From Siphonodentalium dalli (Eukaryota > Mollusca > Scaphopoda > Gadilida > Siphonodentaliidae), in NCBI GenBank assembly GCA_032622095.1, contig CP136068.1, positions 59,170,025 through 59,234,024 on the forward strand: a stretch of 64,000 nt of DNA. The letters run 5' to 3'. Within the stretch, counting starts at the first letter, position 1. Each line of letters opens with the position of its first letter. Of the stretch, positions 1 to 64,000 are shown piece by piece. The notes beneath the pieces were generated by a model. That model had not been told where the DNA came from, did not search any database, and worked only from the letters and a program-made list of their open reading frames with translations. The translations under genes and the position numbers were made by a program.

Positions 1-1843
1 TTGGATGGAAAACCGCCACAGATTTGGGGTTAATGATGTAAGGTCACATTTTTCGCGTGATTTTGATAGAACTGTATACTCTCATTAAGTAGACGTGGAT
101 AAACTTTTTGTATGTAGCCCTCTGCCAGGGAGGACGCAGTCATATAGGGGTGGGTGTAATATAGTGCGTAATTTTGACATATTTCTCGATGGGTTAATAT
201 ATGATGCGATGATAATTATGGTCTGAAATGACTAATATCGAGGTTTATGGTGACCGTTCAACTTTTGATACCATTTGATGTCCCGATGGTGGTATATTAT
301 TGGAGTTCTGACACGTCACGAAGCTTCGGTAGCCTATATGTCACAAAGCTTCGGTACATTGGATGAAAAACCGCCATAGACTTAGGGTTACGGATGCAAG
401 GTTGCATGTTTTTGCCACAGCGTTGGGGGGATAAGTCCCCAGGGCCACATGTTATTGAACATTTAACTTGAATGTTACGAATAATGGTTACATACATGTT
501 TTTGCTTCGACGCCAACTGTATGCATAAATCTGATTTAAATATAGTAATATATGAATAATAACTAATGTACCGAAGCTTCGTATATATTAGCGGTAACCT
601 CACTCCTTGAGCTGATTCTCTCCAAAAATACGGAAACGCATACTTGTATGTCGAATCGCGAAAATACAAATACCAATGTTATGTTTAGTAAGTTTTCACA
701 CATTATATATTTTCCCGCCAAAACAGATTGAATAGTTCTGACTCGCTAACGACCAGGACTTCATGTTTGAAATACTTCAGAAATGATATAAGTCGCATTT
801 TCATTTCAGTTGTCCTTATGTTGTGCCATACATTTGCAATATGCCGCACAATATCTGTATATACAGTTATGAATAGTTACCAGTATCCCTCACAAACCGC
901 TAGTGGTATGTAATTCTAAATGCTTGATATAGGTACACCATTCTGACGCCCCCTACCGGTTTAGCATCGGGAAGAAGTAAACGAGTGTTTGGGATGAATT
1001 TGATCTTTATTTTATAAGTTAGTTAATGAATGCATTTGCAGAAAATAGTCCCCAGAATATTTACTGACATCGACCACCGTAGTAAGTTTTCACACAAAAT
1101 CAGAATTGCCGTGTCGACAAAAGGCAACACTTTGTCAGAACACAAGCGACGATTTTGATTTGGTTGAGGGTGGCCGGAGAATAGGGTAGCCTAATTTTGA
1201 TGCGCAAATTAGCGCTTCTAGTTTATTATCGAAAAACAGCCGGTTTGAGAGTATAATATATAGCTGAATACAGCTAGGTTAGCTGAATACAGCTATTGTA
1301 GCTGTATTCTCACATTTGCCAGACCTGATTATTTCGAAAAATTATTTTCAATTTTCAATAGAATTAGACTGACAACCAACCATTTTTAGTGCTCGAAATT
1401 CAAAGTTAGTCACGGCAATAACATATTGTAAGCAATGTCGTGTGAAATAACCGTGGCAAAATGATTGTGTGGAATCTAACATGCCACAGCATTAATTAAA
1501 TTTGCCGTCGGATATTTCCTAATTTCCATTGTTGTTGTACGATCTAATTTCTGTTAATGTTATTTCTGACCTTTTCCATCATTTTAAGCAGTGGTCACTA
1601 AGTTTGTCACATCTTAAATTCAACTGGAATAGTTGATAAGATAAGATGTAATATAGACTCTTATGTTGTACCAGCGATGTATATATACGTCCATGGTTGT
1701 ACGGACAACCTGTGAAATGGGTAGACACTCCGCTAACTGTTCGGTCCAACTCTGGGCCACGACGCAACTCTTCCGCCATCAGAGTCCAGTAAGGCTGAAG
1801 GAGTCACTCTCACCAAAAAATGTGCTGAAGGGTACACAGGGTT
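1..1843. other. Unassigned AT-rich DNA with short repeats
   Basis: No gene is recognised; open frames here are short and unlike known proteins. A diverged direct repeat links about 3-57 with 360-415 (both contain GGATGRAAAACCGCCA). The palindrome CGAAGCTTCG occurs at 319-328 and 572-581, with a near copy at 343-353. At 1262-1309 two copies of AGCTGAATACAGCT are followed by the inverted AGCTGTATTC, giving a small hairpin. Confidence 0.6.
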
Positions 1844-3352
1844 TTAACACGTTGAGTGCCACTATACGAGTTATCTCGTAGTTCGCAACCTTCGCAGGTT
1901 GCCACTACGAGTTATCTCGTAGTGGTTTCCATGTCGTGTAACTGACAAACGGAAGCAGTGGAATAGGTCGATACACCACGAAAACCCGCCTCGGAACATC
2001 AGAACTCTGATTTTATAAAATAAATAGTGTGGCTCCTCACCATCACGGCATCAGCACATATGTTCTACTCAAAATGGTCCAGTTGTTAGTGAATACAGCT
2101 GACACTGTCTCACTGAGTGACCACCAGAGGCAGTCGTGTGTGGGCAATTAGACTGGGGTTTTGGTATTCAATAGACTGACAATGTTCACGCGTGCAAACA
2201 AAGTAAGGGGGTGGATATTAATTCACAATGTACAAACATGCAAAGGCAGTTTCGAGGAACGGTTACATCGTTGTGTTTCAACACATTGAAACTTCGCACA
2301 ACCACCCACACACGTCACACAGGCCTGCCAAATCTGTTCCCTCTCACTCATGTGCGAGTGGACGCATCCAACACAAGATAAGCGGATAATCCATGACGTT
2401 ATATGCGCGTATACATTGTGCGGCTCCATTTGGGGGCTAGGTATTTTATTATTTATAATACAAGTAAAGCGGAACAATTATTCCCCAAAACTACATTTTA
2501 CCCACTTCCGAACGTGTTGGACAATGGAAAGCGTAGCAATTACCGTATTTTAGACGTCATGCAGTTCATCGAACTGTTCTACTTACGTAGGTACGGATAA
2601 ATGGTTTTGTGTAGCATAGAGGTTTACAGTAAAGGGTGACTGACTTACTTCCAGATGGATGGATTATATGGAGTTACATGTAGCACACTCCTGAATGTGC
2701 AGGGATCTATTTGACTACTGCTGCATGGTTGTTTTAATTTTGTGCTGACAATTCTTCCAACACTATTATTTTGGGCTGTACTTTGGAACCCCATAGCATA
2801 GGCCTAAATCAGGCTAAATGGGCGATAACTTACAATACCCGAAACAACAGAAGATGCATGCTCGTAGTCATTACTGTATGGACGAAATAAACTCATCCTC
2901 ACAGGAAACAAGTTTACCCGATTCCACTTCGGATTCGCTGTCTGTAGCATGCATGCTCAATTGCTCATATATATAAGTAATTTGCTCCGCCGTGCATCAG
3001 CCACAATTTAACTATATAACGAGCTATAACCTCCACAAGGACTCCCACACCTCCATAAATATGCTTACCACCAAAATAACTTGTTTGGGTTACATTCTAC
3101 TTCATATTTGTTGCTCAAACGTGTCCAATTGTGTCTACGAGATAACTCGTAGTTGGCACTGGTGGTGGGAATACCCAAATTCCTTCCGCCAGTGCCGGCT
3201 ACGAGTTATCTCGTAGTACTATCAATCGCCGTTTCTGTCATCCAATTTTTGCTTCATTGAAGCCAAATTATGGTCTACTAAGGGTATATATCTTGCCACG
3301 ATTTAGCAAACTGGCGAGATTACTAATTGATTTCTGGCACTCAACGTGTTAA
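1844..3352. mobile_element. piggyBac-like non-autonomous DNA transposon
   Basis: TTAA at 1844-1847 and 3349-3352 flanks a 1,501-bp element whose ends are a perfect 14-bp inverted repeat (CACGTTGAGTGCCA). TTAA target duplication with a CAC/CCC-type terminus is characteristic of the piggyBac superfamily. Inside each end lie two copies of a palindromic motif, CTACGAGTTATCTCGTAG or its reverse: about 1864-1882 and 1905-1923 on the left, 3136-3153 and 3200-3217 on the right. These are plausible transposase-binding sites. No transposase reading frame is visible, so the element would depend on a source elsewhere. Kolobok elements also use TTAA, but their ends usually begin AGG. Confidence 0.78.
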
Positions 3353-4075
3353 TTAAAATGTACACAGGTTTGTGATCGGCATTAACACCGGCCATTACGA
3401 AATGTGTTTCATTTGTCCCTTACCCTGACCCTATCCGGAACATGGTGATACAGTTCAGGACTCGATGAGGCAAGTGGGAATGCGGAAAGTGACCTAAAGC
3501 CTAACCCTGTCCCTGACCATAACCATAAACATGACTGGCATGGACAGGATATTCAACCTTTTCCCATGACTGAGACGGTAATGGGGTGGCAATTGATTGG
3601 ACATCGTTGTGATGAGATGGGACATGACAAGTTGGGTGAGATCCTAGACTAATATAAGTCTGCATGACCCGAATGGAAAAGTAGCAGACATGGACATTAA
3701 CCTAAACCTTAACACTGAGCCTACTAGTATAATCCTAACCATAATCAGAACTTGACGGGATACTAACCCTGACTGGGGTGGGATGGTAAATTATGGGTTG
3801 GGTTTACCCAAGTGTTAAGCGAACCCTAACCTTGACCTAACGCTAATCAAAACTGGGATGGCCCAACCCATCGCACCATTTATTTGGTCAATACCGAATG
3901 TTTCCGATTAAGGAATATGCGTATACAGTGTAATGGTGAGGTTATTGTCAAATTCGCACTGAACTGTATAGCATACTGAGTCGTACTGACCAATGATATA
4001 ATTTCTTGTGCCATATAGCGGTAGTTATAGGAACATTAGGCTATGCTGTATTTTAAGCACATTTATATATTGATG
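3353..4075. other. Gene-free region with degenerate CCCTAACC-like words
   Basis: No coding signal. Between about 3415 and 3870 the sequence is rich in words such as CCTAACCCTG, CCTGACC and CCATAACC, without a fixed period. It resembles a decayed simple repeat rather than a telomere tract. Confidence 0.45.
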
Positions 4076-4305
4076 TATCTCAAGATATTATCTCGAGATG
4101 TGTTTGTCGATACCTCGAGTTGTGTACATGTATGTCGAGATCTTGAGAAAATAACTAGAGATTTCATCATACCGGTAATATGTTGAGATCACGATAACGT
4201 CGAGATCTCAAAATGCGTATGTCGAAATCTTGAGATTTAGTCGAGATCTCGAGATGTATTTGTAATATGTTGAGATGTCAAGATAATATGTGGAGATAAT
4301 ATCTG
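4076..4305. repeat. Degenerate palindromic GAGATCTCGAGAT repeat
   Basis: Variants of the self-complementary words TCTCGAGA, CGAGATCTCGA and GAGATCTTGAGA recur about every 20-40 bp, for example at 4090, 4136, 4200 and 4240, separated by AT-rich spacers with ATATGT. No fixed unit length can be set by eye. The words pair with each other on either strand. Confidence 0.6.
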
Positions 4306-6237
4306 GAGGGAAAAAATGTTTGCTCTGTGCCAAGAAAGCTCACTAAAAATGATCAATCTGTTTTTCAGGACTTTGAAGTTGCATTGAATGACAACTGACT
4401 TTGAAGTAGGAATGTGCCAGAAAGCAGCTCGGAGTTTTCGCCAAAATTGACACACACGTATGTAACTTCCACTGTGTTCAGGTTGTTTGGCTGTTGATGA
4501 GCCGGTCCAAAGCCAGGAAAAAATTATGCTAGTAGTTTTTTTTCTAATATTAATTAAGCACACATCGGTGTAACAATATTTCCTGTTTCTTAATCCCCTA
4601 TTTGTGAAAAACCAAGAAAGCTACAAAGTGATGTAATCCCCTTTGACACCAAACAATGTGGCAAACTGTTGGACAAAGAGAATGACACTTGTTTAATGCA
4701 AACGCCATGCATGACGCTAACCTACATAGTGTGTCGATTTCTCTTGGGGTCTGACTACTCTGGGGATAACTTTGTTAAGGGTTGACTTCTCCAGATACCA
4801 TTGGAAGGACTGTCTATGTATATTTTTAAACTCATATCATGGGGTAGCCTTTATACTGATATTTTTTTTGTGTTTTAATAACCCTCCCCGACACAACCCT
4901 GTGTCAGAGTGTGAGGCATTGTAATTTGGGCATCTATTAACCACAATATTGCATTACCTGTACATATCATTGAGATGACTAGAGTATACATAAGTTCTAA
5001 AGTTAAAATAGGGCCTAAACATGGACATGGGGATATCCAGTGGAGCAATCCTGAACACATGAATTTAAAATTGGGGTTCTATAACTTCTATTCCATCTGA
5101 AATAACATGGCAAAAGCCATCTGTTGACCATTGCAACAGAAAACATGTATGATATAAATATTGGAACTTTGCTTCGTAAAATTTGATCATCAATATACAT
5201 TTGCCCATGTATGTTCGACATTTTCCCGTTAATTTTGGGGCAATCCCGGCTTAGAATTTGTCTGGCAAATATCACATATACGCCTATGTGAATGTTTTGT
5301 GGTTAGGCCATTCCCATGATATTTCAATGGACAGTGACACTATATACTGGTATTGTGAATTGTGGTTCCTTCTGTTATAAATGCATGACCCAAAGCAAAA
5401 GGCAGAAAGACATGGATGAGGAATGAATAAATTAATTTAGATCAACCAAATTGATGGCATTGTGGAATAGTGTTAGGGTAAAAATAAAAATGAATTTTAC
5501 TTTCACTGTAAATTACTGCCAAATTTGTCTAAAATAAAATGCTATTCATTACTATATATGTAAATGCTTAAAATCACTGTATTTTTATCATTTTGATTTC
5601 CAGAATCTGACAGGGATATCTCACTGATATGACTCTGGGTTTGTCCGTCGGGATCATATGGAACACCAGTTCAAAACATCATTAACATGGGAATTTTTTG
5701 ATGTTCTGATAGGTCACAGAGAACTTTAAGTAAAACAAATAACACAGGTAATATGTATCTTAGTTTCTACGTTCTCCTTAATAATATATTTCACAGTAGG
5801 TGAAGGTCTCAGATATAGATTCCATCATTAGATGATTTGTTTCAGCCAATTTTGCTTTGGATTTTTCCCTGGGCAATCAAATAAATTCTTTAAAGGTCCC
5901 TTTTAGAACATAAAAAATTTCCCATGTTTTGAACTGTTGAAATATGATCACCATGGGCACAGCCGAGTAGAGATTCATGGCATGATCTATGTTAGAACTT
6001 GCTCACTGTCACGTTAGTGTACCGTTACTTGTGTGCTTTTTTACAAACACAATAATAGGTACTAATTTATATGAAATCTCCGTTTATTACTTTATAATGT
6101 CAGCTTTGGATTTTTTTTCTCCAGGAAAAGTTGAAACATTAAACCCATTGTTATGGTTCTTTTAGCAGCCCTTTAAATAGACTAACATCTCTATCATATT
6201 AGCAGACCTAAACTTCATCTCTGCCCTCTAATACATA
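4306..6237. other. Gene-free region
   Basis: No recognisable gene. An open frame of 108 codons on the minus strand (4237-4563) overlaps the palindromic repeat and resembles nothing known. A stretch near 5680-5815 resembles 9050-9195 (shared words around TTGATGTTCTGA, AATAACACAG and TTCTCCTTAAT), suggesting a small dispersed repeat. Confidence 0.5.
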
Positions 6238-8413
6238 AGGCCTAACAAAAAAATACGTTTGTTTCCGCTAACGAGCTGAAAAAAATTAGGGTAGGTAGGT
6301 AGGCTTAAATTTTTTGTTTTTGGTTAGCTTTTTTTTTCTTCAGTATCTTTAAAAATAACTATAATACTTGTCAATAACCCAAACTATGCACTTCTAAGCC
6401 CCAATCATGTTAACCCAGATGACAGAGAAACTATAAACTCCTATTCAATCTAACATATGCTTTAATATTTACTAGTCTACATACTAATATAGTCTTTGAT
6501 AATCCTAATATTTCCCATATGGTCTGGCGACAACTGGAGTCAGTCCAGCACCACTGCACTGTTCACATATTGGAGTGACCGTCTTGTACCGATCTCTTAA
6601 TGATGGCTTCAGAACACCACCTTCTCCTCCACATTCAGTGAAGGATCTAGGTATTTTTTGAGGACACTAATATGCCAAAGGCATAACCTGAATGCCTGAG
6701 CGGAGGAAGGTTTGGGAGCGGTGACCCCCCCCCCCTGCTGATGGTGGGGGTTCTCACCCTGGAAAATTTGTGAAAATCCATTGCATTTAGAGCTAATCTA
6801 GGGCAGAGTCAGTATTTTGAATTTTACTGAGAGGTCAATTTGATCAAGTTTCTCAAACATAACTTTGGAAATTTGTTATACCCCTTTTAAAAAAAAGGGG
6901 GGTATACTGTTTTTCACCCGTCCGTCCGTGCGTCCATCCATACGTCTGTCCGATGTCTGTTCATGTCATAACTTGAACAGTAGTACTCGGATCTCTATGA
7001 AATTAGGTATGGATGTTCACTACTATGATGGCATTAAATAGAGGGTTCCATCGTTTTGTTCGGATTTTCTATTCTAGAGTGTTTCATCTTTGTTTATCTG
7101 GAAATGTTGGCATTTTGGTCTGTCTGGGGTCTGTTCATGTCGTAACTTCAACAGTTGTGCTGTGATCTCATTGAAAATTGGTATGGATGTTCACTACTAT
7201 GAGGACATTAAAAAGAGGGTTCCATCGTTTTGTTCGAATTTTCCATTCTAGACTTATACATCTTTGTTTATCTGGAAATATTGGCTTTTTGGACCGTCTG
7301 GTGTCTGTTCATGTCGTAACTTCAACAGTTGTGCTGGGATCTCAATGAAATTTGGTACGGATGTTCACTACTATGAGGACATTCAATAGAGGGTTCCATT
7401 GTTCTGTTCCGCTTTTCCATTCTAGAGTTATTCATCTTTGTTTTTCTGGAAATGTTGGCTGTTTGGTCCATCCGACGTCTGTTCTGAGGTCATAACTTGA
7501 ACAGTAATGCTCAGATCTCAATGAAATTTTGTATGGATGTTCACCACTATGAGGACATTTAATGGCACATTCAACTGTTTTGTTTTTGTTTTTTGTTTTA
7601 TAGTTATTCATCTTTGTTTACATGAAAATGCTGATTTTTTGGGTCCATCTGTCTGAGTATAGCAATCATAAGTTATAGATATGCCCACATCAGGCGGTAT
7701 GCGCTAAGAGGGTATGCACCGGACAACAGTCGATCTCTTGTTTTATATGTATGGATTGGAAATGCTTATACGATATTGTCAGATATCTTTTGGTGCAATG
7801 GACTATGATTATCCTGCTTGAAATGAGACTGACCATTATCACTCTAATTCATATAATAGGCTATTTTGTAAAATTCAAGTGAGTCACATACATAATATAC
7901 TACATGTAGTACAGAAACAATGTCTATTAAGTTAGTAATTACTATTTATAGTACTAATCTCTATGTTAATTTTTCATTTGGTATTATGATATCCCACCTG
8001 ATAACCAGGTTGATTTGATCAAATTGTTAATGTTCCTGTACTGTATTTGATTGAAATACTGAAGTCTGAAGGCTGAATGATAACAAACCTGAACTCAAAC
8101 TATTTGAAGTATTCACAGATGAAAGCTAGATAAAGCCAAACATACTTTACAGTGCGGTATGATTCCAACTGTTAAACTTAAATCTTTTTGTAAACTTAAA
8201 TTTCTTATGGCAATATATATAAATATATTAATGTTTTGCATCTTGTTATGATATGAATTGGGACCTAAATTAAAAAAAAAAAAAAAAATATTTGGGTTTT
8301 TTTTGGTCCGATTTTTTTTTTTTTTTTGCAATGGCAATAAAAAGTTTAGGGTCGGGGGTTTAAAATAGGGTCGGTCGGGTTAGCGGAAACAAACGTCTTT
8401 TTTGTTTAGGCCT
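6238..8413. mobile_element. Inverted-repeat element with AGGCCTAA ends
   Basis: The left end (6238-6272) and right end (about 8379-8413) are imperfect inverted repeats of about 35 bp sharing AGGCCTAA and ACGTTTGTTTCCGCTAAC. No target duplication could be fixed, so the superfamily is open. The interior holds no transposase; it contains long A and T tracts (about 8270-8330) and a nested family C element. Open frames at 8113-8337 are translations of A/T tracts. Confidence 0.65.
6876..7740 (+). mobile_element. Family C Helentron-like repeat, copy 1
   Basis: It begins with a hairpin built from TTATACCCC and GGGGGGTATA, continues with a TCCG-rich tract (6918-6950), and then has about four tandem units of roughly 178 bp. 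Each unit carries a version of GTCTGTTCATGTCGTAAC and GGTATGGATGTTCACTAC. It ends CTCTTG followed by TT at 7741. It lies inside the AGGCCT element. Classification as a non-autonomous Helentron-like element is inferred from this architecture. Confidence 0.55.
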
Positions 8414-8832
8414 AATAATATAATAATAAGTTTTTATATAGCGCTTAACCCAGCTTAACCAATTAATAAATAATTGTTCTAAGACGGTAATGACAATTAT
8501 CACCCTGATGAGCCTTAACACTCAGTAACAATCTACTGCTGCCCGGGGACAGGGGAAGGTACAGCCACAATGTGGCTAGCATACTAACAAGATCTGTCAC
8601 TGCTCATAACACATGGGTGGTGCAAGACAGTCACAGTATGAGTGTTCTTGATCAAGGGTCACAACTTGGCGTGAAATTTGAAGAGTGTACAATCCAATGA
8701 TTGCACGCCAATCAATTCGACCAAGCCACTGCTGTGTGAAACTCACATTAGGCCACCGACGGGCTGCAAACTCCTCTAGCTGTGTTGACGGCAAAGACAA
8801 GTCTGATGCACTAACCACTTGACACAGAGCTC
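8414..8832 (-). mobile_element. tRNA-derived SINE (minus strand)
   Basis: Read on the minus strand from 8832, the head resembles a tRNA: an A-box-like stretch around AGTGGTTAGTGCATCAGACT and a degenerate B box around GAGTTTGCAGCCC. The 3' tail contains AAGCGCTATATAAAAACTTA followed by an irregular (TTA)n run, as in many invertebrate SINE tails. The tail touches the right end of the AGGCCT element, so no target duplication was defined. Intact pol III activity is doubtful given the weak B box. Confidence 0.65.
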
Positions 8833-9289
8833 CATATGGGATGTTTGGTCAATGGTGGTTAATAATTAATGGACAACTCATTATGACAAATGTTTCAATC
8901 AATAGATGGCCAATGAATTTGTTCATGTACATTGAAGCACTGAACACTAAAGCAAGCCAGTGTGTTCATAAATCTAATACATCATGATGTCCCGATACTT
9001 GAATCTTTACTTTAGCATTGACTGGCTATGCTCATAGAGATTATATTTCATGGTTTTCACTTGTTGAAAATCATGGAACTTTTTAATGTTCTGAACAGGA
9101 ATTTATAACATTGATAAATAACACAGATAATATATTTCTTAGTTAATACCTTTTCCTTAATGTAATTTACCAAATGTGGATGTCCCAGCTCTAAATAGCA
9201 GGATGCTTAAGATTCACACTGTACTACAACTGTCAAGGCAGCGGCTTCAATTGTTATCCCGCATAAATGGTATTGTAAGTTATTTTCTG
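8833..9289. other. Gene-free spacer with relic of a dispersed repeat
   Basis: No gene is visible. The part at 9050-9195 is a diverged copy of 5680-5815. Confidence 0.5.
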
Positions 9290-10672
9290 GTTATTGAATA
9301 GTCCAAGTCTTCTCGTACTAAAACCGGCTAAGATATTGGGATGGAGGTGCCGGTCTTTAGTCCGAGTTCCAGGCCCATGCATTCTTATGACACGACTTAA
9401 GCGTTTGTGACCCGCTCAAATAAAACCACAATTATATGAAATAAAATATCACAATTGCGACAATAAACGGATATTTTCCGCAGAAGACATGCTATTTGAT
9501 CTGAAACCCACATCAGTTGTGAATTGAAAGCGGTAATTTAATGCGAAAAGAGACATTTACCGCAATGTTTACAAATTTTTAAAAGTATGCGAACTCAGTT
9601 GACCTCGCAAACTGTGTTCGGCATTTTCCGTTGAAAATATTCCGTAGATTTTCGACTGACCACGCAAATTACGATGAATTCTCCATTGTAATCGTAATTA
9701 TGTGTGTCAATAAATAAAAAATAAATAGATTAATTAAACATTGAAGATATAAATGTAATACATTAAATAAATTACGGGGAATTACAACCCTCTCAAAGTT
9801 TAAAACAGTGTAAACACAACGACCATTAGAATAAATAATATGGTGCTACATTTCCCACATTTGGTGGACTTCAGCGAAATTAAGATATATACTAAGCGAA
9901 CAGAGCAATATACTGCTCTTGTTAAGCACACAAAAAATCAAACAAAATTTGTATAAATTTTTAACCTTAAGTTTGAAAAGTCACACTAAAACGGAAGAAC
10001 TATATTTCGAAACTGTGTGATTCGGTTCTCCGATTATTTTATCAACACAAAAGTCAAAATGCACATGGATGAAAATCACACGCATGGCAAGTCAGACACA
10101 AGAGTTCTAATTTGCTCCAATTTTGACAAGTTGCTTGCGAAAATTGTCAACAAAACTACCTTTCTGATCCTCCATTATGTCATTAAGTTTTTAGTGCGGG
10201 AATTGTTCTCAAAGCACATTGGAAACTGGACTTTGCGGCGATCGGGTTTCGCTATTTTGTTCGGAAAACCCCGCGCTATATATAGAAACGGAAACTAGAA
10301 TACTCAGAACAAACACCGGACAATGCCGAAGTTCTTCGGAACCTGAGTTCGGCTTTCAGTTAAGTAAACAAACAGAAAAAACAGCGATGTTGGTGACAAT
10401 CAACCGGAATATTCTATGCGTAATTTAACATGAAAGTTAGATTATTATACACCATTATGACCATAAGATGTCTCTCTTTCCGATGTATATAGCATCATGT
10501 ATTGATTCATTAGGTAAATCGAGTAAAATACACCACAGATTCCCGCCACAGATCGTGGGCGTAACTCGTGTGATAGGATTGGTATGCAAGCGGGCTTGGA
10601 CTAAAAACAGCAAATCGCCATCCCAATATCTTAGCTGGTTTTAGTACAAGAAGACTTGGACTAGTTATTGAA
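9290..10672. mobile_element. Mutator-like non-autonomous element with 9-bp TSD
   Basis: Perfect 9-bp direct repeats (GTTATTGAA, 9290-9298 and 10664-10672) flank a 1,365-bp element at 9299-10663. Its ends are inverted repeats of about 46 bp, 44 of 46 identical, beginning TAGTCCAAGTCTTCT and containing AGCTAAGATATTGGGATGG or a close variant. A 9-bp duplication with long inverted repeats fits the Mutator (MULE) superfamily. No transposase is present; the 93- and 69-codon frames inside (10017-10428) resemble nothing known. About 650 bp of its left half recurs inverted at 59292-59959, so this is a repeated family. The clean target duplication suggests a fairly recent insertion. Confidence 0.8.
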
Positions 10673-11393
10673 ATGCTTTTCAAATCATGCTACATACATG
10701 TATGTAAGACAAATTACAGGTCCATTATTTATTAAACAATCTTTTTCCTTCCTCTGGTTTACAATGACCAAAACCAATCCAATGTCACGTCTGTAATAGG
10801 TCTTTAAGTTGTTATAATACCCACACAAATCACTATCTATATATGTTATGTAATGTTCCCAATCATAGTAATATATGTCTTGCAGCCCTCAAAATTAGGA
10901 AAAATATCCCATGACAAATTTAATGCTGTTGCATGTTAGATGCCACATGTTGCCATGGCATTTCCCATGGCATTGCTTATTTCCATGGCAAATTTTGAGT
11001 ACTGTGTCTTGCATTAAATCAGAGTGTGTAAACACATACTGGTACCATGTAAACATACAATCAGACATACTCAATCTATATCATAGCCTCGTTGACTTGT
11101 AATTTCTTGGAAGTCATGTGAGCTTCTTCATCTTAGAGTAAGTTAACAAAATTTTACTACTGCCATTAACTTTTATTTGTTCCTACTGAGTCTTGCTAAG
11201 AAATGTGTTGACACTGATGTAATACATTTTGAAAGTAATGTATAATAATATTCCCTTCTATCTGTTTCAGACTATCATATGCATACCATTTGAATAGTCA
11301 ATTTGAAGTTTACTAAGACTGGATTTACTGGTAAGTTCAAGAATTTTTAACAAAAAGGGAGACTGTACCTAAATCCAGTCATTTATGGGGCCA
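10673..11393. other. Gene-free region
   Basis: AT-rich, with no open frame of interest. CCATGG occurs three times within 40 bp near 10953-10990, without wider structure. Confidence 0.5.
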
Positions 11394-11658
11394 TCTCTTA
11401 CTATATTCAACTGAAAATGTGCAACGAATGAATGAATTTCAGTCAGCGATGAGTGCAAAATAAACTAATGTACTCCATAAACAATGTAAAACAATATGAT
11501 CATTATAATGAAAATGAGTAAATTGCCTTTTTGCTCATTTTAGTTATAAATATCATATCGTTTTACATCATTCCTAGAGTACATTAGTGTATTTTACAAT
11601 CATCGCTGACTCAAATTCATTCTTTTCTTGCATATTTTCAGTTGAATATAGTAGGAGA
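11394..11658. mobile_element. Fold-back (MITE-like) element
   Basis: The left arm starts TCTCTTACTATATTCAACTG and the right arm ends CAGTTGAATATAGTAGGAGA. Pairing continues inward for about 120-130 nt with mismatches (shared words TCAGCGATGA, AATGTACTC, GTAAAAC). There is no coding content and no target duplication was found. It looks like a palindromic MITE. Confidence 0.65.
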
Positions 11659-12113
11659 CAGGGACCAGCCGAGAGGGTGACGTGGGTGAAGAAGTCTCCC
11701 TATTCTTGCTCACTTCGCCCTAATTTTGCAGCCGGGCGAAGTATAAGTCACCCTGAAATTTCCAATGTTGACCAACGAAAATGGCAAAATATTCACCCTA
11801 ATTTACTGCCAACATTGAACATTGATTGAACCCAGTTATCCATTGACACTGTTGTAGATAACACCATAGTTACTATTAACATCTGTATTAATCTGATTTG
11901 GGAGCATATTCACACCTGAGTGTTGATTGCAGACAGCTGTGAATACGGGTTAGTCTCCGAATGCCAGTCAACTTTAAGTGTGAAAATTAATTAGTGGGAT
12001 GTCCTTCTCGATCTGGATTGACGCAGGTCATTATCCCAGCCCAATCTTTCGCCCAAGTGGAAGTTTATGATAATGGTCGAATGAACAATTGGACGTTGAG
12101 TTGAGGTTTTTAT
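11659..12113. other. Gene-free spacer
   Basis: An 80-codon open frame at 11587-11829 overlaps the fold-back and has no recognisable similarity. Nothing else is visible. Confidence 0.4.
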
Positions 12114-13051
12114 TAGCTCACCTGAGACGAAGTCTCCGGTGGAGCTATAGTCATCACTCCTCGTCCGTCCATCTGTACGTCTGTCCGTCCATCAAGAATC
12201 ATCTTCTTCTACAGTACCCTAAGGCCAAATGGGTTCATATTTGGTGTGGATGTTCCCTGGTTGACTCAGACTCAGATTTGTTAAAATAAGGTCACTGAGA
12301 CAAATAGTTGCGAAGCTTGGGCCATAACTCTTTCCCACCATAGTAATTCTTAAAACAACTTCTATTCAAGAACCATCAGGCCTATTTAGCTTATATTTGG
12401 TATGGAAGGTCCTTGGGTGACTGGGGGTCAGATTTGTTCAAATGGGGTCACTGGGTCAAATAGGGGCAGAATCAGGGACATAACTCTATTCTCCCTAGTA
12501 ATTATTAGAACGACTTCTTCTCCAGAATAATTTGGCTGATTTAGCTAATATTTTGTATGGTGGGTCCTTGTGTGACTGGGGTTCAGATTTGTTCAAATGG
12601 GGTCAGTGTGTCAAATAGGGGCCGTGTCAGGAACATAACTTAAAAAAAAAAAATTAAAAAAAATATATTTTAAAATTTAAATCCTTGCTCATATTTAAAA
12701 AAAAAAAAAAAAAATTCAAAATGAACAATACAAAAATATTTTTTTCATTTTAACCCCTGATTTTTTGTATTTTTTTAGACATAAAATACCCCATTCCACC
12801 CCTTCCCCTCCACACCCCTGTCCCAACTAACACCCCCCCCCAATCTGTACCGCCCCTGCACCCAGCCACCCACTGCAGTCATGAAAAAAAATTATTTAGA
12901 AAAACTGATACCATTGTAACATCCATAGAGTATGGTATTAGCCCCAGACAGAAAGAGTTAATAACACAGTCATCAATTCAGATATTATCTAGCTGGCTGA
13001 CAGGTAGGTGTAAACATTCAAGCCCTGTGTGTATCAAAACAAAATGCTGTA

Positions 13052-13460
13052 TGTTTGACATTTGCAGAATGAGGTCCCCATAGGGTGAATTTAGTGATGT
13101 TACTCTGCACAGTAGGCTAGCATCACCAAATACACTCTCCAGGGACCTCATTCTGCTTAGGCCTCATCTTCAGGGAAGTATACAGGGTCTTAAATTGACA
13201 TTTCTACTTACTTTTTCCATTCTGTTCAGTTTCTTTATCCCCTAATTTGCTGAAGATAAAATTGATAATTGAAGTGCCCAATGGGTGCACATCACCAATT
13301 AACTGGACAACTTCAATCTGTTCCTATGTCTCCCATAGCAGTTGAGGCCTAAGCATAATGAGGTCCCCAGATGGTGAATTTGGTGATGCTAGCCCACCTT
13401 GCAGGATTGCAGCACTAAATTCACCCTTTAGGGACCTCATTCCTGCAAAAGTCAGACACT
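13052..13460. repeat. Paired fold-back module in family A, copy 1
   Basis: Two palindromes, each about 95 bp, bracket a spacer of about 200 bp. Each palindrome has arms running from GCAGAATGAGGTCCCC through GGTGAATTT, folded on the reverse complement. The outer arms are also complementary, so the whole module can form one long stem or two short ones. The same module occurs at 29449-29848 and 38428-38835. Confidence 0.7.
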
Positions 13461-14729
13461 ATATTCAGGCTTGGCTGTTCCACTATTATATTCTTAACCA
13501 CCACCTATCCAGTTGTACTCATTATACCCTGATTTGCAAAGAAAACTGGGGGGGGGTATATTGGATTGAATTTGTCTGTCAGTATGTCCTCCCATCCATC
13601 CCTCTGTTGGGATGTCTCCATCCGTCCATCAATTTTGTTCTTCTCCACATACATATTAAAGACCGAATGGGTTTATATATTTTGACTCACATTCAGATTT
13701 GTTCAAATGAGTTCATCAGGTCATATAGGTGAGAAGCCAGGGCCATAACTCTTTCCCTCCATAGTAATTCTTCAAAAACCATCAGGCCTATTTAGCTTTT
13801 GGTATGGAGGGTCCTTTGGTGAGTGGGGTTCAGATTTGTACACGTGAGGTCATTTTTAGGAAACTTTGAGGAAAATCAGTTTTCTTCAACTCTTAAAATC
13901 TACCGTTTGAAATTTCTAGATGAATGGATCTCATAGATGGGCATTCACATTTGTTCAAATAGGGGCAGAGATAAGAGATTTAACTCTCAAACACCCACTC
14001 TACCTGTATGTATGCTGTTTGATACTGGTATAATAATATATAGATTCCTATTGATTTCTAAGCTGCCTGGGTGGGGGCAATGAGGCCGTAGATTTGATTT
14101 TTCAAAAAAACTCGTAACAGTCCATATTTTACTACTTCGGGTTAAACTGTTCGACCGAAATAGCCACAAATTTTAACATGCTGCCACCACAAGGACCATC
14201 AGGTCTATTTTGTTGATATTTAGTATGAAGGGTTCTTTGGTGTCTGGTATTCAAATTTATTCAGATGTGGTCACCAGGTTAAATAGGGTGGGACAATGGA
14301 CATAACTAGTTGTTTCTATAGCCATTCTTAAATTGTCTTCTCAAGAGAGGTTGGACTATTTAACTTACATATAGTATGGAGGATCCTTTAGTGACTGATA
14401 TTCAGATTTGTTAACATCAGGTCAACCTGTTAAGAAATGACGGGGCTATGGGGAGTTAACACTTTTGTGTTTAAAAAATCATTGAAATACCAAATTCATT
14501 AAAACATCTATCTTTGAACTACCTAACTGATTAATCTGACATACATGTATGGTGTTTTGGGTCCATGGATAAATGGGCTTCAAACATGTCTAGATGGTTT
14601 TATAAAAAGGTGCTTGTGAGATTGGAAATTTCAAAAAATTGAGAAAGTTTGAGATGTCGGTTGTGAAATTCCAACCCAAGACTTGGGAGTCTGGAGCCCG
14701 GTCGGGAGGGGACTTGTTGAGCTGGAGTA

Positions 14730-14750
14730 GGGGGGGGGGGGGGGGGGGGG
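14730..14750 (+). repeat. Homopolymer of 21 G
   Basis: An uninterrupted run of 21 G lies immediately before a long hairpin inside family A. Such a run can form G-quadruplexes and its length is unreliable in sequencing. Confidence 0.9.
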
Positions 14751-14753
14751 TGA

Positions 14754-14820
14754 TCAGTAGTGTACAGTGGGTAATTCCAAGGTGGATATTCACCTTGAAA
14801 TTACCCACTGTACACTACTG
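14754..14820. repeat. Near-perfect hairpin
   Basis: CAGTAGTGTACAGTGGGTAA and its complement form a stem of about 30 bp with one mismatch around a short GATATT loop. The equivalent site in family A copy 2 (about 30340-30400) has decayed and lost the right arm. Confidence 0.8.
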
Positions 14821-15049
14821 AAGCCTCTCTAGCCACATATCGTGTTTAGATCTCCTTCTTTTAAAGTGATTATGAAAAGTTCTGACTATTGTGGTCTCCA
14901 GAGTCCCAGTCTCATCAGTCTTTGCAGTCTGGTGAGCGACCCCACAGTCTTTGACTGTCTTGTTCATATCCATTATTTACATAGCTTACTCATTTTATAT
15001 GTGAAATTATATAATTATATCAGATTATATACAATAATATAATTCTAGT

Positions 15050-15491
15050 CTAATGTCCAGACAAACGACCCATTGCATCAAGAAACTCCATTTTGTCAAT
15101 TTCTCCTCCTCTTTGAACTCGCTTATAGTGGCCGATGCTGTTCTCGATGGCTCTATATTTTCTCTTTCTTGGATCAACTTTTCCACCACATGCCAATTGA
15201 ATATATGTTGTACACAGTCCTAGAATCTGACTTGACAATCTGCTTCATTTTCGACATTATGAGTTCTGCGCTGAGTTTGTCGGGATCTGCTTCGTGATTA
15301 TGCGGCTTTTCTACACTTGTCACTATGTCATCCTTGGTGTTGACTGTACCTGGACACCATCTAACGCAACATGTCCAGTGGATACTGTCACTCTTTCTAG
15401 TTTTAATACGATATTTGTGACAATCAAACAGCAGATTCCTCCCTCCTTTTCTGTTCTCGATAAATGAAACATTAACCTGAACATTAGCCAT
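15050..15491 (-). pseudogene. FLYWCH zinc-finger fragment, possibly of a MULE transposase
   Basis: The frame at 15491-15174 encodes 105 residues starting MANVQVNVSFIENRKGG. It contains the FLYWCH pattern: LLFDCHKYRI, then WTCCVRWC, then HNHEAD, giving the Cys/His spacing of this DNA-binding zinc finger. FLYWCH domains occur in animal nuclear proteins and in Mutator-like transposases. The frame ends at 15174, but a 62-codon frame shifted relative to it (15238-15050) is lysine/arginine-rich (around DPRKRKYRAIENS) and may be its continuation, so the gene looks frameshifted and truncated. Methionine 15491 is a plausible start because the domain follows directly. Two MULE-like copies in the window make a transposon origin plausible, not proven. 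Confidence 0.6.
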
Positions 15492-15788
15492 TCTTATGAA
15501 AGATTATGAGAATATCACTGAAGTTGAAGTAAATTGCCTTTGCATGCATTTATATAGGTCGATTTGAGTTCAGATTGTTCACTCAAGGTACAAACATGCT
15601 TATATCGTTCACTCACGGAACTAACATACACTAACTACGTACCGGTGATAACTAACTTCTAGGTTGGTCTCGTTCGGGAAATGACACTTGAGACAATTTT
15701 TATTTTCAACCAATTGAGGCGAAATGGTGAAGTTGGGGAGCAACGCATCACCAAAAAATTACATCTTTGTAAACAAGTACAAGTTGAA

Positions 15789-16087
15789 GGGTCTCGGTGG
15801 CTCAGTCGGTTAGGTACAACTCAAGGCCGTCTCGCCCTCCAGCGCTGGCGATGAGGGTTTAAATGTACATGTTTCCATGATCTACTTTGTAACTTAAAAT
15901 CTATATCTGGTGGAGTTTCCAGTTACATGCCAATGGCCAGTGGTTTGCCGCTCATGGTCGACGAGTTTATCAGCCATTGAAATCACTGTCAGATTAGCCG
16001 TAAGTGTGCAGATTGCCTCCACCACTAACGTTTGCAATGTTGTGATATAGCCTTAGTTGCTGAAAGTGGTATTAAACCCAAATCAAT
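15789..16087 (+). mobile_element. tRNA-derived SINE with perfect 15-bp TSD
   Basis: The head GGTCTCGGTGGCTCAGTCGG contains a good pol III A box (TGGCTCAGTCGG). The B box is degenerate, around GAGGGTTTAAATG. The 3' end reads GGTATTAAACCCAAATCAAT, a tail seen in molluscan SINEs. CAAGTACAAGTTGAA is repeated exactly at 15774-15788 and 16088-16102, the target duplication expected of LINE-driven retroposition. The intact duplication points to a recent insertion. Confidence 0.85.
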
Positions 16088-16165
16088 CAAGTACAAGTTG
16101 AATGTGTCTAGCTTGAATTGACTGAAGCATTTTAATATGTGGTGGGATTACTGTAATGATCCATG

Positions 16166-16727
16166 CACGGGGTAGGAACTGCTCCGCGAGGCTGATACCT
16201 CTTCCGATCTTCGGTCCAGTTCTTATCCGATCTGGTCAATGTCACTGGGGATTTTCCCATGGTAAATAACGCAAGTTTTACACAACAGAGATCGATATAT
16301 ATGCAGTTCATTTGTTGTATATACCTTGCCAGCTACCTCAACTATCGAGACATACTAGTTGGAAATTGTTAAGTAAATGTGGAATAGTAGAATTTATCCA
16401 TTTTAAGAAATGTTCCAGTTCACTAGTGATGGGTCCCAGTTCACCATTGATAAGATCCGTTCACTACCCGAACATCTATGCAACAGACTTTTGGTAAAAT
16501 AAGTGTGCACATGTGTATGTTTGAACTATAACTTCACACTGGACTCACTTTTTTTTTAATTTAATTGCTAATGGTTATTGCGATACGGTAGTTTGGTACA
16601 CGATGTAAAGCACGTCTGTTTTGGAACAAGTACAAAAAACTTGCAAGTGAACTGGACACGGATCGATAGTGAACTGGACCGAAAATCACAAGAGGATCTT
16701 TTCTCATGGAGCAGTTCCTACCCTGTG
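16166..16727. mobile_element. MITE with CACGGGGTAGGAACTG ends
   Basis: The left end (CAC-GGGGTAGGAACTGCTCC) and right end (GGAGCAGTTCCTACCCTGTG) are inverted. Partial complementarity continues inward over about 90 bp (CCTCTT, TTCGGTCCAGTTC). CCATG at 16161-16165 and 16728-16732 may be a 5-bp target duplication. The open frames at 16578-16937 run across the right arm and are not credible genes. Confidence 0.65.
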
Positions 16728-16732
16728 CCATG

Positions 16733-17899
16733 GCTGCATCTATTGCTTAGTTTATACATTTGTTGCAGTGACAACTTTTGTGAATTATCAGGACGTTCTG
16801 ATCTTAATGAAGTGGAATGCAGGTTTTTACGTACAAGTTATGACCACTTACCTCACGGTTACATCTCCATAAAAACAGTCCACATGACAATTAATCCTTA
16901 TATTTATATACATTTAGCGAAAAAGCTACTGTTGTAAATGTATTTAAATTGAAAAGTGTATCGTGACAAAACCAGCCCAAAATATCCCATAGCACCCTTG
17001 GCAAAAGTTAACAGGAACAATTTCTCTTTATATTGAAACCCGATGATTTATTAAGTCAATCCTGCGCGAGTCCAAATGCGCCCAAAACATTACACGTTCG
17101 TCTTTCCAAAACCTATGACGCATCGATGTAATTATGAGGCTGCAGTTATGAGCTGTTGCGCGTTCACTGAGAAATAATTGCAACTAGCCACGTGGGCGCC
17201 GACCAATCAGAATGCTGGATTTAGTGATAATCACACTCAGTATGTAAATATATTCAGATAACACTGTCTCATATGATCTATAAATAGACTGCCAAGTACT
17301 TAATTCATTATAATCTCAGTAAGAGTTATGTAAATTAACATGACTCTGGGATTCCAGGAGTTGAATGTCACAAGGGAATTACAGCTAAACTCATTCGGCA
17401 AACCTCACAAGTCTCCATCCCATATATACTGTCATAGGTCAAGGAGTTCAGCATGATACATGTACAATTCAAATGGCAGATTTCAGTGCAACATGGAGAT
17501 CGATGAAGTTTGATGATAACGAAAGTTCGAAAGCACATTTTAAAGAGTTACTCCCAATTCCACCACTCATCACATTCAATGTATCCCATCCATCAGTATT
17601 TATGAGGACAATGAGATGCATGCATATTCTGCAGAAGACAAATTAATATGGCTAGGTAATATACAATCCATTGCGTTCAGTTATTAATTGTTGTTTTTTT
17701 TTTTTGGTTTGTTACAGTTACCAATTTAAGTGTTTCCTGAACTGTTCTACCTCTTCACTGTTGATATACTTGATCTAACAATTCGATTCAAGATTCGATG
17801 TGATTTTGAATCTATTGCTTAAAAATTAAAATACCCGATTCGCAGGGCACTAGGTCAATGAAGAGACTTTCATGGGTCAGAATAGACTACCTAGTTGAA
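16733..17899. other. Gene-free region
   Basis: No recognisable coding or repeat signature apart from short T tracts (17692-17704). Confidence 0.5.
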
Positions 17900-18237
17900 G
17901 CATTTTTGGATCAACTTGACAAAGTCAAGTTTGAGCTATTGCCATGGGTTGGCATCCGTCATCTGTGAGTCCATCCATGATTCATCTACAATTTCCTGTA
18001 GCACAGTCTACAAGTCGCATATCTCATCCAATCCTTTTGGAACTTCATATAGATCTTTGAGGTGGCCTCTAAATGGGAGCCATTGATCTTTTCAGAAAGT
18101 TGTTGAAAAACATGGCCACCAGCAGCCATCTTTGATTTCAAATTTGAATATATCGGCACACCCTGCAGCCCACATTTTTTGGAGGACTGTTTTAAAAACT
18201 TACAGGCATGTTTAGGATCACCTCTAGATGGGAGCTA
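17900..18237 (+). mobile_element. Family D repeat, copy 1 (5' part)
   Basis: It starts with a hairpin, CAACTTGAC with GTCAAGTTTGAGC, then GCTATTGCCATGG, a degenerate TCCATCC tract and a core unit ending in AACATGGCCACCAGCAGCCA. The same order is seen at 20592-21010. It has the hairpin plus TCC-tract layout of families A-C, but its 3' terminus was not found. Confidence 0.5.
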
Positions 18238-18345
18238 TATATGAGGGTGACGACCCCCCTCCCCCTGGCATCCAGCATCCGGCTTAAAATGGACACCGGC
18301 ATCCGGAATACGCCATAACAGAGAGGCGGCATCCGGAATACTATT
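18238..18345. repeat. GGCATCCGG-motif repeat, copy 1
   Basis: This begins ATGAGGGTGACGACCCCCC and carries repeated GGCATCCGG/GAATACGCC words. An inverted relative lies at 22040-22165, also attached to family D sequence, with the same GAGGGTGACGACCCCCC border. Origin unknown. Confidence 0.5.
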
Positions 18346-18505
18346 TGATTAAATTTATTGAAAACAGACTCGGGAACGAAGTGAACGTTGGCATGAGGTA
18401 TTGGAATTAGTCTCCGTATTGGCTAGTAATGATTTGATTTAACAGCTTTACGGAAAGATTAAACTTTTAATAAAATACTAAATGTATGATCTCACATCAT
18501 ACATA

Positions 18506-18784
18506 TATACGCCCTGTCTAACTTACTCGCGGCCATATTGGATCCGCCAGGTCCGGTTCCGTGGTTTTAGTGCTACAGTTCAAAGTTTTGCAGTAGCATT
18601 TCCATATATGACATAAATGGAAGTCATGAATATTCAAAAGCTCCATATATGGAAATGCTACTTCAGAACTTTGATCTGTAGCAATAAAACAACCGGGCTG
18701 CATGGAAGAATTTCTGATACCACGGAACCGGACCTGCATGGTGGATCTAATAAGGCCGCGAATTAATGACATGATAGGGCGTAT
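18506..18784. mobile_element. Fold-back element with ACGCCCTRTC ends
   Basis: The arms begin ACGCCCTGTC and end GATAGGGCGT. Inside, GGTCCGGTTCCGTGGT pairs with ACCACGGAACCGGACC, and GCATTTCCATATATG with CATATATGGAAATGC. Total pairing is over 100 bp with interruptions. The 120-codon minus-strand frame here is the arm sequence, not a gene. Confidence 0.7.
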
Positions 18785-18970
18785 TGGGTGGGGGTGAAAG
18801 GCATAAACCATGTTCCAAATGACAGGAGTGGTATAATATACTGAATGAGGCGAAGTTGTAGTGGCATGTGCGGAAACCACCTAGCTAATCTTGGGTGACC
18901 GTTCATGGTCGTACACGGTAGTATTGAACACCAGGGACACGCAAATAGAAAACTAACATCTTTTTAATAT

Positions 18971-19458
18971 TTAAAGGTACTCAACCCGTAAAGAGGGTCC
19001 CCATCTCAACAGATTCCAACAACAACAATCCGATCAGAGGGTCCTATATTACTATTTCTTTGGCTTTGGGGGTAAAAAATATTTGATTCGAGTCGAGGAA
19101 CCCATCAAACAAAGCTCAGAGTTATTAGATATTGATTTTTGAAAATTCTTATGTTCTCGAGATGAGTACTTATAACTGCCGTCAATTTGGTAACCTGCTC
19201 GAGATATTACGCCAAAATTCTATTCAAACAGACAAGGATGGATAACTCTATAATCAAGTGGGTAATAATAACGAATTTTTGACTGTCTTCTGGGCCAGAT
19301 AGAATTCCCGATAATGAAAAATAATAGATTTCTAAAATCGATATCTAACAAATCTGAGCTTTGATGGGTGACTTCCTCGACTCGAATCAAATATTTTTGA
19401 CCCCCGAAGCCATTGAAATAGTAATTGAGAGGAGTTTTATCGGGTTGAGTACCTTTAA
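18971..19458. mobile_element. TTAA element, Kolobok/T2-like MITE
   Basis: TTAA (18971-18974 and 19455-19458) flanks a 480-bp element with perfect 14-bp ends (AGGTACTCAACCCG) and imperfect inverted arms of about 150 bp sharing GATTCGAGTCGAGGAA-like and GCTCAGA-like words. The TTAAAGG terminus resembles T2-type MITEs of the Kolobok superfamily. A second, solo left end begins at 19468 (TTAAAGGTACTCAATC), and a decayed end lies near 47750-47855. Confidence 0.72.
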
Positions 19459-19504
19459 TATTTCAAATTAAAGGTACTCAATCAGAGGGTCTCCATATCA
19501 TCAC

Positions 19505-21792
19505 ATTCCAACAAGAACGAGGTCACTGGGTCAAATAGTTGCGAAGCCAGGGCCATAACTCTTTCCCTCCATAGTAATTCTTTTAAGCATCTTCTCAAAT
19601 ACCATCTGGCCAAATGGGTTCATATTTGGTTTGAATGATCCTTGGGTGACTGGGGTTCAGATTTGTTCAAATGAGGTCACTGGGTCAAATGTGGGCGGGG
19701 CCAGGAACACAACTCTTAAAAAAAAAAAAATAATTTTTTTACTTTAATTGAGATTAATTTCTTGCTCAATCAGGCTCAATTTAAAAAAAATAACACCATT
19801 ATAACATCCACCAGGGTGACAACAAAATTTGGTTTAAATCAGTCTAAAATCGAGAACATGCTTAAACCATATAGAAGTCACATTGATTATAAAGTAATAA
19901 ATGAAAAGGCAGTGTTAACAAAATCTGTTTGGAATGACAGCATTGATTAATAGCCTAAATTTCTCTGCCTGTAAGAGAGTTTGTATATAAATTACCCTGC
20001 TTATGATAACAACTCCACTCCCAAGGCCAAGTGTGAATGGTGAATCTGACAGTTAGGCCAGTAAAACTAAATACCTGTTTTCTCAGGCGATTACATATCG
20101 GAAACTGGATGAGAAAGATGGAGGCATTTTCTTAGCTTACCTGAGATGAAGAATTGAGACATATTTTGTGTGGATGGTCCCTAGGTGGCTGGGATTCAGT
20201 TCTGTTCAAATGGGGGTCACATGGTCAAAAAAGTGGCATAGCTAGGAACCTAACTCTTTCCATCCATAGCAATTCTTAAAACATCTTCTCAAGAATCTAG
20301 GGACCTAACTCTTTCCATCCATAGTAATTCTTAAAACATCTCAAGAATCATCGGGACTATTTACCTTATAATTGGTATGGAAGGTTTTTGGGTGACGGGG
20401 ATACAGATGTGTTAACATGAGGTCACCTGGTCAAATAAGGGCGGAGCCAGGGACGTAACTTGGCCATCCATTGTAATTCTTAAAATGTCTTCCTATCAAG
20501 AACCATAAGACCTATTCAGCTTATATTTGGTATGGGTGACTAGGATTCAGAATTGGTCAGAGCCAGTGACATAATTCTTTCCCTCATCAGTTATTAGCTC
20601 AACTTACTTTGTAAGTTTGAGCTATTGCCATGGATTGGCGTCCGTCGTCCTTGTGTCCATGTGTCCGTCAACAATTTCCTTCCCCGCGGGCTACAGGTCA
20701 TACCTTTGGTCTGACCTTTATGAAATTTGTCATGAATGTTGACATTAACATGTAGATGGGAACGAGTCATTATGGGATCATTCGGGAAAAAAACATGGCC
20801 GCCAGCAGCCATCTTGGATTTTACTCTTTGCATGACTAAATCCTTTGACACGCGCTACCGGTCGTATCTTTGGTCAGATCTTCATGAAATTTGTTACGGA
20901 TGTTAACAATGACATGTAGATGGGAATTAATCATTTTTGGGGTCATTCGGCAAAAAAACATGGCTGCCAGCAGCCATCTTAGATTTTACTCTTTGCATAA
21001 CTAGGCCTTTCAACTTTCCACATTTCTAATAACTCAATTGACTTTAACACATGAAATTATTCCCTTTCCAAGTTGAGTTACAGTGTCATTGACACTTTCA
21101 TTTTTAAAACATCTTCTCAAGAACCGTTTGGCATATTTGGTATACATTTGGTATAGAGAGTCATTGGGTGACTGGGTTCAGATTTGTTGAAATGGGTTCA
21201 CCAGGTCAAATAGGGGTGCGACCATTGACATAACTCTTCCCCCCAAAGTAATTCTTAAAATGGCGCTCCTCAAGAGCCATCAGTCATATTTAGCCTATAT
21301 GTAGTAACCAGTATGGAGGATCATTGTGTTACTTGGGACTGGGTTACATATTTGTTAAAATGGGTTCGACCAATCAAGAAATGGCATTTGGTGTAAATGG
21401 CCTATGGAGAGTTGGAATAAAAATTCGTTTGAATGGGGTCCACCATTAAAACAGGGGAGCATGTCAGGTTGTAACTTTGTCACAGTTAGGAAAGCTTGAA
21501 GTGTCAGTTGTATTATTCCAACATGTGCAAAGGAATTTTACGAACTTGGGAGTGTGTTTGCTTCAGTTGAGAGGGAGCAGACTATGGACTATGTGGGGTT
21601 GGGGGATCTGGACCATATTTCAAGGTGGACACCCACTGCTCAACGGAGACCCTCTAGGCTATGTCCCTCTTTATGGCTACTTGTTTTTAATTTAAGTGAA
21701 TATGACAAGTACTAACTCTTATGGTCTTCCGAGTCCCAGTCTTCCTAGTCTTTACAGTTTGGTGAACGTCTCCACAGTCATTGACTGTCTTG
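19505..21792 (+). mobile_element. Family A repeat, composite copy with nested D
   Basis: It opens inside an A core unit at 19505 (AGGTCACTGGGTCAAATAG), so the true 5' end is lost here. A degenerate A 5' end, TTAGCTTACCTGAGATGAAG, occurs at 20134, and more core units follow. A family D segment sits at 20592-21010. The 3' end carries a diverged GGTGAACG, the hairpin ACAGTC-ATT-GACTGT and the terminus CTTG (21789-21792) before TT. Confidence 0.55.
20592..21010 (+). mobile_element. Family D repeat, copy 2
   Basis: The hairpin AGCTCAACTTAC/AAGTTTGAGCT is followed by GGCGTCCGTCGTCC and two tandem units with TTTGGTCTGACCTT/TTTGGTCAGATCTT and ATGGCYGCCAGCAGCCATCTT, period roughly 180 bp. It lies inside family A sequence. 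Confidence 0.55.
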
Positions 21793-22039
21793 TTAATGGT
21801 GTTATTAAATTGAAGTAGCATGCAGGCTTCTAACTACATTTTTCAAAATTTAATAAAAATTAATTACATATTCAAAATTATTGCCAAGCAGACATCAATT
21901 ATATTTAGATATGTCAGATGTGATAACGAGACGTAAAATTAGCTAAATTGTGGAAAATAAAGTGTCCGAGCAAAGAAATATAAATTAGCGGACGTAATTT
22001 CGTTGTGTTTTTGCTGTTTAACGTCAAGAAAATTATCAA

Positions 22040-22165
22040 TGGAAGCATCCGGCATCCGATATATGTGGCCGACGGCATCCGGCGTACGGTGGTCTGGCAT
22101 CCGGAATACGCCATAACAGACCCCGCATCCGGCGTACGAAAAGGGGGGTCGTCACCCTCATATAT
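22040..22165. repeat. GGCATCCGG-motif repeat, copy 2 (inverted)
   Basis: This has four or more GCATCCGG words plus CATCCGGAATACGCCATAAC, and ends GGGGGGTCGTCACCCTCATA, the reverse complement of the border at 18238. Family D sequence resumes at 22166. Confidence 0.5.
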
Positions 22166-22400
22166 CTTGAATGATTTTCTGTGAAAAACATGGCCATTGG
22201 CAGCCATCTTGGATTTTATTCTTTGCATGACTAAATCCTTTGGCATACCCTACAGGCCACATCCTTCATACTTTCAAAATATGTTAAAAAACATGGCCTC
22301 CTCCAACAGCCATCTTGGATCTTGAATTTTAATCCATCAGCACATCCTGTTGCCCGAATTTATTGGGGTATTGTTTTGAATTTAGGCCAAAAAAAGAGAA
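22166..22400 (+). mobile_element. Family D core fragment
   Basis: It carries ATGGCCATTGGCAGCCATCTT and a second diverged unit (CAACAGCCATCTTGGAT). It continues the D core interrupted by the GGCATCCGG repeat. The related sequence at 31330-31470 shares CACATCCTRTTGCCCGAATT. Confidence 0.5.
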
Positions 22401-22960
22401 GGTTTTAGTTCTCAGGCCCTGCCGCATTGAATAAAAAGGGCCGCATTAGGCCTTTTTATTTCAATGCCTGATGTTATGACAAAAAAAACTTACGAAAAAA
22501 TAAATTTGAAAAGTAGATTTGAAGTAGATGACTACAATTAAGAAAATGATTAGCTGATCCTCATGCTCTTCTTACAATTAGTCATTGTGAACAACTTACA
22601 CTAATAGTAACTTTATACAATTGAAAGGCACAGGACTAAATTCAGGATCACATATTAGAATGGGGAGGTATCCGTTTTTAGACAACAATAACAGTAGTTA
22701 ATGTCAGGGGCATTATATAATGCTAGGTAATCCCAAGTCATACACTGGTAGTACAATGTCATTTTTATATAAGACTAAATGAGTTTATATGCATAACAGT
22801 TCCCTCTACATTTCTGGTTATTACTAGACAGAGGAAGGTATCTGTGTCCATGCTCACTATGCGCAAATAAAAAATAAAAATAAAACCCTCCCTCCCTCCC
22901 TCCCTCCCTCATTGATTTGAAAATAAAATTGCCCAAGAAAACTTTTTTATTTTGGCCTTA
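22401..22960. other. Gene-free spacer with (CCCT)n
   Basis: No gene. A microsatellite of CCCT repeats occupies about 22885-22911. An inverted pair AAAAAGGGCCGCATTAGGCC/TTTTTATTTCAATGCC lies near 22430-22465. Confidence 0.5.
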
Positions 22961-23395
22961 CAAACATGTTCAGGATCAGCTCTAGATGGGAGCTCTCAAA
23001 TTTGAATGAATAGGCACAGTTTGCCATATAAGGTGATGTCAAGGTCGGTTAAAATGGCGATGGTGAGTAAACAAACCAACTTAACATGGATTCGTTCAAT
23101 GATCATTATGATGTTTTCTCACGATTTTCAGCCATATAATGCAATGCAAAGCAAAGACAAGATTGCAGACGGAGAGGGGTTGCTGAAGGGAGTTACGATG
23201 CTGTGTACTCAAGATGACGACGAATAAAAATATAAACAAGTGGATGAATAATGGTATATTGTTCATATTAAAAACATCATGTTCACTACTCTCGAACACT
23301 AAACTCCTAATTATGATAGCACTGTCATAATATAGATAATGTTCCTAATGGTATATAATGGTGCATAGTCAATATTTGTGTTTGGATATATATGT

Positions 23396-23416
23396 AAATA
23401 TATATATATATATATT
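23396..23416. repeat. (TA)n microsatellite
   Basis: About ten TA dinucleotides lie inside the dispersed repeat. They are absent from the partner copy. Confidence 0.8.
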
Positions 23417-23520
23417 ATTTTCTGAGTATAACTTGGTAACTAAAACATCAATCGAAATTCACCCACAATCTTCATTTTAAAAATTATTTCATTCATAATA
23501 TGTAACCTCTGATGTACCGA

Positions 23521-23584
23521 GGGACTCACTTGGTTTAGCTGCAATTATCCTTGTAAGCTACATGGTTCGAATCCATGGGGTTCC
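23521..23584 (+). repeat. tRNA-like module in a repeat, copy 1
   Basis: GGGACTC pairs with GGGTTCC (two wobbles) as an acceptor-like stem. CATGG-TTCGAAT-CCATG forms a perfect T arm containing a consensus pol III B box (GGTTCGAATCC). Only about 33 nt lie between the two stems, too few for full D and anticodon arms, so this is not a functional tRNA. It is probably a SINE head relic. Confidence 0.55.
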
Positions 23585-23818
23585 AATTGACGAGGTTTTA
23601 TGCATATTATAGAAATAATTTTCTAGATATGTGTGTTACATGTATATACATGTAATTGGATTTTGTGTCAAAAACTGTTATTAATTAAATTAAATTAAAA
23701 TTTGGCCAATCGGTAAAAGCCGATGTTCAACTAATAGGTCAGATTTAATATGCGATGGGCTATTATTGGCTGATTCCGATTATCAAAACATCACTACTAA
23801 CTTCCTTATTTTCCACAG

Positions 23819-23913
23819 GAAAATATCCATAATGTCAATGACCCAGCCAATGACTTCAATTGGCAGTGAAGAGGTTAATAACGGTTGCAACATTTATGGC
23901 TCAAAAGGAGAAT
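23819..23913 (+). CDS. Candidate internal exon of an unrecognised gene
   Basis: A polypyrimidine stretch and CAG (ACTTCCTTATTTTCCACAG) precede the 95-bp block, and AAT|GTAAGTATT is a strong splice donor. Only one frame is open across it; it encodes about 31 residues around SMTQPMTSIGSEEVNNGCN. It would start in phase 2 and end after one base of a codon. The second candidate exon, at 25754, is not phase-compatible with it directly, so any gene would need another exon between. No family is recognised. Chance splice signals cannot be excluded. Confidence 0.3.
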
Positions 23914-24567
23914 GTAAGTATTATCCAGGAATGTTTTATGAAGTGATAAAACTATAAGATAGTGAAAGGCAAAGGGATTTCAATGATCGTGAGTCAATGT
24001 TCACACAATGCAATGGATCGTTGATGTTCTGCAGCTGTCATTTCTAAGAAGAAAACAGGCCATAAGATCGATTAAAGAGATTAGAAAATCCAGAAATATT
24101 AGGTTATTATTAGATGGGAAAAAAAACAGATGAGAAAAAACAAAAACAGGCATGTAAAATTCAACTGATATTTAATATTGATAATTTCAGACTGGCTGAT
24201 CATGCTATTACAGAAAACACAATATCGGAACTAGTACTATTTTGAACACTTCCTCAAATCATTGATAAAAAAGTAAATGTTCCTCCATTGATAGTCACTG
24301 TCTATAATTTGTATGCGTCCAAGTTGCATGCAAAATTTGTCAAAATGACAATGCTACCTGTATATTCACAAATAATCACCAACGCAAATTTTTTATATCA
24401 ATTTAACACTGAGAAATATGATGAATGAATATTTAAAATGACTGCTTCAACTTTGGAGCATTTTGTATCATTCTCTTGAATAACTACAGTAATAAATTAA
24501 TTCCATGTTCATTAACTGGTCTATACGCTGTTGTGTGACAAACCCGCTTTCGAGCAGGCAACAAATC
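23914..24567. other. Gene-free region
   Basis: No repeat or coding signature recognised. Confidence 0.45.
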
Positions 24568-24860
24568 ACGAGCAGCCGCAGTGTAACCTCTTGTTTAAAT
24601 TGTACTTCATGTTACTATTGTTAATTGCATATCAAAAGAAGTTTCAACTGATTTTAATTTTAAATTAAATTTCAGAGTTCCATTGATGATTACAAGTATG
24701 AAAAGATGGCACCACTAAGGCAGCCTTCGATATATGACTGAAGAGAGCATGATAAATTTTGAATACACCGCTCATAGCAAGGGAATGCAGACAGTGAATG
24801 TAAACACCCCAAAATAAGTAAGTTCCCCCAGCATATTACACTGTATCTCAAGAATCATGG
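24568..24860 (+). repeat. Local duplication, copy 1
   Basis: This matches 25138-25190 joined to 25689-25970: CGAGCAGCCG, TTGTTTAAATTGTACTTCAT, TTAATTGCATATCAA, TTCAACTGATTTTAATTT, TTTCAGAGTTCC, then AAAAGATGGCACC and CACCCCAAAATAAGTAAGTT. The partner carries a family C element at the point corresponding to about 24616-24625. An exon-like block at 24676-24796 in this copy has an in-frame stop (TATGACTGA) and looks decayed. Confidence 0.65.
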
Positions 24861-25189
24861 CGGCCATTGTGTCACATTCCATAATCCATTGAAAGATCCA
24901 TAAATGAGTTGATTATGGCTCAAAAAATACCCAATTAAAAGTTAGCCCATATGTTTATCAGAGGGGGGCTTATGTAAGCACCCCTTTATATACACATTCC
25001 AAATATTTTGAGTGGACAACAAATCCGGTGTCTCACTCAAATGTGGGCAACAATTGTATAGTTTGCATTCGCCCTTTTGTTTCATTAAAAATTGGGTCCT
25101 GTTCGACCCAGGTTTTGTGTTTACACAATAGTAGTAAGCGAGCAGCCGTGATGTGGTGTAACATCTTGTTTAAATTGTACTTCATGTTT

Positions 25190-25688
25190 ATTATACTGTT
25201 ACTCTCAAAGAGAATGTGGGGTATACTGGATTCATTCAATCCTTCACAACGTCTGGACATCTATCCCTCTGTTTTTCCTTCTGTCCGGGCAGATGTCTCC
25301 ACCACCGTTGGACGAATCTCAATGAAATTTGGTATGGATGTTCACTACTATGAGGGCAATCAATTGAGTGTTCAATCATATTTTTTCCAGTTTTCTGTTC
25401 TGGTCATCATTTATAAATTTGGAAGTGTTGGTTTTTTGTCTGTATCGCCACCACCATAGCACCAGTTGACAGATATCAATGGAATTTGGTATGGATGTTC
25501 ACTATTATGATGGCAGTCTGTTGAGTGTTCAATCGTTTTGTTCATGTTTTCCATTCTACAGTTATTTATCTGTGTTTATTTGAAAATGTTAGGGGGTTAT
25601 TCCCGTTCAAGCAGATATCTCACCCATACTTCGTCAGTTCGAATTTACCACCATGGTGGTATGCCAACACCACCGGTGCAGTCTCTTG
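25190..25688 (+). mobile_element. Family C Helentron-like repeat, copy with near-empty site
   Basis: The 5' hairpin is formed by TTATAC and GGGGTATAC (25190-25225). A degenerate TCYG-rich tract follows, then two core units with GGTATGGATGTTCACTAYTATG. Near the 3' end are the palindrome ACCACCATGGTGGT and CACCGGTG, then the terminus GTCTCTTG (25681-25688) before TTAATTGC. The duplicated flank at 24568-24680 lacks the element, which supports these boundaries and insertion between T and T. Confidence 0.7.
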
Positions 25689-25970
25689 TTAATTGCATAT
25701 CAAGATCAGGTTCAACTGATTTTAATTTAAAATTTTAATTTATGCTCTTTCAGAGTTCCGGTGATGACTACAAGTGCGAAAAGATGGCACCCATGGAAAC
25801 GCCACCACTAAGGCAGGCTTCAATTTATGATGGAAGAGAACAAGAATTTTTTTGAAGACATGGTCATAGCAAGGGAATGCAAAGAGTGGTGAGTGCAACT
25901 TGGTAAGAGGTCAAATTGGTTATTAACACCCCAAAATAAGTAAGTTCCCCTAACACTGTATGAAGTATCC
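25689..25970 (+). repeat. Local duplication, copy 2 (3' part)
   Basis: This continues the copy interrupted by the family C element. Relative to copy 1 it has a 15-bp in-frame insertion (CATGGAAACGCCACC) in the exon-like block. Confidence 0.65.
25754..25888 (+). CDS. Candidate exon of an unrecognised gene (one frameshift)
   Basis: TATGCTCTTTCAG is a good acceptor and TG|GTGAGT a good donor, giving 135 bp. The frame from AGT TCC encodes about 45 residues including YKCEKMAPMETPPLRQASIY and, after one extra T in a run of seven, EDMVIARECKEW. The diverged copy at 24676 differs from it by a 15-bp in-frame indel and several synonymous changes in this frame, which suggests past coding selection. The extra T breaks the frame, so this is either a pseudo-exon or a homopolymer error. 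No family is recognised. Confidence 0.35.
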
Positions 25971-26636
25971 TGAGGTTGATTTTCAGGAAATGCTACATGT
26001 ATATTCCGTATCTTGGCACTGCTGTCGACCAAGTATGTGCATGCTTGAGTGATCACCATATGTGTGGAGATAGCGCTCAATTCATGTCACCAAATTGTTG
26101 AGAACTGGCCTCAACAGTGAATTTTCTTAAAATGGAAATTTGAAGTAATCTGAAGAGAAAAATTAGTATCCTTTATAACCAATGTATGTTATAATATTAT
26201 AATAACACGTGTTTACCCTCACAATATGAGAGATATGTTCGAATTATGTCAACTTTTTTTTTTAAATTGTAATAACGGTCTGCAGGAAAATATATCAAAC
26301 ATTTTTCATTTTATATTTAAGTTTTTGGCAGCCATTTGCAGAACTATTTTTGTTAGAATAAATCAACATAAAGCTAGCGGTACTTAATGTCTGAAAAGAT
26401 GAAACAATATTGAGTATTTATGTCTGCCAGATTATTGAAAGCGTTGAATAATATTTGTTTTATTTTGTTTTGGTCCTTTACCTGAGAAAAAAAATAGTCC
26501 TGCAAAATGGCTGCCAAAAAACTAAAATATACTGTGAAAAATATTTGATTTATTTACTCGCAGACATTTATGATTTCAGATAGACTGAGCGCATACCCTA
26601 ATTGGGTTCATGGTCTAGATAATGCAATGTGGTTTT
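25971..26636. other. Gene-free region
   Basis: AT-rich. TTTATGATTTCAG at 26567-26579 resembles a splice acceptor, but joining it to the 25888 donor creates a stop codon. Confidence 0.4.
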
Positions 26637-27133
26637 TATGTTTACCCATACCATGTATGGTAAACATAGTGTCGTTGTCCGGATTGACCACTCGTCGTTC
26701 GTCCGTCCGTCCGTCCGTCTGTCCGTCCGTCTGTCCGTCCGTCTGTCCGTCCGTAGACACTTTACGTGTAATGCGATAACTCAAACATTTTTTACCTGAT
26801 CAAAACCAAATTTTGTATATGGGGTTTTCAGCCCAAAATACAGATCGAGTTCGAATATGGGTTTGATCCAACTTTTTTGTACAGAGTTATGGCCCTTTTT
26901 CGACTTAGAATTCACGCATTCTGCCATAACTCAAACATTTTTTATCTGATCGGAACCAAATTTGGTATGTGAGTTTCTCGGCCCAAAATACAGATCGAGT
27001 TCGAATATGGGTTTGATCCGACTTTTTTTTACAGAGTTATGGCCCTTTTTCGACTTAGAATTCATGAATTCTGCCATAACTCAAACATTTTTTATCTGAT
27101 CGGAACCAAATTTGGTATAACTCAAACATTTTT
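26637..27133 (+). mobile_element. Family B Helentron-like repeat, 5' partial copy
   Basis: The 5' end TATGTTTACCCATACCATG folds on TATGGTAAACATA. (TCCG/TCTG)n follows (26696-26757), then two core units with GATAACTCAAAC, GGAACCAAATTTGGTATG and GATCGAGTTCGAATATGGGT. It is cut off where a second family B 5' end begins. Confidence 0.65.
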
Positions 27134-27201
27134 TATGTTTACCCATACCATAGTATGGTAAACATAGTGTCGTTGCCCGGATTGACCACTCGTCGTTCGT
27201 C

Positions 27202-27236
<35 letters not shown>

Positions 27237-28229
27237 CTCTCCGTAGACACTTTACGAGTAATGCGATAACTCAAACATTTTCTATCCGATCGAAACCAAA
27301 TTTTGTATATGGGTTTCTCAGCCCAAAATACGGATCGAGTTCGAATTTGGCCCTTTTTTGACTTAGAATTCACGCATTCTGCCATAACTCGAACATGGGT
27401 TTGATCCGATTAATTTTAAAGGAGTTATGACCCTTTTTCGAAAAAAAATTGAAATATTGAATCGATTTTTTTTTAAATTTATTTTTAACTTTTATAATAA
27501 TAATAAAAAAAATGTCATTGACATTGTCATTTGTTTTCATTTAGATATTGATGATTATGATAAAAAGATTTCCAATGTGTCCCTTTAATTTTTTTAAATA
27601 AGTTTAAAAAAATTGAAAAACTAACACCATTATAACTCTGCCAAGGGTACCCCGAATCACTACACCAAATTTGATTAAATCGGTCCAAAATCTTGTGTTA
27701 TGTACTGGTAAATCTGTTTGGAGCAACATTAAATCCAATTCACCAATTGCCTTTGGACTTATGCCAATGTGCAAATAATCTGATACATAAGGCTATGGCA
27801 TCTAATTTAAAATAAAGATTCAACAATAAACATCACATGCAGTAGACATGGACATCTGTGCTGCTATATAATTGATATTAATGGGTCAGTGGTGAGGTTG
27901 CTTATCTGTATACTAGGACACATTATTATTGTAAACTTAAATTGGACTCTCTTAACCCAAGTATTCCATGTCCAGGTCACACCTACACATTTAACCCATG
28001 GGCTTGCTGGCTGTGGCGGTTTAGCATTACAGATTCTGTACCAGTGCATTCTCTTATATAAATGCCAGTGACCCATAAATTCCAATAATTTGTGTTATGT
28101 ACATTTGTCTATAATAGTACATAACAGTATACTCTATAATTGAACACCAAAACTCTCATTTATCCGATCATATTAAATTTTTATCGCCAAGGGATGGGTT
28201 AACATCTGCCGATCGTGATCGGCCTCTCG
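27134..28229 (+). mobile_element. Family B Helentron-like repeat, full-length copy
   Basis: The order is: the 5' motif TATGTTTACCCATACC in a hairpin; a (GTCT)n tract; a core unit; A/T tracts; a conserved 3' region beginning AACACCATTATAACTCTGCC; then the 3' inverted motif GGGATGGGTTAACATC, matching the 5' motif at 13 of 15 positions; a hairpin GCCGAT-CGTG-ATCGGC; and the terminus CTCTCG before a T run. There is no coding capacity. This is the clearest HINE-like copy in the window. Short open frames on both strands at 27864-28085 are incidental. Confidence 0.7.
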
Positions 28230-28417
28230 TTTTTTTATATTCCCAGTACAACTCGATAGACCTTCATGAAAAAAAATTCATTTGACTTTTTTAAACCACT
28301 TTTTTATAAAATTCATATTGTGAGGGTATATTGTGAGTTGTTATAATACTGTATCACACATTGCTTATAATGCATAATGATTTTTCCCTTCAAATTGATT
28401 GGAATATAGTGGGTTTT

Positions 28418-30537
28418 TAGCTCACCTGAGACGAAGTCTCCGGTGGAGCTATAGTCATCACTCCTCGTCCGTCGTCCGTCCATCCGTCCATCCGTCCATC
28501 CGTCCGTCAACAATTCTTTGAACATCTTCTTCTAAAGTTCCATTGGACCGAATTGGTTCATATTTGGTGTGGATGTTCCCTAGGTGACTCTCATTCAGAT
28601 TTGTTCAAATGAGGTCACTGGGTCAAATAGTTGCGAAAGCAGGGCCACAACTCTATTCCTTCATAGTAATTCTTATAACGACTTCTTTTCCAGATCCATA
28701 AGGCCTAATGGGTTCATATTTGGTGTGGATGTTCCCTAGGTGACTCACATCCAGATTTGTTCAAATGAGGTCACCAGGTTGATTAGTTGAGAAACCAGGG
28801 CCATAACTCTTTCCCTCCATAGTAATTCTTTTAAACATCTTCTTCTCGAATACCATCAGGCCAAATGGGTTCATATTTGGTATGAAGGATCATTGGTTGA
28901 CTGGGGTTCAGATTTGTTCAAATGAGGTCACTGGGTCAAATGTGGGTGGGGCCAGGGACATAACTCAGAAAAAAAAAATTCAGATTAAACTCTTTAACCA
29001 AAAAAGAAAAGAATAGAAAAGAAATGATATATTAAAAAATAAAAGAATATTTAAAAAAACTGTGGAATTGTTTTTTTTTATTAGAATATTTTAAAAAAAA
29101 GGAAAAAAAAGAGTGTATTTAACTCCATGGTCAATTTAATATATATATATATTGTTTAACATTTTTTGTTAATTGAAAAACTAATGCCATTACATTTCTG
29201 TAGGTTGTGGCCCCTGGCCCTTCATTCAAGTGCACTGCTTCTGCCACCCTGGCCTGGTCTCAAAAATAAAATTTACTCAAATTCTTGACAGAATCATTAA
29301 TAAGAAGCATTTACTTTGGCTGTAACTGTATATATGCTGGGTATGCCGACACAATCATGTCAATCTTGATATGTTTATAAACATTCCTGCAGATTTGCTA
29401 GATGTCATTAATTCCCAATCTCTCATGTATTGTTCATATCAGGACTAATGTCATTTGCAGAATGAGGTCCCCAGAGGGTGAATTTAGTGATGCTATCCCA
29501 CACAGCGGCCTAGCATCACCAAATTCACCCTCTGGAGACCTTAGGCCTCATCTTCTGGGAAGTATCTATAGTATCAAATTAACATTGTTGTTAGTTACAT
29601 TTCCCTTCTAGGAAGTTTCTATATCCCCTAATTTGCAGAAGATAAATTCATAATTGAGGTGCCCAATGGGTGAACATCGCCAACTTCAACTGGGGAACTT
29701 CAATCTTATCCTAGGTCTGCCATAGCAGTTGGGGGCCCTAGCAGAATGAGGTCCCCAGAGGGTGAATTTAGTGATGCTAGCCCGCTGTGCGGGATAGCAT
29801 CACTAAATTCACCCTCTGGGGACCTCATTCTGCAAATGACAGACACACTTTCACACTATTTCAAGGCTTGATTGTATAATACATTGTGTTGCTTGAGGCC
29901 AGGCATGCACAATGTAGGAACATACACGCTTTTTGTGATGCTATCCCACACAGCGGGCTAGCATAACCAAATTCACCTTCTGGAGACCTCATTCTGCTTA
30001 GGCCTCATCTTCTGGGAAGTATCTACAGTATCAAATTTACATTGTTGTTAGTTAAATTTCCCTTCTAGGAAGTTTCTATATCCCCTAACTTGCAGAAGAT
30101 AAAATTCATAAATGAGGTGCCCAATGGGTGAATATCACCAACTTCAACTGGGGAACTTAAATCTTATCCTTATCAGATTTGTGAAAATGGGATCACAAAG
30201 TCAAATAAGGGCAGAGCCAGAGACTTAACTATTTCACTGCATAGTAATTCTTAAAATATGTTTTGCAAGAACTATTTGGCTTATATAGAATGGAATGTTC
30301 TTCCTTGACTGCAATTCAGATTTGTTTTTAAATGGGGGGTGATCAGTAGTGTACAGTTGGCAATTTCAACGTGGATTTTCACCAATCTACATACTTAGTC
30401 TCTCTAGCCACATATCCTGTTTAAATCTACTTCTTTTAAAGTGATTATGAAAAGTGCTGACTGTTTTGGTCTCCAGAGTCCCAGTCTTATCAGTCTTTGC
30501 AGTCTGGTGAGCGACCCCACAGTCATTGACTGTCTTG
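28418..30537 (+). mobile_element. Family A Helentron-like repeat, copy 2
   Basis: The 5' end TAGCTCACCTGAGACGAAGT forms a hairpin, followed by (CCGTCCAT)n and core units with AGATTTGTTCAAATGAGGTC and CATAACTCTTTCCCTCCAT. A/T tracts (28970-29170), the paired fold-back module and partly duplicated 3' sequence follow. The 3' end is GGTGAGC, GACCCC, the hairpin ACAGTC-ATT-GACTGT and CTTG (30534-30537) before TTTT. No coding capacity. Confidence 0.65.
29449..29848. repeat. Paired fold-back module in family A, copy 2
   Basis: The right palindrome (29742-29835) is nearly perfect: arms of about 43 nt from GCAGAATGAGGTCCCCAGAG around a GCCCGCTGTGCGGGA core. A third half-module follows at 29935-29990. 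Confidence 0.75.
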
Positions 30538-31329
30538 TTTTAATTCACGAATGGCGCATCCTTAAGATTGTAGATAACTTATTTAAAGGCTCATGTCATG
30601 TGACGAGTAGCTTAGTTCTGCATTACTTGGAGCAACGCGCCCCCATTGTAACAAGTAGATACTGGATACAATACTACCAAGTGTCTCTGCCAGACTTTTG
30701 CAGTAGATGAGGAATGTTTATTGTCATTATCCTTTTGTAGACATTATCTGCATTCAGTTAGTGTTCATTCAACCATGTATCTAGTCACTATATCATTACT
30801 TATAAGTAGTGATGAGCCGATGATCGGATATGACAATCGGAATCGGTCGATTATGTCCCGTCGGATGACAATTGGCACTTCGGTTTCAACATCGGCATTG
30901 CCAATTACCTAAATAATAATCAGGTGCTTATTTTTCTTCAATAAACTGTGTCAAATATGACGTTGTATTATTGAATAAATGACCAGTAAACATAAGGAAA
31001 GTGTTACCAAACACAAACTTTGATATAAACCGAAAGTACATATCACGTGACACTTAATTACGCAGTTGACTGCACTATTTACACGCTTATCCATCTTAAG
31101 AATATATCAAGTAACAGTTGTTATATATCGAATGAATTGAAATGATTATGTAAAATAGCTGGGCGAGACCCATTATATATAGTCTAGTGTGTAAAACTTA
31201 CAACATCCTCATTGTTCACAATTAAGAACTACTTTTCAATGTAATGACCGCTATTGACAAGTATACACACTGATATCAGGTCAGCCAGTGACCTCAAGTG
31301 GGCCACACACGAAGCGATGAGAGCCATAA
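30538..31329. other. Gene-free region with a possible transposon end
   Basis: From 30807 the sequence TAGTGATGAGCCGATGATCGG, rich in alternating CGAT/ATCGG words, resembles the end of a hAT-type transposon, but no matching opposite end was found. The rest is unassigned. Confidence 0.35.
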
Positions 31330-31440
31330 TTTTTTACAAAATATGTTAAAAAACATAGCCTCCAGCAGCCATCTTGAATTTTAATCCATCGGCACATCCT
31401 ATTGCCCGAATTTATTGGGCTATTGTTATGAAAATTTACA
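31330..31440 (+). mobile_element. Family D core fragment
   Basis: It carries ATAGCCTCCAGCAGCCATCTT and CACATCCTATTGCCCGAATT, as in the fragment at 22290-22360. Confidence 0.45.
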
Positions 31441-32050
31441 AACATGTTCAGGATGACCTCTAGATGGGAGCTCTCAAATTTTAATGAATACATATAAACA
31501 CATTTTGCCATATAAGGTGATGTCAAGGTCGTCAAAATGGCGATGGTGACCAAAAAAACCAATGTAACATGGACCACATTCAATGATCATGACGATGTTT
31601 TATCACAATTTTCAGTTGTATAATGCAATGCAAAGAAAAGACAAGATTGCAGATGGAGAAGGGTTGACTGAAGGGTGTTACGATGCTGTGTACTCAAGAT
31701 GACGACGAATAAAAATAAAAACGAGTGGATGAATAATGGTATATTGTTTGTATTATAACTAATTTCATTGAAGATTTCATCATGTTCATTACTGTTGAAC
31801 ACTAAACTGCTAATTATGATAGCACAGAATATAACTAAAACATCAAACGAAATTCACCCACAATCTTCAATTTCAAAATTATTTTAGTCATAGCATGTAA
31901 CCTCTTATGTACCCAGGGACTCACTTGGTTTAGCTGCAAGTATACTTGTAAGCTACATGGTTCGATTCCATTGGGTTCCAACTGACGAGGTTTTATGCAT
32001 ATTATAGAAATAATTTGCTAGATGTGTGTTATATAATTGGATTTTGTGTC
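31441..32050 (+). repeat. Long dispersed repeat, copy 2 (pair with 22965-23660)
   Basis: Colinear with copy 1 but lacking its (TA)n tract. Open frames on either strand (31281-31583, 31587-31802) are shadows of repeat sequence. Confidence 0.6.
31916..31979 (+). repeat. tRNA-like module in a repeat, copy 2
   Basis: Same fold as at 23521, with B box GGTTCGATTCC and one T-stem mismatch. Confidence 0.5.
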
Positions 32051-32186
32051 AATAAGACCAAATGAAAAAAGATGTTTGATTCTCAGGCAATTGTTTTGGA
32101 AAATAAATGCGGGCGCGAGGGTTTTATTTTTATGTTTTATTTTGTTATGCCCACAGACTGGCATAATAAGCGTGGGTTATTATACC

Positions 32187-33284
32187 TTCCCAAGCAGGCC
32201 TCAGCTCACAAGGCGACTCGGTCGAGATTGTCGCCTTACTGTCGCTGACTTCGCCCTATCGTCGCTCTAAGGCGAAATCGAAGTCGCCTTCAATTTTAGG
32301 GGGATTTTTTTTTTTTTTCTTAATTTTTTTTCTAGTTTTTTCCCAGACATGTCCGTATATAGATGAATTGTGGCGGCCATCCCAAAAAGAAACAGACGAT
32401 TCAGAGACAAAGACCCAAGTGTTTAAAATAAAAAATAAAATATGACCTATTGTTTTGTGATCTTTTGTGTTGTTATTCAGTCGCCTTTGTTCGCTTTGAG
32501 GTATAATGAATGTTAATCACGAATGTTTTGACACGCTGAAAACACGATATGTTCGCATCTGTGTTGTTACTGACCATTGTGAGTGTCACAAATAAATGTT
32601 TTAATTAACTTAAAAGACCGCCGTCCCGCTTTTCAGATATAAAAACAATTACGCAATTATCAGAGTATGTTCGCAAGTTCGTTTCGGTAACGCGTCGTAC
32701 TTTTTGAAGAGACCGCGTCCCACTTTTTGAAGAGACCGCTTCTGTAGCCGTAAATAAATGTCAAGTTTATTGCTTTAATCGGATTATACCAGTGATGTTG
32801 GCATTAATTAAGGGAGGCCATTAATTAATAAAAGCTTTAGCAACTCCTTTGTTAGTTAATCCTTATTGTTTATTTTAGCGGACACCCACATTACAGCCGT
32901 GACCACATTAAACTTAAAAAGTTACATGCATCATCTGATCTAGTCCGCAAATCTGACGTTAATTATCAGAGCACGGCTGAATATTTGATTAGTTGGGTCC
33001 ACCAACTAAATATGATCATGATTCAGACTGTTAAATGTATAATAACAATTAATTACGCTAATTTCAGATAAAGTCAAAATATTTTAGTTTTATTTCTTAT
33101 TTTAACTTTTTAAATTTTTTATTGATGTTATAAAATAAAGCGATATCTGAAAATTGTCAATATTTGGTAGTCTCCCCACTTCTCCCTGAAGTCTCCATAA
33201 ATTTCCTGAAGTCTCCCTAAATTTCCTGGAGGGAGACTTCAAGTCTCCCTGTTCTGAACCCCTAGGCTGAGGCCTGTTCCCAAG
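32187..33284. mobile_element. hAT-like non-autonomous element with 8-bp TSD
   Basis: The 8-bp direct repeat TTCCCAAG (32187-32194 and 33277-33284) flanks a 1,082-bp element with perfect 11-bp ends, CAGGCCTCAGC/GCTGAGGCCTG. The CAG start and 8-bp duplication are hAT hallmarks. Subterminal regions carry repeated short words, GTCGCC/GGCGA on the left and GTCTCCCT/CTGAAGTCTCC on the right, as expected for hAT transposase binding. No transposase frame remains. Confidence 0.85.
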
Positions 33285-34069
33285 TCCAGAAATTGTAAGG
33301 AGCACTTTGTAATGAATATAAACTAATATAATCTGATATAAAGAATGATAAATTATGACATTGTACTACCCTACCCGTACATCATATAGGGATTACCTTG
33401 ACTGATATATAATATTGATATGATTTTTAATATCTGCACAATCATTTTTAACACCAGATATCAGATTCATACAAAAATACGGAGCGTAAATACAGTCAAA
33501 ACAAAGATAAAGTGATCTTCCAAACTATCATAGAAAGTCTTGGTTCACTTATTCCACTGACTAATTAGACTGTATATGTACCGCAATGGATGATAGACAA
33601 TAAAACTTAAAAACATGGCCAATATCCACTGATTGTCAAACTGAATTTTTGTTGCATTCCATGTTTGCATTCTCAAATTATTTTTTTGTTCAATATCAAA
33701 CTTCGTGCTGACCGCAGATCGAAATGTTCAACAAATTTTACCAATAAACTGGGGGGTTTGGACAGCCTGTGGTGACAATGTACCTGATAGTTATCATTGC
33801 CAACGGTCTTTTGTTGGAAACCCACACATACACTGTTGTATTTAGCTCCTATTTGATATTTGAAACATAAATAATTTCCATGGTACAGTTTCCTATTTTC
33901 ATGTTGCGTGGTTTACAACTACGATGAGATCCAAATTGTAATAAAATGGTCCAATGCAAAACAAAATATTTCCGATGCGGCTATGCCTGAGAATCGACAT
34001 TTTTTGCCTAACAGTCATTAATTAAATTATATTAAACTCACAGAAAGCATATCAAATAATATATTATAT
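33285..34069. other. Gene-free region
   Basis: Nothing recognisable; AT-rich. Confidence 0.5.
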
Positions 34070-35170
34070 AATATTCTTTCTGTTTATGGCCGTTTTAGCG
34101 GAGTTGACAATACCAATCGCCTAGGCTGCCCGTATCCTTAAGATTGCTGTTATTGATATCATGCATCCCTGAATTGACGCATCGGTGTTCCACAATTTTC
34201 TAAGCCATGGATCAATTTGAGTTAGTTTTTTTCTTTTTTATATGCTATTTATGAATGTGTTCCAAAATGTTTTTTAAACTGTTTTGGGTTTTCTCTTTTC
34301 TGAAATGGAAAGATCTTGGAAGGTTCAATTACCACCAATAATGGCTTGTTTTCAGAAACGTTTTGTGAAGTAGATATATTGCAGAAATGAGTGAAGAATG
34401 TATATCGGATATAGCAATAGTTTGGAGTTGGCTATGTGTTGGAAAATTGTTTGGAAAATATCATGATTAGGATAGCCTGTAGATTGAAGCTATTTCAAAA
34501 AATTTCAAATTACTCATTGGTACACCCTACAGGCCACATCCCTCATCTGAATATCACCAGAAATCATGTATATTCAAGGTTCTCCTGTGCTGCCCATTTC
34601 CCTAATAATTACTTGCTTCGTGATTTGCTGCCAGATGAACATCTTTGGATATTAAAGACATATTATGGACTTGTTCGGGTGCGTGGAATTTATAAGTTAG
34701 TACTCAGGCAGTATGTCAATATGGGGAATGTAGCAATCTACTAACATCGCCAAAATTTCGAAGATATCAACCATACCACTCCATAGAAAACATCGTCGGA
34801 ACTGCGCCCAATTGTAAATATTTACATCTCGATCCGGGACGCAACTATCGGCGATAATCTAACACAAATGATTTCGCCATCGAGAGCCATTGCATTTAAT
34901 TAATATATAAGAATGACAATGTTTATCGTCAATTTGGATTGATATTAGTAACAAATTACTACTTTGAGGAAGATTATTCTCAATTTCTATTTGATCACCC
35001 AACCGGAGTATTTCACATAACTTTAAGGCAAATGATATTATGCATATTAAGTGGTTATGAGGTAACTCTTCCAATTTTGTCTCAATTAATTATCTGTTAA
35101 AGATACGGTCTTGGGTACTGCTGTTAAAATATTCACATCCTTTAAAACTGCCATAAACAGAAAGAATATT
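34070..35170. mobile_element. Inverted-repeat element with AATATTCTTTCTG ends
   Basis: The left AATATTCTTTCTGTTTATGG and right CCATAAACAGAAAGAATATT ends are perfect complements over 20 bp, with more pairing inside (GTTTTA/TAAAAC). A related left end with TTTCCGTTTATGGCGGTTTT occurs alone at about 45993-46020. An open frame of 102 codons at 34436-34744 is unlike anything known and is more likely chance than cargo. No clear target duplication. Confidence 0.6.
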
Positions 35171-35275
35171 AAAATGTAGACAGATCTTGTTCATATGCCA
35201 ATCATAAATAACGTGTAGATAGCATGTTATTGTAGTTTGTATGCTTTGTTATGTAAACAAACAGTATGCAAATAG

Positions 35276-35472
35276 TGTGCGATAAGCAAGACATTCAACA
35301 TCAGGTAGACCCCACTATTTGAACTTGGTTAAAACTGCCACCATGTTGCTTATAACTTACTGGTATAGCCCCTGCTAATCCTTGCCACTCAATATTTTGG
35401 TGTTGAATGGGTCACTGTGAACCAATCTGTCAAAAATATTGCCGTGGTGTTCAGTGTTTTGCTTATCGCACA
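35276..35472. mobile_element. Short MITE with GTGCGATAAGC ends
   Basis: The ends TGTGCGATAAGCAAGAC and GTTTTGCTTATCGCACA are inverted, and the pairing continues weakly (TTCAACA/TGTTCAG). It is about 197 bp with no coding content. Confidence 0.6.
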
Positions 35473-35830
35473 TCCTGTATGTGCTGTATATAAACAAACG
35501 ATCAGCTCACACAAAGTGTGTTTTATTGATAGTATCGCATTAATACTATCATTATAATATACTTTGGTATATTCTTGAGGAAATGTTCATAATTTGGTAA
35601 CTTTTATTTCTAAATGTAACCTAAAACCTGTCAGTGCATTTAATACTGAAAGTTAAATAAAAATCTAATAAAAAAAACCTCAATGAACAATTTCATTTTG
35701 TATATGCGCCCTATCACCCTTAAGGCTTAATCGTCCTCTGAGTTGAATGCCAGCTGGCAAGATGTAACATAATCTCAACACGAGTGGCTTTATACACTTC
35801 TTCTGCAGCTAATTGACCTTATTTGAATGG

Positions 35831-36000
35831 CTTACAGCCAAATGATACCCGAGTCAAATGATACCATAAAAAGTTATATCCTAATTAGTCAAATGGTACC
35901 CAAGATGGTCAAGTCTTTTGATACCTTTTTGAGTCAAATGGTACATTTATCAAAAACGTTGATTTACATACATTTGATCTCAAAAAGACCTGCATCAAAT
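35831..36000 (+). repeat. Irregular GTCAAATGRTACC repeats
   Basis: Five or so copies of TCAAATGRTACC-like words are spaced at 20-50 bp. The 66-codon frame through them is a by-product. Confidence 0.45.
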
Positions 36001-36074
36001 GACTCTGCCATTTTGGGTATAATTTGACCAATTAGCGTATCTCTTTGCAAACAAAAATATGTTACTCATAGTTT

Positions 36075-36497
36075 TAGCTCACCTGAGACAAAGTCTCTGG
36101 TGGAGCTATAGTCATCACTCCTCGTCTGTCCATCCCTCCGTCTGTCCGTCCGTCAATAATCGTCTTCTTCTCCAGAATTATTATACCGAATTGGTTCATA
36201 TTTGATGTGGATGTTCCCTAGGTGACTCACATTCAGATTTGTTCAAATGAGGTCACCAGGTCAATTGGTTGCAAAACAAGGGCCATAACCATATTCCTCT
36301 ATGGTAATTCTTATAACAACTTCTTGTCTAGACCATTGGGTCGTTTTAGCTTAAATTTGGTATGGAGGGTCCTTGAATGACTGTGGTTCAGATTTGTTCA
36401 AATGGGGTCAAATAGGGGTGGCGCCAGAGACATAACTCCGAAGAAAACAAAATCAGATTTAACTCCTTGATTAATTTAACATAAATTTATTTTTATT
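36075..36497 (+). mobile_element. Family A repeat, 5' fragment
   Basis: It has the 5' hairpin (TAGCTCACCTGAGACAAAGT), a CCGTCTGTCCGTCC tract and two core units, and is cut off at the start of the adjoining family B copy. Confidence 0.6.
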
Positions 36498-36500
36498 TTT

Positions 36501-37675
36501 TATGTTTACCCATACCATAGTATGGTAAACATAGTGTCGATGTCCGGATTGACCACTCATCATTAGTCCTTCCGTCTGTCTGTCCATAGACACTTTACGC
36601 ATGGTGCGATAACTCAAATATTTTCTATCTGATCGGAACCAAATTTTGTATATCAATTTCTCAGCACAAAAGACAGATCGAGTTCGATTATGGGTTTGAG
36701 CCGACTATTTTAACTGAGTTATGGCCCTTTTTCGAAAACATGTTCACTCTTAAAAAAAAAAAATTGATTGAATTCCTTGCTCAATTTAACAAAAAATAAA
36801 ATATAAATAAATTTTAAAAAAATAAATAAATTTTTTTTTAAATAATTTAAAAAACAGTTTTTTTTTTAAATTAGCAAAATTTGAAAAAACTAACACCATT
36901 ATAACTCTGCCAGTACCCCGAGTCACCACTCCAAATTTCGTTTAAATCGGTCCAAAATCTTGTGTTATGTTCTGGTAAATTTGTGTGGAGCGACATTAAA
37001 CCCAATTCACCAATTGAATCCCATGCCTTTGGACTACTTAGCTATTGCTAGGGCTATATTATTTTCTGATGGCTCTTATGCCAATGTGCAGATAAAGAAA
37101 GATATGGTATCTAATTTTTTTTTAAGTTTCAACAATAAACATCACATGATATTAACAGTAGACTAGAACATCTGTGCTGCATTGCACAGCTGAGTATATC
37201 ACTCTACAGATGGTCTGAGGTCATTATAAATGTCATTGGTTTAATATAGGTGCCAGCCTTCAACATAAACACTGCCTGTGATTTGTTGACAGCTCTGTTA
37301 TATAATTGATATTAATGGGTCAGCAGTGAGGTGTTTTATCTTGATGGCTGTTGTTGGTAGAATTGTATACATTATCATTGTAAACTTAAATTGGACTCTC
37401 TTAACCCAAGTATTCCATGTCCAGGTCACCTTTTCAAATTTAACCCAAGGCTGTTGTGGTGCAGCATTACAGATCCTGTACCAGTGCATTCTCTTATATA
37501 AATGCGAGTGACCCATAAATTCCAATAATTTGTGCTTTGTACATTTGTCTATAATAGTACATGTAACAGTATACTCTATAATTCAACATCAAAACTCTCA
37601 GTTATGATTCCGATCATAGTAATTTACTCTCATCAAGGGATGGGTTAACATCTGCCGATCGTGATCGCCGTCTCG
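36501..37675 (+). mobile_element. Family B Helentron-like repeat, copy 3
   Basis: It runs from TATGTTTACCCATACC (hairpin) through a short TCYG tract, one core unit, A/T tracts and the conserved 3' region, to GGGATGGGTTAACATC, a hairpin with a mutated right arm (GATCGCC) and GTCTCG. A TTAA element begins five bases later. Confidence 0.68.
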
Positions 37676-37679
37676 TTTT

Positions 37680-38079
37680 TTAAAGGCCCACTTAATTTTC
37701 GAACCCCAAATTATATTATATAAAATATATGCCATATTATATATATTATATTATCAACTTATCTGGTGTAATAAACTGTGGATATGTTGAGTTGCCAACG
37801 CGTTTTGTCATCAAGAATTAAAATATCATATTTTCAATGCAGGGGGAATAACTCTATATATTAAAGATAGAGTTCTTCCCCTTCCATTGGAAAACTTTGA
37901 ATTCTGTTGCATTATGGGTGACAGAGGGGGGAAGTCTTCTATTTATCTGTGGGCATCTTCAAATAGTGGTGAATTATAGCATTTTAATCATATTTTATGG
38001 CATAGATTGTTATTAAAACCGTATATCAAGTCACTATAAAAATAATAATTGGCGACTTGAAAATTAAGTGGGCCTTTAA
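37680..38079. mobile_element. TTAA element with AGGCCCACTTAATTTTC ends
   Basis: TTAA at 37680-37683 and 38076-38079 flanks 392 bp with perfect 17-bp inverted ends. An internal palindrome around AACTCTATATATTAAAGATAGAGTT lies at 37848-37875 (two shorter words pair: AACTCTAT and ATAGAGTT). The TTAAAGG start suggests the Kolobok/T2 type; piggyBac is the alternative. Confidence 0.75.
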
Positions 38080-38082
38080 ATA

Positions 38083-38869
38083 TGTTAAAAAATTTGAAAA
38101 ACTATCACCATTGTAACATCCGCAGAGTTATGAAAATCTTTAATGAAATCATTGAAACTTTCCCTTTCCATCATCCCCCCCACATGACCCAGACCACCAC
38201 CCTGCCCCAAACCAACAGCACCTCCACCCCATCTCATCTCCTAACTCACCTCTCCCACCAGCAGATTCAGTCAATTGTATTAGCTACAGACAGAGAGAGT
38301 TAATAACACAGTCATCAATTGAGATGTTATCAGGCTGACAGGTATAAACAACTGCTTAGCTAGCGCTCATGCCAGTGTGTGTCATTAATATCAAATCAAA
38401 ACAAATTATTGTGTTCCCAAACCTGAATTTAGTGTGTCTGACATTTGCAGAATGAGGTCCCCAGAGGGTGAATTTAGTTATGCTACCCTGCACAGCAGGC
38501 TAGCATATCCAAATATACTACCCATGGAACTCATTCTGCTTATGCCTCGTCTGGGAAGTATATAGGGTCTTAAATTTACATTTTTCTTACTTTTTTCCGT
38601 CTGTTCAGTTTCTATATCCCCTAATTTGCAGAAGATAAAATGCATAATTGAGGTGCCCAATGCGTGCACATCACCAACTTTAACTGGAGAACTTCAATCT
38701 GATGCTATATCTCCCATAGCAGTTGAGGCTTACACAGAATGAGGTCCCCAGAGGGTGAATTTGGTGATGCTAGCCCGCCGATTGCGTCACTAAATTCACC
38801 CTTTGGGGACCTCATTCTGCAAATGTCAGACACTATATTCAGGCTTGGCTGTTCGAATATTATTTTCTA
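38083..38869 (+). mobile_element. Family A 3' region with paired fold-back module
   Basis: It begins with AAACTATCACCATTGTAACATC, matching family A copy 1 at about 12900, then the AGTTAATAACACAGTCATCAATT block, then the fold-back module (38428-38835) and TTCAGGCTTGGCTGTTC. The satellite array begins directly after it. The A 3' terminus is not seen on this side. Confidence 0.6.
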
Positions 38870-41800
38870 AACAGTGGGCTCTACAATATATGTATATGGG
38901 AGTCATAACACTTCTAAAGATGCATTCTTGAGTTGATCATGGCTCCAAAAGTTGAAATATAGCCAATTGAAATTTTGCCCATAGGACTGTTAAACATACG
39001 GGATTTCTTATACCGGTTTGGTGCCTTATATCGACAACTCTGCGACAGTGGGCCATACAATATATGTACTTGGGAGTCATAACACTTAGAAAGAAGCATT
39101 CTTGGGTTGTTCCTGGCTCCAAAAGTCGAAATATAGCCTATTGAAATTGTGCCCATATGCTAGAAGCGGGTCCTCCGGACGACTCTCTTCTAAACATACG
39201 GGGATTTCTTATACCCGCGCGCGCGATCTGTATAGCGTTATATCGGTAAATATATATGCGACAAAGGGCCCTACAGTATAGATGTAAACGGGACCAGAAC
39301 ACCTAGAAAGATGCATTCTTGGGTTGATCCTGGCTCCAAAAGTCGAAATATAGCCTATTGAAATTGTGCCCATATGCTATAGAAGCGGGTCCTCCGGAGG
39401 ACCCGCTGTTAAACACACGGGAATTTCGTATACCCGATCTGTAGCGTTATATCGGCAAATATGCGACAAAGGGCCCTACAGTAGATGTATACGGGACCAG
39501 AACACTTAGACAGATGTATACTTAGGTTGACAATGGCTCCAAAAGTCGAAATGTAGCCTATTGAAATTGTGCCCATATGCTAGAAGCGGGTCCTCCGGAC
39601 GACTCTCTTCTAAACATACGGGGATTTCTTATACCCGCGCGCGCGATCTGTATAGCGTTATATCGGTAAATATATATGCGACAAAGGGCCCTACAGTATA
39701 GATGTAAACGGGACCAGAACACCTAGAAAGATGCATTCTTGGGTTGATCCTGGCTCCAAAAGTCGAAATATAGCCTATTGAAATTGTGCCCATATGCTAT
39801 AGAAGCGGGTCCTCCGGAGGACCCGCTGTTAAACACACGGGAATTTCGTATACCCGATCTGTAGCGTTATATCGGCAAATATGCGACAAAGGGCCCTACA
39901 GTAGATGTATACGGGACCAGAACACTTAGACAGATGTATACTTAGGTTGACAATGGCTCCAAAAGTCGAAATGTAGCCTATTGAAATTGTGCCCATATGC
40001 TAGAAGCGGGTCCTCCGGAGGACCCGCTGTTAAACACACGGGGATTTCTTATACCGGTTTGGTGCCTTATATCGACAACTCTGCGACAGTGGGCCATACA
40101 ATATATGTACATGAGAGTCATAACACTAACAACGATGCATTCTTGGGTTGATCCTGGCTCGAAAAGTCGAAATGTAGCCTTTTGATATTGTGCCCATATG
40201 CTAGAAGCGGGTCCTCCGGAGGACCAGCTTTTAAACACACGGGGATTTGTTATACCCGATCTGTAGCGTTATATCGGCAAATATGCGACAGTGCATTGGC
40301 CATACAATATATGTACATGAGAGTAATAACACTTAGAAAGATGCATTCTTGGGTTGATCCTGGCTCCAAAAGTCGAAATGTAGCCTATTGAAATTGTGCC
40401 CATATGCTAGAAGCGGGTCCTCCGGAGGACCAGCTGTTAAACACACGGGGATTTCTTATACCGGTTTGGTGCGTTATATCGACAACTCTGCGACAGTGGG
40501 CCATACAATATATGTACATGAGAGTCATAACACTTAGAACGATGCATTCTTGGGTTGATCCTGGCTCCAAAAGTCGAAATGTAGCCTATTGAAATTGTGC
40601 CCATATGCTAGAAGCGGGTTCTCCGGAGGACCAGCTTTTAAACACACGGGGATTTGTTATACCCGATATGTAGCGTTATATCGGTAACTATGCGACAGTG
40701 GGCCATACAATATATGTACATGAGAGTCATAACACTTAGAAAGATGCATTCTTGGGTTGATCCTGGCTCCAAAAGTCGAAATATAGCCTATTGAAATTGT
40801 GCCCATATGCTAGAAGCGGGTCCTCCGGAGGACCAGCTTTTAAACACGCGGGGATTTGTTATACCCGATCTGTAGCGTTATATCGGCAAATATGCGACAG
40901 TGGGCCATACAATATATGTACATGAGAGTCATAACACTTAGAAAGAAGCATTCTTGGGTTGTTCCTGGCTCCAAAAGTCGAAATATAGCCTATTGAAATT
41001 GTGCCCATATGCTAGAAGCGGGTCCTCCGGACGACTCTCTTCTAAACATACGGGGTTTCTTATACCCGCGCGCGCGATCTGTATAGCGTTATATCGGTAA
41101 ATATATATGCGACAAAGGGCCCTACAGTATAGATGTAAACGGGACCAGAACACCTAGAAAGATGCATTCTTGGGTTGATCCTGGCTCCAAAAGTCGAAAT
41201 ATAGCCTATTGAAATTGTGCCCATATGCTAGAAGCGGGTCCTCCGGAGGACCAGCTTTTAAACACACGGGGATTTGTTATACCCGATCTGTAGCGTTATA
41301 TCGGCAAATATGCGACAGTCGGCCATACAATATATGTACATGAGAGTCATAACACCTAGAACGATGCATTCTTGGGTTGATCCTGGCTCCAAAAGTCGAA
41401 ATGTAGCCTATTGAAATTGTGCCCATATGCTAGAAGCGGGTCCTCCGGAGGACCAGCTTTTAAACACACGGGGATTTGTTATACCCGATCTGTAGCGTTA
41501 TATCGGCAAATATGCGACAGTCGGCCATACAATATATGTACATGAGAGTCATAACACTTAGAACGATGCATTCTTGGGTTGATCCTGGCTCCAAAAGTCG
41601 AAATGTAGCCTATTGAAATTGTGCCCATATGCTAGAAGCGGGTCCTCCGGAGGACCAGCTTTTAAACACACGGGGATTTGTTATACCCGATTGTAGCGTT
41701 ATATCGGCAAATATGCGACAGTCGGCCATACAATATATGTACATGAGAGTCATAACACTTAGAAAGATGCATTCTTGGGTTGATCCTGGCTCCAAAGGTC

Positions 41801-43730
41801 GAAATATAGCCTATTGAAATTGTGCCCATATGCTAGAAGCGGGTCCTCCGGAGGACCCGTTGTTAAACACACGGGGATTTCTTATACCGGTTTGGTGCCT
41901 TATATCGACAACTCTGCGACAGTGGGCCATACAATATATGTACATGAGAGTCATGACACTTAGAAAGATGCATTCTTGGGTTGATCCTGGCTCCAAAAGT
42001 CGAAATGTAGCCTATTGAAATTGTGCCCATATGCTAGAAGCGGGTCCTCCGGAGGACCAGCTTTTAAACACACGGGGATTTGTTATACCCGATCTGTAGC
42101 GTTATATCGGCAAATATGCGACAGTCGGCCATACAATATATGTACATGAGAGTCATAACACTTAGAAAGATGCATTCTTGGGTTGATCCTGGCTCCAAAA
42201 GTCGAAATATAGCCTATTGAAATTGTGCCCATATGCTAGAAGCGGGTCCTCCGGAGGACCCGCTGTTAAACACACGGGGATTTCTTATACCGGTTTGGTG
42301 CCTTATATCGACAACTATGCGACAGTGGGCCATACAATATATGTACATGAGAGTCATAACACTTAGAAAGATGCATTCTTGGGTTGATCTTGGCTCCAAA
42401 AGTCGAAATGTAGCCTATTGAAATTGTGCCCATATGCTAGAAGCGGGTCCTCCGGAGGACCAGCTTTTAAACACACGGGGATTTGTTATACCCGATCTGT
42501 AGCGTTATATCGGCAAATATGCGACAGTCGGCCATACAATATATGTACATGAGAGTCATAACACTTAGAAAGATGCATTCTTGGGTTGATCCTGGCTCGA
42601 AAAGTCGAAATATAGCCTATTGAATTTGTGCCCATATGCTAGAAGCGGGTCCTCCGGAGGACCCGCTTTTAAACACACGGGGATTTGTTATACCCGATCT
42701 GTAGCGTTATATCGGCAAATATGCGACAGTGGGCCATACAATATATGTACATGAGAGTCATAACACTTAAAAAGATGCATTCTTGGGTTGATCCTGGCTC
42801 CAAACGTCGAAATGTAGCCTATTGAAATTGTGCCCATATGCTAGAAGCGGGTCCTCCGGAGGACCCGCTGTTAAACACACGGGGATTTCTTATACCGGTT
42901 TGGTGCCTTATATCGACAACTCTGCGACAGTGGGCCATACAATATATGTACATGAGAGTCATAACACTTAGAAAGATGCATTCTTGGGTTGATCCTGGCT
43001 CCAAAAGTCGAAATGTAGCCTATTGAAATTGTGCCCATATGCTAGAAGCGGGTCCTCCGGAGGACCAGCTTTTAAACACACGGGGATTTGTTATACCCGA
43101 TCTGTAGCGTTATATCGGCAAATATGCGACAGTCGGCCATACAATATATGTACATGAGAGTCATAACACTTAGAAAGATGCATTCTTGGGTTGATCCTGG
43201 CTCCAAAAGTCGAAATGTAGCCTATTGAAATTGTGCCCATATGCTAGAAGCGGGTCCTCCGGAGGACCCGCTGTTAAACACACGGGGATTTCTTATACCG
43301 GTTTGGTGCCTTATATCGACAACTCTGCGACAGTGGGCCATACAATATATGTACATGGGAGTCATAACACTTAGAAAGATACATTCTTGGGTTGATCCTG
43401 GCTCCAAAAGTCGAAATATAATCTATTGAAATGTTGCCCATATGCTAGAAGCGGGTCTTCCGGACGACCCCAACGGGACAAAGGGCCCTAAGGTAAATGT
43501 AAACTGGGACAACATAACTTAGATAGAAGCATATTTGAGTTGATCATGGATACACAAGTTGAGATATACCCAATTTAAATTGTTCGGATATGTAAACCAC
43601 AGGTGTCCTCTGGAGGACCCGCTAATAAATATATCGGAATTTCAGATACCCCTTATGTTGACTTATATCGACAGTGGGGCCTAAAATATATGTGTATGCC
43701 AGTTGTACCATATACACCCATCCAAACCTG
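38870..43730. repeat. Satellite array, ~201-bp monomer, about 24 units
   Basis: The landmark GATGCATTCTTGGGTTGATC recurs at about 38926, 39098, 39311 and then roughly every 201-202 bp (for example 41566, 41768, 41969, 42170, 42372) to 43379, with a diverged copy at 43529. Most monomers carry a palindrome centred on GGGTCCTCCGGAGGACCC. Variants differ after it: type A has TTATACCGGTTTGGTGCC, type B GTTATACCCGATCTGTAGCG, type C CGGACGACTCTCTTC plus CCGCGCGCGCGATCTG. The first and last units are the most diverged, and the first lacks the palindrome. Open frames of 61-62 codons on both strands are by-products of the 201-bp period. Confidence 0.92.
39133..40019. repeat. Exact 420-bp tandem duplication inside the satellite
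   Basis: By eye, 39133-39599 is identical to 39553-40019 (offset 420 bp, two monomers: one type C and one with CGGGAATTTCGTATACCC). The identity ends at a C/G difference at 39600 versus 40020. Confidence 0.85.
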
Positions 43731-43881
43731 TCAGCTTAGAAATCATTAATATTCTAGATATTATTATTATACAAGTACCAAACTCGAATTCAACAGCATA
43801 GATACAGGTAAGGTGGATGAGTGAGTCACGATGATCCATTCAACACCGAAATCTTGAGAGGCGAGGATTAGCAAATGATAA

Positions 43882-45759
43882 CGAGAGGCCGATCACGATC
43901 GGCAGATGTTAACCCATCCCTTGGCGATAAAAATTTACTATGATCGGAATCATAAATGAGAGTTTTGGTGTTGAATTATATGAGTATACTGTATGTACTA
44001 TTATAGACAAATGTACATAACACAAATATTGGAATGTATGGGTCACCGGCATTTATATAAGAGAATGCACTGCTACAAGATATGTAATGCTAAACCACCA
44101 CAGCCTTGGGTTAAATGTGAAAGGTGTGACCTGAACATGGAATACTTGGGTTAAGAGAGTCCAAGTCTACTGCTAATATCATGTGATGTTTATTGTTGAA
44201 TCTTTATTTTAAATTAGATACCATAGCCTTCTTTATCAGATTATGTGCACATTGGCATAAGAGACATCAGAAAATGATATAGCCTTATCAATAGCTAAGT
44301 AGTCCAAAGGCATGGCATAAAATTGGTGAATTGGATTTAATGTTACTCCAAACAGATTTACAGGTACATAACAAGATTTTGGACCGATTTAAACAAATTT
44401 GGTGTGGTGATTCGGGGTACCCTTGGCAGAGTTATAATGGTGTTAGTTTTTATCCGGACATCACAATATGTGTACCATACTATGGTGAATTGGATTTAAT
44501 GTTGCTCCAAACAGATTTACCAGTACATAACACAAGATTTTGGACCGATTTAAACAAATTTGGTGTGGTGATTCGGGGGTACCCATTGGCAGAGTTATAA
44601 TGGTGTTAGTTTTTCAAATTTTCAAACTTAAAAAAAAAATTATTTTTAATTATTTAAAAAAAGGGACACATTGGGAACCTTTTTAATCAACTTGTATCAT
44701 AATCATCAATATCTAAATGAAAACAAGTGGTCAATCCGGACATCACAATATGTGTACCATACTATGGTATAGGTACACATAAAAATCAAAATAAATTAAT
44801 CAATCAATAGGGGCAAAGAGTGTGTAAAAATAAACCAATATAAAATGAGACATGGTATCAGATGAAAGTATCAGGAATGTTGAGATTTAACTACAGAAAT
44901 CCATGCAAGTGAATGAGGAGAAACCTGGAGATAACAGAAGAATGATTAATTGAAATTTAAAATGAGAACATCCCTACAAATGAATAATAGAGTATTCCAA
45001 TTAAAACTTTAAAACTGAATGGGACAGTCCATTGAATCATGAATGGGTTCAGCTTCACCACTATCATAGAGCTATGTCGTATATACAGTGGCTAAAAATA
45101 ACTAATATTTAAATAAGACATCAGTTCTGCAGTCTCTCAGAACACTATCTATGCAGTTAAGCTTGCATTACTGGTAGTTAATTGTAATCTACCTGGGTTA
45201 TCAAAAACTCAAATCTGTTCAATTCTTAGTTGAAAAAGGGCCATAACTCTAGTATAACAAATCAGATCTAACCCATATTCGAACTCGATCTGTATTTTGA
45301 GTTGAGAAACTCACATACAAAATTTGGTTCCTATCAGTTGAAAAATTGTTGATTTAACGAAGCATTCATGAATTCTATGTCAAAGGGCCATAACTCCATA
45401 AAAAAATATCGGATCAAACCCATATTCGAACTCGATATGTATTTTGGACTGAGCAACTCACATACCAAATTTGGTTAGTCAGATAATATTTTTTTGAGTT
45501 ATGGCAGCATACATGAATTCTAAGTTGAAAAAGGGCCATAACTCCATAAAAAAAACTCGGATCAAACCCATATTCGAACTCGATCTGTATTTGGTGCTGA
45601 GAAATTGAAATAAAAAATTTTGTTCCGATCAGATAGAAAATATTTCAGTTATCGCACCATGCGTAAAGTGTCTACAGACAGACAGACAGATGGACGGACT
45701 AACGACGAGTGGTCAATCCGGACAACGACACTATGTTTACCATGGTATGGGTAAACATA
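43882..45759 (-). mobile_element. Family B Helentron-like repeat, inverted copy
   Basis: Read on the minus strand, it starts TATGTTTACCCATACC at 45759, with its hairpin and a TCYG tract (45676-45700). Three core units follow (45230-45660), then unrelated DNA and an internally duplicated 3' region (44330-44610). It ends GGGATGGGTTAACATC, hairpin GCCGATCGTGATCGGC, CTCTCG at 43882, then TT in that orientation. Open frames at 44331-44600 are repeat sequence. Confidence 0.65.
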
Positions 45760-47004
45760 AAAACCTTTATGTTGTTAACAACTTGGTGGCATTTCTAACC
45801 AAAGTTCAGTTAGTGGAGGTTTTCTCGGTGTTGCTTATTGCATAGTATTTCCATAATGTTTGTTTACATAACATGTCGTTTGTTTACATAACACACAGTA
45901 CTAGTACTAACATCACAGTAACATGACAATAACATGTAATTCATGCGATATTAATGATTGGAATAAGAACAGAATTTTTCTATAAATCAATATTATTTCC
46001 GTTTATGGCGGTTTTAGCGGATGTGACTATTTTAACAGCAATACCAACTGCCAACACTTACTATAATTAACGTCAGAAGGTTGTACCATGGACATTTTAA
46101 TAATTAAATTATTATTAACATTTGATAAAATATTTATAGTGTTAGAATCATAAGTGGGTCCCAGTTATGTTGACATATGCCCTTTAAATTTTACGTAGCT
46201 TATTTCTTGGAGTAGCTAACATATTTCCCTGAATGTAAAATAAATTTATATTTATATAATCACAAACGATCTTCGTCGGGCTTTTTAGAGTCTTTAAGTT
46301 AAGCTACTCGTATCCGGTCCTCATACACTACAGAAGGAAATGATGTGTCACAATCATCACTGATATGAAAATAATGTGTTTGGCTAAATGGTCAAAATTT
46401 AGATCCAAAAAGATGAATGCCTGGAGTGAGAATATCTACCACGAGGTCTCAAGCAGTCTACCTCTTCACATGCAAAATAGCAAAATAACATTGAATGTCT
46501 CAATGACACCATGGCTTGAGGGTGGGAACGACCCACCATATGGTAGATATTCAACCAGGCTCTGCTTAAGTTAAATTTTAAAGTTTAAACTAAATTCAAC
46601 ACATTAAAAAATATCAGTTTTTGAATTGATGACTATTGTACATGTACAGTACACATCAAATAGTAATAACAATTAACATTATGATCTTGTAACTAAACAT
46701 GATAGAATATTGACAGTATTGTGGTATTAACTACTACAAGTAATATTAGTACTAATAGTACTAGTCTATCATAATATATAGGCACATGATGTATGGGGAA
46801 TTTAAGGACAATAACAATAGTTACAACATTCTTTATTGCGATTAAGCCTTTAGAGGGCGTTCTCTAGTAGATTATCATATTTTATCTGCATGATAAGATT
46901 CCATAATTTTGAGACAACTTTAGCAGAAGTTGGCGTTAACGAAGCTTTGTTTTCATTAACGCCCACTTGCGGTTAAATCACTGATCACGTAATGACATGA
47001 GGAC
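45760..47004. other. Gene-free region
   Basis: This holds a solo end of the AATATTCTTTCTG element family (45993-46020) and a hairpin with GGCGTTAAC/TTAACGCC (46931-46963). The 69-codon frame at 46365-46574 has no recognised similarity. Confidence 0.45.
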
Positions 47005-47152
47005 GAGTGGTAATAATAGTAACAACATGATATTGTCGAGCACAATGGTTTATTAACAGCCCTACAGGAATGATTAACAGCCCTTGGTACAATTAGAGGC
47101 ATGGGGCTGTTAATCATTCCTATCGAGCCCATCATGTTATTATTATATATCA
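47005..47152. repeat. Fold-back repeat
   Basis: AGGAATGATTAACAGCCC pairs exactly with GGGCTGTTAATCATTCCT, and AACATGAT with ATCATGTT further out. The arms are imperfect over about 60 nt. Confidence 0.65.
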
Positions 47153-48137
47153 ATGCACTATCATGTTATTTTGTCATTGTTATCAGTAGTATGTTGTCGT
47201 TTATATTTCATATGATAAAATAAATAAAGAATGATTTTAAACAATGTTTATGGTATATATGGGGCCAACTTTGCATAAATTACTTTTACACAGGTCAATT
47301 AACATGATGAATAGACCTGTTAAATATCACGGATTGTACGTGATACTCCCAGATTGTCATAGATAAAACCTCCAAAATACGAAAGAGAATCGATTTCTCC
47401 CGCATGTGCAGATGTCTTAACATCAAGAGTAATTTCATATTAATCATTATAAATCCATAATGATAACATAGGCAAGCATGAATGACAATGTCTGGGCATG
47501 CGCATTGATGTCTGAGGTTAATATTTGAGACGAGTATAGTGATAAAACGATCATAAAATTAGTCAATCCCTTCATGTGATAGTCTGTTAATTGGGGAAAA
47601 AACACTACATATATGTCTGAAGTGTAATATTAGTGTAAGGATGCAACACGATATACGAAAATATATGAAACGTAAGTCGCGACAAGATAAGCTGGTAAAG
47701 TCAACTCAGTACACACTTCAAAAATGTATATCTGATCACTGTGAGCTTTGATGGCCGGGTATGTTCCTCGACACGAATCAAATCGATGATTTTTACACCC
47801 AAACCAAAGAAATATTAATTTAGGAGCATCTGATCAAATTGAGTACCTGTAATAGCATGTAATTAACCCTCCCCACATAAGGTCATGCAGGGTGAACTAC
47901 CCGAGCAGCTACATACATTGGCATTATCTGGGATAATTTCCCAAAACATGCAAAAGAGTCACTATAAAGTATAATTATCTTTCAAGTTTTCAACCAATAT
48001 ACATCGAAAAAAAATTATTCCGATTTCTTTTAAAATTAATGAAACACACAGAATATTTATTTATTGATACTATTCATTATTATATGACTATCGTTTTTCT
48101 TTCCCCAATACCACTATTGTATAGCGATCATTTCCTG
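47153..48137. other. Gene-free region with a transposon relic
   Basis: Around 47750-47855, words such as GAGCTTTGATGG, CTCGACACGAATCAAAT and TTGAGTACCT match the right arm of the TTAA element at 18971-19458, so a decayed copy lies here. Otherwise nothing is recognised. Confidence 0.45.
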
Positions 48138-48168
48138 GCCATCGGATCAGCTGCAGTTTGATCCGATC
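48138..48168. repeat. Small hairpin beside the large inverted repeat
   Basis: ATCGGATCA and TGATCCGAT pair around a ten-base loop containing GCTGCAG. Confidence 0.7.
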
Positions 48169-48191
48169 ATATAATAAACCTGTTATTGCTG

Positions 48192-48440
48192 CACATCTGG
48201 CTAAACTAAATCGATTTGTTATAAATACATGTTATTGCTGCAGTGAATTGATCTGGGGCGAAGTATCACGTCTCGTTGAAGAGGTCAGACTCAGAGCGCT
48301 GGATCAAACTCGACGCCTGTGGCCTGTGGCAGATCCAGCGATCTGACCTCTTCAACGAGAACGTGATACTTCGCCCCAGATCAATTCACTGCAGCAATAA
48401 CATGTATTTATAACAAATCGATTTAGTTTAGCCAGATGTG
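48192..48440. repeat. Near-perfect inverted repeat, ~110-bp arms, 26-nt loop
   Basis: Left arm 48192-48305 and right arm 48332-48440 are complementary. The outer 79 bp are perfect (starting CACATCTGGCTAAACTAAAT), then one extra base, then 20 more perfect pairs, a short mismatched patch, and a perfect GATCCAGCG/CGCTGGATC closing stem. No target duplication or coding potential is visible. TGTTATTGCTGCA occurs both just outside (48181) and inside the left arm. The 62-codon frame through it is incidental. Confidence 0.9.
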
Positions 48441-48723
48441 TAACTTGTGTTGTTCGCCCTGATCTGTTACTAGTGTTACACTGTGTTAGGTAGTTTTATA
48501 GACGAAGTTAGGATACTTATTTAACTTTCCCAATTGGCATTCACTCCTTGGCCTATAGAAAAATTCCCGATTACCTTCCATACGAAACTACATATATTTT
48601 CCTCGTTTTAGTGTATTTGACAGCTATTCTTTCTCTTATATAAGGAATGGCAACGATTATTTCACTCATCCTATTCCACTAATTTGCCTCGAATTGTAGT
48701 CACCGGAAGTTGTCCAGAAACAG

Positions 48724-48816
48724 CTGATAAGCACATGTTGAAACCACGTGTATTCTGATAAGCACCCTTTGAAACCACGTGTATTCTGATGAGCACATGT
48801 TTGAGACCACACCCCA
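48724..48816 (+). repeat. 31-bp tandem repeat, three units
   Basis: CTGATAAGCAC...GAAACCACGTGTATT repeats at 48724, 48755 and 48786; the third unit is diverged. Confidence 0.85.
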
Positions 48817-49016
48817 AATCTCCATATTTGGATGAAACCACGCCTATTTTTGGTTCCCATACCGTAGAAGCGGGGGCTGATTAAGACCTTTCCCTAATAA
48901 CACGCCTGCACTTCTGTAACAATTATAACAAGAAAACTAAGATGCATGCATCAGGTCGGCCGTGAACTATCTACCATAGAATTGTTGTAGCTATCGATTA
49001 TACATTTTTGAAACAC

Positions 49017-49642
49017 CTGTCTGTATGTATGTATGTATGTGTGTATGCGTGAATGCATGTGTGTATGTGTTATAGACTCTAACACTGCTCGAATTTGGTA
49101 TTTAACGTGTCAACTTGACCTCGCTCATAGGCATGTTTCTGGACCTTGACCGATCCGACTAAAAATTTGTGTGTAGGACTAATTCGATCCCGGGAGCAAT
49201 ATGGACGGGTCCAATTTCACGTGGGACCATGTTCTCGAACGTGCTGATATAGGCATGTTTCTGGACCAATTGAACAATAGTTTGGCCAGACGCTGTATAT
49301 ACTGGGTACTGTCCAGATGGAGGCGATCACAAAAAAAATCCCTAACTAGCCCGAACGAAGTCGAGTACATCAGCTAGTTTAATATATATTTTGGACATTT
49401 GTCTGTCTGTTTGTCTGTTAGCTATGGCCGGGAAAACTGCCGGACAGATTTGACGAAATTTGATACCTAGGGGAAATTATTTCCAGGGAGTATTTTGGAC
49501 GGGTCAAATCTTGATCCCGACCTGACTTTGACATTCAAAAAGATCAATTCAAGGTCAAATCTGGTAAAACGGAAGTATTTCAACGAAATTTGATACCTAC
49601 TGTTACTTTTGTCCCAGGAGTGTTTCGGGTGGGTCAAATCAT
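49017..49642 (+). mobile_element. Family F repeats, two tandem copies (second interrupted)
   Basis: A (TGTA)n/(TG)n tract (49019-49068) starts the first copy, which ends CCGAACGAAGTCGAGTACAT near 49350. A GTCTGTCTGTTTGTCTG tract starts the second, with core units sharing TTCAAGGTCAAATC, GACGAAATTTGATACCTA and TTTGGACGGGTCAAATC. A LINE interrupts it at 49642. The repeat resumes after the LINE and ends CCGGACGAAGTGGGGTCCAC. Confidence 0.6.
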
Positions 49643-51322
49643 TTAGAATACAAAATTACACAGTATGCAGACGACACGACTCTCATCTTGGACGGTAGTG
49701 ATGAAAGCCTTAGGGAAGTATATACTATTTTAAACTCATTTGCAGATTATTCAGGCCTGAAAATTAACAATAGCAAGTGTCAGGCGTCGTGGATTGGCTC
49801 TTATACGGACCGTACGGATATTATATGCCCAGATCTTGGACTAAAATTTGATAGTACTTTCAATCTCCTTGGAATACACATTGATACCAACCTTGACAAA
49901 ATGCATATTAATTATGATAAAAAACTTGCAGAAGTCAAACGTTTGATAGCAACATGGAAACACCGGTTACTTACACCCATTGGTCGAATAACGGTGATAA
50001 AATCGCTAATACTCCCAAAATTAACGCATCTGTTTGTAGCTCTACCAAATCCCAGTAATATTTTTATGAAAAATCTTGACACAGCGCTCTTTAATTTTCT
50101 CTGGAACTCTAAGCGTGATCGAGTTAAACGCAAAGTTATTTGTCAGGGTTATAAGAATGGCGGATTAAAAATGGTTGATGTAAACAAATTTATGCTATCC
50201 ATGAAAATAACTTGGGTGAGGCGCCTCGTAACTAAAAGTGCCAAATGGATCCCCTTAACAGATATACCTTTACGCAATGACCCTATGTTCCTTACTTATG
50301 ACTATTCTTACATAGAAAAACAGGCACAAAAATTAACCAATCCTTTTTGGCATGATGTCCTGATGGCATTCACAAAATTTCTAGAGAAAGATCGAAACAA
50401 TCGTAAAATATCAGCATGTACATTATGGAATAACCCAAACATAAAGCAATATGGAAAAGTAATAAATTTCACCTCCTGGCGGGAAAAAGGGATCATATTT
50501 TTAAATGATATGCTGGACAATAATGATCGCTTTCTTACACGAGACGATTTACTAAAGATTTATAACATACGAACAAACTTTATCACTCTTAATAACATTC
50601 AACATCAAATAAAATTACTTACAAAAAAACTTGACCAGCCTATAACTCGAATTTGCAGCCCCCTTTTACCAAATAATTTCATTAAACTGCTTAAAAACTG
50701 TCGAGGAGGACAGGACTTTTATAACATCTTAATGGATACTCCAACTTCTACAGTAGCGCACAGAAAATGGCAAGCGTTATATCCTGACAACACAATTCAA
50801 TGGTGTAAAGTAGATAAACTACCCTTTCTCACGACGCCTGACACAAAACTGCAATGGCTACAATTCCGAATAAACTCACGAATTTTATCAACTAACAAGT
50901 TTCTTAAAATGTCCAATTTACGACAAGATGATAAATGCGATAGATGTAAAAGCGAGACAGAAGACATCTCCCACATATTTTGGAACTGTGTTCACGTTCA
51001 GAAATTCATTAAGGAACTCAGCGATTGGGGTAAAATTAACAGCATTGATCTATGTCCCCAACAAATGACAATGATTCTCGGCTCATCACCAACGAATCCG
51101 AACTTTATAACGAACATGCTATGGCTTCTAATTAAACAATACATTTATAGGACCAAATTCAAGCCAACTAACTTATCGCTAAATGTTTTCCTCAAAGAAT
51201 TGAATTATAGATACCAATGTGAGAAGTATACCGCACGATGCCAATCGAAACAAGAAGAATTTTCGAAAAACTGGTTCCTTTTAGAAAAAGCTATACATAT
51301 ACGCACGAGTCAACACAAATAA
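49643..51322 (+). CDS. LINE ORF2 C-terminal part: end of reverse transcriptase and CCHC region
   Basis: The frame is open for about 559 codons from the insertion junction. The catalytic YADD of reverse transcriptase is at 49664-49675, followed by the FADYSGLKINNSKCQ and LGIHID segments. The thumb/connection region has LPKLTHLFVALPNPSNIFMK and FLWNSKRDRVKRKVICQGYK, typical of L1/Tx1-clade elements. Near the C-terminus is a CCHC motif, C-x2-C-x8-H-x4-C (50937-50990, ending HIFWNC). The protein ends at 51322. The endonuclease and most reverse-transcriptase motifs lie in the missing 5' part, so no active enzyme can be made. The lack of any stop or frameshift indicates a young insertion. Confidence 0.9.
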   Translation, partial: LEYKITQYADDTTLILDGSDESLREVYTILNSFADYSGLKINNSKCQASWIGSYTDRTDIICPDLGLKFDSTFNLLGIHIDTNLDKMHINYDKKLAEVKRLIATWKHRLLTPIGRITVIKSLILPKLTHLFVALPNPSNIFMKNLDTALFNFLWNSKRDRVKRKVICQGYKNGGLKMVDVNKFMLSMKITWVRRLVTKSAKWIPLTDIPLRNDPMFLTYDYSYIEKQAQKLTNPFWHDVLMAFTKFLEKDRNNRKISACTLWNNPNIKQYGKVINFTSWREKGIIFLNDMLDNNDRFLTRDDLLKIYNIRTNFITLNNIQHQIKLLTKKLDQPITRICSPLLPNNFIKLLKNCRGGQDFYNILMDTPTSTVAHRKWQALYPDNTIQWCKVDKLPFLTTPDTKLQWLQFRINSRILSTNKFLKMSNLRQDDKCDRCKSETEDISHIFWNCVHVQKFIKELSDWGKINSIDLCPQQMTMILGSSPTNPNFITNMLWLLIKQYIYRTKFKPTNLSLNVFLKELNYRYQCEKYTARCQSKQEEFSKNWFLLEKAIHIRTSQHK

Positions 51323-51698
51323 ACTTGAGTGTCCTGAAAATTATCTCTTCACCAGTTCAAAAACTCACTCAACTACTATACCCAAGAAATACTATTACCG
51401 CCCATGACCACAATGCCGTCTATAGTTAGATGTCGTACCGATGCGCCGTACACATGAACAAAGTTCGAAAGATTTAAAATCTATATAAAAATGAACACAT
51501 TATTCGATTGATACCTATTGACATGTAAGTCACTGGGAGTGCATATGATGTACGAAAGGCGTGTAAATGAAGTGAGCGAGATGTGAGAGAATTGGAAGAA
51601 TTTAACTTTATATATAATAACATGTACCCTTGTCTGTATTACATTCATTCATTGATGTCTGTTTATTCCAATAAAAAAAATCTAAAAAAAAAAAAAAA
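49643..51698 (+). mobile_element. 5'-truncated L1/Tx1-like LINE insertion
   Basis: The insertion joins family F sequence at AAATCAT (49636-49642) and ends in an A tract followed by AAATCAT (51696-51702), a 7-bp target duplication whose left edge is ambiguous with the poly(A). Family F sequence continues on both sides. The element keeps only the end of ORF2 and the 3' UTR. AATAAA lies just before the terminal A-rich tract (near 51670). Severe 5' truncation with a poly(A) tail is the usual outcome of target-primed reverse transcription. Confidence 0.88.
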
Positions 51699-51950
51699 TC
51701 ATGACCCTGACCTGATCTTGACATTCAAAATTGTCAATTCAAGGTCAAATCGGGTATAAAGCCGGGCGGATTTCGACGGGTACTTTTGTCGTGACTTTTG
51801 TCCTGGGAGTGTTTTGGACGGGTCAAATCGTGACCCCGACATGATCTTCACCTTTAAAATAGTCAATTCAAGGTTAAATCGCGCATTTCTCCGAAAATCA
51901 GAGGGGAACATCCCGGACGAAGTGGGGTCCACGAGCTACTATTATATATT
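51699..51950 (+). mobile_element. Family F repeat, continuation after LINE
   Basis: It resumes ATGACCCTGACCTGATCTTG and carries two more core units with GGTCAAATCG and GTGTTTTGGACGGGTCAAAT. It ends near ATTATATATTTC. Confidence 0.6.
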
Positions 51951-53373
51951 TCTAGATTTAGTTACAAACTAAATACCTGTATATTGTACAAAGAAATGTT
52001 TGACAAATATATCTGTATCAATATTACCATTCGGGTCATTAAAATAGATACGACGAAACAAATTTTGAAGGGTGCATGTATCAGGTAAATTTTTATATTT
52101 CAAATGATGACAGGAATGCAGAAAGTTGAAGTACCTACGTAATACTGGCTATCCGCATGAAGAGATATACATGTATATAAAAACCAGATGAGGGATATGT
52201 CTGTACAGTTGCTAAACAATTCAGTCATGCAAAAGAGGATCAAAGAGTAAGATACCAAATTGCTGCCTGTGGTAATGTTTTTTAACGAAATTCGGGAAAA
52301 TTAGATTACTCTCACCCTGGTTATCCAGAAGATAATTGTGGAATCTGATGACGATCGGACAAGGGTGTCGTCTGTAGGATCAACCAAATTATTTAGCCAT
52401 AAAAATAGTAAAATTGAAGATCACCGCTGGCAGTGATGTCTTCACAAGGACAGTTTGAGAACAAAATATGGCTCACATCTAGCGGTGACCCAAAATATCC
52501 ACATAAGAAAAAGTTCTCCAATAAAAGCTGGCTGCAGGGTGCGCCAATTGATTCAAATTCGAAATTTAGCAGGGTGTACTGCTTGTGGCCATGTTTCCCC
52601 CACAAATTTGATAGACTGATGGACAAAACCACTGAATCCGTTGAATCAATATACATGTATACATGGATTAATTTATATGCATTGTTATACACAGTACTGG
52701 TATATAAAGGTACTGAAAATAACTATATTACTAGTATACACAAAATAAACCATATATCATGGCTATGGGTTCTAATATCCGAACATGACAGCTGAGAACT
52801 TGGTGTGAATTAAAGAGTGGTGGTTTATCAAGCATATCTAACCCTCCACGTTAGCAACATGCCATTAAATGTCATAAGTATAATCTAGCTTGAGGACAGA
52901 AGTGATCCATAAAACCCCCCTTAATTCAACCAGATCATCGCGCGATGTATGATCGATCACATGATGATCTAGGGGGATTAGAATTGATGTATAAAAACAG
53001 CACTGCATGTAAATATAAAATAAAATAGTGCTACATCTTATTACCATATATAATCAGTGATTATACAGACAGTCTGATAAAATAAAGTTTCAGTGACACT
53101 CTATCCGAAGAGGGGAATAATTTCATCTGTTACAGTCAATGGAGCAATTATGAATCTGGAAAGGTGAAATTTCTAAGTAATACTAGATATCGACATGACG
53201 CGATAAAATATAACGTAAATGCAATATGGCCGCTGGCGACCATTTTTTCCTATGAAATTAAAAAAATATTTGATAGCTCTCATCTGATAGATCAATATCA
53301 AGATAAATATGAAGTTTGGTGATGATCGGATGAGTGAAGTGGACTGTTGTCTGTGCTAAACGGTTTAGTAATG
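51951..53373. other. Gene-free region
   Basis: Overlapping frames of 120 (+) and 99 (-) codons at 52393-52795 oppose each other and resemble nothing known. Words such as GATGATCGGAYRAG recur at 52345 and 53312, hinting at a diverged dispersed repeat. Confidence 0.4.
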
Positions 53374-53687
53374 CTTAAAAAGATTCTTACCTTAATATTT
53401 TTATGTTCACTTTATAAACTTCACTGAGTCATCTTTGTCATGTATTGAGTTTGATATCTTTTGTTAACAGTTTATAAATCATGTATGTCTCATGTTTGTT
53501 ATTTTAATTTATGTGTTTATTATCATTAAATAAAGTTGCATTCCTTAAAAAGATTCTTACCTCAATGTTTTTATGTTCACTTTATAAACTCCACTGAGTC
53601 ATCTTTGTCATGTATTGAATTTGATATCTTTTGTTAACAGTTTATAAATTATGTATGTCTCGTGTTCGTTATTATATTATATACACT
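53374..53687 (+). repeat. 170-bp tandem duplication
   Basis: CTTAAAAAGATTCTTACCT begins both units (53374 and 53544). They share nearly all of the next 140 bp. The first unit ends with ATTAAATAAAGTTGCATTCC, which includes AATAAA; the second loses similarity near 53680. Confidence 0.85.
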
Positions 53688-55081
53688 TTATAGTGTGTTT
53701 TCAGAACGAAAAAAAATTGAATAAAATCAACAAATTTGTAAATTTAAAAACAATTCAAACGTTGTTGTATTCCATGTCCCAGCCCGGACATATACACCAA
53801 ATTTCAATAATATTCATTGAGAAACAACGGACCAAACGCTATATAACACCCGTATACATCTTTTATTCCGAATCGGACTCGGGTACATGTTATAGTAGGT
53901 ACCGAATTGACACACGTCGACTGGGCGAGTTGGCCATGGGGCGATTAGGCCGATTCCGGCACATTCTATAATTTACCGTATGTATCCGTTTACGCGTAGT
54001 TTACTTTAGAAAGTTCCGCAATTAATACCGTAAATAGAGCGACCTTATTTGACAGAGAATGCCTCTGTTATTGATTATCAAGTTGCTGTACATTAAAAAC
54101 GACAAATTCACATGCTCGTTCAAGCGCAGTAGTCTATTTTCCCCATGTTAAAGGACATCCACAAATACTAAATAACGCTAACCTACTGCCGAATGTTTGA
54201 CACGACAACTGTTAACATATTTGGGCTGAATTCATCTGACGCGGTATTATTCCTCAAAATAAACAACAAAACCATCGTTACTTGGAAATGTAGTTTGGGC
54301 TAACATTTACATAAATCCTCCAGATCAATTATCCGACACACACGTCAGATGAAAAAGTCACATGAAGTAACCGGCCAAATTGGCCGAAACGAAAGGCGTC
54401 GCTGCAATCGAACGGCCGGACATGACAATCTGCGGGATGGGATGGAATATGGAATAGAATGACAATCTGCGGAACAGAATTTCAAATTGCGTGGAACGGC
54501 CGATATCTCGAGGAATACAGTACGCAGAGGACTACTTTTGGTGTCTAACGAAAGGCCCACATTCGCACTATCCACAAATATTAACCCCGCCACTCGATCG
54601 ACAACTGACCCAACATAAAATTGTCGAACTCAAGGCCGTAGAACAGCTGTAGAAATGTATTTTTACAGCCATAACACTATGCCCACAAGCAGACTTGGTA
54701 TTAATATGAAGTTTATCATCTATTGCACAGCAAGAGACAGATTAACCCACCCATGAGAAGGAGCCATGAAACACGAAAAACTGCGTTCGACGTCAATGTT
54801 TAGAATTTAGATTTCTCGATGAATACGCAAGCAAACAAGTTGAAACAACAAGTGTTAGGTACCAAATGACACAGTGGAATACTGCGCATTCGTTTTTAGT
54901 TACAATATGGCTGTTTTAGTACGAATAATGTAATGGCGAAATCGCAAACACGCGCCGATGAAAACAACTAAAAATAGACTCAATGCATGGTTACATTAAC
55001 AGGATCGATTTCAGCTGATATATTCCATATAATGCATATATGGCAAGAAACGTGAGCAAAAAGTTAAGGGGGTATGTTTTT
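53688..55081. other. Gene-free region
   Basis: There is a somewhat GC-richer patch at 54350-54600, where GACAATCTGCGG occurs twice (54423 and 54461). Open frames up to 106 codons are unlike known proteins. A host promoter or 5' UTR cannot be excluded. Confidence 0.4.
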
Positions 55082-55660
55082 GTCCCATGTAGAAAGCCTT
55101 GATACAGAGCGGGACAAGCGTTACAGAAGCTGACAAAATATGTTTTTATTTCTCATCGTTATCTGCGTCCCAGTAGTAACCCTTGATACAGAGCGATACA
55201 AGCGTTACAGCAGTTAAAAAATCGTTTTTATTTCTCGTCGTTATCTGCGTCCCAGTAGTAACCCTTGATACAGAGCGATACAAGCGTTACAGCAGTTAAA
55301 AAATCGTTTTTATTTCTAGTGATTATCTGCGTCCCAGTAGTAACCCTTGATACAGAGCGATACAACAGTTAAAAAATCGTTTTTATTTCTCGTCGTTATC
55401 TGCGTCCCAGTAGTAACCCTTGATACAGAGCGATACAAGCGTTACAGCAGTTAAAAAATCGTTTTTATTTCTCGTCGTTATCTGCGTCCCAGTAGTAACC
55501 CTTGATACAGAGCGATACAAGCGTTACAGCAGTTAAAAAATCGTTTTTATTTCTAGTGATTATCTGCGTTCCAGTAGTAACCCTTGATACAGAGCGATAC
55601 AAGCGTTACAACAGTTAAAAAATCGTTTTTATTGCTCGTCGTTATCTGCGTCCCAGGATT
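55082..55660 (+). promoter_or_regulatory. 82-bp tandem array upstream of LINE (possible 5' UTR monomers)
   Basis: TCTGCGTCCCAGTAGTAACC begins units at 55162, 55244, 55326, 55399, 55481, 55563 and (partly) 55645, giving spacings of 82, 82, 73, 82, 82 and 82. A diverged unit starts at about 55082. A variant unit with CTAGTGATT instead of CTCGTCGTT recurs at 55326 and 55563, so a 237-bp trimer has itself duplicated. The array stops 76 bp before the LINE start codon. Tandem 5' monomers act as promoters in some LINEs, such as mouse L1; that role is inferred here. Confidence 0.75.
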
Positions 55661-55720
55661 GTGACCCTAATAACCCTCCATAGATCTCAAGCTTCAAATG
55701 TCTACGGCGTTACCGAAAAG

Positions 55721-58590
55721 ATGAACATGAGAGTGATGACAGTAAATTGCAGAAGTGTAGTAAGTAACAAAGCAGAATTTGCCGCCGCCATAGAATACAC
55801 TAAGCCGGATATCATCTTGGGACAGAAATCGTGGCTGAGGGGAGTACAACCAGGAAAGCCAGATACAGGAGACATCATTAAAACATCTGAGGTTTTTCCA
55901 TCAAACTTCAATGTCTTCAGAAATGATAGGAGCTCGATAGGCGGTGGAGTGTTTGTGGCTGTACACCAGGACATCACAGCTATAGAACAACCTCAACTGG
56001 TGACAGGCTGCGAACTAGAATGGGTGAAGATTGAAACATCGGACAAAAAACCATTATATCTCGCATCATTCTACATGCCCGAAAGATCTCTAAATGACAT
56101 CAAAGAGCTTAAGAAGTCACTCAAACTACTAGAAGCGAAACGAAACAACAACTCGTTCATTGGAGGGGACTTCAACTGTCCAGACATAAACTGGGAGAGA
56201 AATACCATCAATATAGGGGCAAATGACAGGGAAGTTCAAGAAGCTTTGGTAGAACTCTGTGGAGAATTTGGCCTGTCACAACTACAAACCAAACCCACAA
56301 GAGGAAATAACATCCTAGACCTGATCCTCACAAACAACACATCACTCGTCAAAGCGACTGCAAATGCACCCGGCATCTCTGACCACGATATCCTGATCAC
56401 TGACTGCACAACCAAACCTTATAGACAAACTTCCACTCCGAAGAAAACATATGCATTCCATCGCTGTCGTAAATGGGATAAGATCGCCAATGATATTGAG
56501 ACAATAAGTAACACCATACAAAACTCGGCAGGCAGAAGAAATACCAGTAAATAAAATGTGGGAAGATCTGAAAAATGGTATAAAAGATAGTATTGATCGT
56601 CACGTCCCAACAGTACCCAGGAGGAAACAAAATCAGGCTCCATGGATGAATAAGAACATCAAAAAACTGCTACGGAAGAGGCTGAAATACTTCAGGAGAG
56701 CAAAAACATCGGGAAGTATAGAAGACTGGGACAAATACAAAAAACACCAGAAATTATGTAAGAAAGTGATCAAGAAAGCAGAGTGGGACCACCTTGGCAA
56801 GATAATGATTGACGGCATGACTAAAAAGAGCACCAAACCCTTCTGGGCCTATATGAAGAGGAAAAAACAATCAAGCTCTGGGATACCTCCGCTGAAGAAA
56901 AATGGGAAACTATTTAACGACAGTGCAGACAAGGCTCGCATCCTAAACGATCAGTTCAGATCCGTATTCACGAAGGATGAAAACACCAATACAAATCTCC
57001 CTCTGAGAACACCACCAGACGACATTGAAGAACTGAACATAAATGTAGATGGCGTAACGAAACTACTGAAGGACGTCAAGACTAACAAGGCGCCAGGACC
57101 TGATGGGATCCCAAATATCGTACTAAAGACCTGTGCGCATGCCATCTCCCCAGGACTGACTCACATCTACCAACGCTCTGTAAAAACAGGAGAGCTGCCA
57201 TCAGACTGGTTAAATGCAAATGTCGCGCCTGCCTATAAGAAGGGAGATATACACCTCGCCGAAAATTATCGACCCGTATCCCTGACATCCGTCTCCTGTA
57301 AGATCTTGGAGCACATCATTTGTCGACACCTACTAGACCACCTGGAGAAATATGAGATCCTTACAGAACTAAATCATGGATTCCTGCGTAACTCAACTAC
57401 TTACTACAACACACGACCTCTATAAATCTTTTGATGCCAAAATACAAACGGACTTAGTAATACTTGATTTCTCCAAAGCTTTTGATACTGTTCCACACAA
57501 AAAACTACTCTCCAAACTCACAAGCTATGGCATCACTGGCAGTATGCACACGTGGCTCACCAGCTTTCTCACACATCGCCAGATGAAAGTAGTAGTTGAG
57601 GGATCCTCATCAGAAGACGTTTCAGTAGACTCAGGCGTCCCACAAGGACCAGTACTTGGACCGCTTCTTTTTCTCTGCCATATCAACGACCTGCCCAACA
57701 GTGTCACCTCGCAAGTTCGTCTCTTCGCTGATGACTGCCTTCTCTACCGACCGATAAAATCATTTGCCGACCATATCACCCTACAATCTGACCTAAAAAC
57801 CCTGGAGAAATGGGCAACGACCTGGGGTATGCGATTCAACACAAAGAAGTGCTACGCCATGCAAATTAAATAAAAAAGCAGCTACATCTATACACTTGAC
57901 GACCAGATCCTTAAATCAGTTACAGAAAACCCCTACCTCGGTATCACAATCTCAAACGACCTGAAATGGACATCACACATAACAAGCATGGTCAAGAAAG
58001 CGAACAGTACACTGGGCTTCCTACGGCGATCCCTCAAAAGAGCACCGCAGAAAAGCAAGAAGATAGCATACGAGGCAATGGTGCGATCCAAACTGGATTA
58101 TGCAGCCGTCGTCTGGGACCCTTATGAAGAAAAAGACATCACCAAGATCGAGAAAGTACAACGACGAGCTGCAAGATTCATATCCGGCGACTATAGATCA
58201 AGAGAGATCGGCACAGTCACCAACATGTTAATAGACCTCGGCATGCAGCAGATGCAAGAAAGACGAAAGGACCAGCGGTTATACCAATTCCGTAAGATTG
58301 TTGAGGGGTCGGTCCCGGCTATGAAAACTCATGATTTCATAACACCAAAGAAAAAAATGGGTCGAAAAATAAAAGCACGGAAATTCGAGGGCTATTCTTC
58401 ACAAAACATAGTCTCTCAGAGAGAGTGTAACAACTCAAATCCGTTTGAACTGTTCGACCTCGGTTGTCCGGAATACAACAACTCATTCTTTCCGAGGACC
58501 GTCCGGGAGTGGAATGTGCTCGACCAGGACGACATCACAGCGCTAGACTCAACATCATCAGTCCTGCAGGCTCCAACACCTACAGCCTAA
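55721..58590 (+). pseudogene. CR1/Jockey-like LINE ORF2, broken
   Basis: ATG 55721 opens an APE-type endonuclease (MRVMTVNCRS near the start, IGGDFNCPDINWE, GISDHDIL). Position-wise the catalytic glutamate motif reads GQKSWL where the family has G-x-E-S/T-W-L. The frame shifts near 56540, continues with MWEDLKNGIKDSIDRH and KAPGPDGIPN, and shifts again near 57380, where codons between HGF and SCVTQLL are lost. Reverse transcriptase follows with LDFSKAFDTVPH, SGVPQGPVLGPLLF and FADD (57724-57735). A stop lies at 57871-57873. The last part, YLGITISNDLKWT to the end at 58590, is in the same frame. Two frameshifts, a stop and a lost catalytic residue mark it as dead. Confidence 0.9.
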
Positions 58591-58666
58591 CCTCCTCTAC
58601 CCGGCACTTATACGTCTGAAAGGATACTGTGCCGTACAAGATTCAGATTCAGATTCAGATTCAGTT
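58591..58666 (+). mobile_element. LINE 3' UTR and (GATTCA)n tail
   Basis: A short 3' UTR with CCCGGCACTTATACGTCTGA ends in four GATTCA units (58640-58663) instead of poly(A), as in many CR1-group elements. The tail joins the Mutator-like copy at GTTTCGAAATATA. Confidence 0.8.
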
Positions 58667-59959
58667 TCGAAATATAATTATTCCGTTTTAGTGGGACTTT
58701 TCAAACTTAAAGGGGTACTGTACGCCATTTTCATAAAATTTCCGGTGACAACAACGATCTAATATCGATAATATATAGAAACATAAGTAATTTGAGTCGA
58801 AGATGTATTCTGTAAACGCTCAGGTTAATAGGCTATCTTAAAATTTAATAATTTAAAAGTTAATAATTTGATATAAATTGAATTTATGACTGGAGCCATA
58901 AAATGGCGTCAATTAAATTACGAATTACCGTAATCAAAAATAGTAATTGAGGGATACTGGATTTTTAAACCGATCGCACACACGATTGCTTAAAATATTA
59001 TGATACGGGGAGAACACTCAAGCCACTCACTGACTAGCGACGATACAATAACTTAAATGATTATATGGGACTAGTATGCATATAATATAACTTTTATTTG
59101 ATTCATTTGGTTGAAAACTTTACAAAAATTACTCGACAACGACAATTTGTATTTTTGCATTCCGGTAAATTTGTCATCCGTAACATGACTTCGTACTCAA
59201 CAGACTTTCAAATAATGGAAAAATTGTTACCTTATTCTCCGACTCGGAGACTATAGAAACCAACAACATGTGGCGTACAGTACCCCTTTAAGGTTAAAAA
59301 TTGATACAAATTTTGTATTATTTTTTGTGTGCTTAACAAGAGCAGTTTATTGCTCTGTTCGCTTAGTATATATCTTAATTTCGCTGAAGTCCACCAAATG
59401 TGGGAAATGTAGCACCATATTATTTATTCTAATGGTCGTTGTGTTTACACTGTTTTAAACTTTGAAAGGGTTGTAATTCCCCGTAATTTATTTAATGTAT
59501 TACATTTATATCTTCAATGTTTAATTAATCTATTTATTATTTATTTATTGACACACATAATTACGATTACAATGGAGAATTCATCGTTATTTGCGTTGTC
59601 AGTCGAAAATCTACGGAATATTTTCAACGGAAAATGCCGAACACAGTTCGCGAGGTCAACTGAGTTCGCATACTTTTAAAAATTTGTAAACATTGCGGTA
59701 AATGTCTCTTTTCGCATTAAATTACCGCTTTCAATTCACAACTGATGTGGGTTTCAGATCAAATAGCATGTCTTCTGCGGAAAATATCCGTTTATTGTCG
59801 CAATTGTGATATTTTATTTCATATAATTGTGGTTTTATTTGAGCGGGTCACTAACGCTTAAGTCGTGTCATAAGAATGCATGGGCCTGGAACTCGGACTA
59901 AAGACCGGCACCTCCATCCCAATCTCTTAGCCGGTTTTAGTACGAGAAGACTTGGACTA
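58664..59959. mobile_element. Mutator-like element, copy 2 (inverted, partial, nested)
   Basis: Positions 59292-59959 and 58664-58706 are the reverse complement of about 9299-10010, closely similar throughout. The terminal repeat ends CTTGGACTA at 59959. A TTAA element interrupts it. The other half (equivalent of 10015-10663) is absent beyond the LINE, so the element was deleted or displaced when the LINE arrived. Confidence 0.82.
58707..59291. mobile_element. TTAA element, Kolobok/T2-like, nested in Mutator-like copy
   Basis: TTAA at 58707-58710 and 59288-59291 flanks 577 bp with perfect 17-bp ends, AGGGGTACTGTACGCCA. TTAAAGGGG fits the TTAAAGGRR terminus of T2-type MITEs. The uninterrupted site is visible in the other Mutator-like copy as AACTTAAGGTT (about 9963-9975), confirming boundaries and TTAA duplication. 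No transposase. Confidence 0.88.
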
Positions 59960-60437
59960 GCCCCATCGTGTAGAATAGACCTGAATGTACCAAAGTTTCA
60001 ACCCCCAAGTCGATAGCTCGATCGGACACGACATTGCCAAGGGAGCCTGTATTTGGTCCTGGTGCTACCAAGCATAATCCTAATTCACTTAGGTCCCTAT
60101 CAAATTGGTTACCTGGGCTTTTACTCAAAAATGTTTGACTAGATATTGAGGAAAAAAGGGCTACTTTTGGCATTGCCAAGGGAGCCTACGGTGTCTGATG
60201 CCCTGTTATGTAGGAGATTGATTTATGCATGGAGTTTGCCAAATGCTAAGTAACTATTCGAACAACCTCCCCTTAATTAATTCGGCATTTTCCAACCGGT
60301 ACCTTAAATCCACTTGTCGGTTTGCGCTCCAAAATACACCTAATAATATTCTCTTGTGGATTTTTCCCCGTATCGAAATAGGTCGATAAATAAATGTCAC
60401 AGAAAGATGCATTGAAGTCATAACAAATACAAGATTA
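59960..60437. other. Gene-free region with short duplicated block
   Basis: TTTCAACCCCCAAGTCGATA with TAGCTCGA occurs at about 59996 and again at 60751. CATTGCCAAGGGAGCCT occurs twice (60032, 60171). A 158-codon minus-strand frame (60254-60730) spans repeat sequence. Confidence 0.4.
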
Positions 60438-60677
60438 CTGTTAACCCCTAACTGGCGGCCGGTTCCGTCCGTTACGTAAAATCCAAAAAGGCAACGACCG
60501 CACCTTCCCTGGCTGCCTGACCACGGAAATGGATAACATATCATGCAGCAAAAACCCCTATGCATCCATGGGCGATCGGGCAAGTCGCTGGCTGCAACGG
60601 ACGTGAATAAATTAACCCATATGCTGCTGCCGAATTCGCTATGAATGTACGCAAAAACGCCGAAAATAGCACCCGCC
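60438..60677. repeat. GC-rich 240-bp repeat, copy 1
   Basis: It starts CTGTTAACCCCTAACTGGCG and ends AAATAGCACCCGCC. The second copy at 61717-61957 is about 85-90% identical by eye. The region translates openly on both strands, but the frame is not kept between copies. Confidence 0.75.
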
Positions 60678-61716
60678 GACCGCACCGCCACCCGGGAACC
60701 AACCGAGATGGGGTATGCCCTTTCGTGCATAATAGACTTGTATGTACCAAATTTTCAACCCCCAAGTCGATAGCTCGAGCGGTAGACCCCGAAGCCACGA
60801 CAACTAGTTTTCACGGCTGGCTGAACCAATTTTCGTGGCTGGTTATCTAGCTAAGCCGGCTCAGTCGCGACGTTCGTGGCTGACGAAATATGGCGGCTCA
60901 GCCGGCTGAGACGTTATAATTCAGGCTTTATTCAGCGTATTTTGTTTCCGAAATTTTCCTAATCCCCGGTCATAGACACCCGCTTGTTTTAATTGGCGTT
61001 TGTATTGAACCCGTATAATTCCAGACCACGCGTATTCTTTTGGTGTTGGGCTTTTCTATTATGGCGAAATACACGAATTAAGGACTCAGTAAATGACTGG
61101 CAGGGATGTACTATGTAGTTTCCCATCTATAAAATCGGTATAAGTTACATTGGGACTTCTGTCGACTACAGACGGCTATCATCACTGGCATCTTGCGATA
61201 TACATGTATACATCATTGAATGCTGAATCCGATAGTATTGATATATAATATTTAAAACTATTTTCTATTCTCTTCTATATGCAGGTATTATGCATATATT
61301 GACAAATGTCAGCGATGTCTGAGACTGAGTCGTGTCGAAATAAACAATTTATACTTTAAACCCTGTCAATACTGAATGGATGCTCCCACTCCGTTATATG
61401 AAAGCATGCATTGGAATAGTCTATTCCACAATGAGAGGCCCCGGGTGTTCTGATAGTGTAACAACCATGCCGTGTCCATACGAGTATATGCCAATATTAG
61501 GCAATGCGGTTTAGTTATTTGCGATTCGCAGTGCAGTTGTCCTTAAGTTAACATATAAGTCCATGCACACGGCTCAGCCATTTTACAATTCCGGCGGCGG
61601 AGATTTGTTCATGCGGCTGGCGTCAGAGATAATATGGCTGGCGGCGCTTGTGGCCAATATGGCTGGCGGCGGCGGCGTGCGACGGCGGCTTCGGGCTCTA
61701 TCGAGCGGCCATGGTA
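60678..61716. other. Gene-free region with GGCTGGCGGC-rich patches
   Basis: Patches rich in GGCTGG, GGCGGC and TCAGCCGGCT occur at 60800-60915 and 61570-61700. The centre is AT-rich and unassigned. Confidence 0.4.
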
Positions 61717-61957
61717 CTGTTAACCCCTAACTGGCGGCCGGTTCCGTCAGTTACGCAAAATCCAAAAAAGGCACCGACCGCACCTCCCCTGGCTGCCCGA
61801 ACACGGAAATGGACATCATACCATGCAGCGAAAACCACTATGCATCCATGGACGATCGGACAAGTCGCTAGCTGCAGCGGAAGTGAATAAATTTACCTAT
61901 ACGCTGCTGCCGAATTCTATATGAATGTACGCAAAAACGCCGAAGATAACACCCGCC
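61717..61957. repeat. GC-rich 240-bp repeat, copy 2
   Basis: Direct repeat of 60438-60677, 1,279 bp downstream. Confidence 0.75.
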
Positions 61958-62101
61958 AAACTCATCTTATCCAAGAAAAACTCTGGTTACATAAAAAATT
62001 TGTGTATACGGTGTACGCGCATTTGTTGCGTTAAAAACCAAAGGTCCCAAGTCAAGGTCCAAATCCCCAACACACTGATGTGAGGTTTAACTCCATCTAC
62101 A

Positions 62102-62572
62102 TACAGTAATGTCCAAAGTAATTCATCACTTAACCACAGCAAAATTGTGTGTATTTTTTCATGATTCTAAATCCTGAAAAATTACCCATAATTATGCTGT
62201 GGTTAACGGGTCAATTACTTTGGGCATTACTGTAACCAATATAAGGATTTGAGGTTTAATGATAACTCAATCATCATACAGTAATGTTCAAAGCAATTGA
62301 CCACTTAACCACAGCAGAATAATGGGTAATTTGAGGATTGTAAATGCTGAAAAAATACATAATTCTGCTGTGGTTAAGTGGTCAATTACTTTGGGCATTA
62401 CTGTAACCAATATAAGGATTTGAGGTATAATGATAACTCAATCCTCATACAGTAATGTCCAAAGTAATTGACCACAGCAAAATTATTGGTAAATTTTCAG
62501 GATTTCAAATCCTGAAAAATTACCAATAATTCTGATGTGGTTAAATGGTCAATTACTTTGGGTATTACTGTA
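62102..62572. mobile_element. Three palindromic MITEs in tandem
   Basis: Units at 62102-62234, 62277-62404 and 62448-62572 each run from TACAGTAATGTYCAAAG to CTTTGGGYATTACTGTA, nearly palindromic throughout (GGTCAATTACTTT/AAAGTAATTGACC, AACCACAGCA/TGCTGTGGTT). TA borders fit a Tc1/mariner-type MITE. Spacers of about 42 bp (AACCAATATAAGGATTTGAG...) repeat with the units, and related spacer sequence lies outside both ends, so MITE plus spacer form a tandem array of about 173-bp period. Confidence 0.8.
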
Positions 62573-62985
62573 ACCAATACAAGGATGTGAGGTTTAATGA
62601 GAACTCCATCCATATAACTAATAATTATGTGTGAAAATCAAAACAAAATAAATTCCATGATGGCGTCCAATATGGACTGCCTAATTCTGCTCCAAAACAT
62701 GTATATTCAATATATGGATGTTTATTGGGGGAAACCGATTATTTCAATGATATTTACATTAACTGTGATCCAAAACCCGACTTACGGGAGCGTGCGACTG
62801 TATCTTAAGCATATGTGCCTATTTAATGAGCCAACAATTGGAATCCCAACAGAGAAGATTGGCGTGGGTCCCTTGCGCGATCTGTCCATCGAAAACTATT
62901 TAGACATCTCAAGACACGTAAGACCCAATAAGTTAATATACAGAATAGATACATCTATTGCCTGAGTGACTAATATTTATATTTG
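62573..62985. other. Gene-free spacer
   Basis: An open frame of 112 codons (62627-62965, +) has ordinary composition, includes a hydrophobic stretch near residues 38-50, and resembles nothing I know. No splice or promoter signal supports it. Confidence 0.35.
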
Positions 62986-63420
62986 TTACAATGAGGTCAA
63001 ATAGTTGCGAAGCCAGCACCACAATTCTTTCCCTCCATAGTAAATCTTAAAACAACTTCTAAAGAATTAATAATTCACCTTATATTTGGTATGAAGCGTC
63101 CTTGGTTAACTGGAGTTCAGATTTGTTAACATCACGTCACCAAGGTAATTACTTGCGAAGCCACAGCCACAACTATTTCCCTCCATAGTAATTATCAAAA
63201 CAACTTCTTAAGAACAATTGACCAGGTCAGTCGCGCAATTATTGGAAGAGCCACGGTCAATCATTTAAAAAAAACCCAAATGTTACATTTAAATTATTGC
63301 TTTATTTAACCAAAACAAAAATTTTATCTTTTAATTATTTCATTTAAATTTTAGTATTTACAGTATACTATGTCCAAGTCTTTATAATCTGTTGAGTGAC
63401 CCCACAGTCGTTTACTTTGT
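62986..63420 (+). mobile_element. Family A repeat, 3' fragment
   Basis: Core words CAAATAGTTGCGAAGCCAG, CTTTCCCTCCATAGT and GTTCAGATTTGTTAACATCA occur, then a diverged 3' end: CCAAGTCTTTATAATCTGTTGAGTGACC (as two adjoining words), a weakened hairpin ACAGTC/TTTACT and TTTGTT. Confidence 0.55.
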
Positions 63421-63552
63421 TAGTAAAAATTTGAAGGATTACTTGTTTAAACGCAATTGTTATCAAAATATTTTATGTATTTTTTTTAATTTCTATTTAT
63501 ATGTAATACCATAATCTTGGTGGCGTTACCATTTCTGACTATGGTTTTCTTG

Positions 63553-63850
63553 TTAGAGTATAGAGGTTAGTTACCCACCCACCACCCCATCCCGCCAATC
63601 ATAGTATCTTATGCGCCGCAGGCGCCCCTATATAGAGGCTACTGCCCACATAAATAATAGGTATAAGTATCTTATGCGCCGCAGGCGCCCCTCGATCATT
63701 AGAGTATAGAGGTTAGTTACCCACCCACCACCCCATCCCGCCACACATAGTATATATCTTATGCGCCGCAGGCGCCCCTATGATAGAGGCTACTGCCCAC
63801 ACAAATAATAGGTACAAGTAACTTAGGCGCCCCTCGATCATTAGAGTATA
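63553..63850. repeat. Two-unit tandem repeat with GCGCCGCAGGCGC
   Basis: TTAGAGTATA begins units at 63553 and 63699 and a stub at 63841 (periods 146 and 142). Each unit contains GTTACCCACCCACCACCCC and one or two copies of TTATGCGCCGCAGGCGCCCC, whose GGCGCCTGCGGCGC core is a short hairpin. Confidence 0.85.
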
Positions 63851-64000
63851 CAGAGTCGTAATTTCGCTAAAATCCGGATTGAGAATCCGAAGCCGATTAC
63901 GGGGGCGGGGCTAATTCCCGATTCTAGGTCAGATTTTGAAATCCACGTGGTCTCCGAAACTATGTTCAATGTTCTCCCAGCGTCAAACATGGCTCATGTA
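63851..64000. other. Window end, unassigned
   Basis: It contains the small inverted pair AATCCGGATT and AATCCGAAGCCGATT. Nothing else is recognised. Confidence 0.4.

Follow-up and report, generated by a model that had tools for sequence, protein, structure and literature searches.

The window analysed here, a stretch of 64,000 nucleotides from Siphonodentalium dalli, has a G+C content of about 38% (read off its profile) and abundant interspersed and tandem repeats. It raises the question of what moves three of its repeat families, A, B and C, which were predicted to share one unusual architecture, to be Helentron-like (HINE) elements and to represent several unrelated bodies served by one kind of Rep/helicase source. 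The copies that we recognise are collected in Table 1. They include items absent from that original prediction, namely a fourth family, D, which is built on the same plan as A-C and has a relative near 17911, the longer C copy (6878-7740, outside the range then considered) and further A fragments. The limits of that range, 12114 and 45759, coincide with the heads of A1 and B4.

Table 1. Element copies and associated sites in the window
Feature	Position	Strand	Description
C1	6878..7740	+	C copy, 863 bp, four 174-bp core units
A1	12115..14962	+	complete A copy, 2848 bp
C-type head tract inside A1	13550..13640	+	half palindrome and microsatellite
D2	17911..18241	+	D-related remnant: head motif and core-unit pieces
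A4	19516..21792	+	A copy lacking a 5' end of its own; tail GTCTTG+TT
D1	20596..21100	+	fourth family, 505 bp, within a core unit of A4
Paralogous empty site	24540..24680	+	duplicated flank without C2
C2	25201..25688	+	degenerate C copy, 488 bp, two core units
B1a	26638..27134	+	B head, GTCC/GTCT tract, core units; without its own 3' end
B1b	27135..28229	+	B copy, 1095 bp, directly after TTTTTT of a B1a core unit
A2	28419..30537	+	complete A copy, 2119 bp
A3	36076..38872	+	A copy split by two inserts, B3 and a second one with inverted repeats
B3	36502..37675	+	B copy, 1174 bp, in a T-rich tract of A3
B5	43882..44780	-	short B copy, variant head
B4	45221..45758	-	B head and three core units; without its own 3' end
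A5	62880..63425	+	decayed A fragment with core units; 3' end 65-70% alike

In family A four heads can be recognised (12115, 20134, 28419 and 36076), along with three good tails (14962, 21792 and 30537), the head at 20134 being a degenerate second one contained in A4. Five heads (26638, 27135 and 36502 on the forward strand, 45758 and 44780 on the reverse) and three tails (28229 and 37675 forward, 43882 reverse) belong to family B. Family C consists of two copies, of which C2 is tied to C1 through its core units and not through its 3' end. The order of parts in A1 is a 5' palindrome, a GTCC tract, core units at 12216-12640, a foldback body, later core-unit tracts, a 3' hairpin and GTCTTG; A3 lacks a 3' end and leads into a satellite of 202-bp units. 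All three longer A bodies contain a foldback (13050-13460, 29445-29855 and 38428-38835), the inverted arms of which measure about 100 bp, and A2 has a partial second copy of it at 29930-30170. Right behind B3 in A3, at 37680-38080, lies an insert with inverted ends (GGCCCACTTAATTTTC), which is probably another DNA transposon. Weak further matches to D core units were obtained by profile at 22184-22323, 31347-31472, 52223-52442 and 53217-53354 (-).

The predicted hairpin start was borne out in seven of the eight copies tested, in which the first 40 nucleotides fold beyond dinucleotide shuffles, with 0-8 of 500 shuffles as stable (A1 1, A2 5, B1b 0, B3 0, B5 6, C1 8, D1 2); the exception is C2 (241 of 500). 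After the preceding TT, the heads begin with AGCT, ATGT, ATAC or ACTC. The TCCG/TCTG-rich tract was seen in the form of GTCY tracts. GTCYGTCY occurs 37 times in the window against 3.28 expected, and 36 of these 37 occurrences lie inside the elements on the element strand, the other being at 49401; a search of C2 and D1 for exact GTCYGTCY found none. Tandem core units, expected at about 130-180 bp, were found at 148-174 bp in A-D, with periods of 155-156 bp in A, 148-150 bp in B, 174 bp in C1 and 164 bp in D.

The 3' ends gave a more mixed result. Tails read GTCTTG in A1, A2 and A4, CTCTCG or GTCTCG in B and CTCTTG in C1 and C2, with TT next each time; these are the ends that had been claimed, with GTCTCG in addition, and D1 ends in TTTCA followed by TTTTT. 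An inverted copy of the 5' motif near the 3' end had been claimed for A and B. It is strong in B1 and B3 (1 of 1000 shuffles each) and modest in A1 and A2 (82 and 80 of 1000, the 3' stretch used extending a few bases beyond the element end), but it fails in A4 (966) and B5 (662); beyond these families it is fair in D (D1, 12) and weak or absent in C (C1, 195; C2, 340, an unrelated match). In a 4 x 4 control comparison of heads and tails, in which a single copy stood for each family, own-tail scores were 8, 11, 6 and 9 and off-diagonal scores 3-6, so that each of the four families has its row maximum at its own 3' end; the C column ties with the B head. The 3' motif stands some 23-25 bases from the element end. 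The short 3' hairpin, also claimed for A and B, can be drawn as a 6-bp stem in A1, A2, B1b and B5, and in D1 as well (85, 78, 23, 23 and 123 of 500 shuffles as stable, respectively), whereas that of B3 is damaged (472) and C1 (367) and C2 (395) have no good stem. The hairpin is thus visible and recurs between copies, yet single copies prove nothing, since none of the stems does better than the shuffles.

The published Helentron rule defines families by 11 bp of identical subterminal inverted repeats (subTIRs) and subfamilies by 80% identity over the last 60 bp (PMC4067079). By the latter measure A1, A2 and A4 (82-95% alike) and B1, B3 and B5 (81-95%) group as subfamilies, and A5 (65-70%) and the pair C1 and C2 (55%) fall outside. 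Between families the last 60 bp are 46-57% alike; the likeness of the two C tails is at this between-family level, which counts against a simple C family.

TT precedes 12 of 12 heads and succeeds 9 of 9 tails (TT makes up 0.098 of dinucleotides), a count that is partly by construction because the first base past the T run was taken as the element end, and the Ts may belong to the element. As predicted for insertion at TT without a longer target duplication, the flanks of all eight head-tail pairs repeat only Ts, over 2 to 6 bases. The search for empty sites that the original prediction proposed yielded one inside the window. C2 occupies one copy of a local duplication (24640-24830 and 25720-25900) that resembles a repeated exon with a splice site, and its joined flanks were compared with the copy that lacks C2. 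Among 600 joins the best was 25198|25686 (score 144.5), and joins at TT scored 140.5, 138.5 and 136.5. The best join lies within 3 bases of a TT join, so the insertion point is known to about 3 bases. For D1 the comparison is with uninterrupted A units: the joined flanks match all eight tried, with scores of 51.5-73 (joins scanned about 10 bases around the expected ends); in a plain global alignment with an A2 unit the gap was not cleanly opened. B3 interrupts A3, whose body continues beyond it, and the core unit of B1a is not resumed after the B1b tail. Two B composites have two heads and one tail each (26638-28229 on the forward strand and 45758-43882 on the reverse), the upstream head being without its own tail. 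Each (B1a-B1b, B4-B5) may have arisen by copying from the upstream head to the downstream tail or by simple nesting followed by loss; the data fit both.

The families look unrelated at their ends, yet they have some internal parts in common. For most pairs of core units the signal in direct alignment was too weak, and profiles were therefore used. A profile of six C units matched D units (E values 5e-5 and 0.05) and B units (best E 0.0046, then 0.8, 1.2, 4.1 and 7.5), where the best of ten shuffled windows gave 1.3; its matches in A, at 4.4 and 7.3, did not rise above the shuffle level. Of its ten matches outside C, nine fall within units of A, B or D and have the orientation of the element; one lies elsewhere. 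Conversely, the D profile recovered each of the six C units (E 2.4e-4 to 0.14, against 0.15 for the best shuffle), the B profile a C unit at 0.17 (against 4.3) and the A profile one at 0.41 (against 1.3). Pairwise z scores stand out for C-D (7.0, 5.2) and C1-B (6.8, 4.2) and not for C2-B (0.6, 0.1) or A-B (-0.7 to 0.4); they range from -0.2 to 3.4 for A-C (A1-C1 -0.2, A1-C2 1.0) and from -0.5 to 4.3 for A-D. A 19-base motif of the C unit, picked after the sequences had been read, occurs 13 times with at most 3 mismatches against 0.12 expected (C 6, A 6, D 1, B 0). A short body module starting near GAAAAACTAACACCATTATAAC is common to A and B, no more than one shuffle of 500 reaching its score in any of the 12 pairs, and for the C-type head tract in A1 (Table 1) no shuffle of 500 reaches the score against C1 or C2. 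From the profile, pairwise and motif results, the core units of C and D are clearly homologous and those of B likely related to those of C; A is linked to the others by small pieces only. The bodies are consequently less unrelated than had been supposed. The dissimilarity of A and B units in pairwise comparison agrees with the earlier description, and the C-D match by profile, the A-B module and the C-type head in A1 depart from it.

We conclude that A, B, C and D are very probably non-autonomous rolling-circle elements of the Helentron/Helitron2 group, that is, of HINE type. This is based on heads that are palindromic and follow T, core units some 150-175 bp long, the 3' end before T, the lack of duplication beyond the Ts, the one empty site and the nested insertions. 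The predicted architecture largely holds. Weak points are the single 3' hairpins, the short distance of the 3' motif from the end, the failure to see an autonomous partner, and family C, with its weak 3' inverted motif and lack of a good 3' stem. The comparison with HINEs made in the original prediction fits: every named part has a counterpart in the descriptions of oyster Cg_HINE (PMC7492417) and of mite and Drosophila HINEs (PMC4067079). By structure A-D are further members of this known kind, the published elements being compared with them by description.

The closest counterparts are the eleven Cg_HINE elements of Crassostrea gigas, described with a 5' subTIR and complementary inverted repeat (IR), a GTCY/GTCC-type microsatellite, central repeats of 138-181 bp, a 3' subTIR followed by a palindrome, insertion at T-rich or TT sites without duplication, and both unrelated and related modules; their partner could not be named (PMC7492417). 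They resemble A-D in these features, less plainly so in the 3' subTIR and palindrome, with the differences, judged by description, that D and C2 are without a clear microsatellite and C is without a clear 3' palindrome. HINEs are defined as Helentron derivatives (PMC4067079), and the HINE/DINE-1 elements of mite and Drosophila, as described there, also have subTIRs, a 3' palindrome, microsatellite or tandem repeats and a preference for TT without duplication. In mite HINEs the 3' motif lies 38-60 bp from the end, farther than in our copies, and autonomous Helentrons were identified for mite and Drosophila, unlike here (PMC4067079). The Pearl family of bivalves (CvA, CvE, MgE, DTC84), likened here by description, has subterminal inverted repeats, a tetranucleotide microsatellite and a tandem core. 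PMC8268682, PMC11136912, PMC5139131 and PMC5874043 deal with satellite units located inside elements of this sort and with a group of bivalve satellites that have two conserved motifs. The FoHeli elements, Helitron2 of Fusarium, are like A-D in their asymmetric inverted repeats, in the 5' hairpin (with a GAA loop in FoHeli1 and 2, likewise found in family A) and in a 3' copy that stands tens of bases short of the element end; they differ from A-D in being autonomous-sized and in their target sites (PMC5148889). The features of canonical Helitrons (Helitron1), with 5' TC, 3' CTRR and insertion at A/T, were not encountered; our tails are CTTG, CTCG and TTCA.

Judged by the element ends alone, Helentron and Helitron2 sources look alike, and the mover could be a Helitron2-type Rep/helicase without an endonuclease, which we regard as the less favoured possibility and rather unlikely. 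In Helitron2 the terminal inverted repeats are asymmetric, each end has a hairpin, and elements insert between TTTT and T or C (PMC5148889); A2, A3 and all five B heads are preceded by at least four Ts. A1, A4, C1, C2 and D1 are preceded only by TT, however, the T runs may be the elements' own, and oyster elements of like build are classed with Helentrons. We are similarly doubtful of the proposal that the families are truly independent, with ends that converged and common pieces that reflect chance or capture. It would account for the flat scores of A-B, A1-C1 and A1-C2, for the shuffle-level matches of the C profile in A and for the low likeness of 3' ends across families. It accords poorly with the reciprocal matching of the C and D profiles, with the A-B module and with the excess of the 19-base motif, subject to that motif having been picked after reading.

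That the elements are MITEs or other elements with terminal inverted repeats, the class first given to Pearl elements, seems very improbable to us: the inverted repeats are asymmetric and duplication beyond the Ts is lacking in all eight pairs, against which stand the subterminal inverted repeats themselves, the AT-rich targets and the description of CvA as MITE-like in the accessible part of PMC5874043. Tandem repeats make up much of each element, and one might take them for satellite or microsatellite tracts with fortuitous flanks; as heads and tails recur, insertions are nested and an empty counterpart of one site exists, we find this scarcely credible.

As far as ORFs of at least 110 amino acids show, A-D encode no transposition protein of their own, and no autonomous partner was seen within the window. 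None of the 14 window ORFs of this size gave a Pfam match to a Helitron Rep or PIF1 helicase; their matches are to reverse transcriptase, zf-RVT and Exo_endo_phos domains of LINE elements, with a few weak ones below the cut-off. An Exo_endo_phos_2 match at 55619-56554 is of the domain type named for Helentrons (PMC4067079, in the available portion), but it precedes reverse-transcriptase ORFs and is for that reason assigned to a LINE. Pattern scans for related DNA in viral, bacterial and archaeal contigs gave no matches, which says little in view of those sources. A search of literature text for four element motifs gave 34 papers that contain one of them; the titles of the 20 listed are unrelated.

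Other repeats adjoin or accompany the elements. The 202-bp satellite (38990-43470; 22 units with a 403-bp higher order) adjoins the cut end of A3. We considered it as part of family A and kept it apart because its matches to A units are inconsistent (1 of 200 shuffles against A2, 102 against A1 and 162 against A3). Two inverted 672-bp copies, 98% alike and 49 kb apart, lie at 9299-9970 and 59288-59959; an inverted repeat at 48192-48440 is perfect over 80 bp with a loop of 89 bp; and the segment 55082-58590 has 82-bp tandem repeats immediately upstream of a LINE with endonuclease and reverse-transcriptase ORFs.

If the published model applies to the HINE-type elements described here, a Rep/helicase supplied in trans by an autonomous relative would nick at the head, one strand would be displaced with copying stopping at the 3' hairpin, and the displaced strand would be joined into a TT target; core units were probably multiplied inside the element afterwards. 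Because core units, the body module and the C-type head are common to several families, the families seem either to go back to common ancestors from which they diverged, or to have exchanged modules, rather than to have wholly separate origins. A more specific scheme, to which we give little credence, is that the core units hold a functional cis element, the short motif near AATTTGGTATGGATGTTC, which is kept while the ends and the rest of the unit change, and that modules (heads, core units and body pieces) are swapped by read-through from a head to the tail of another family; read-through of this sort is suggested by the two B composites. If our reading is right, the window would provide a compact case of nested HINE-type families that includes one empty site and in which core units connect families dissimilar at their ends. 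It would open no new class, but would bear on whether one mover serves many families and on the origin and spread of satellite-like repeats inside rolling-circle elements.
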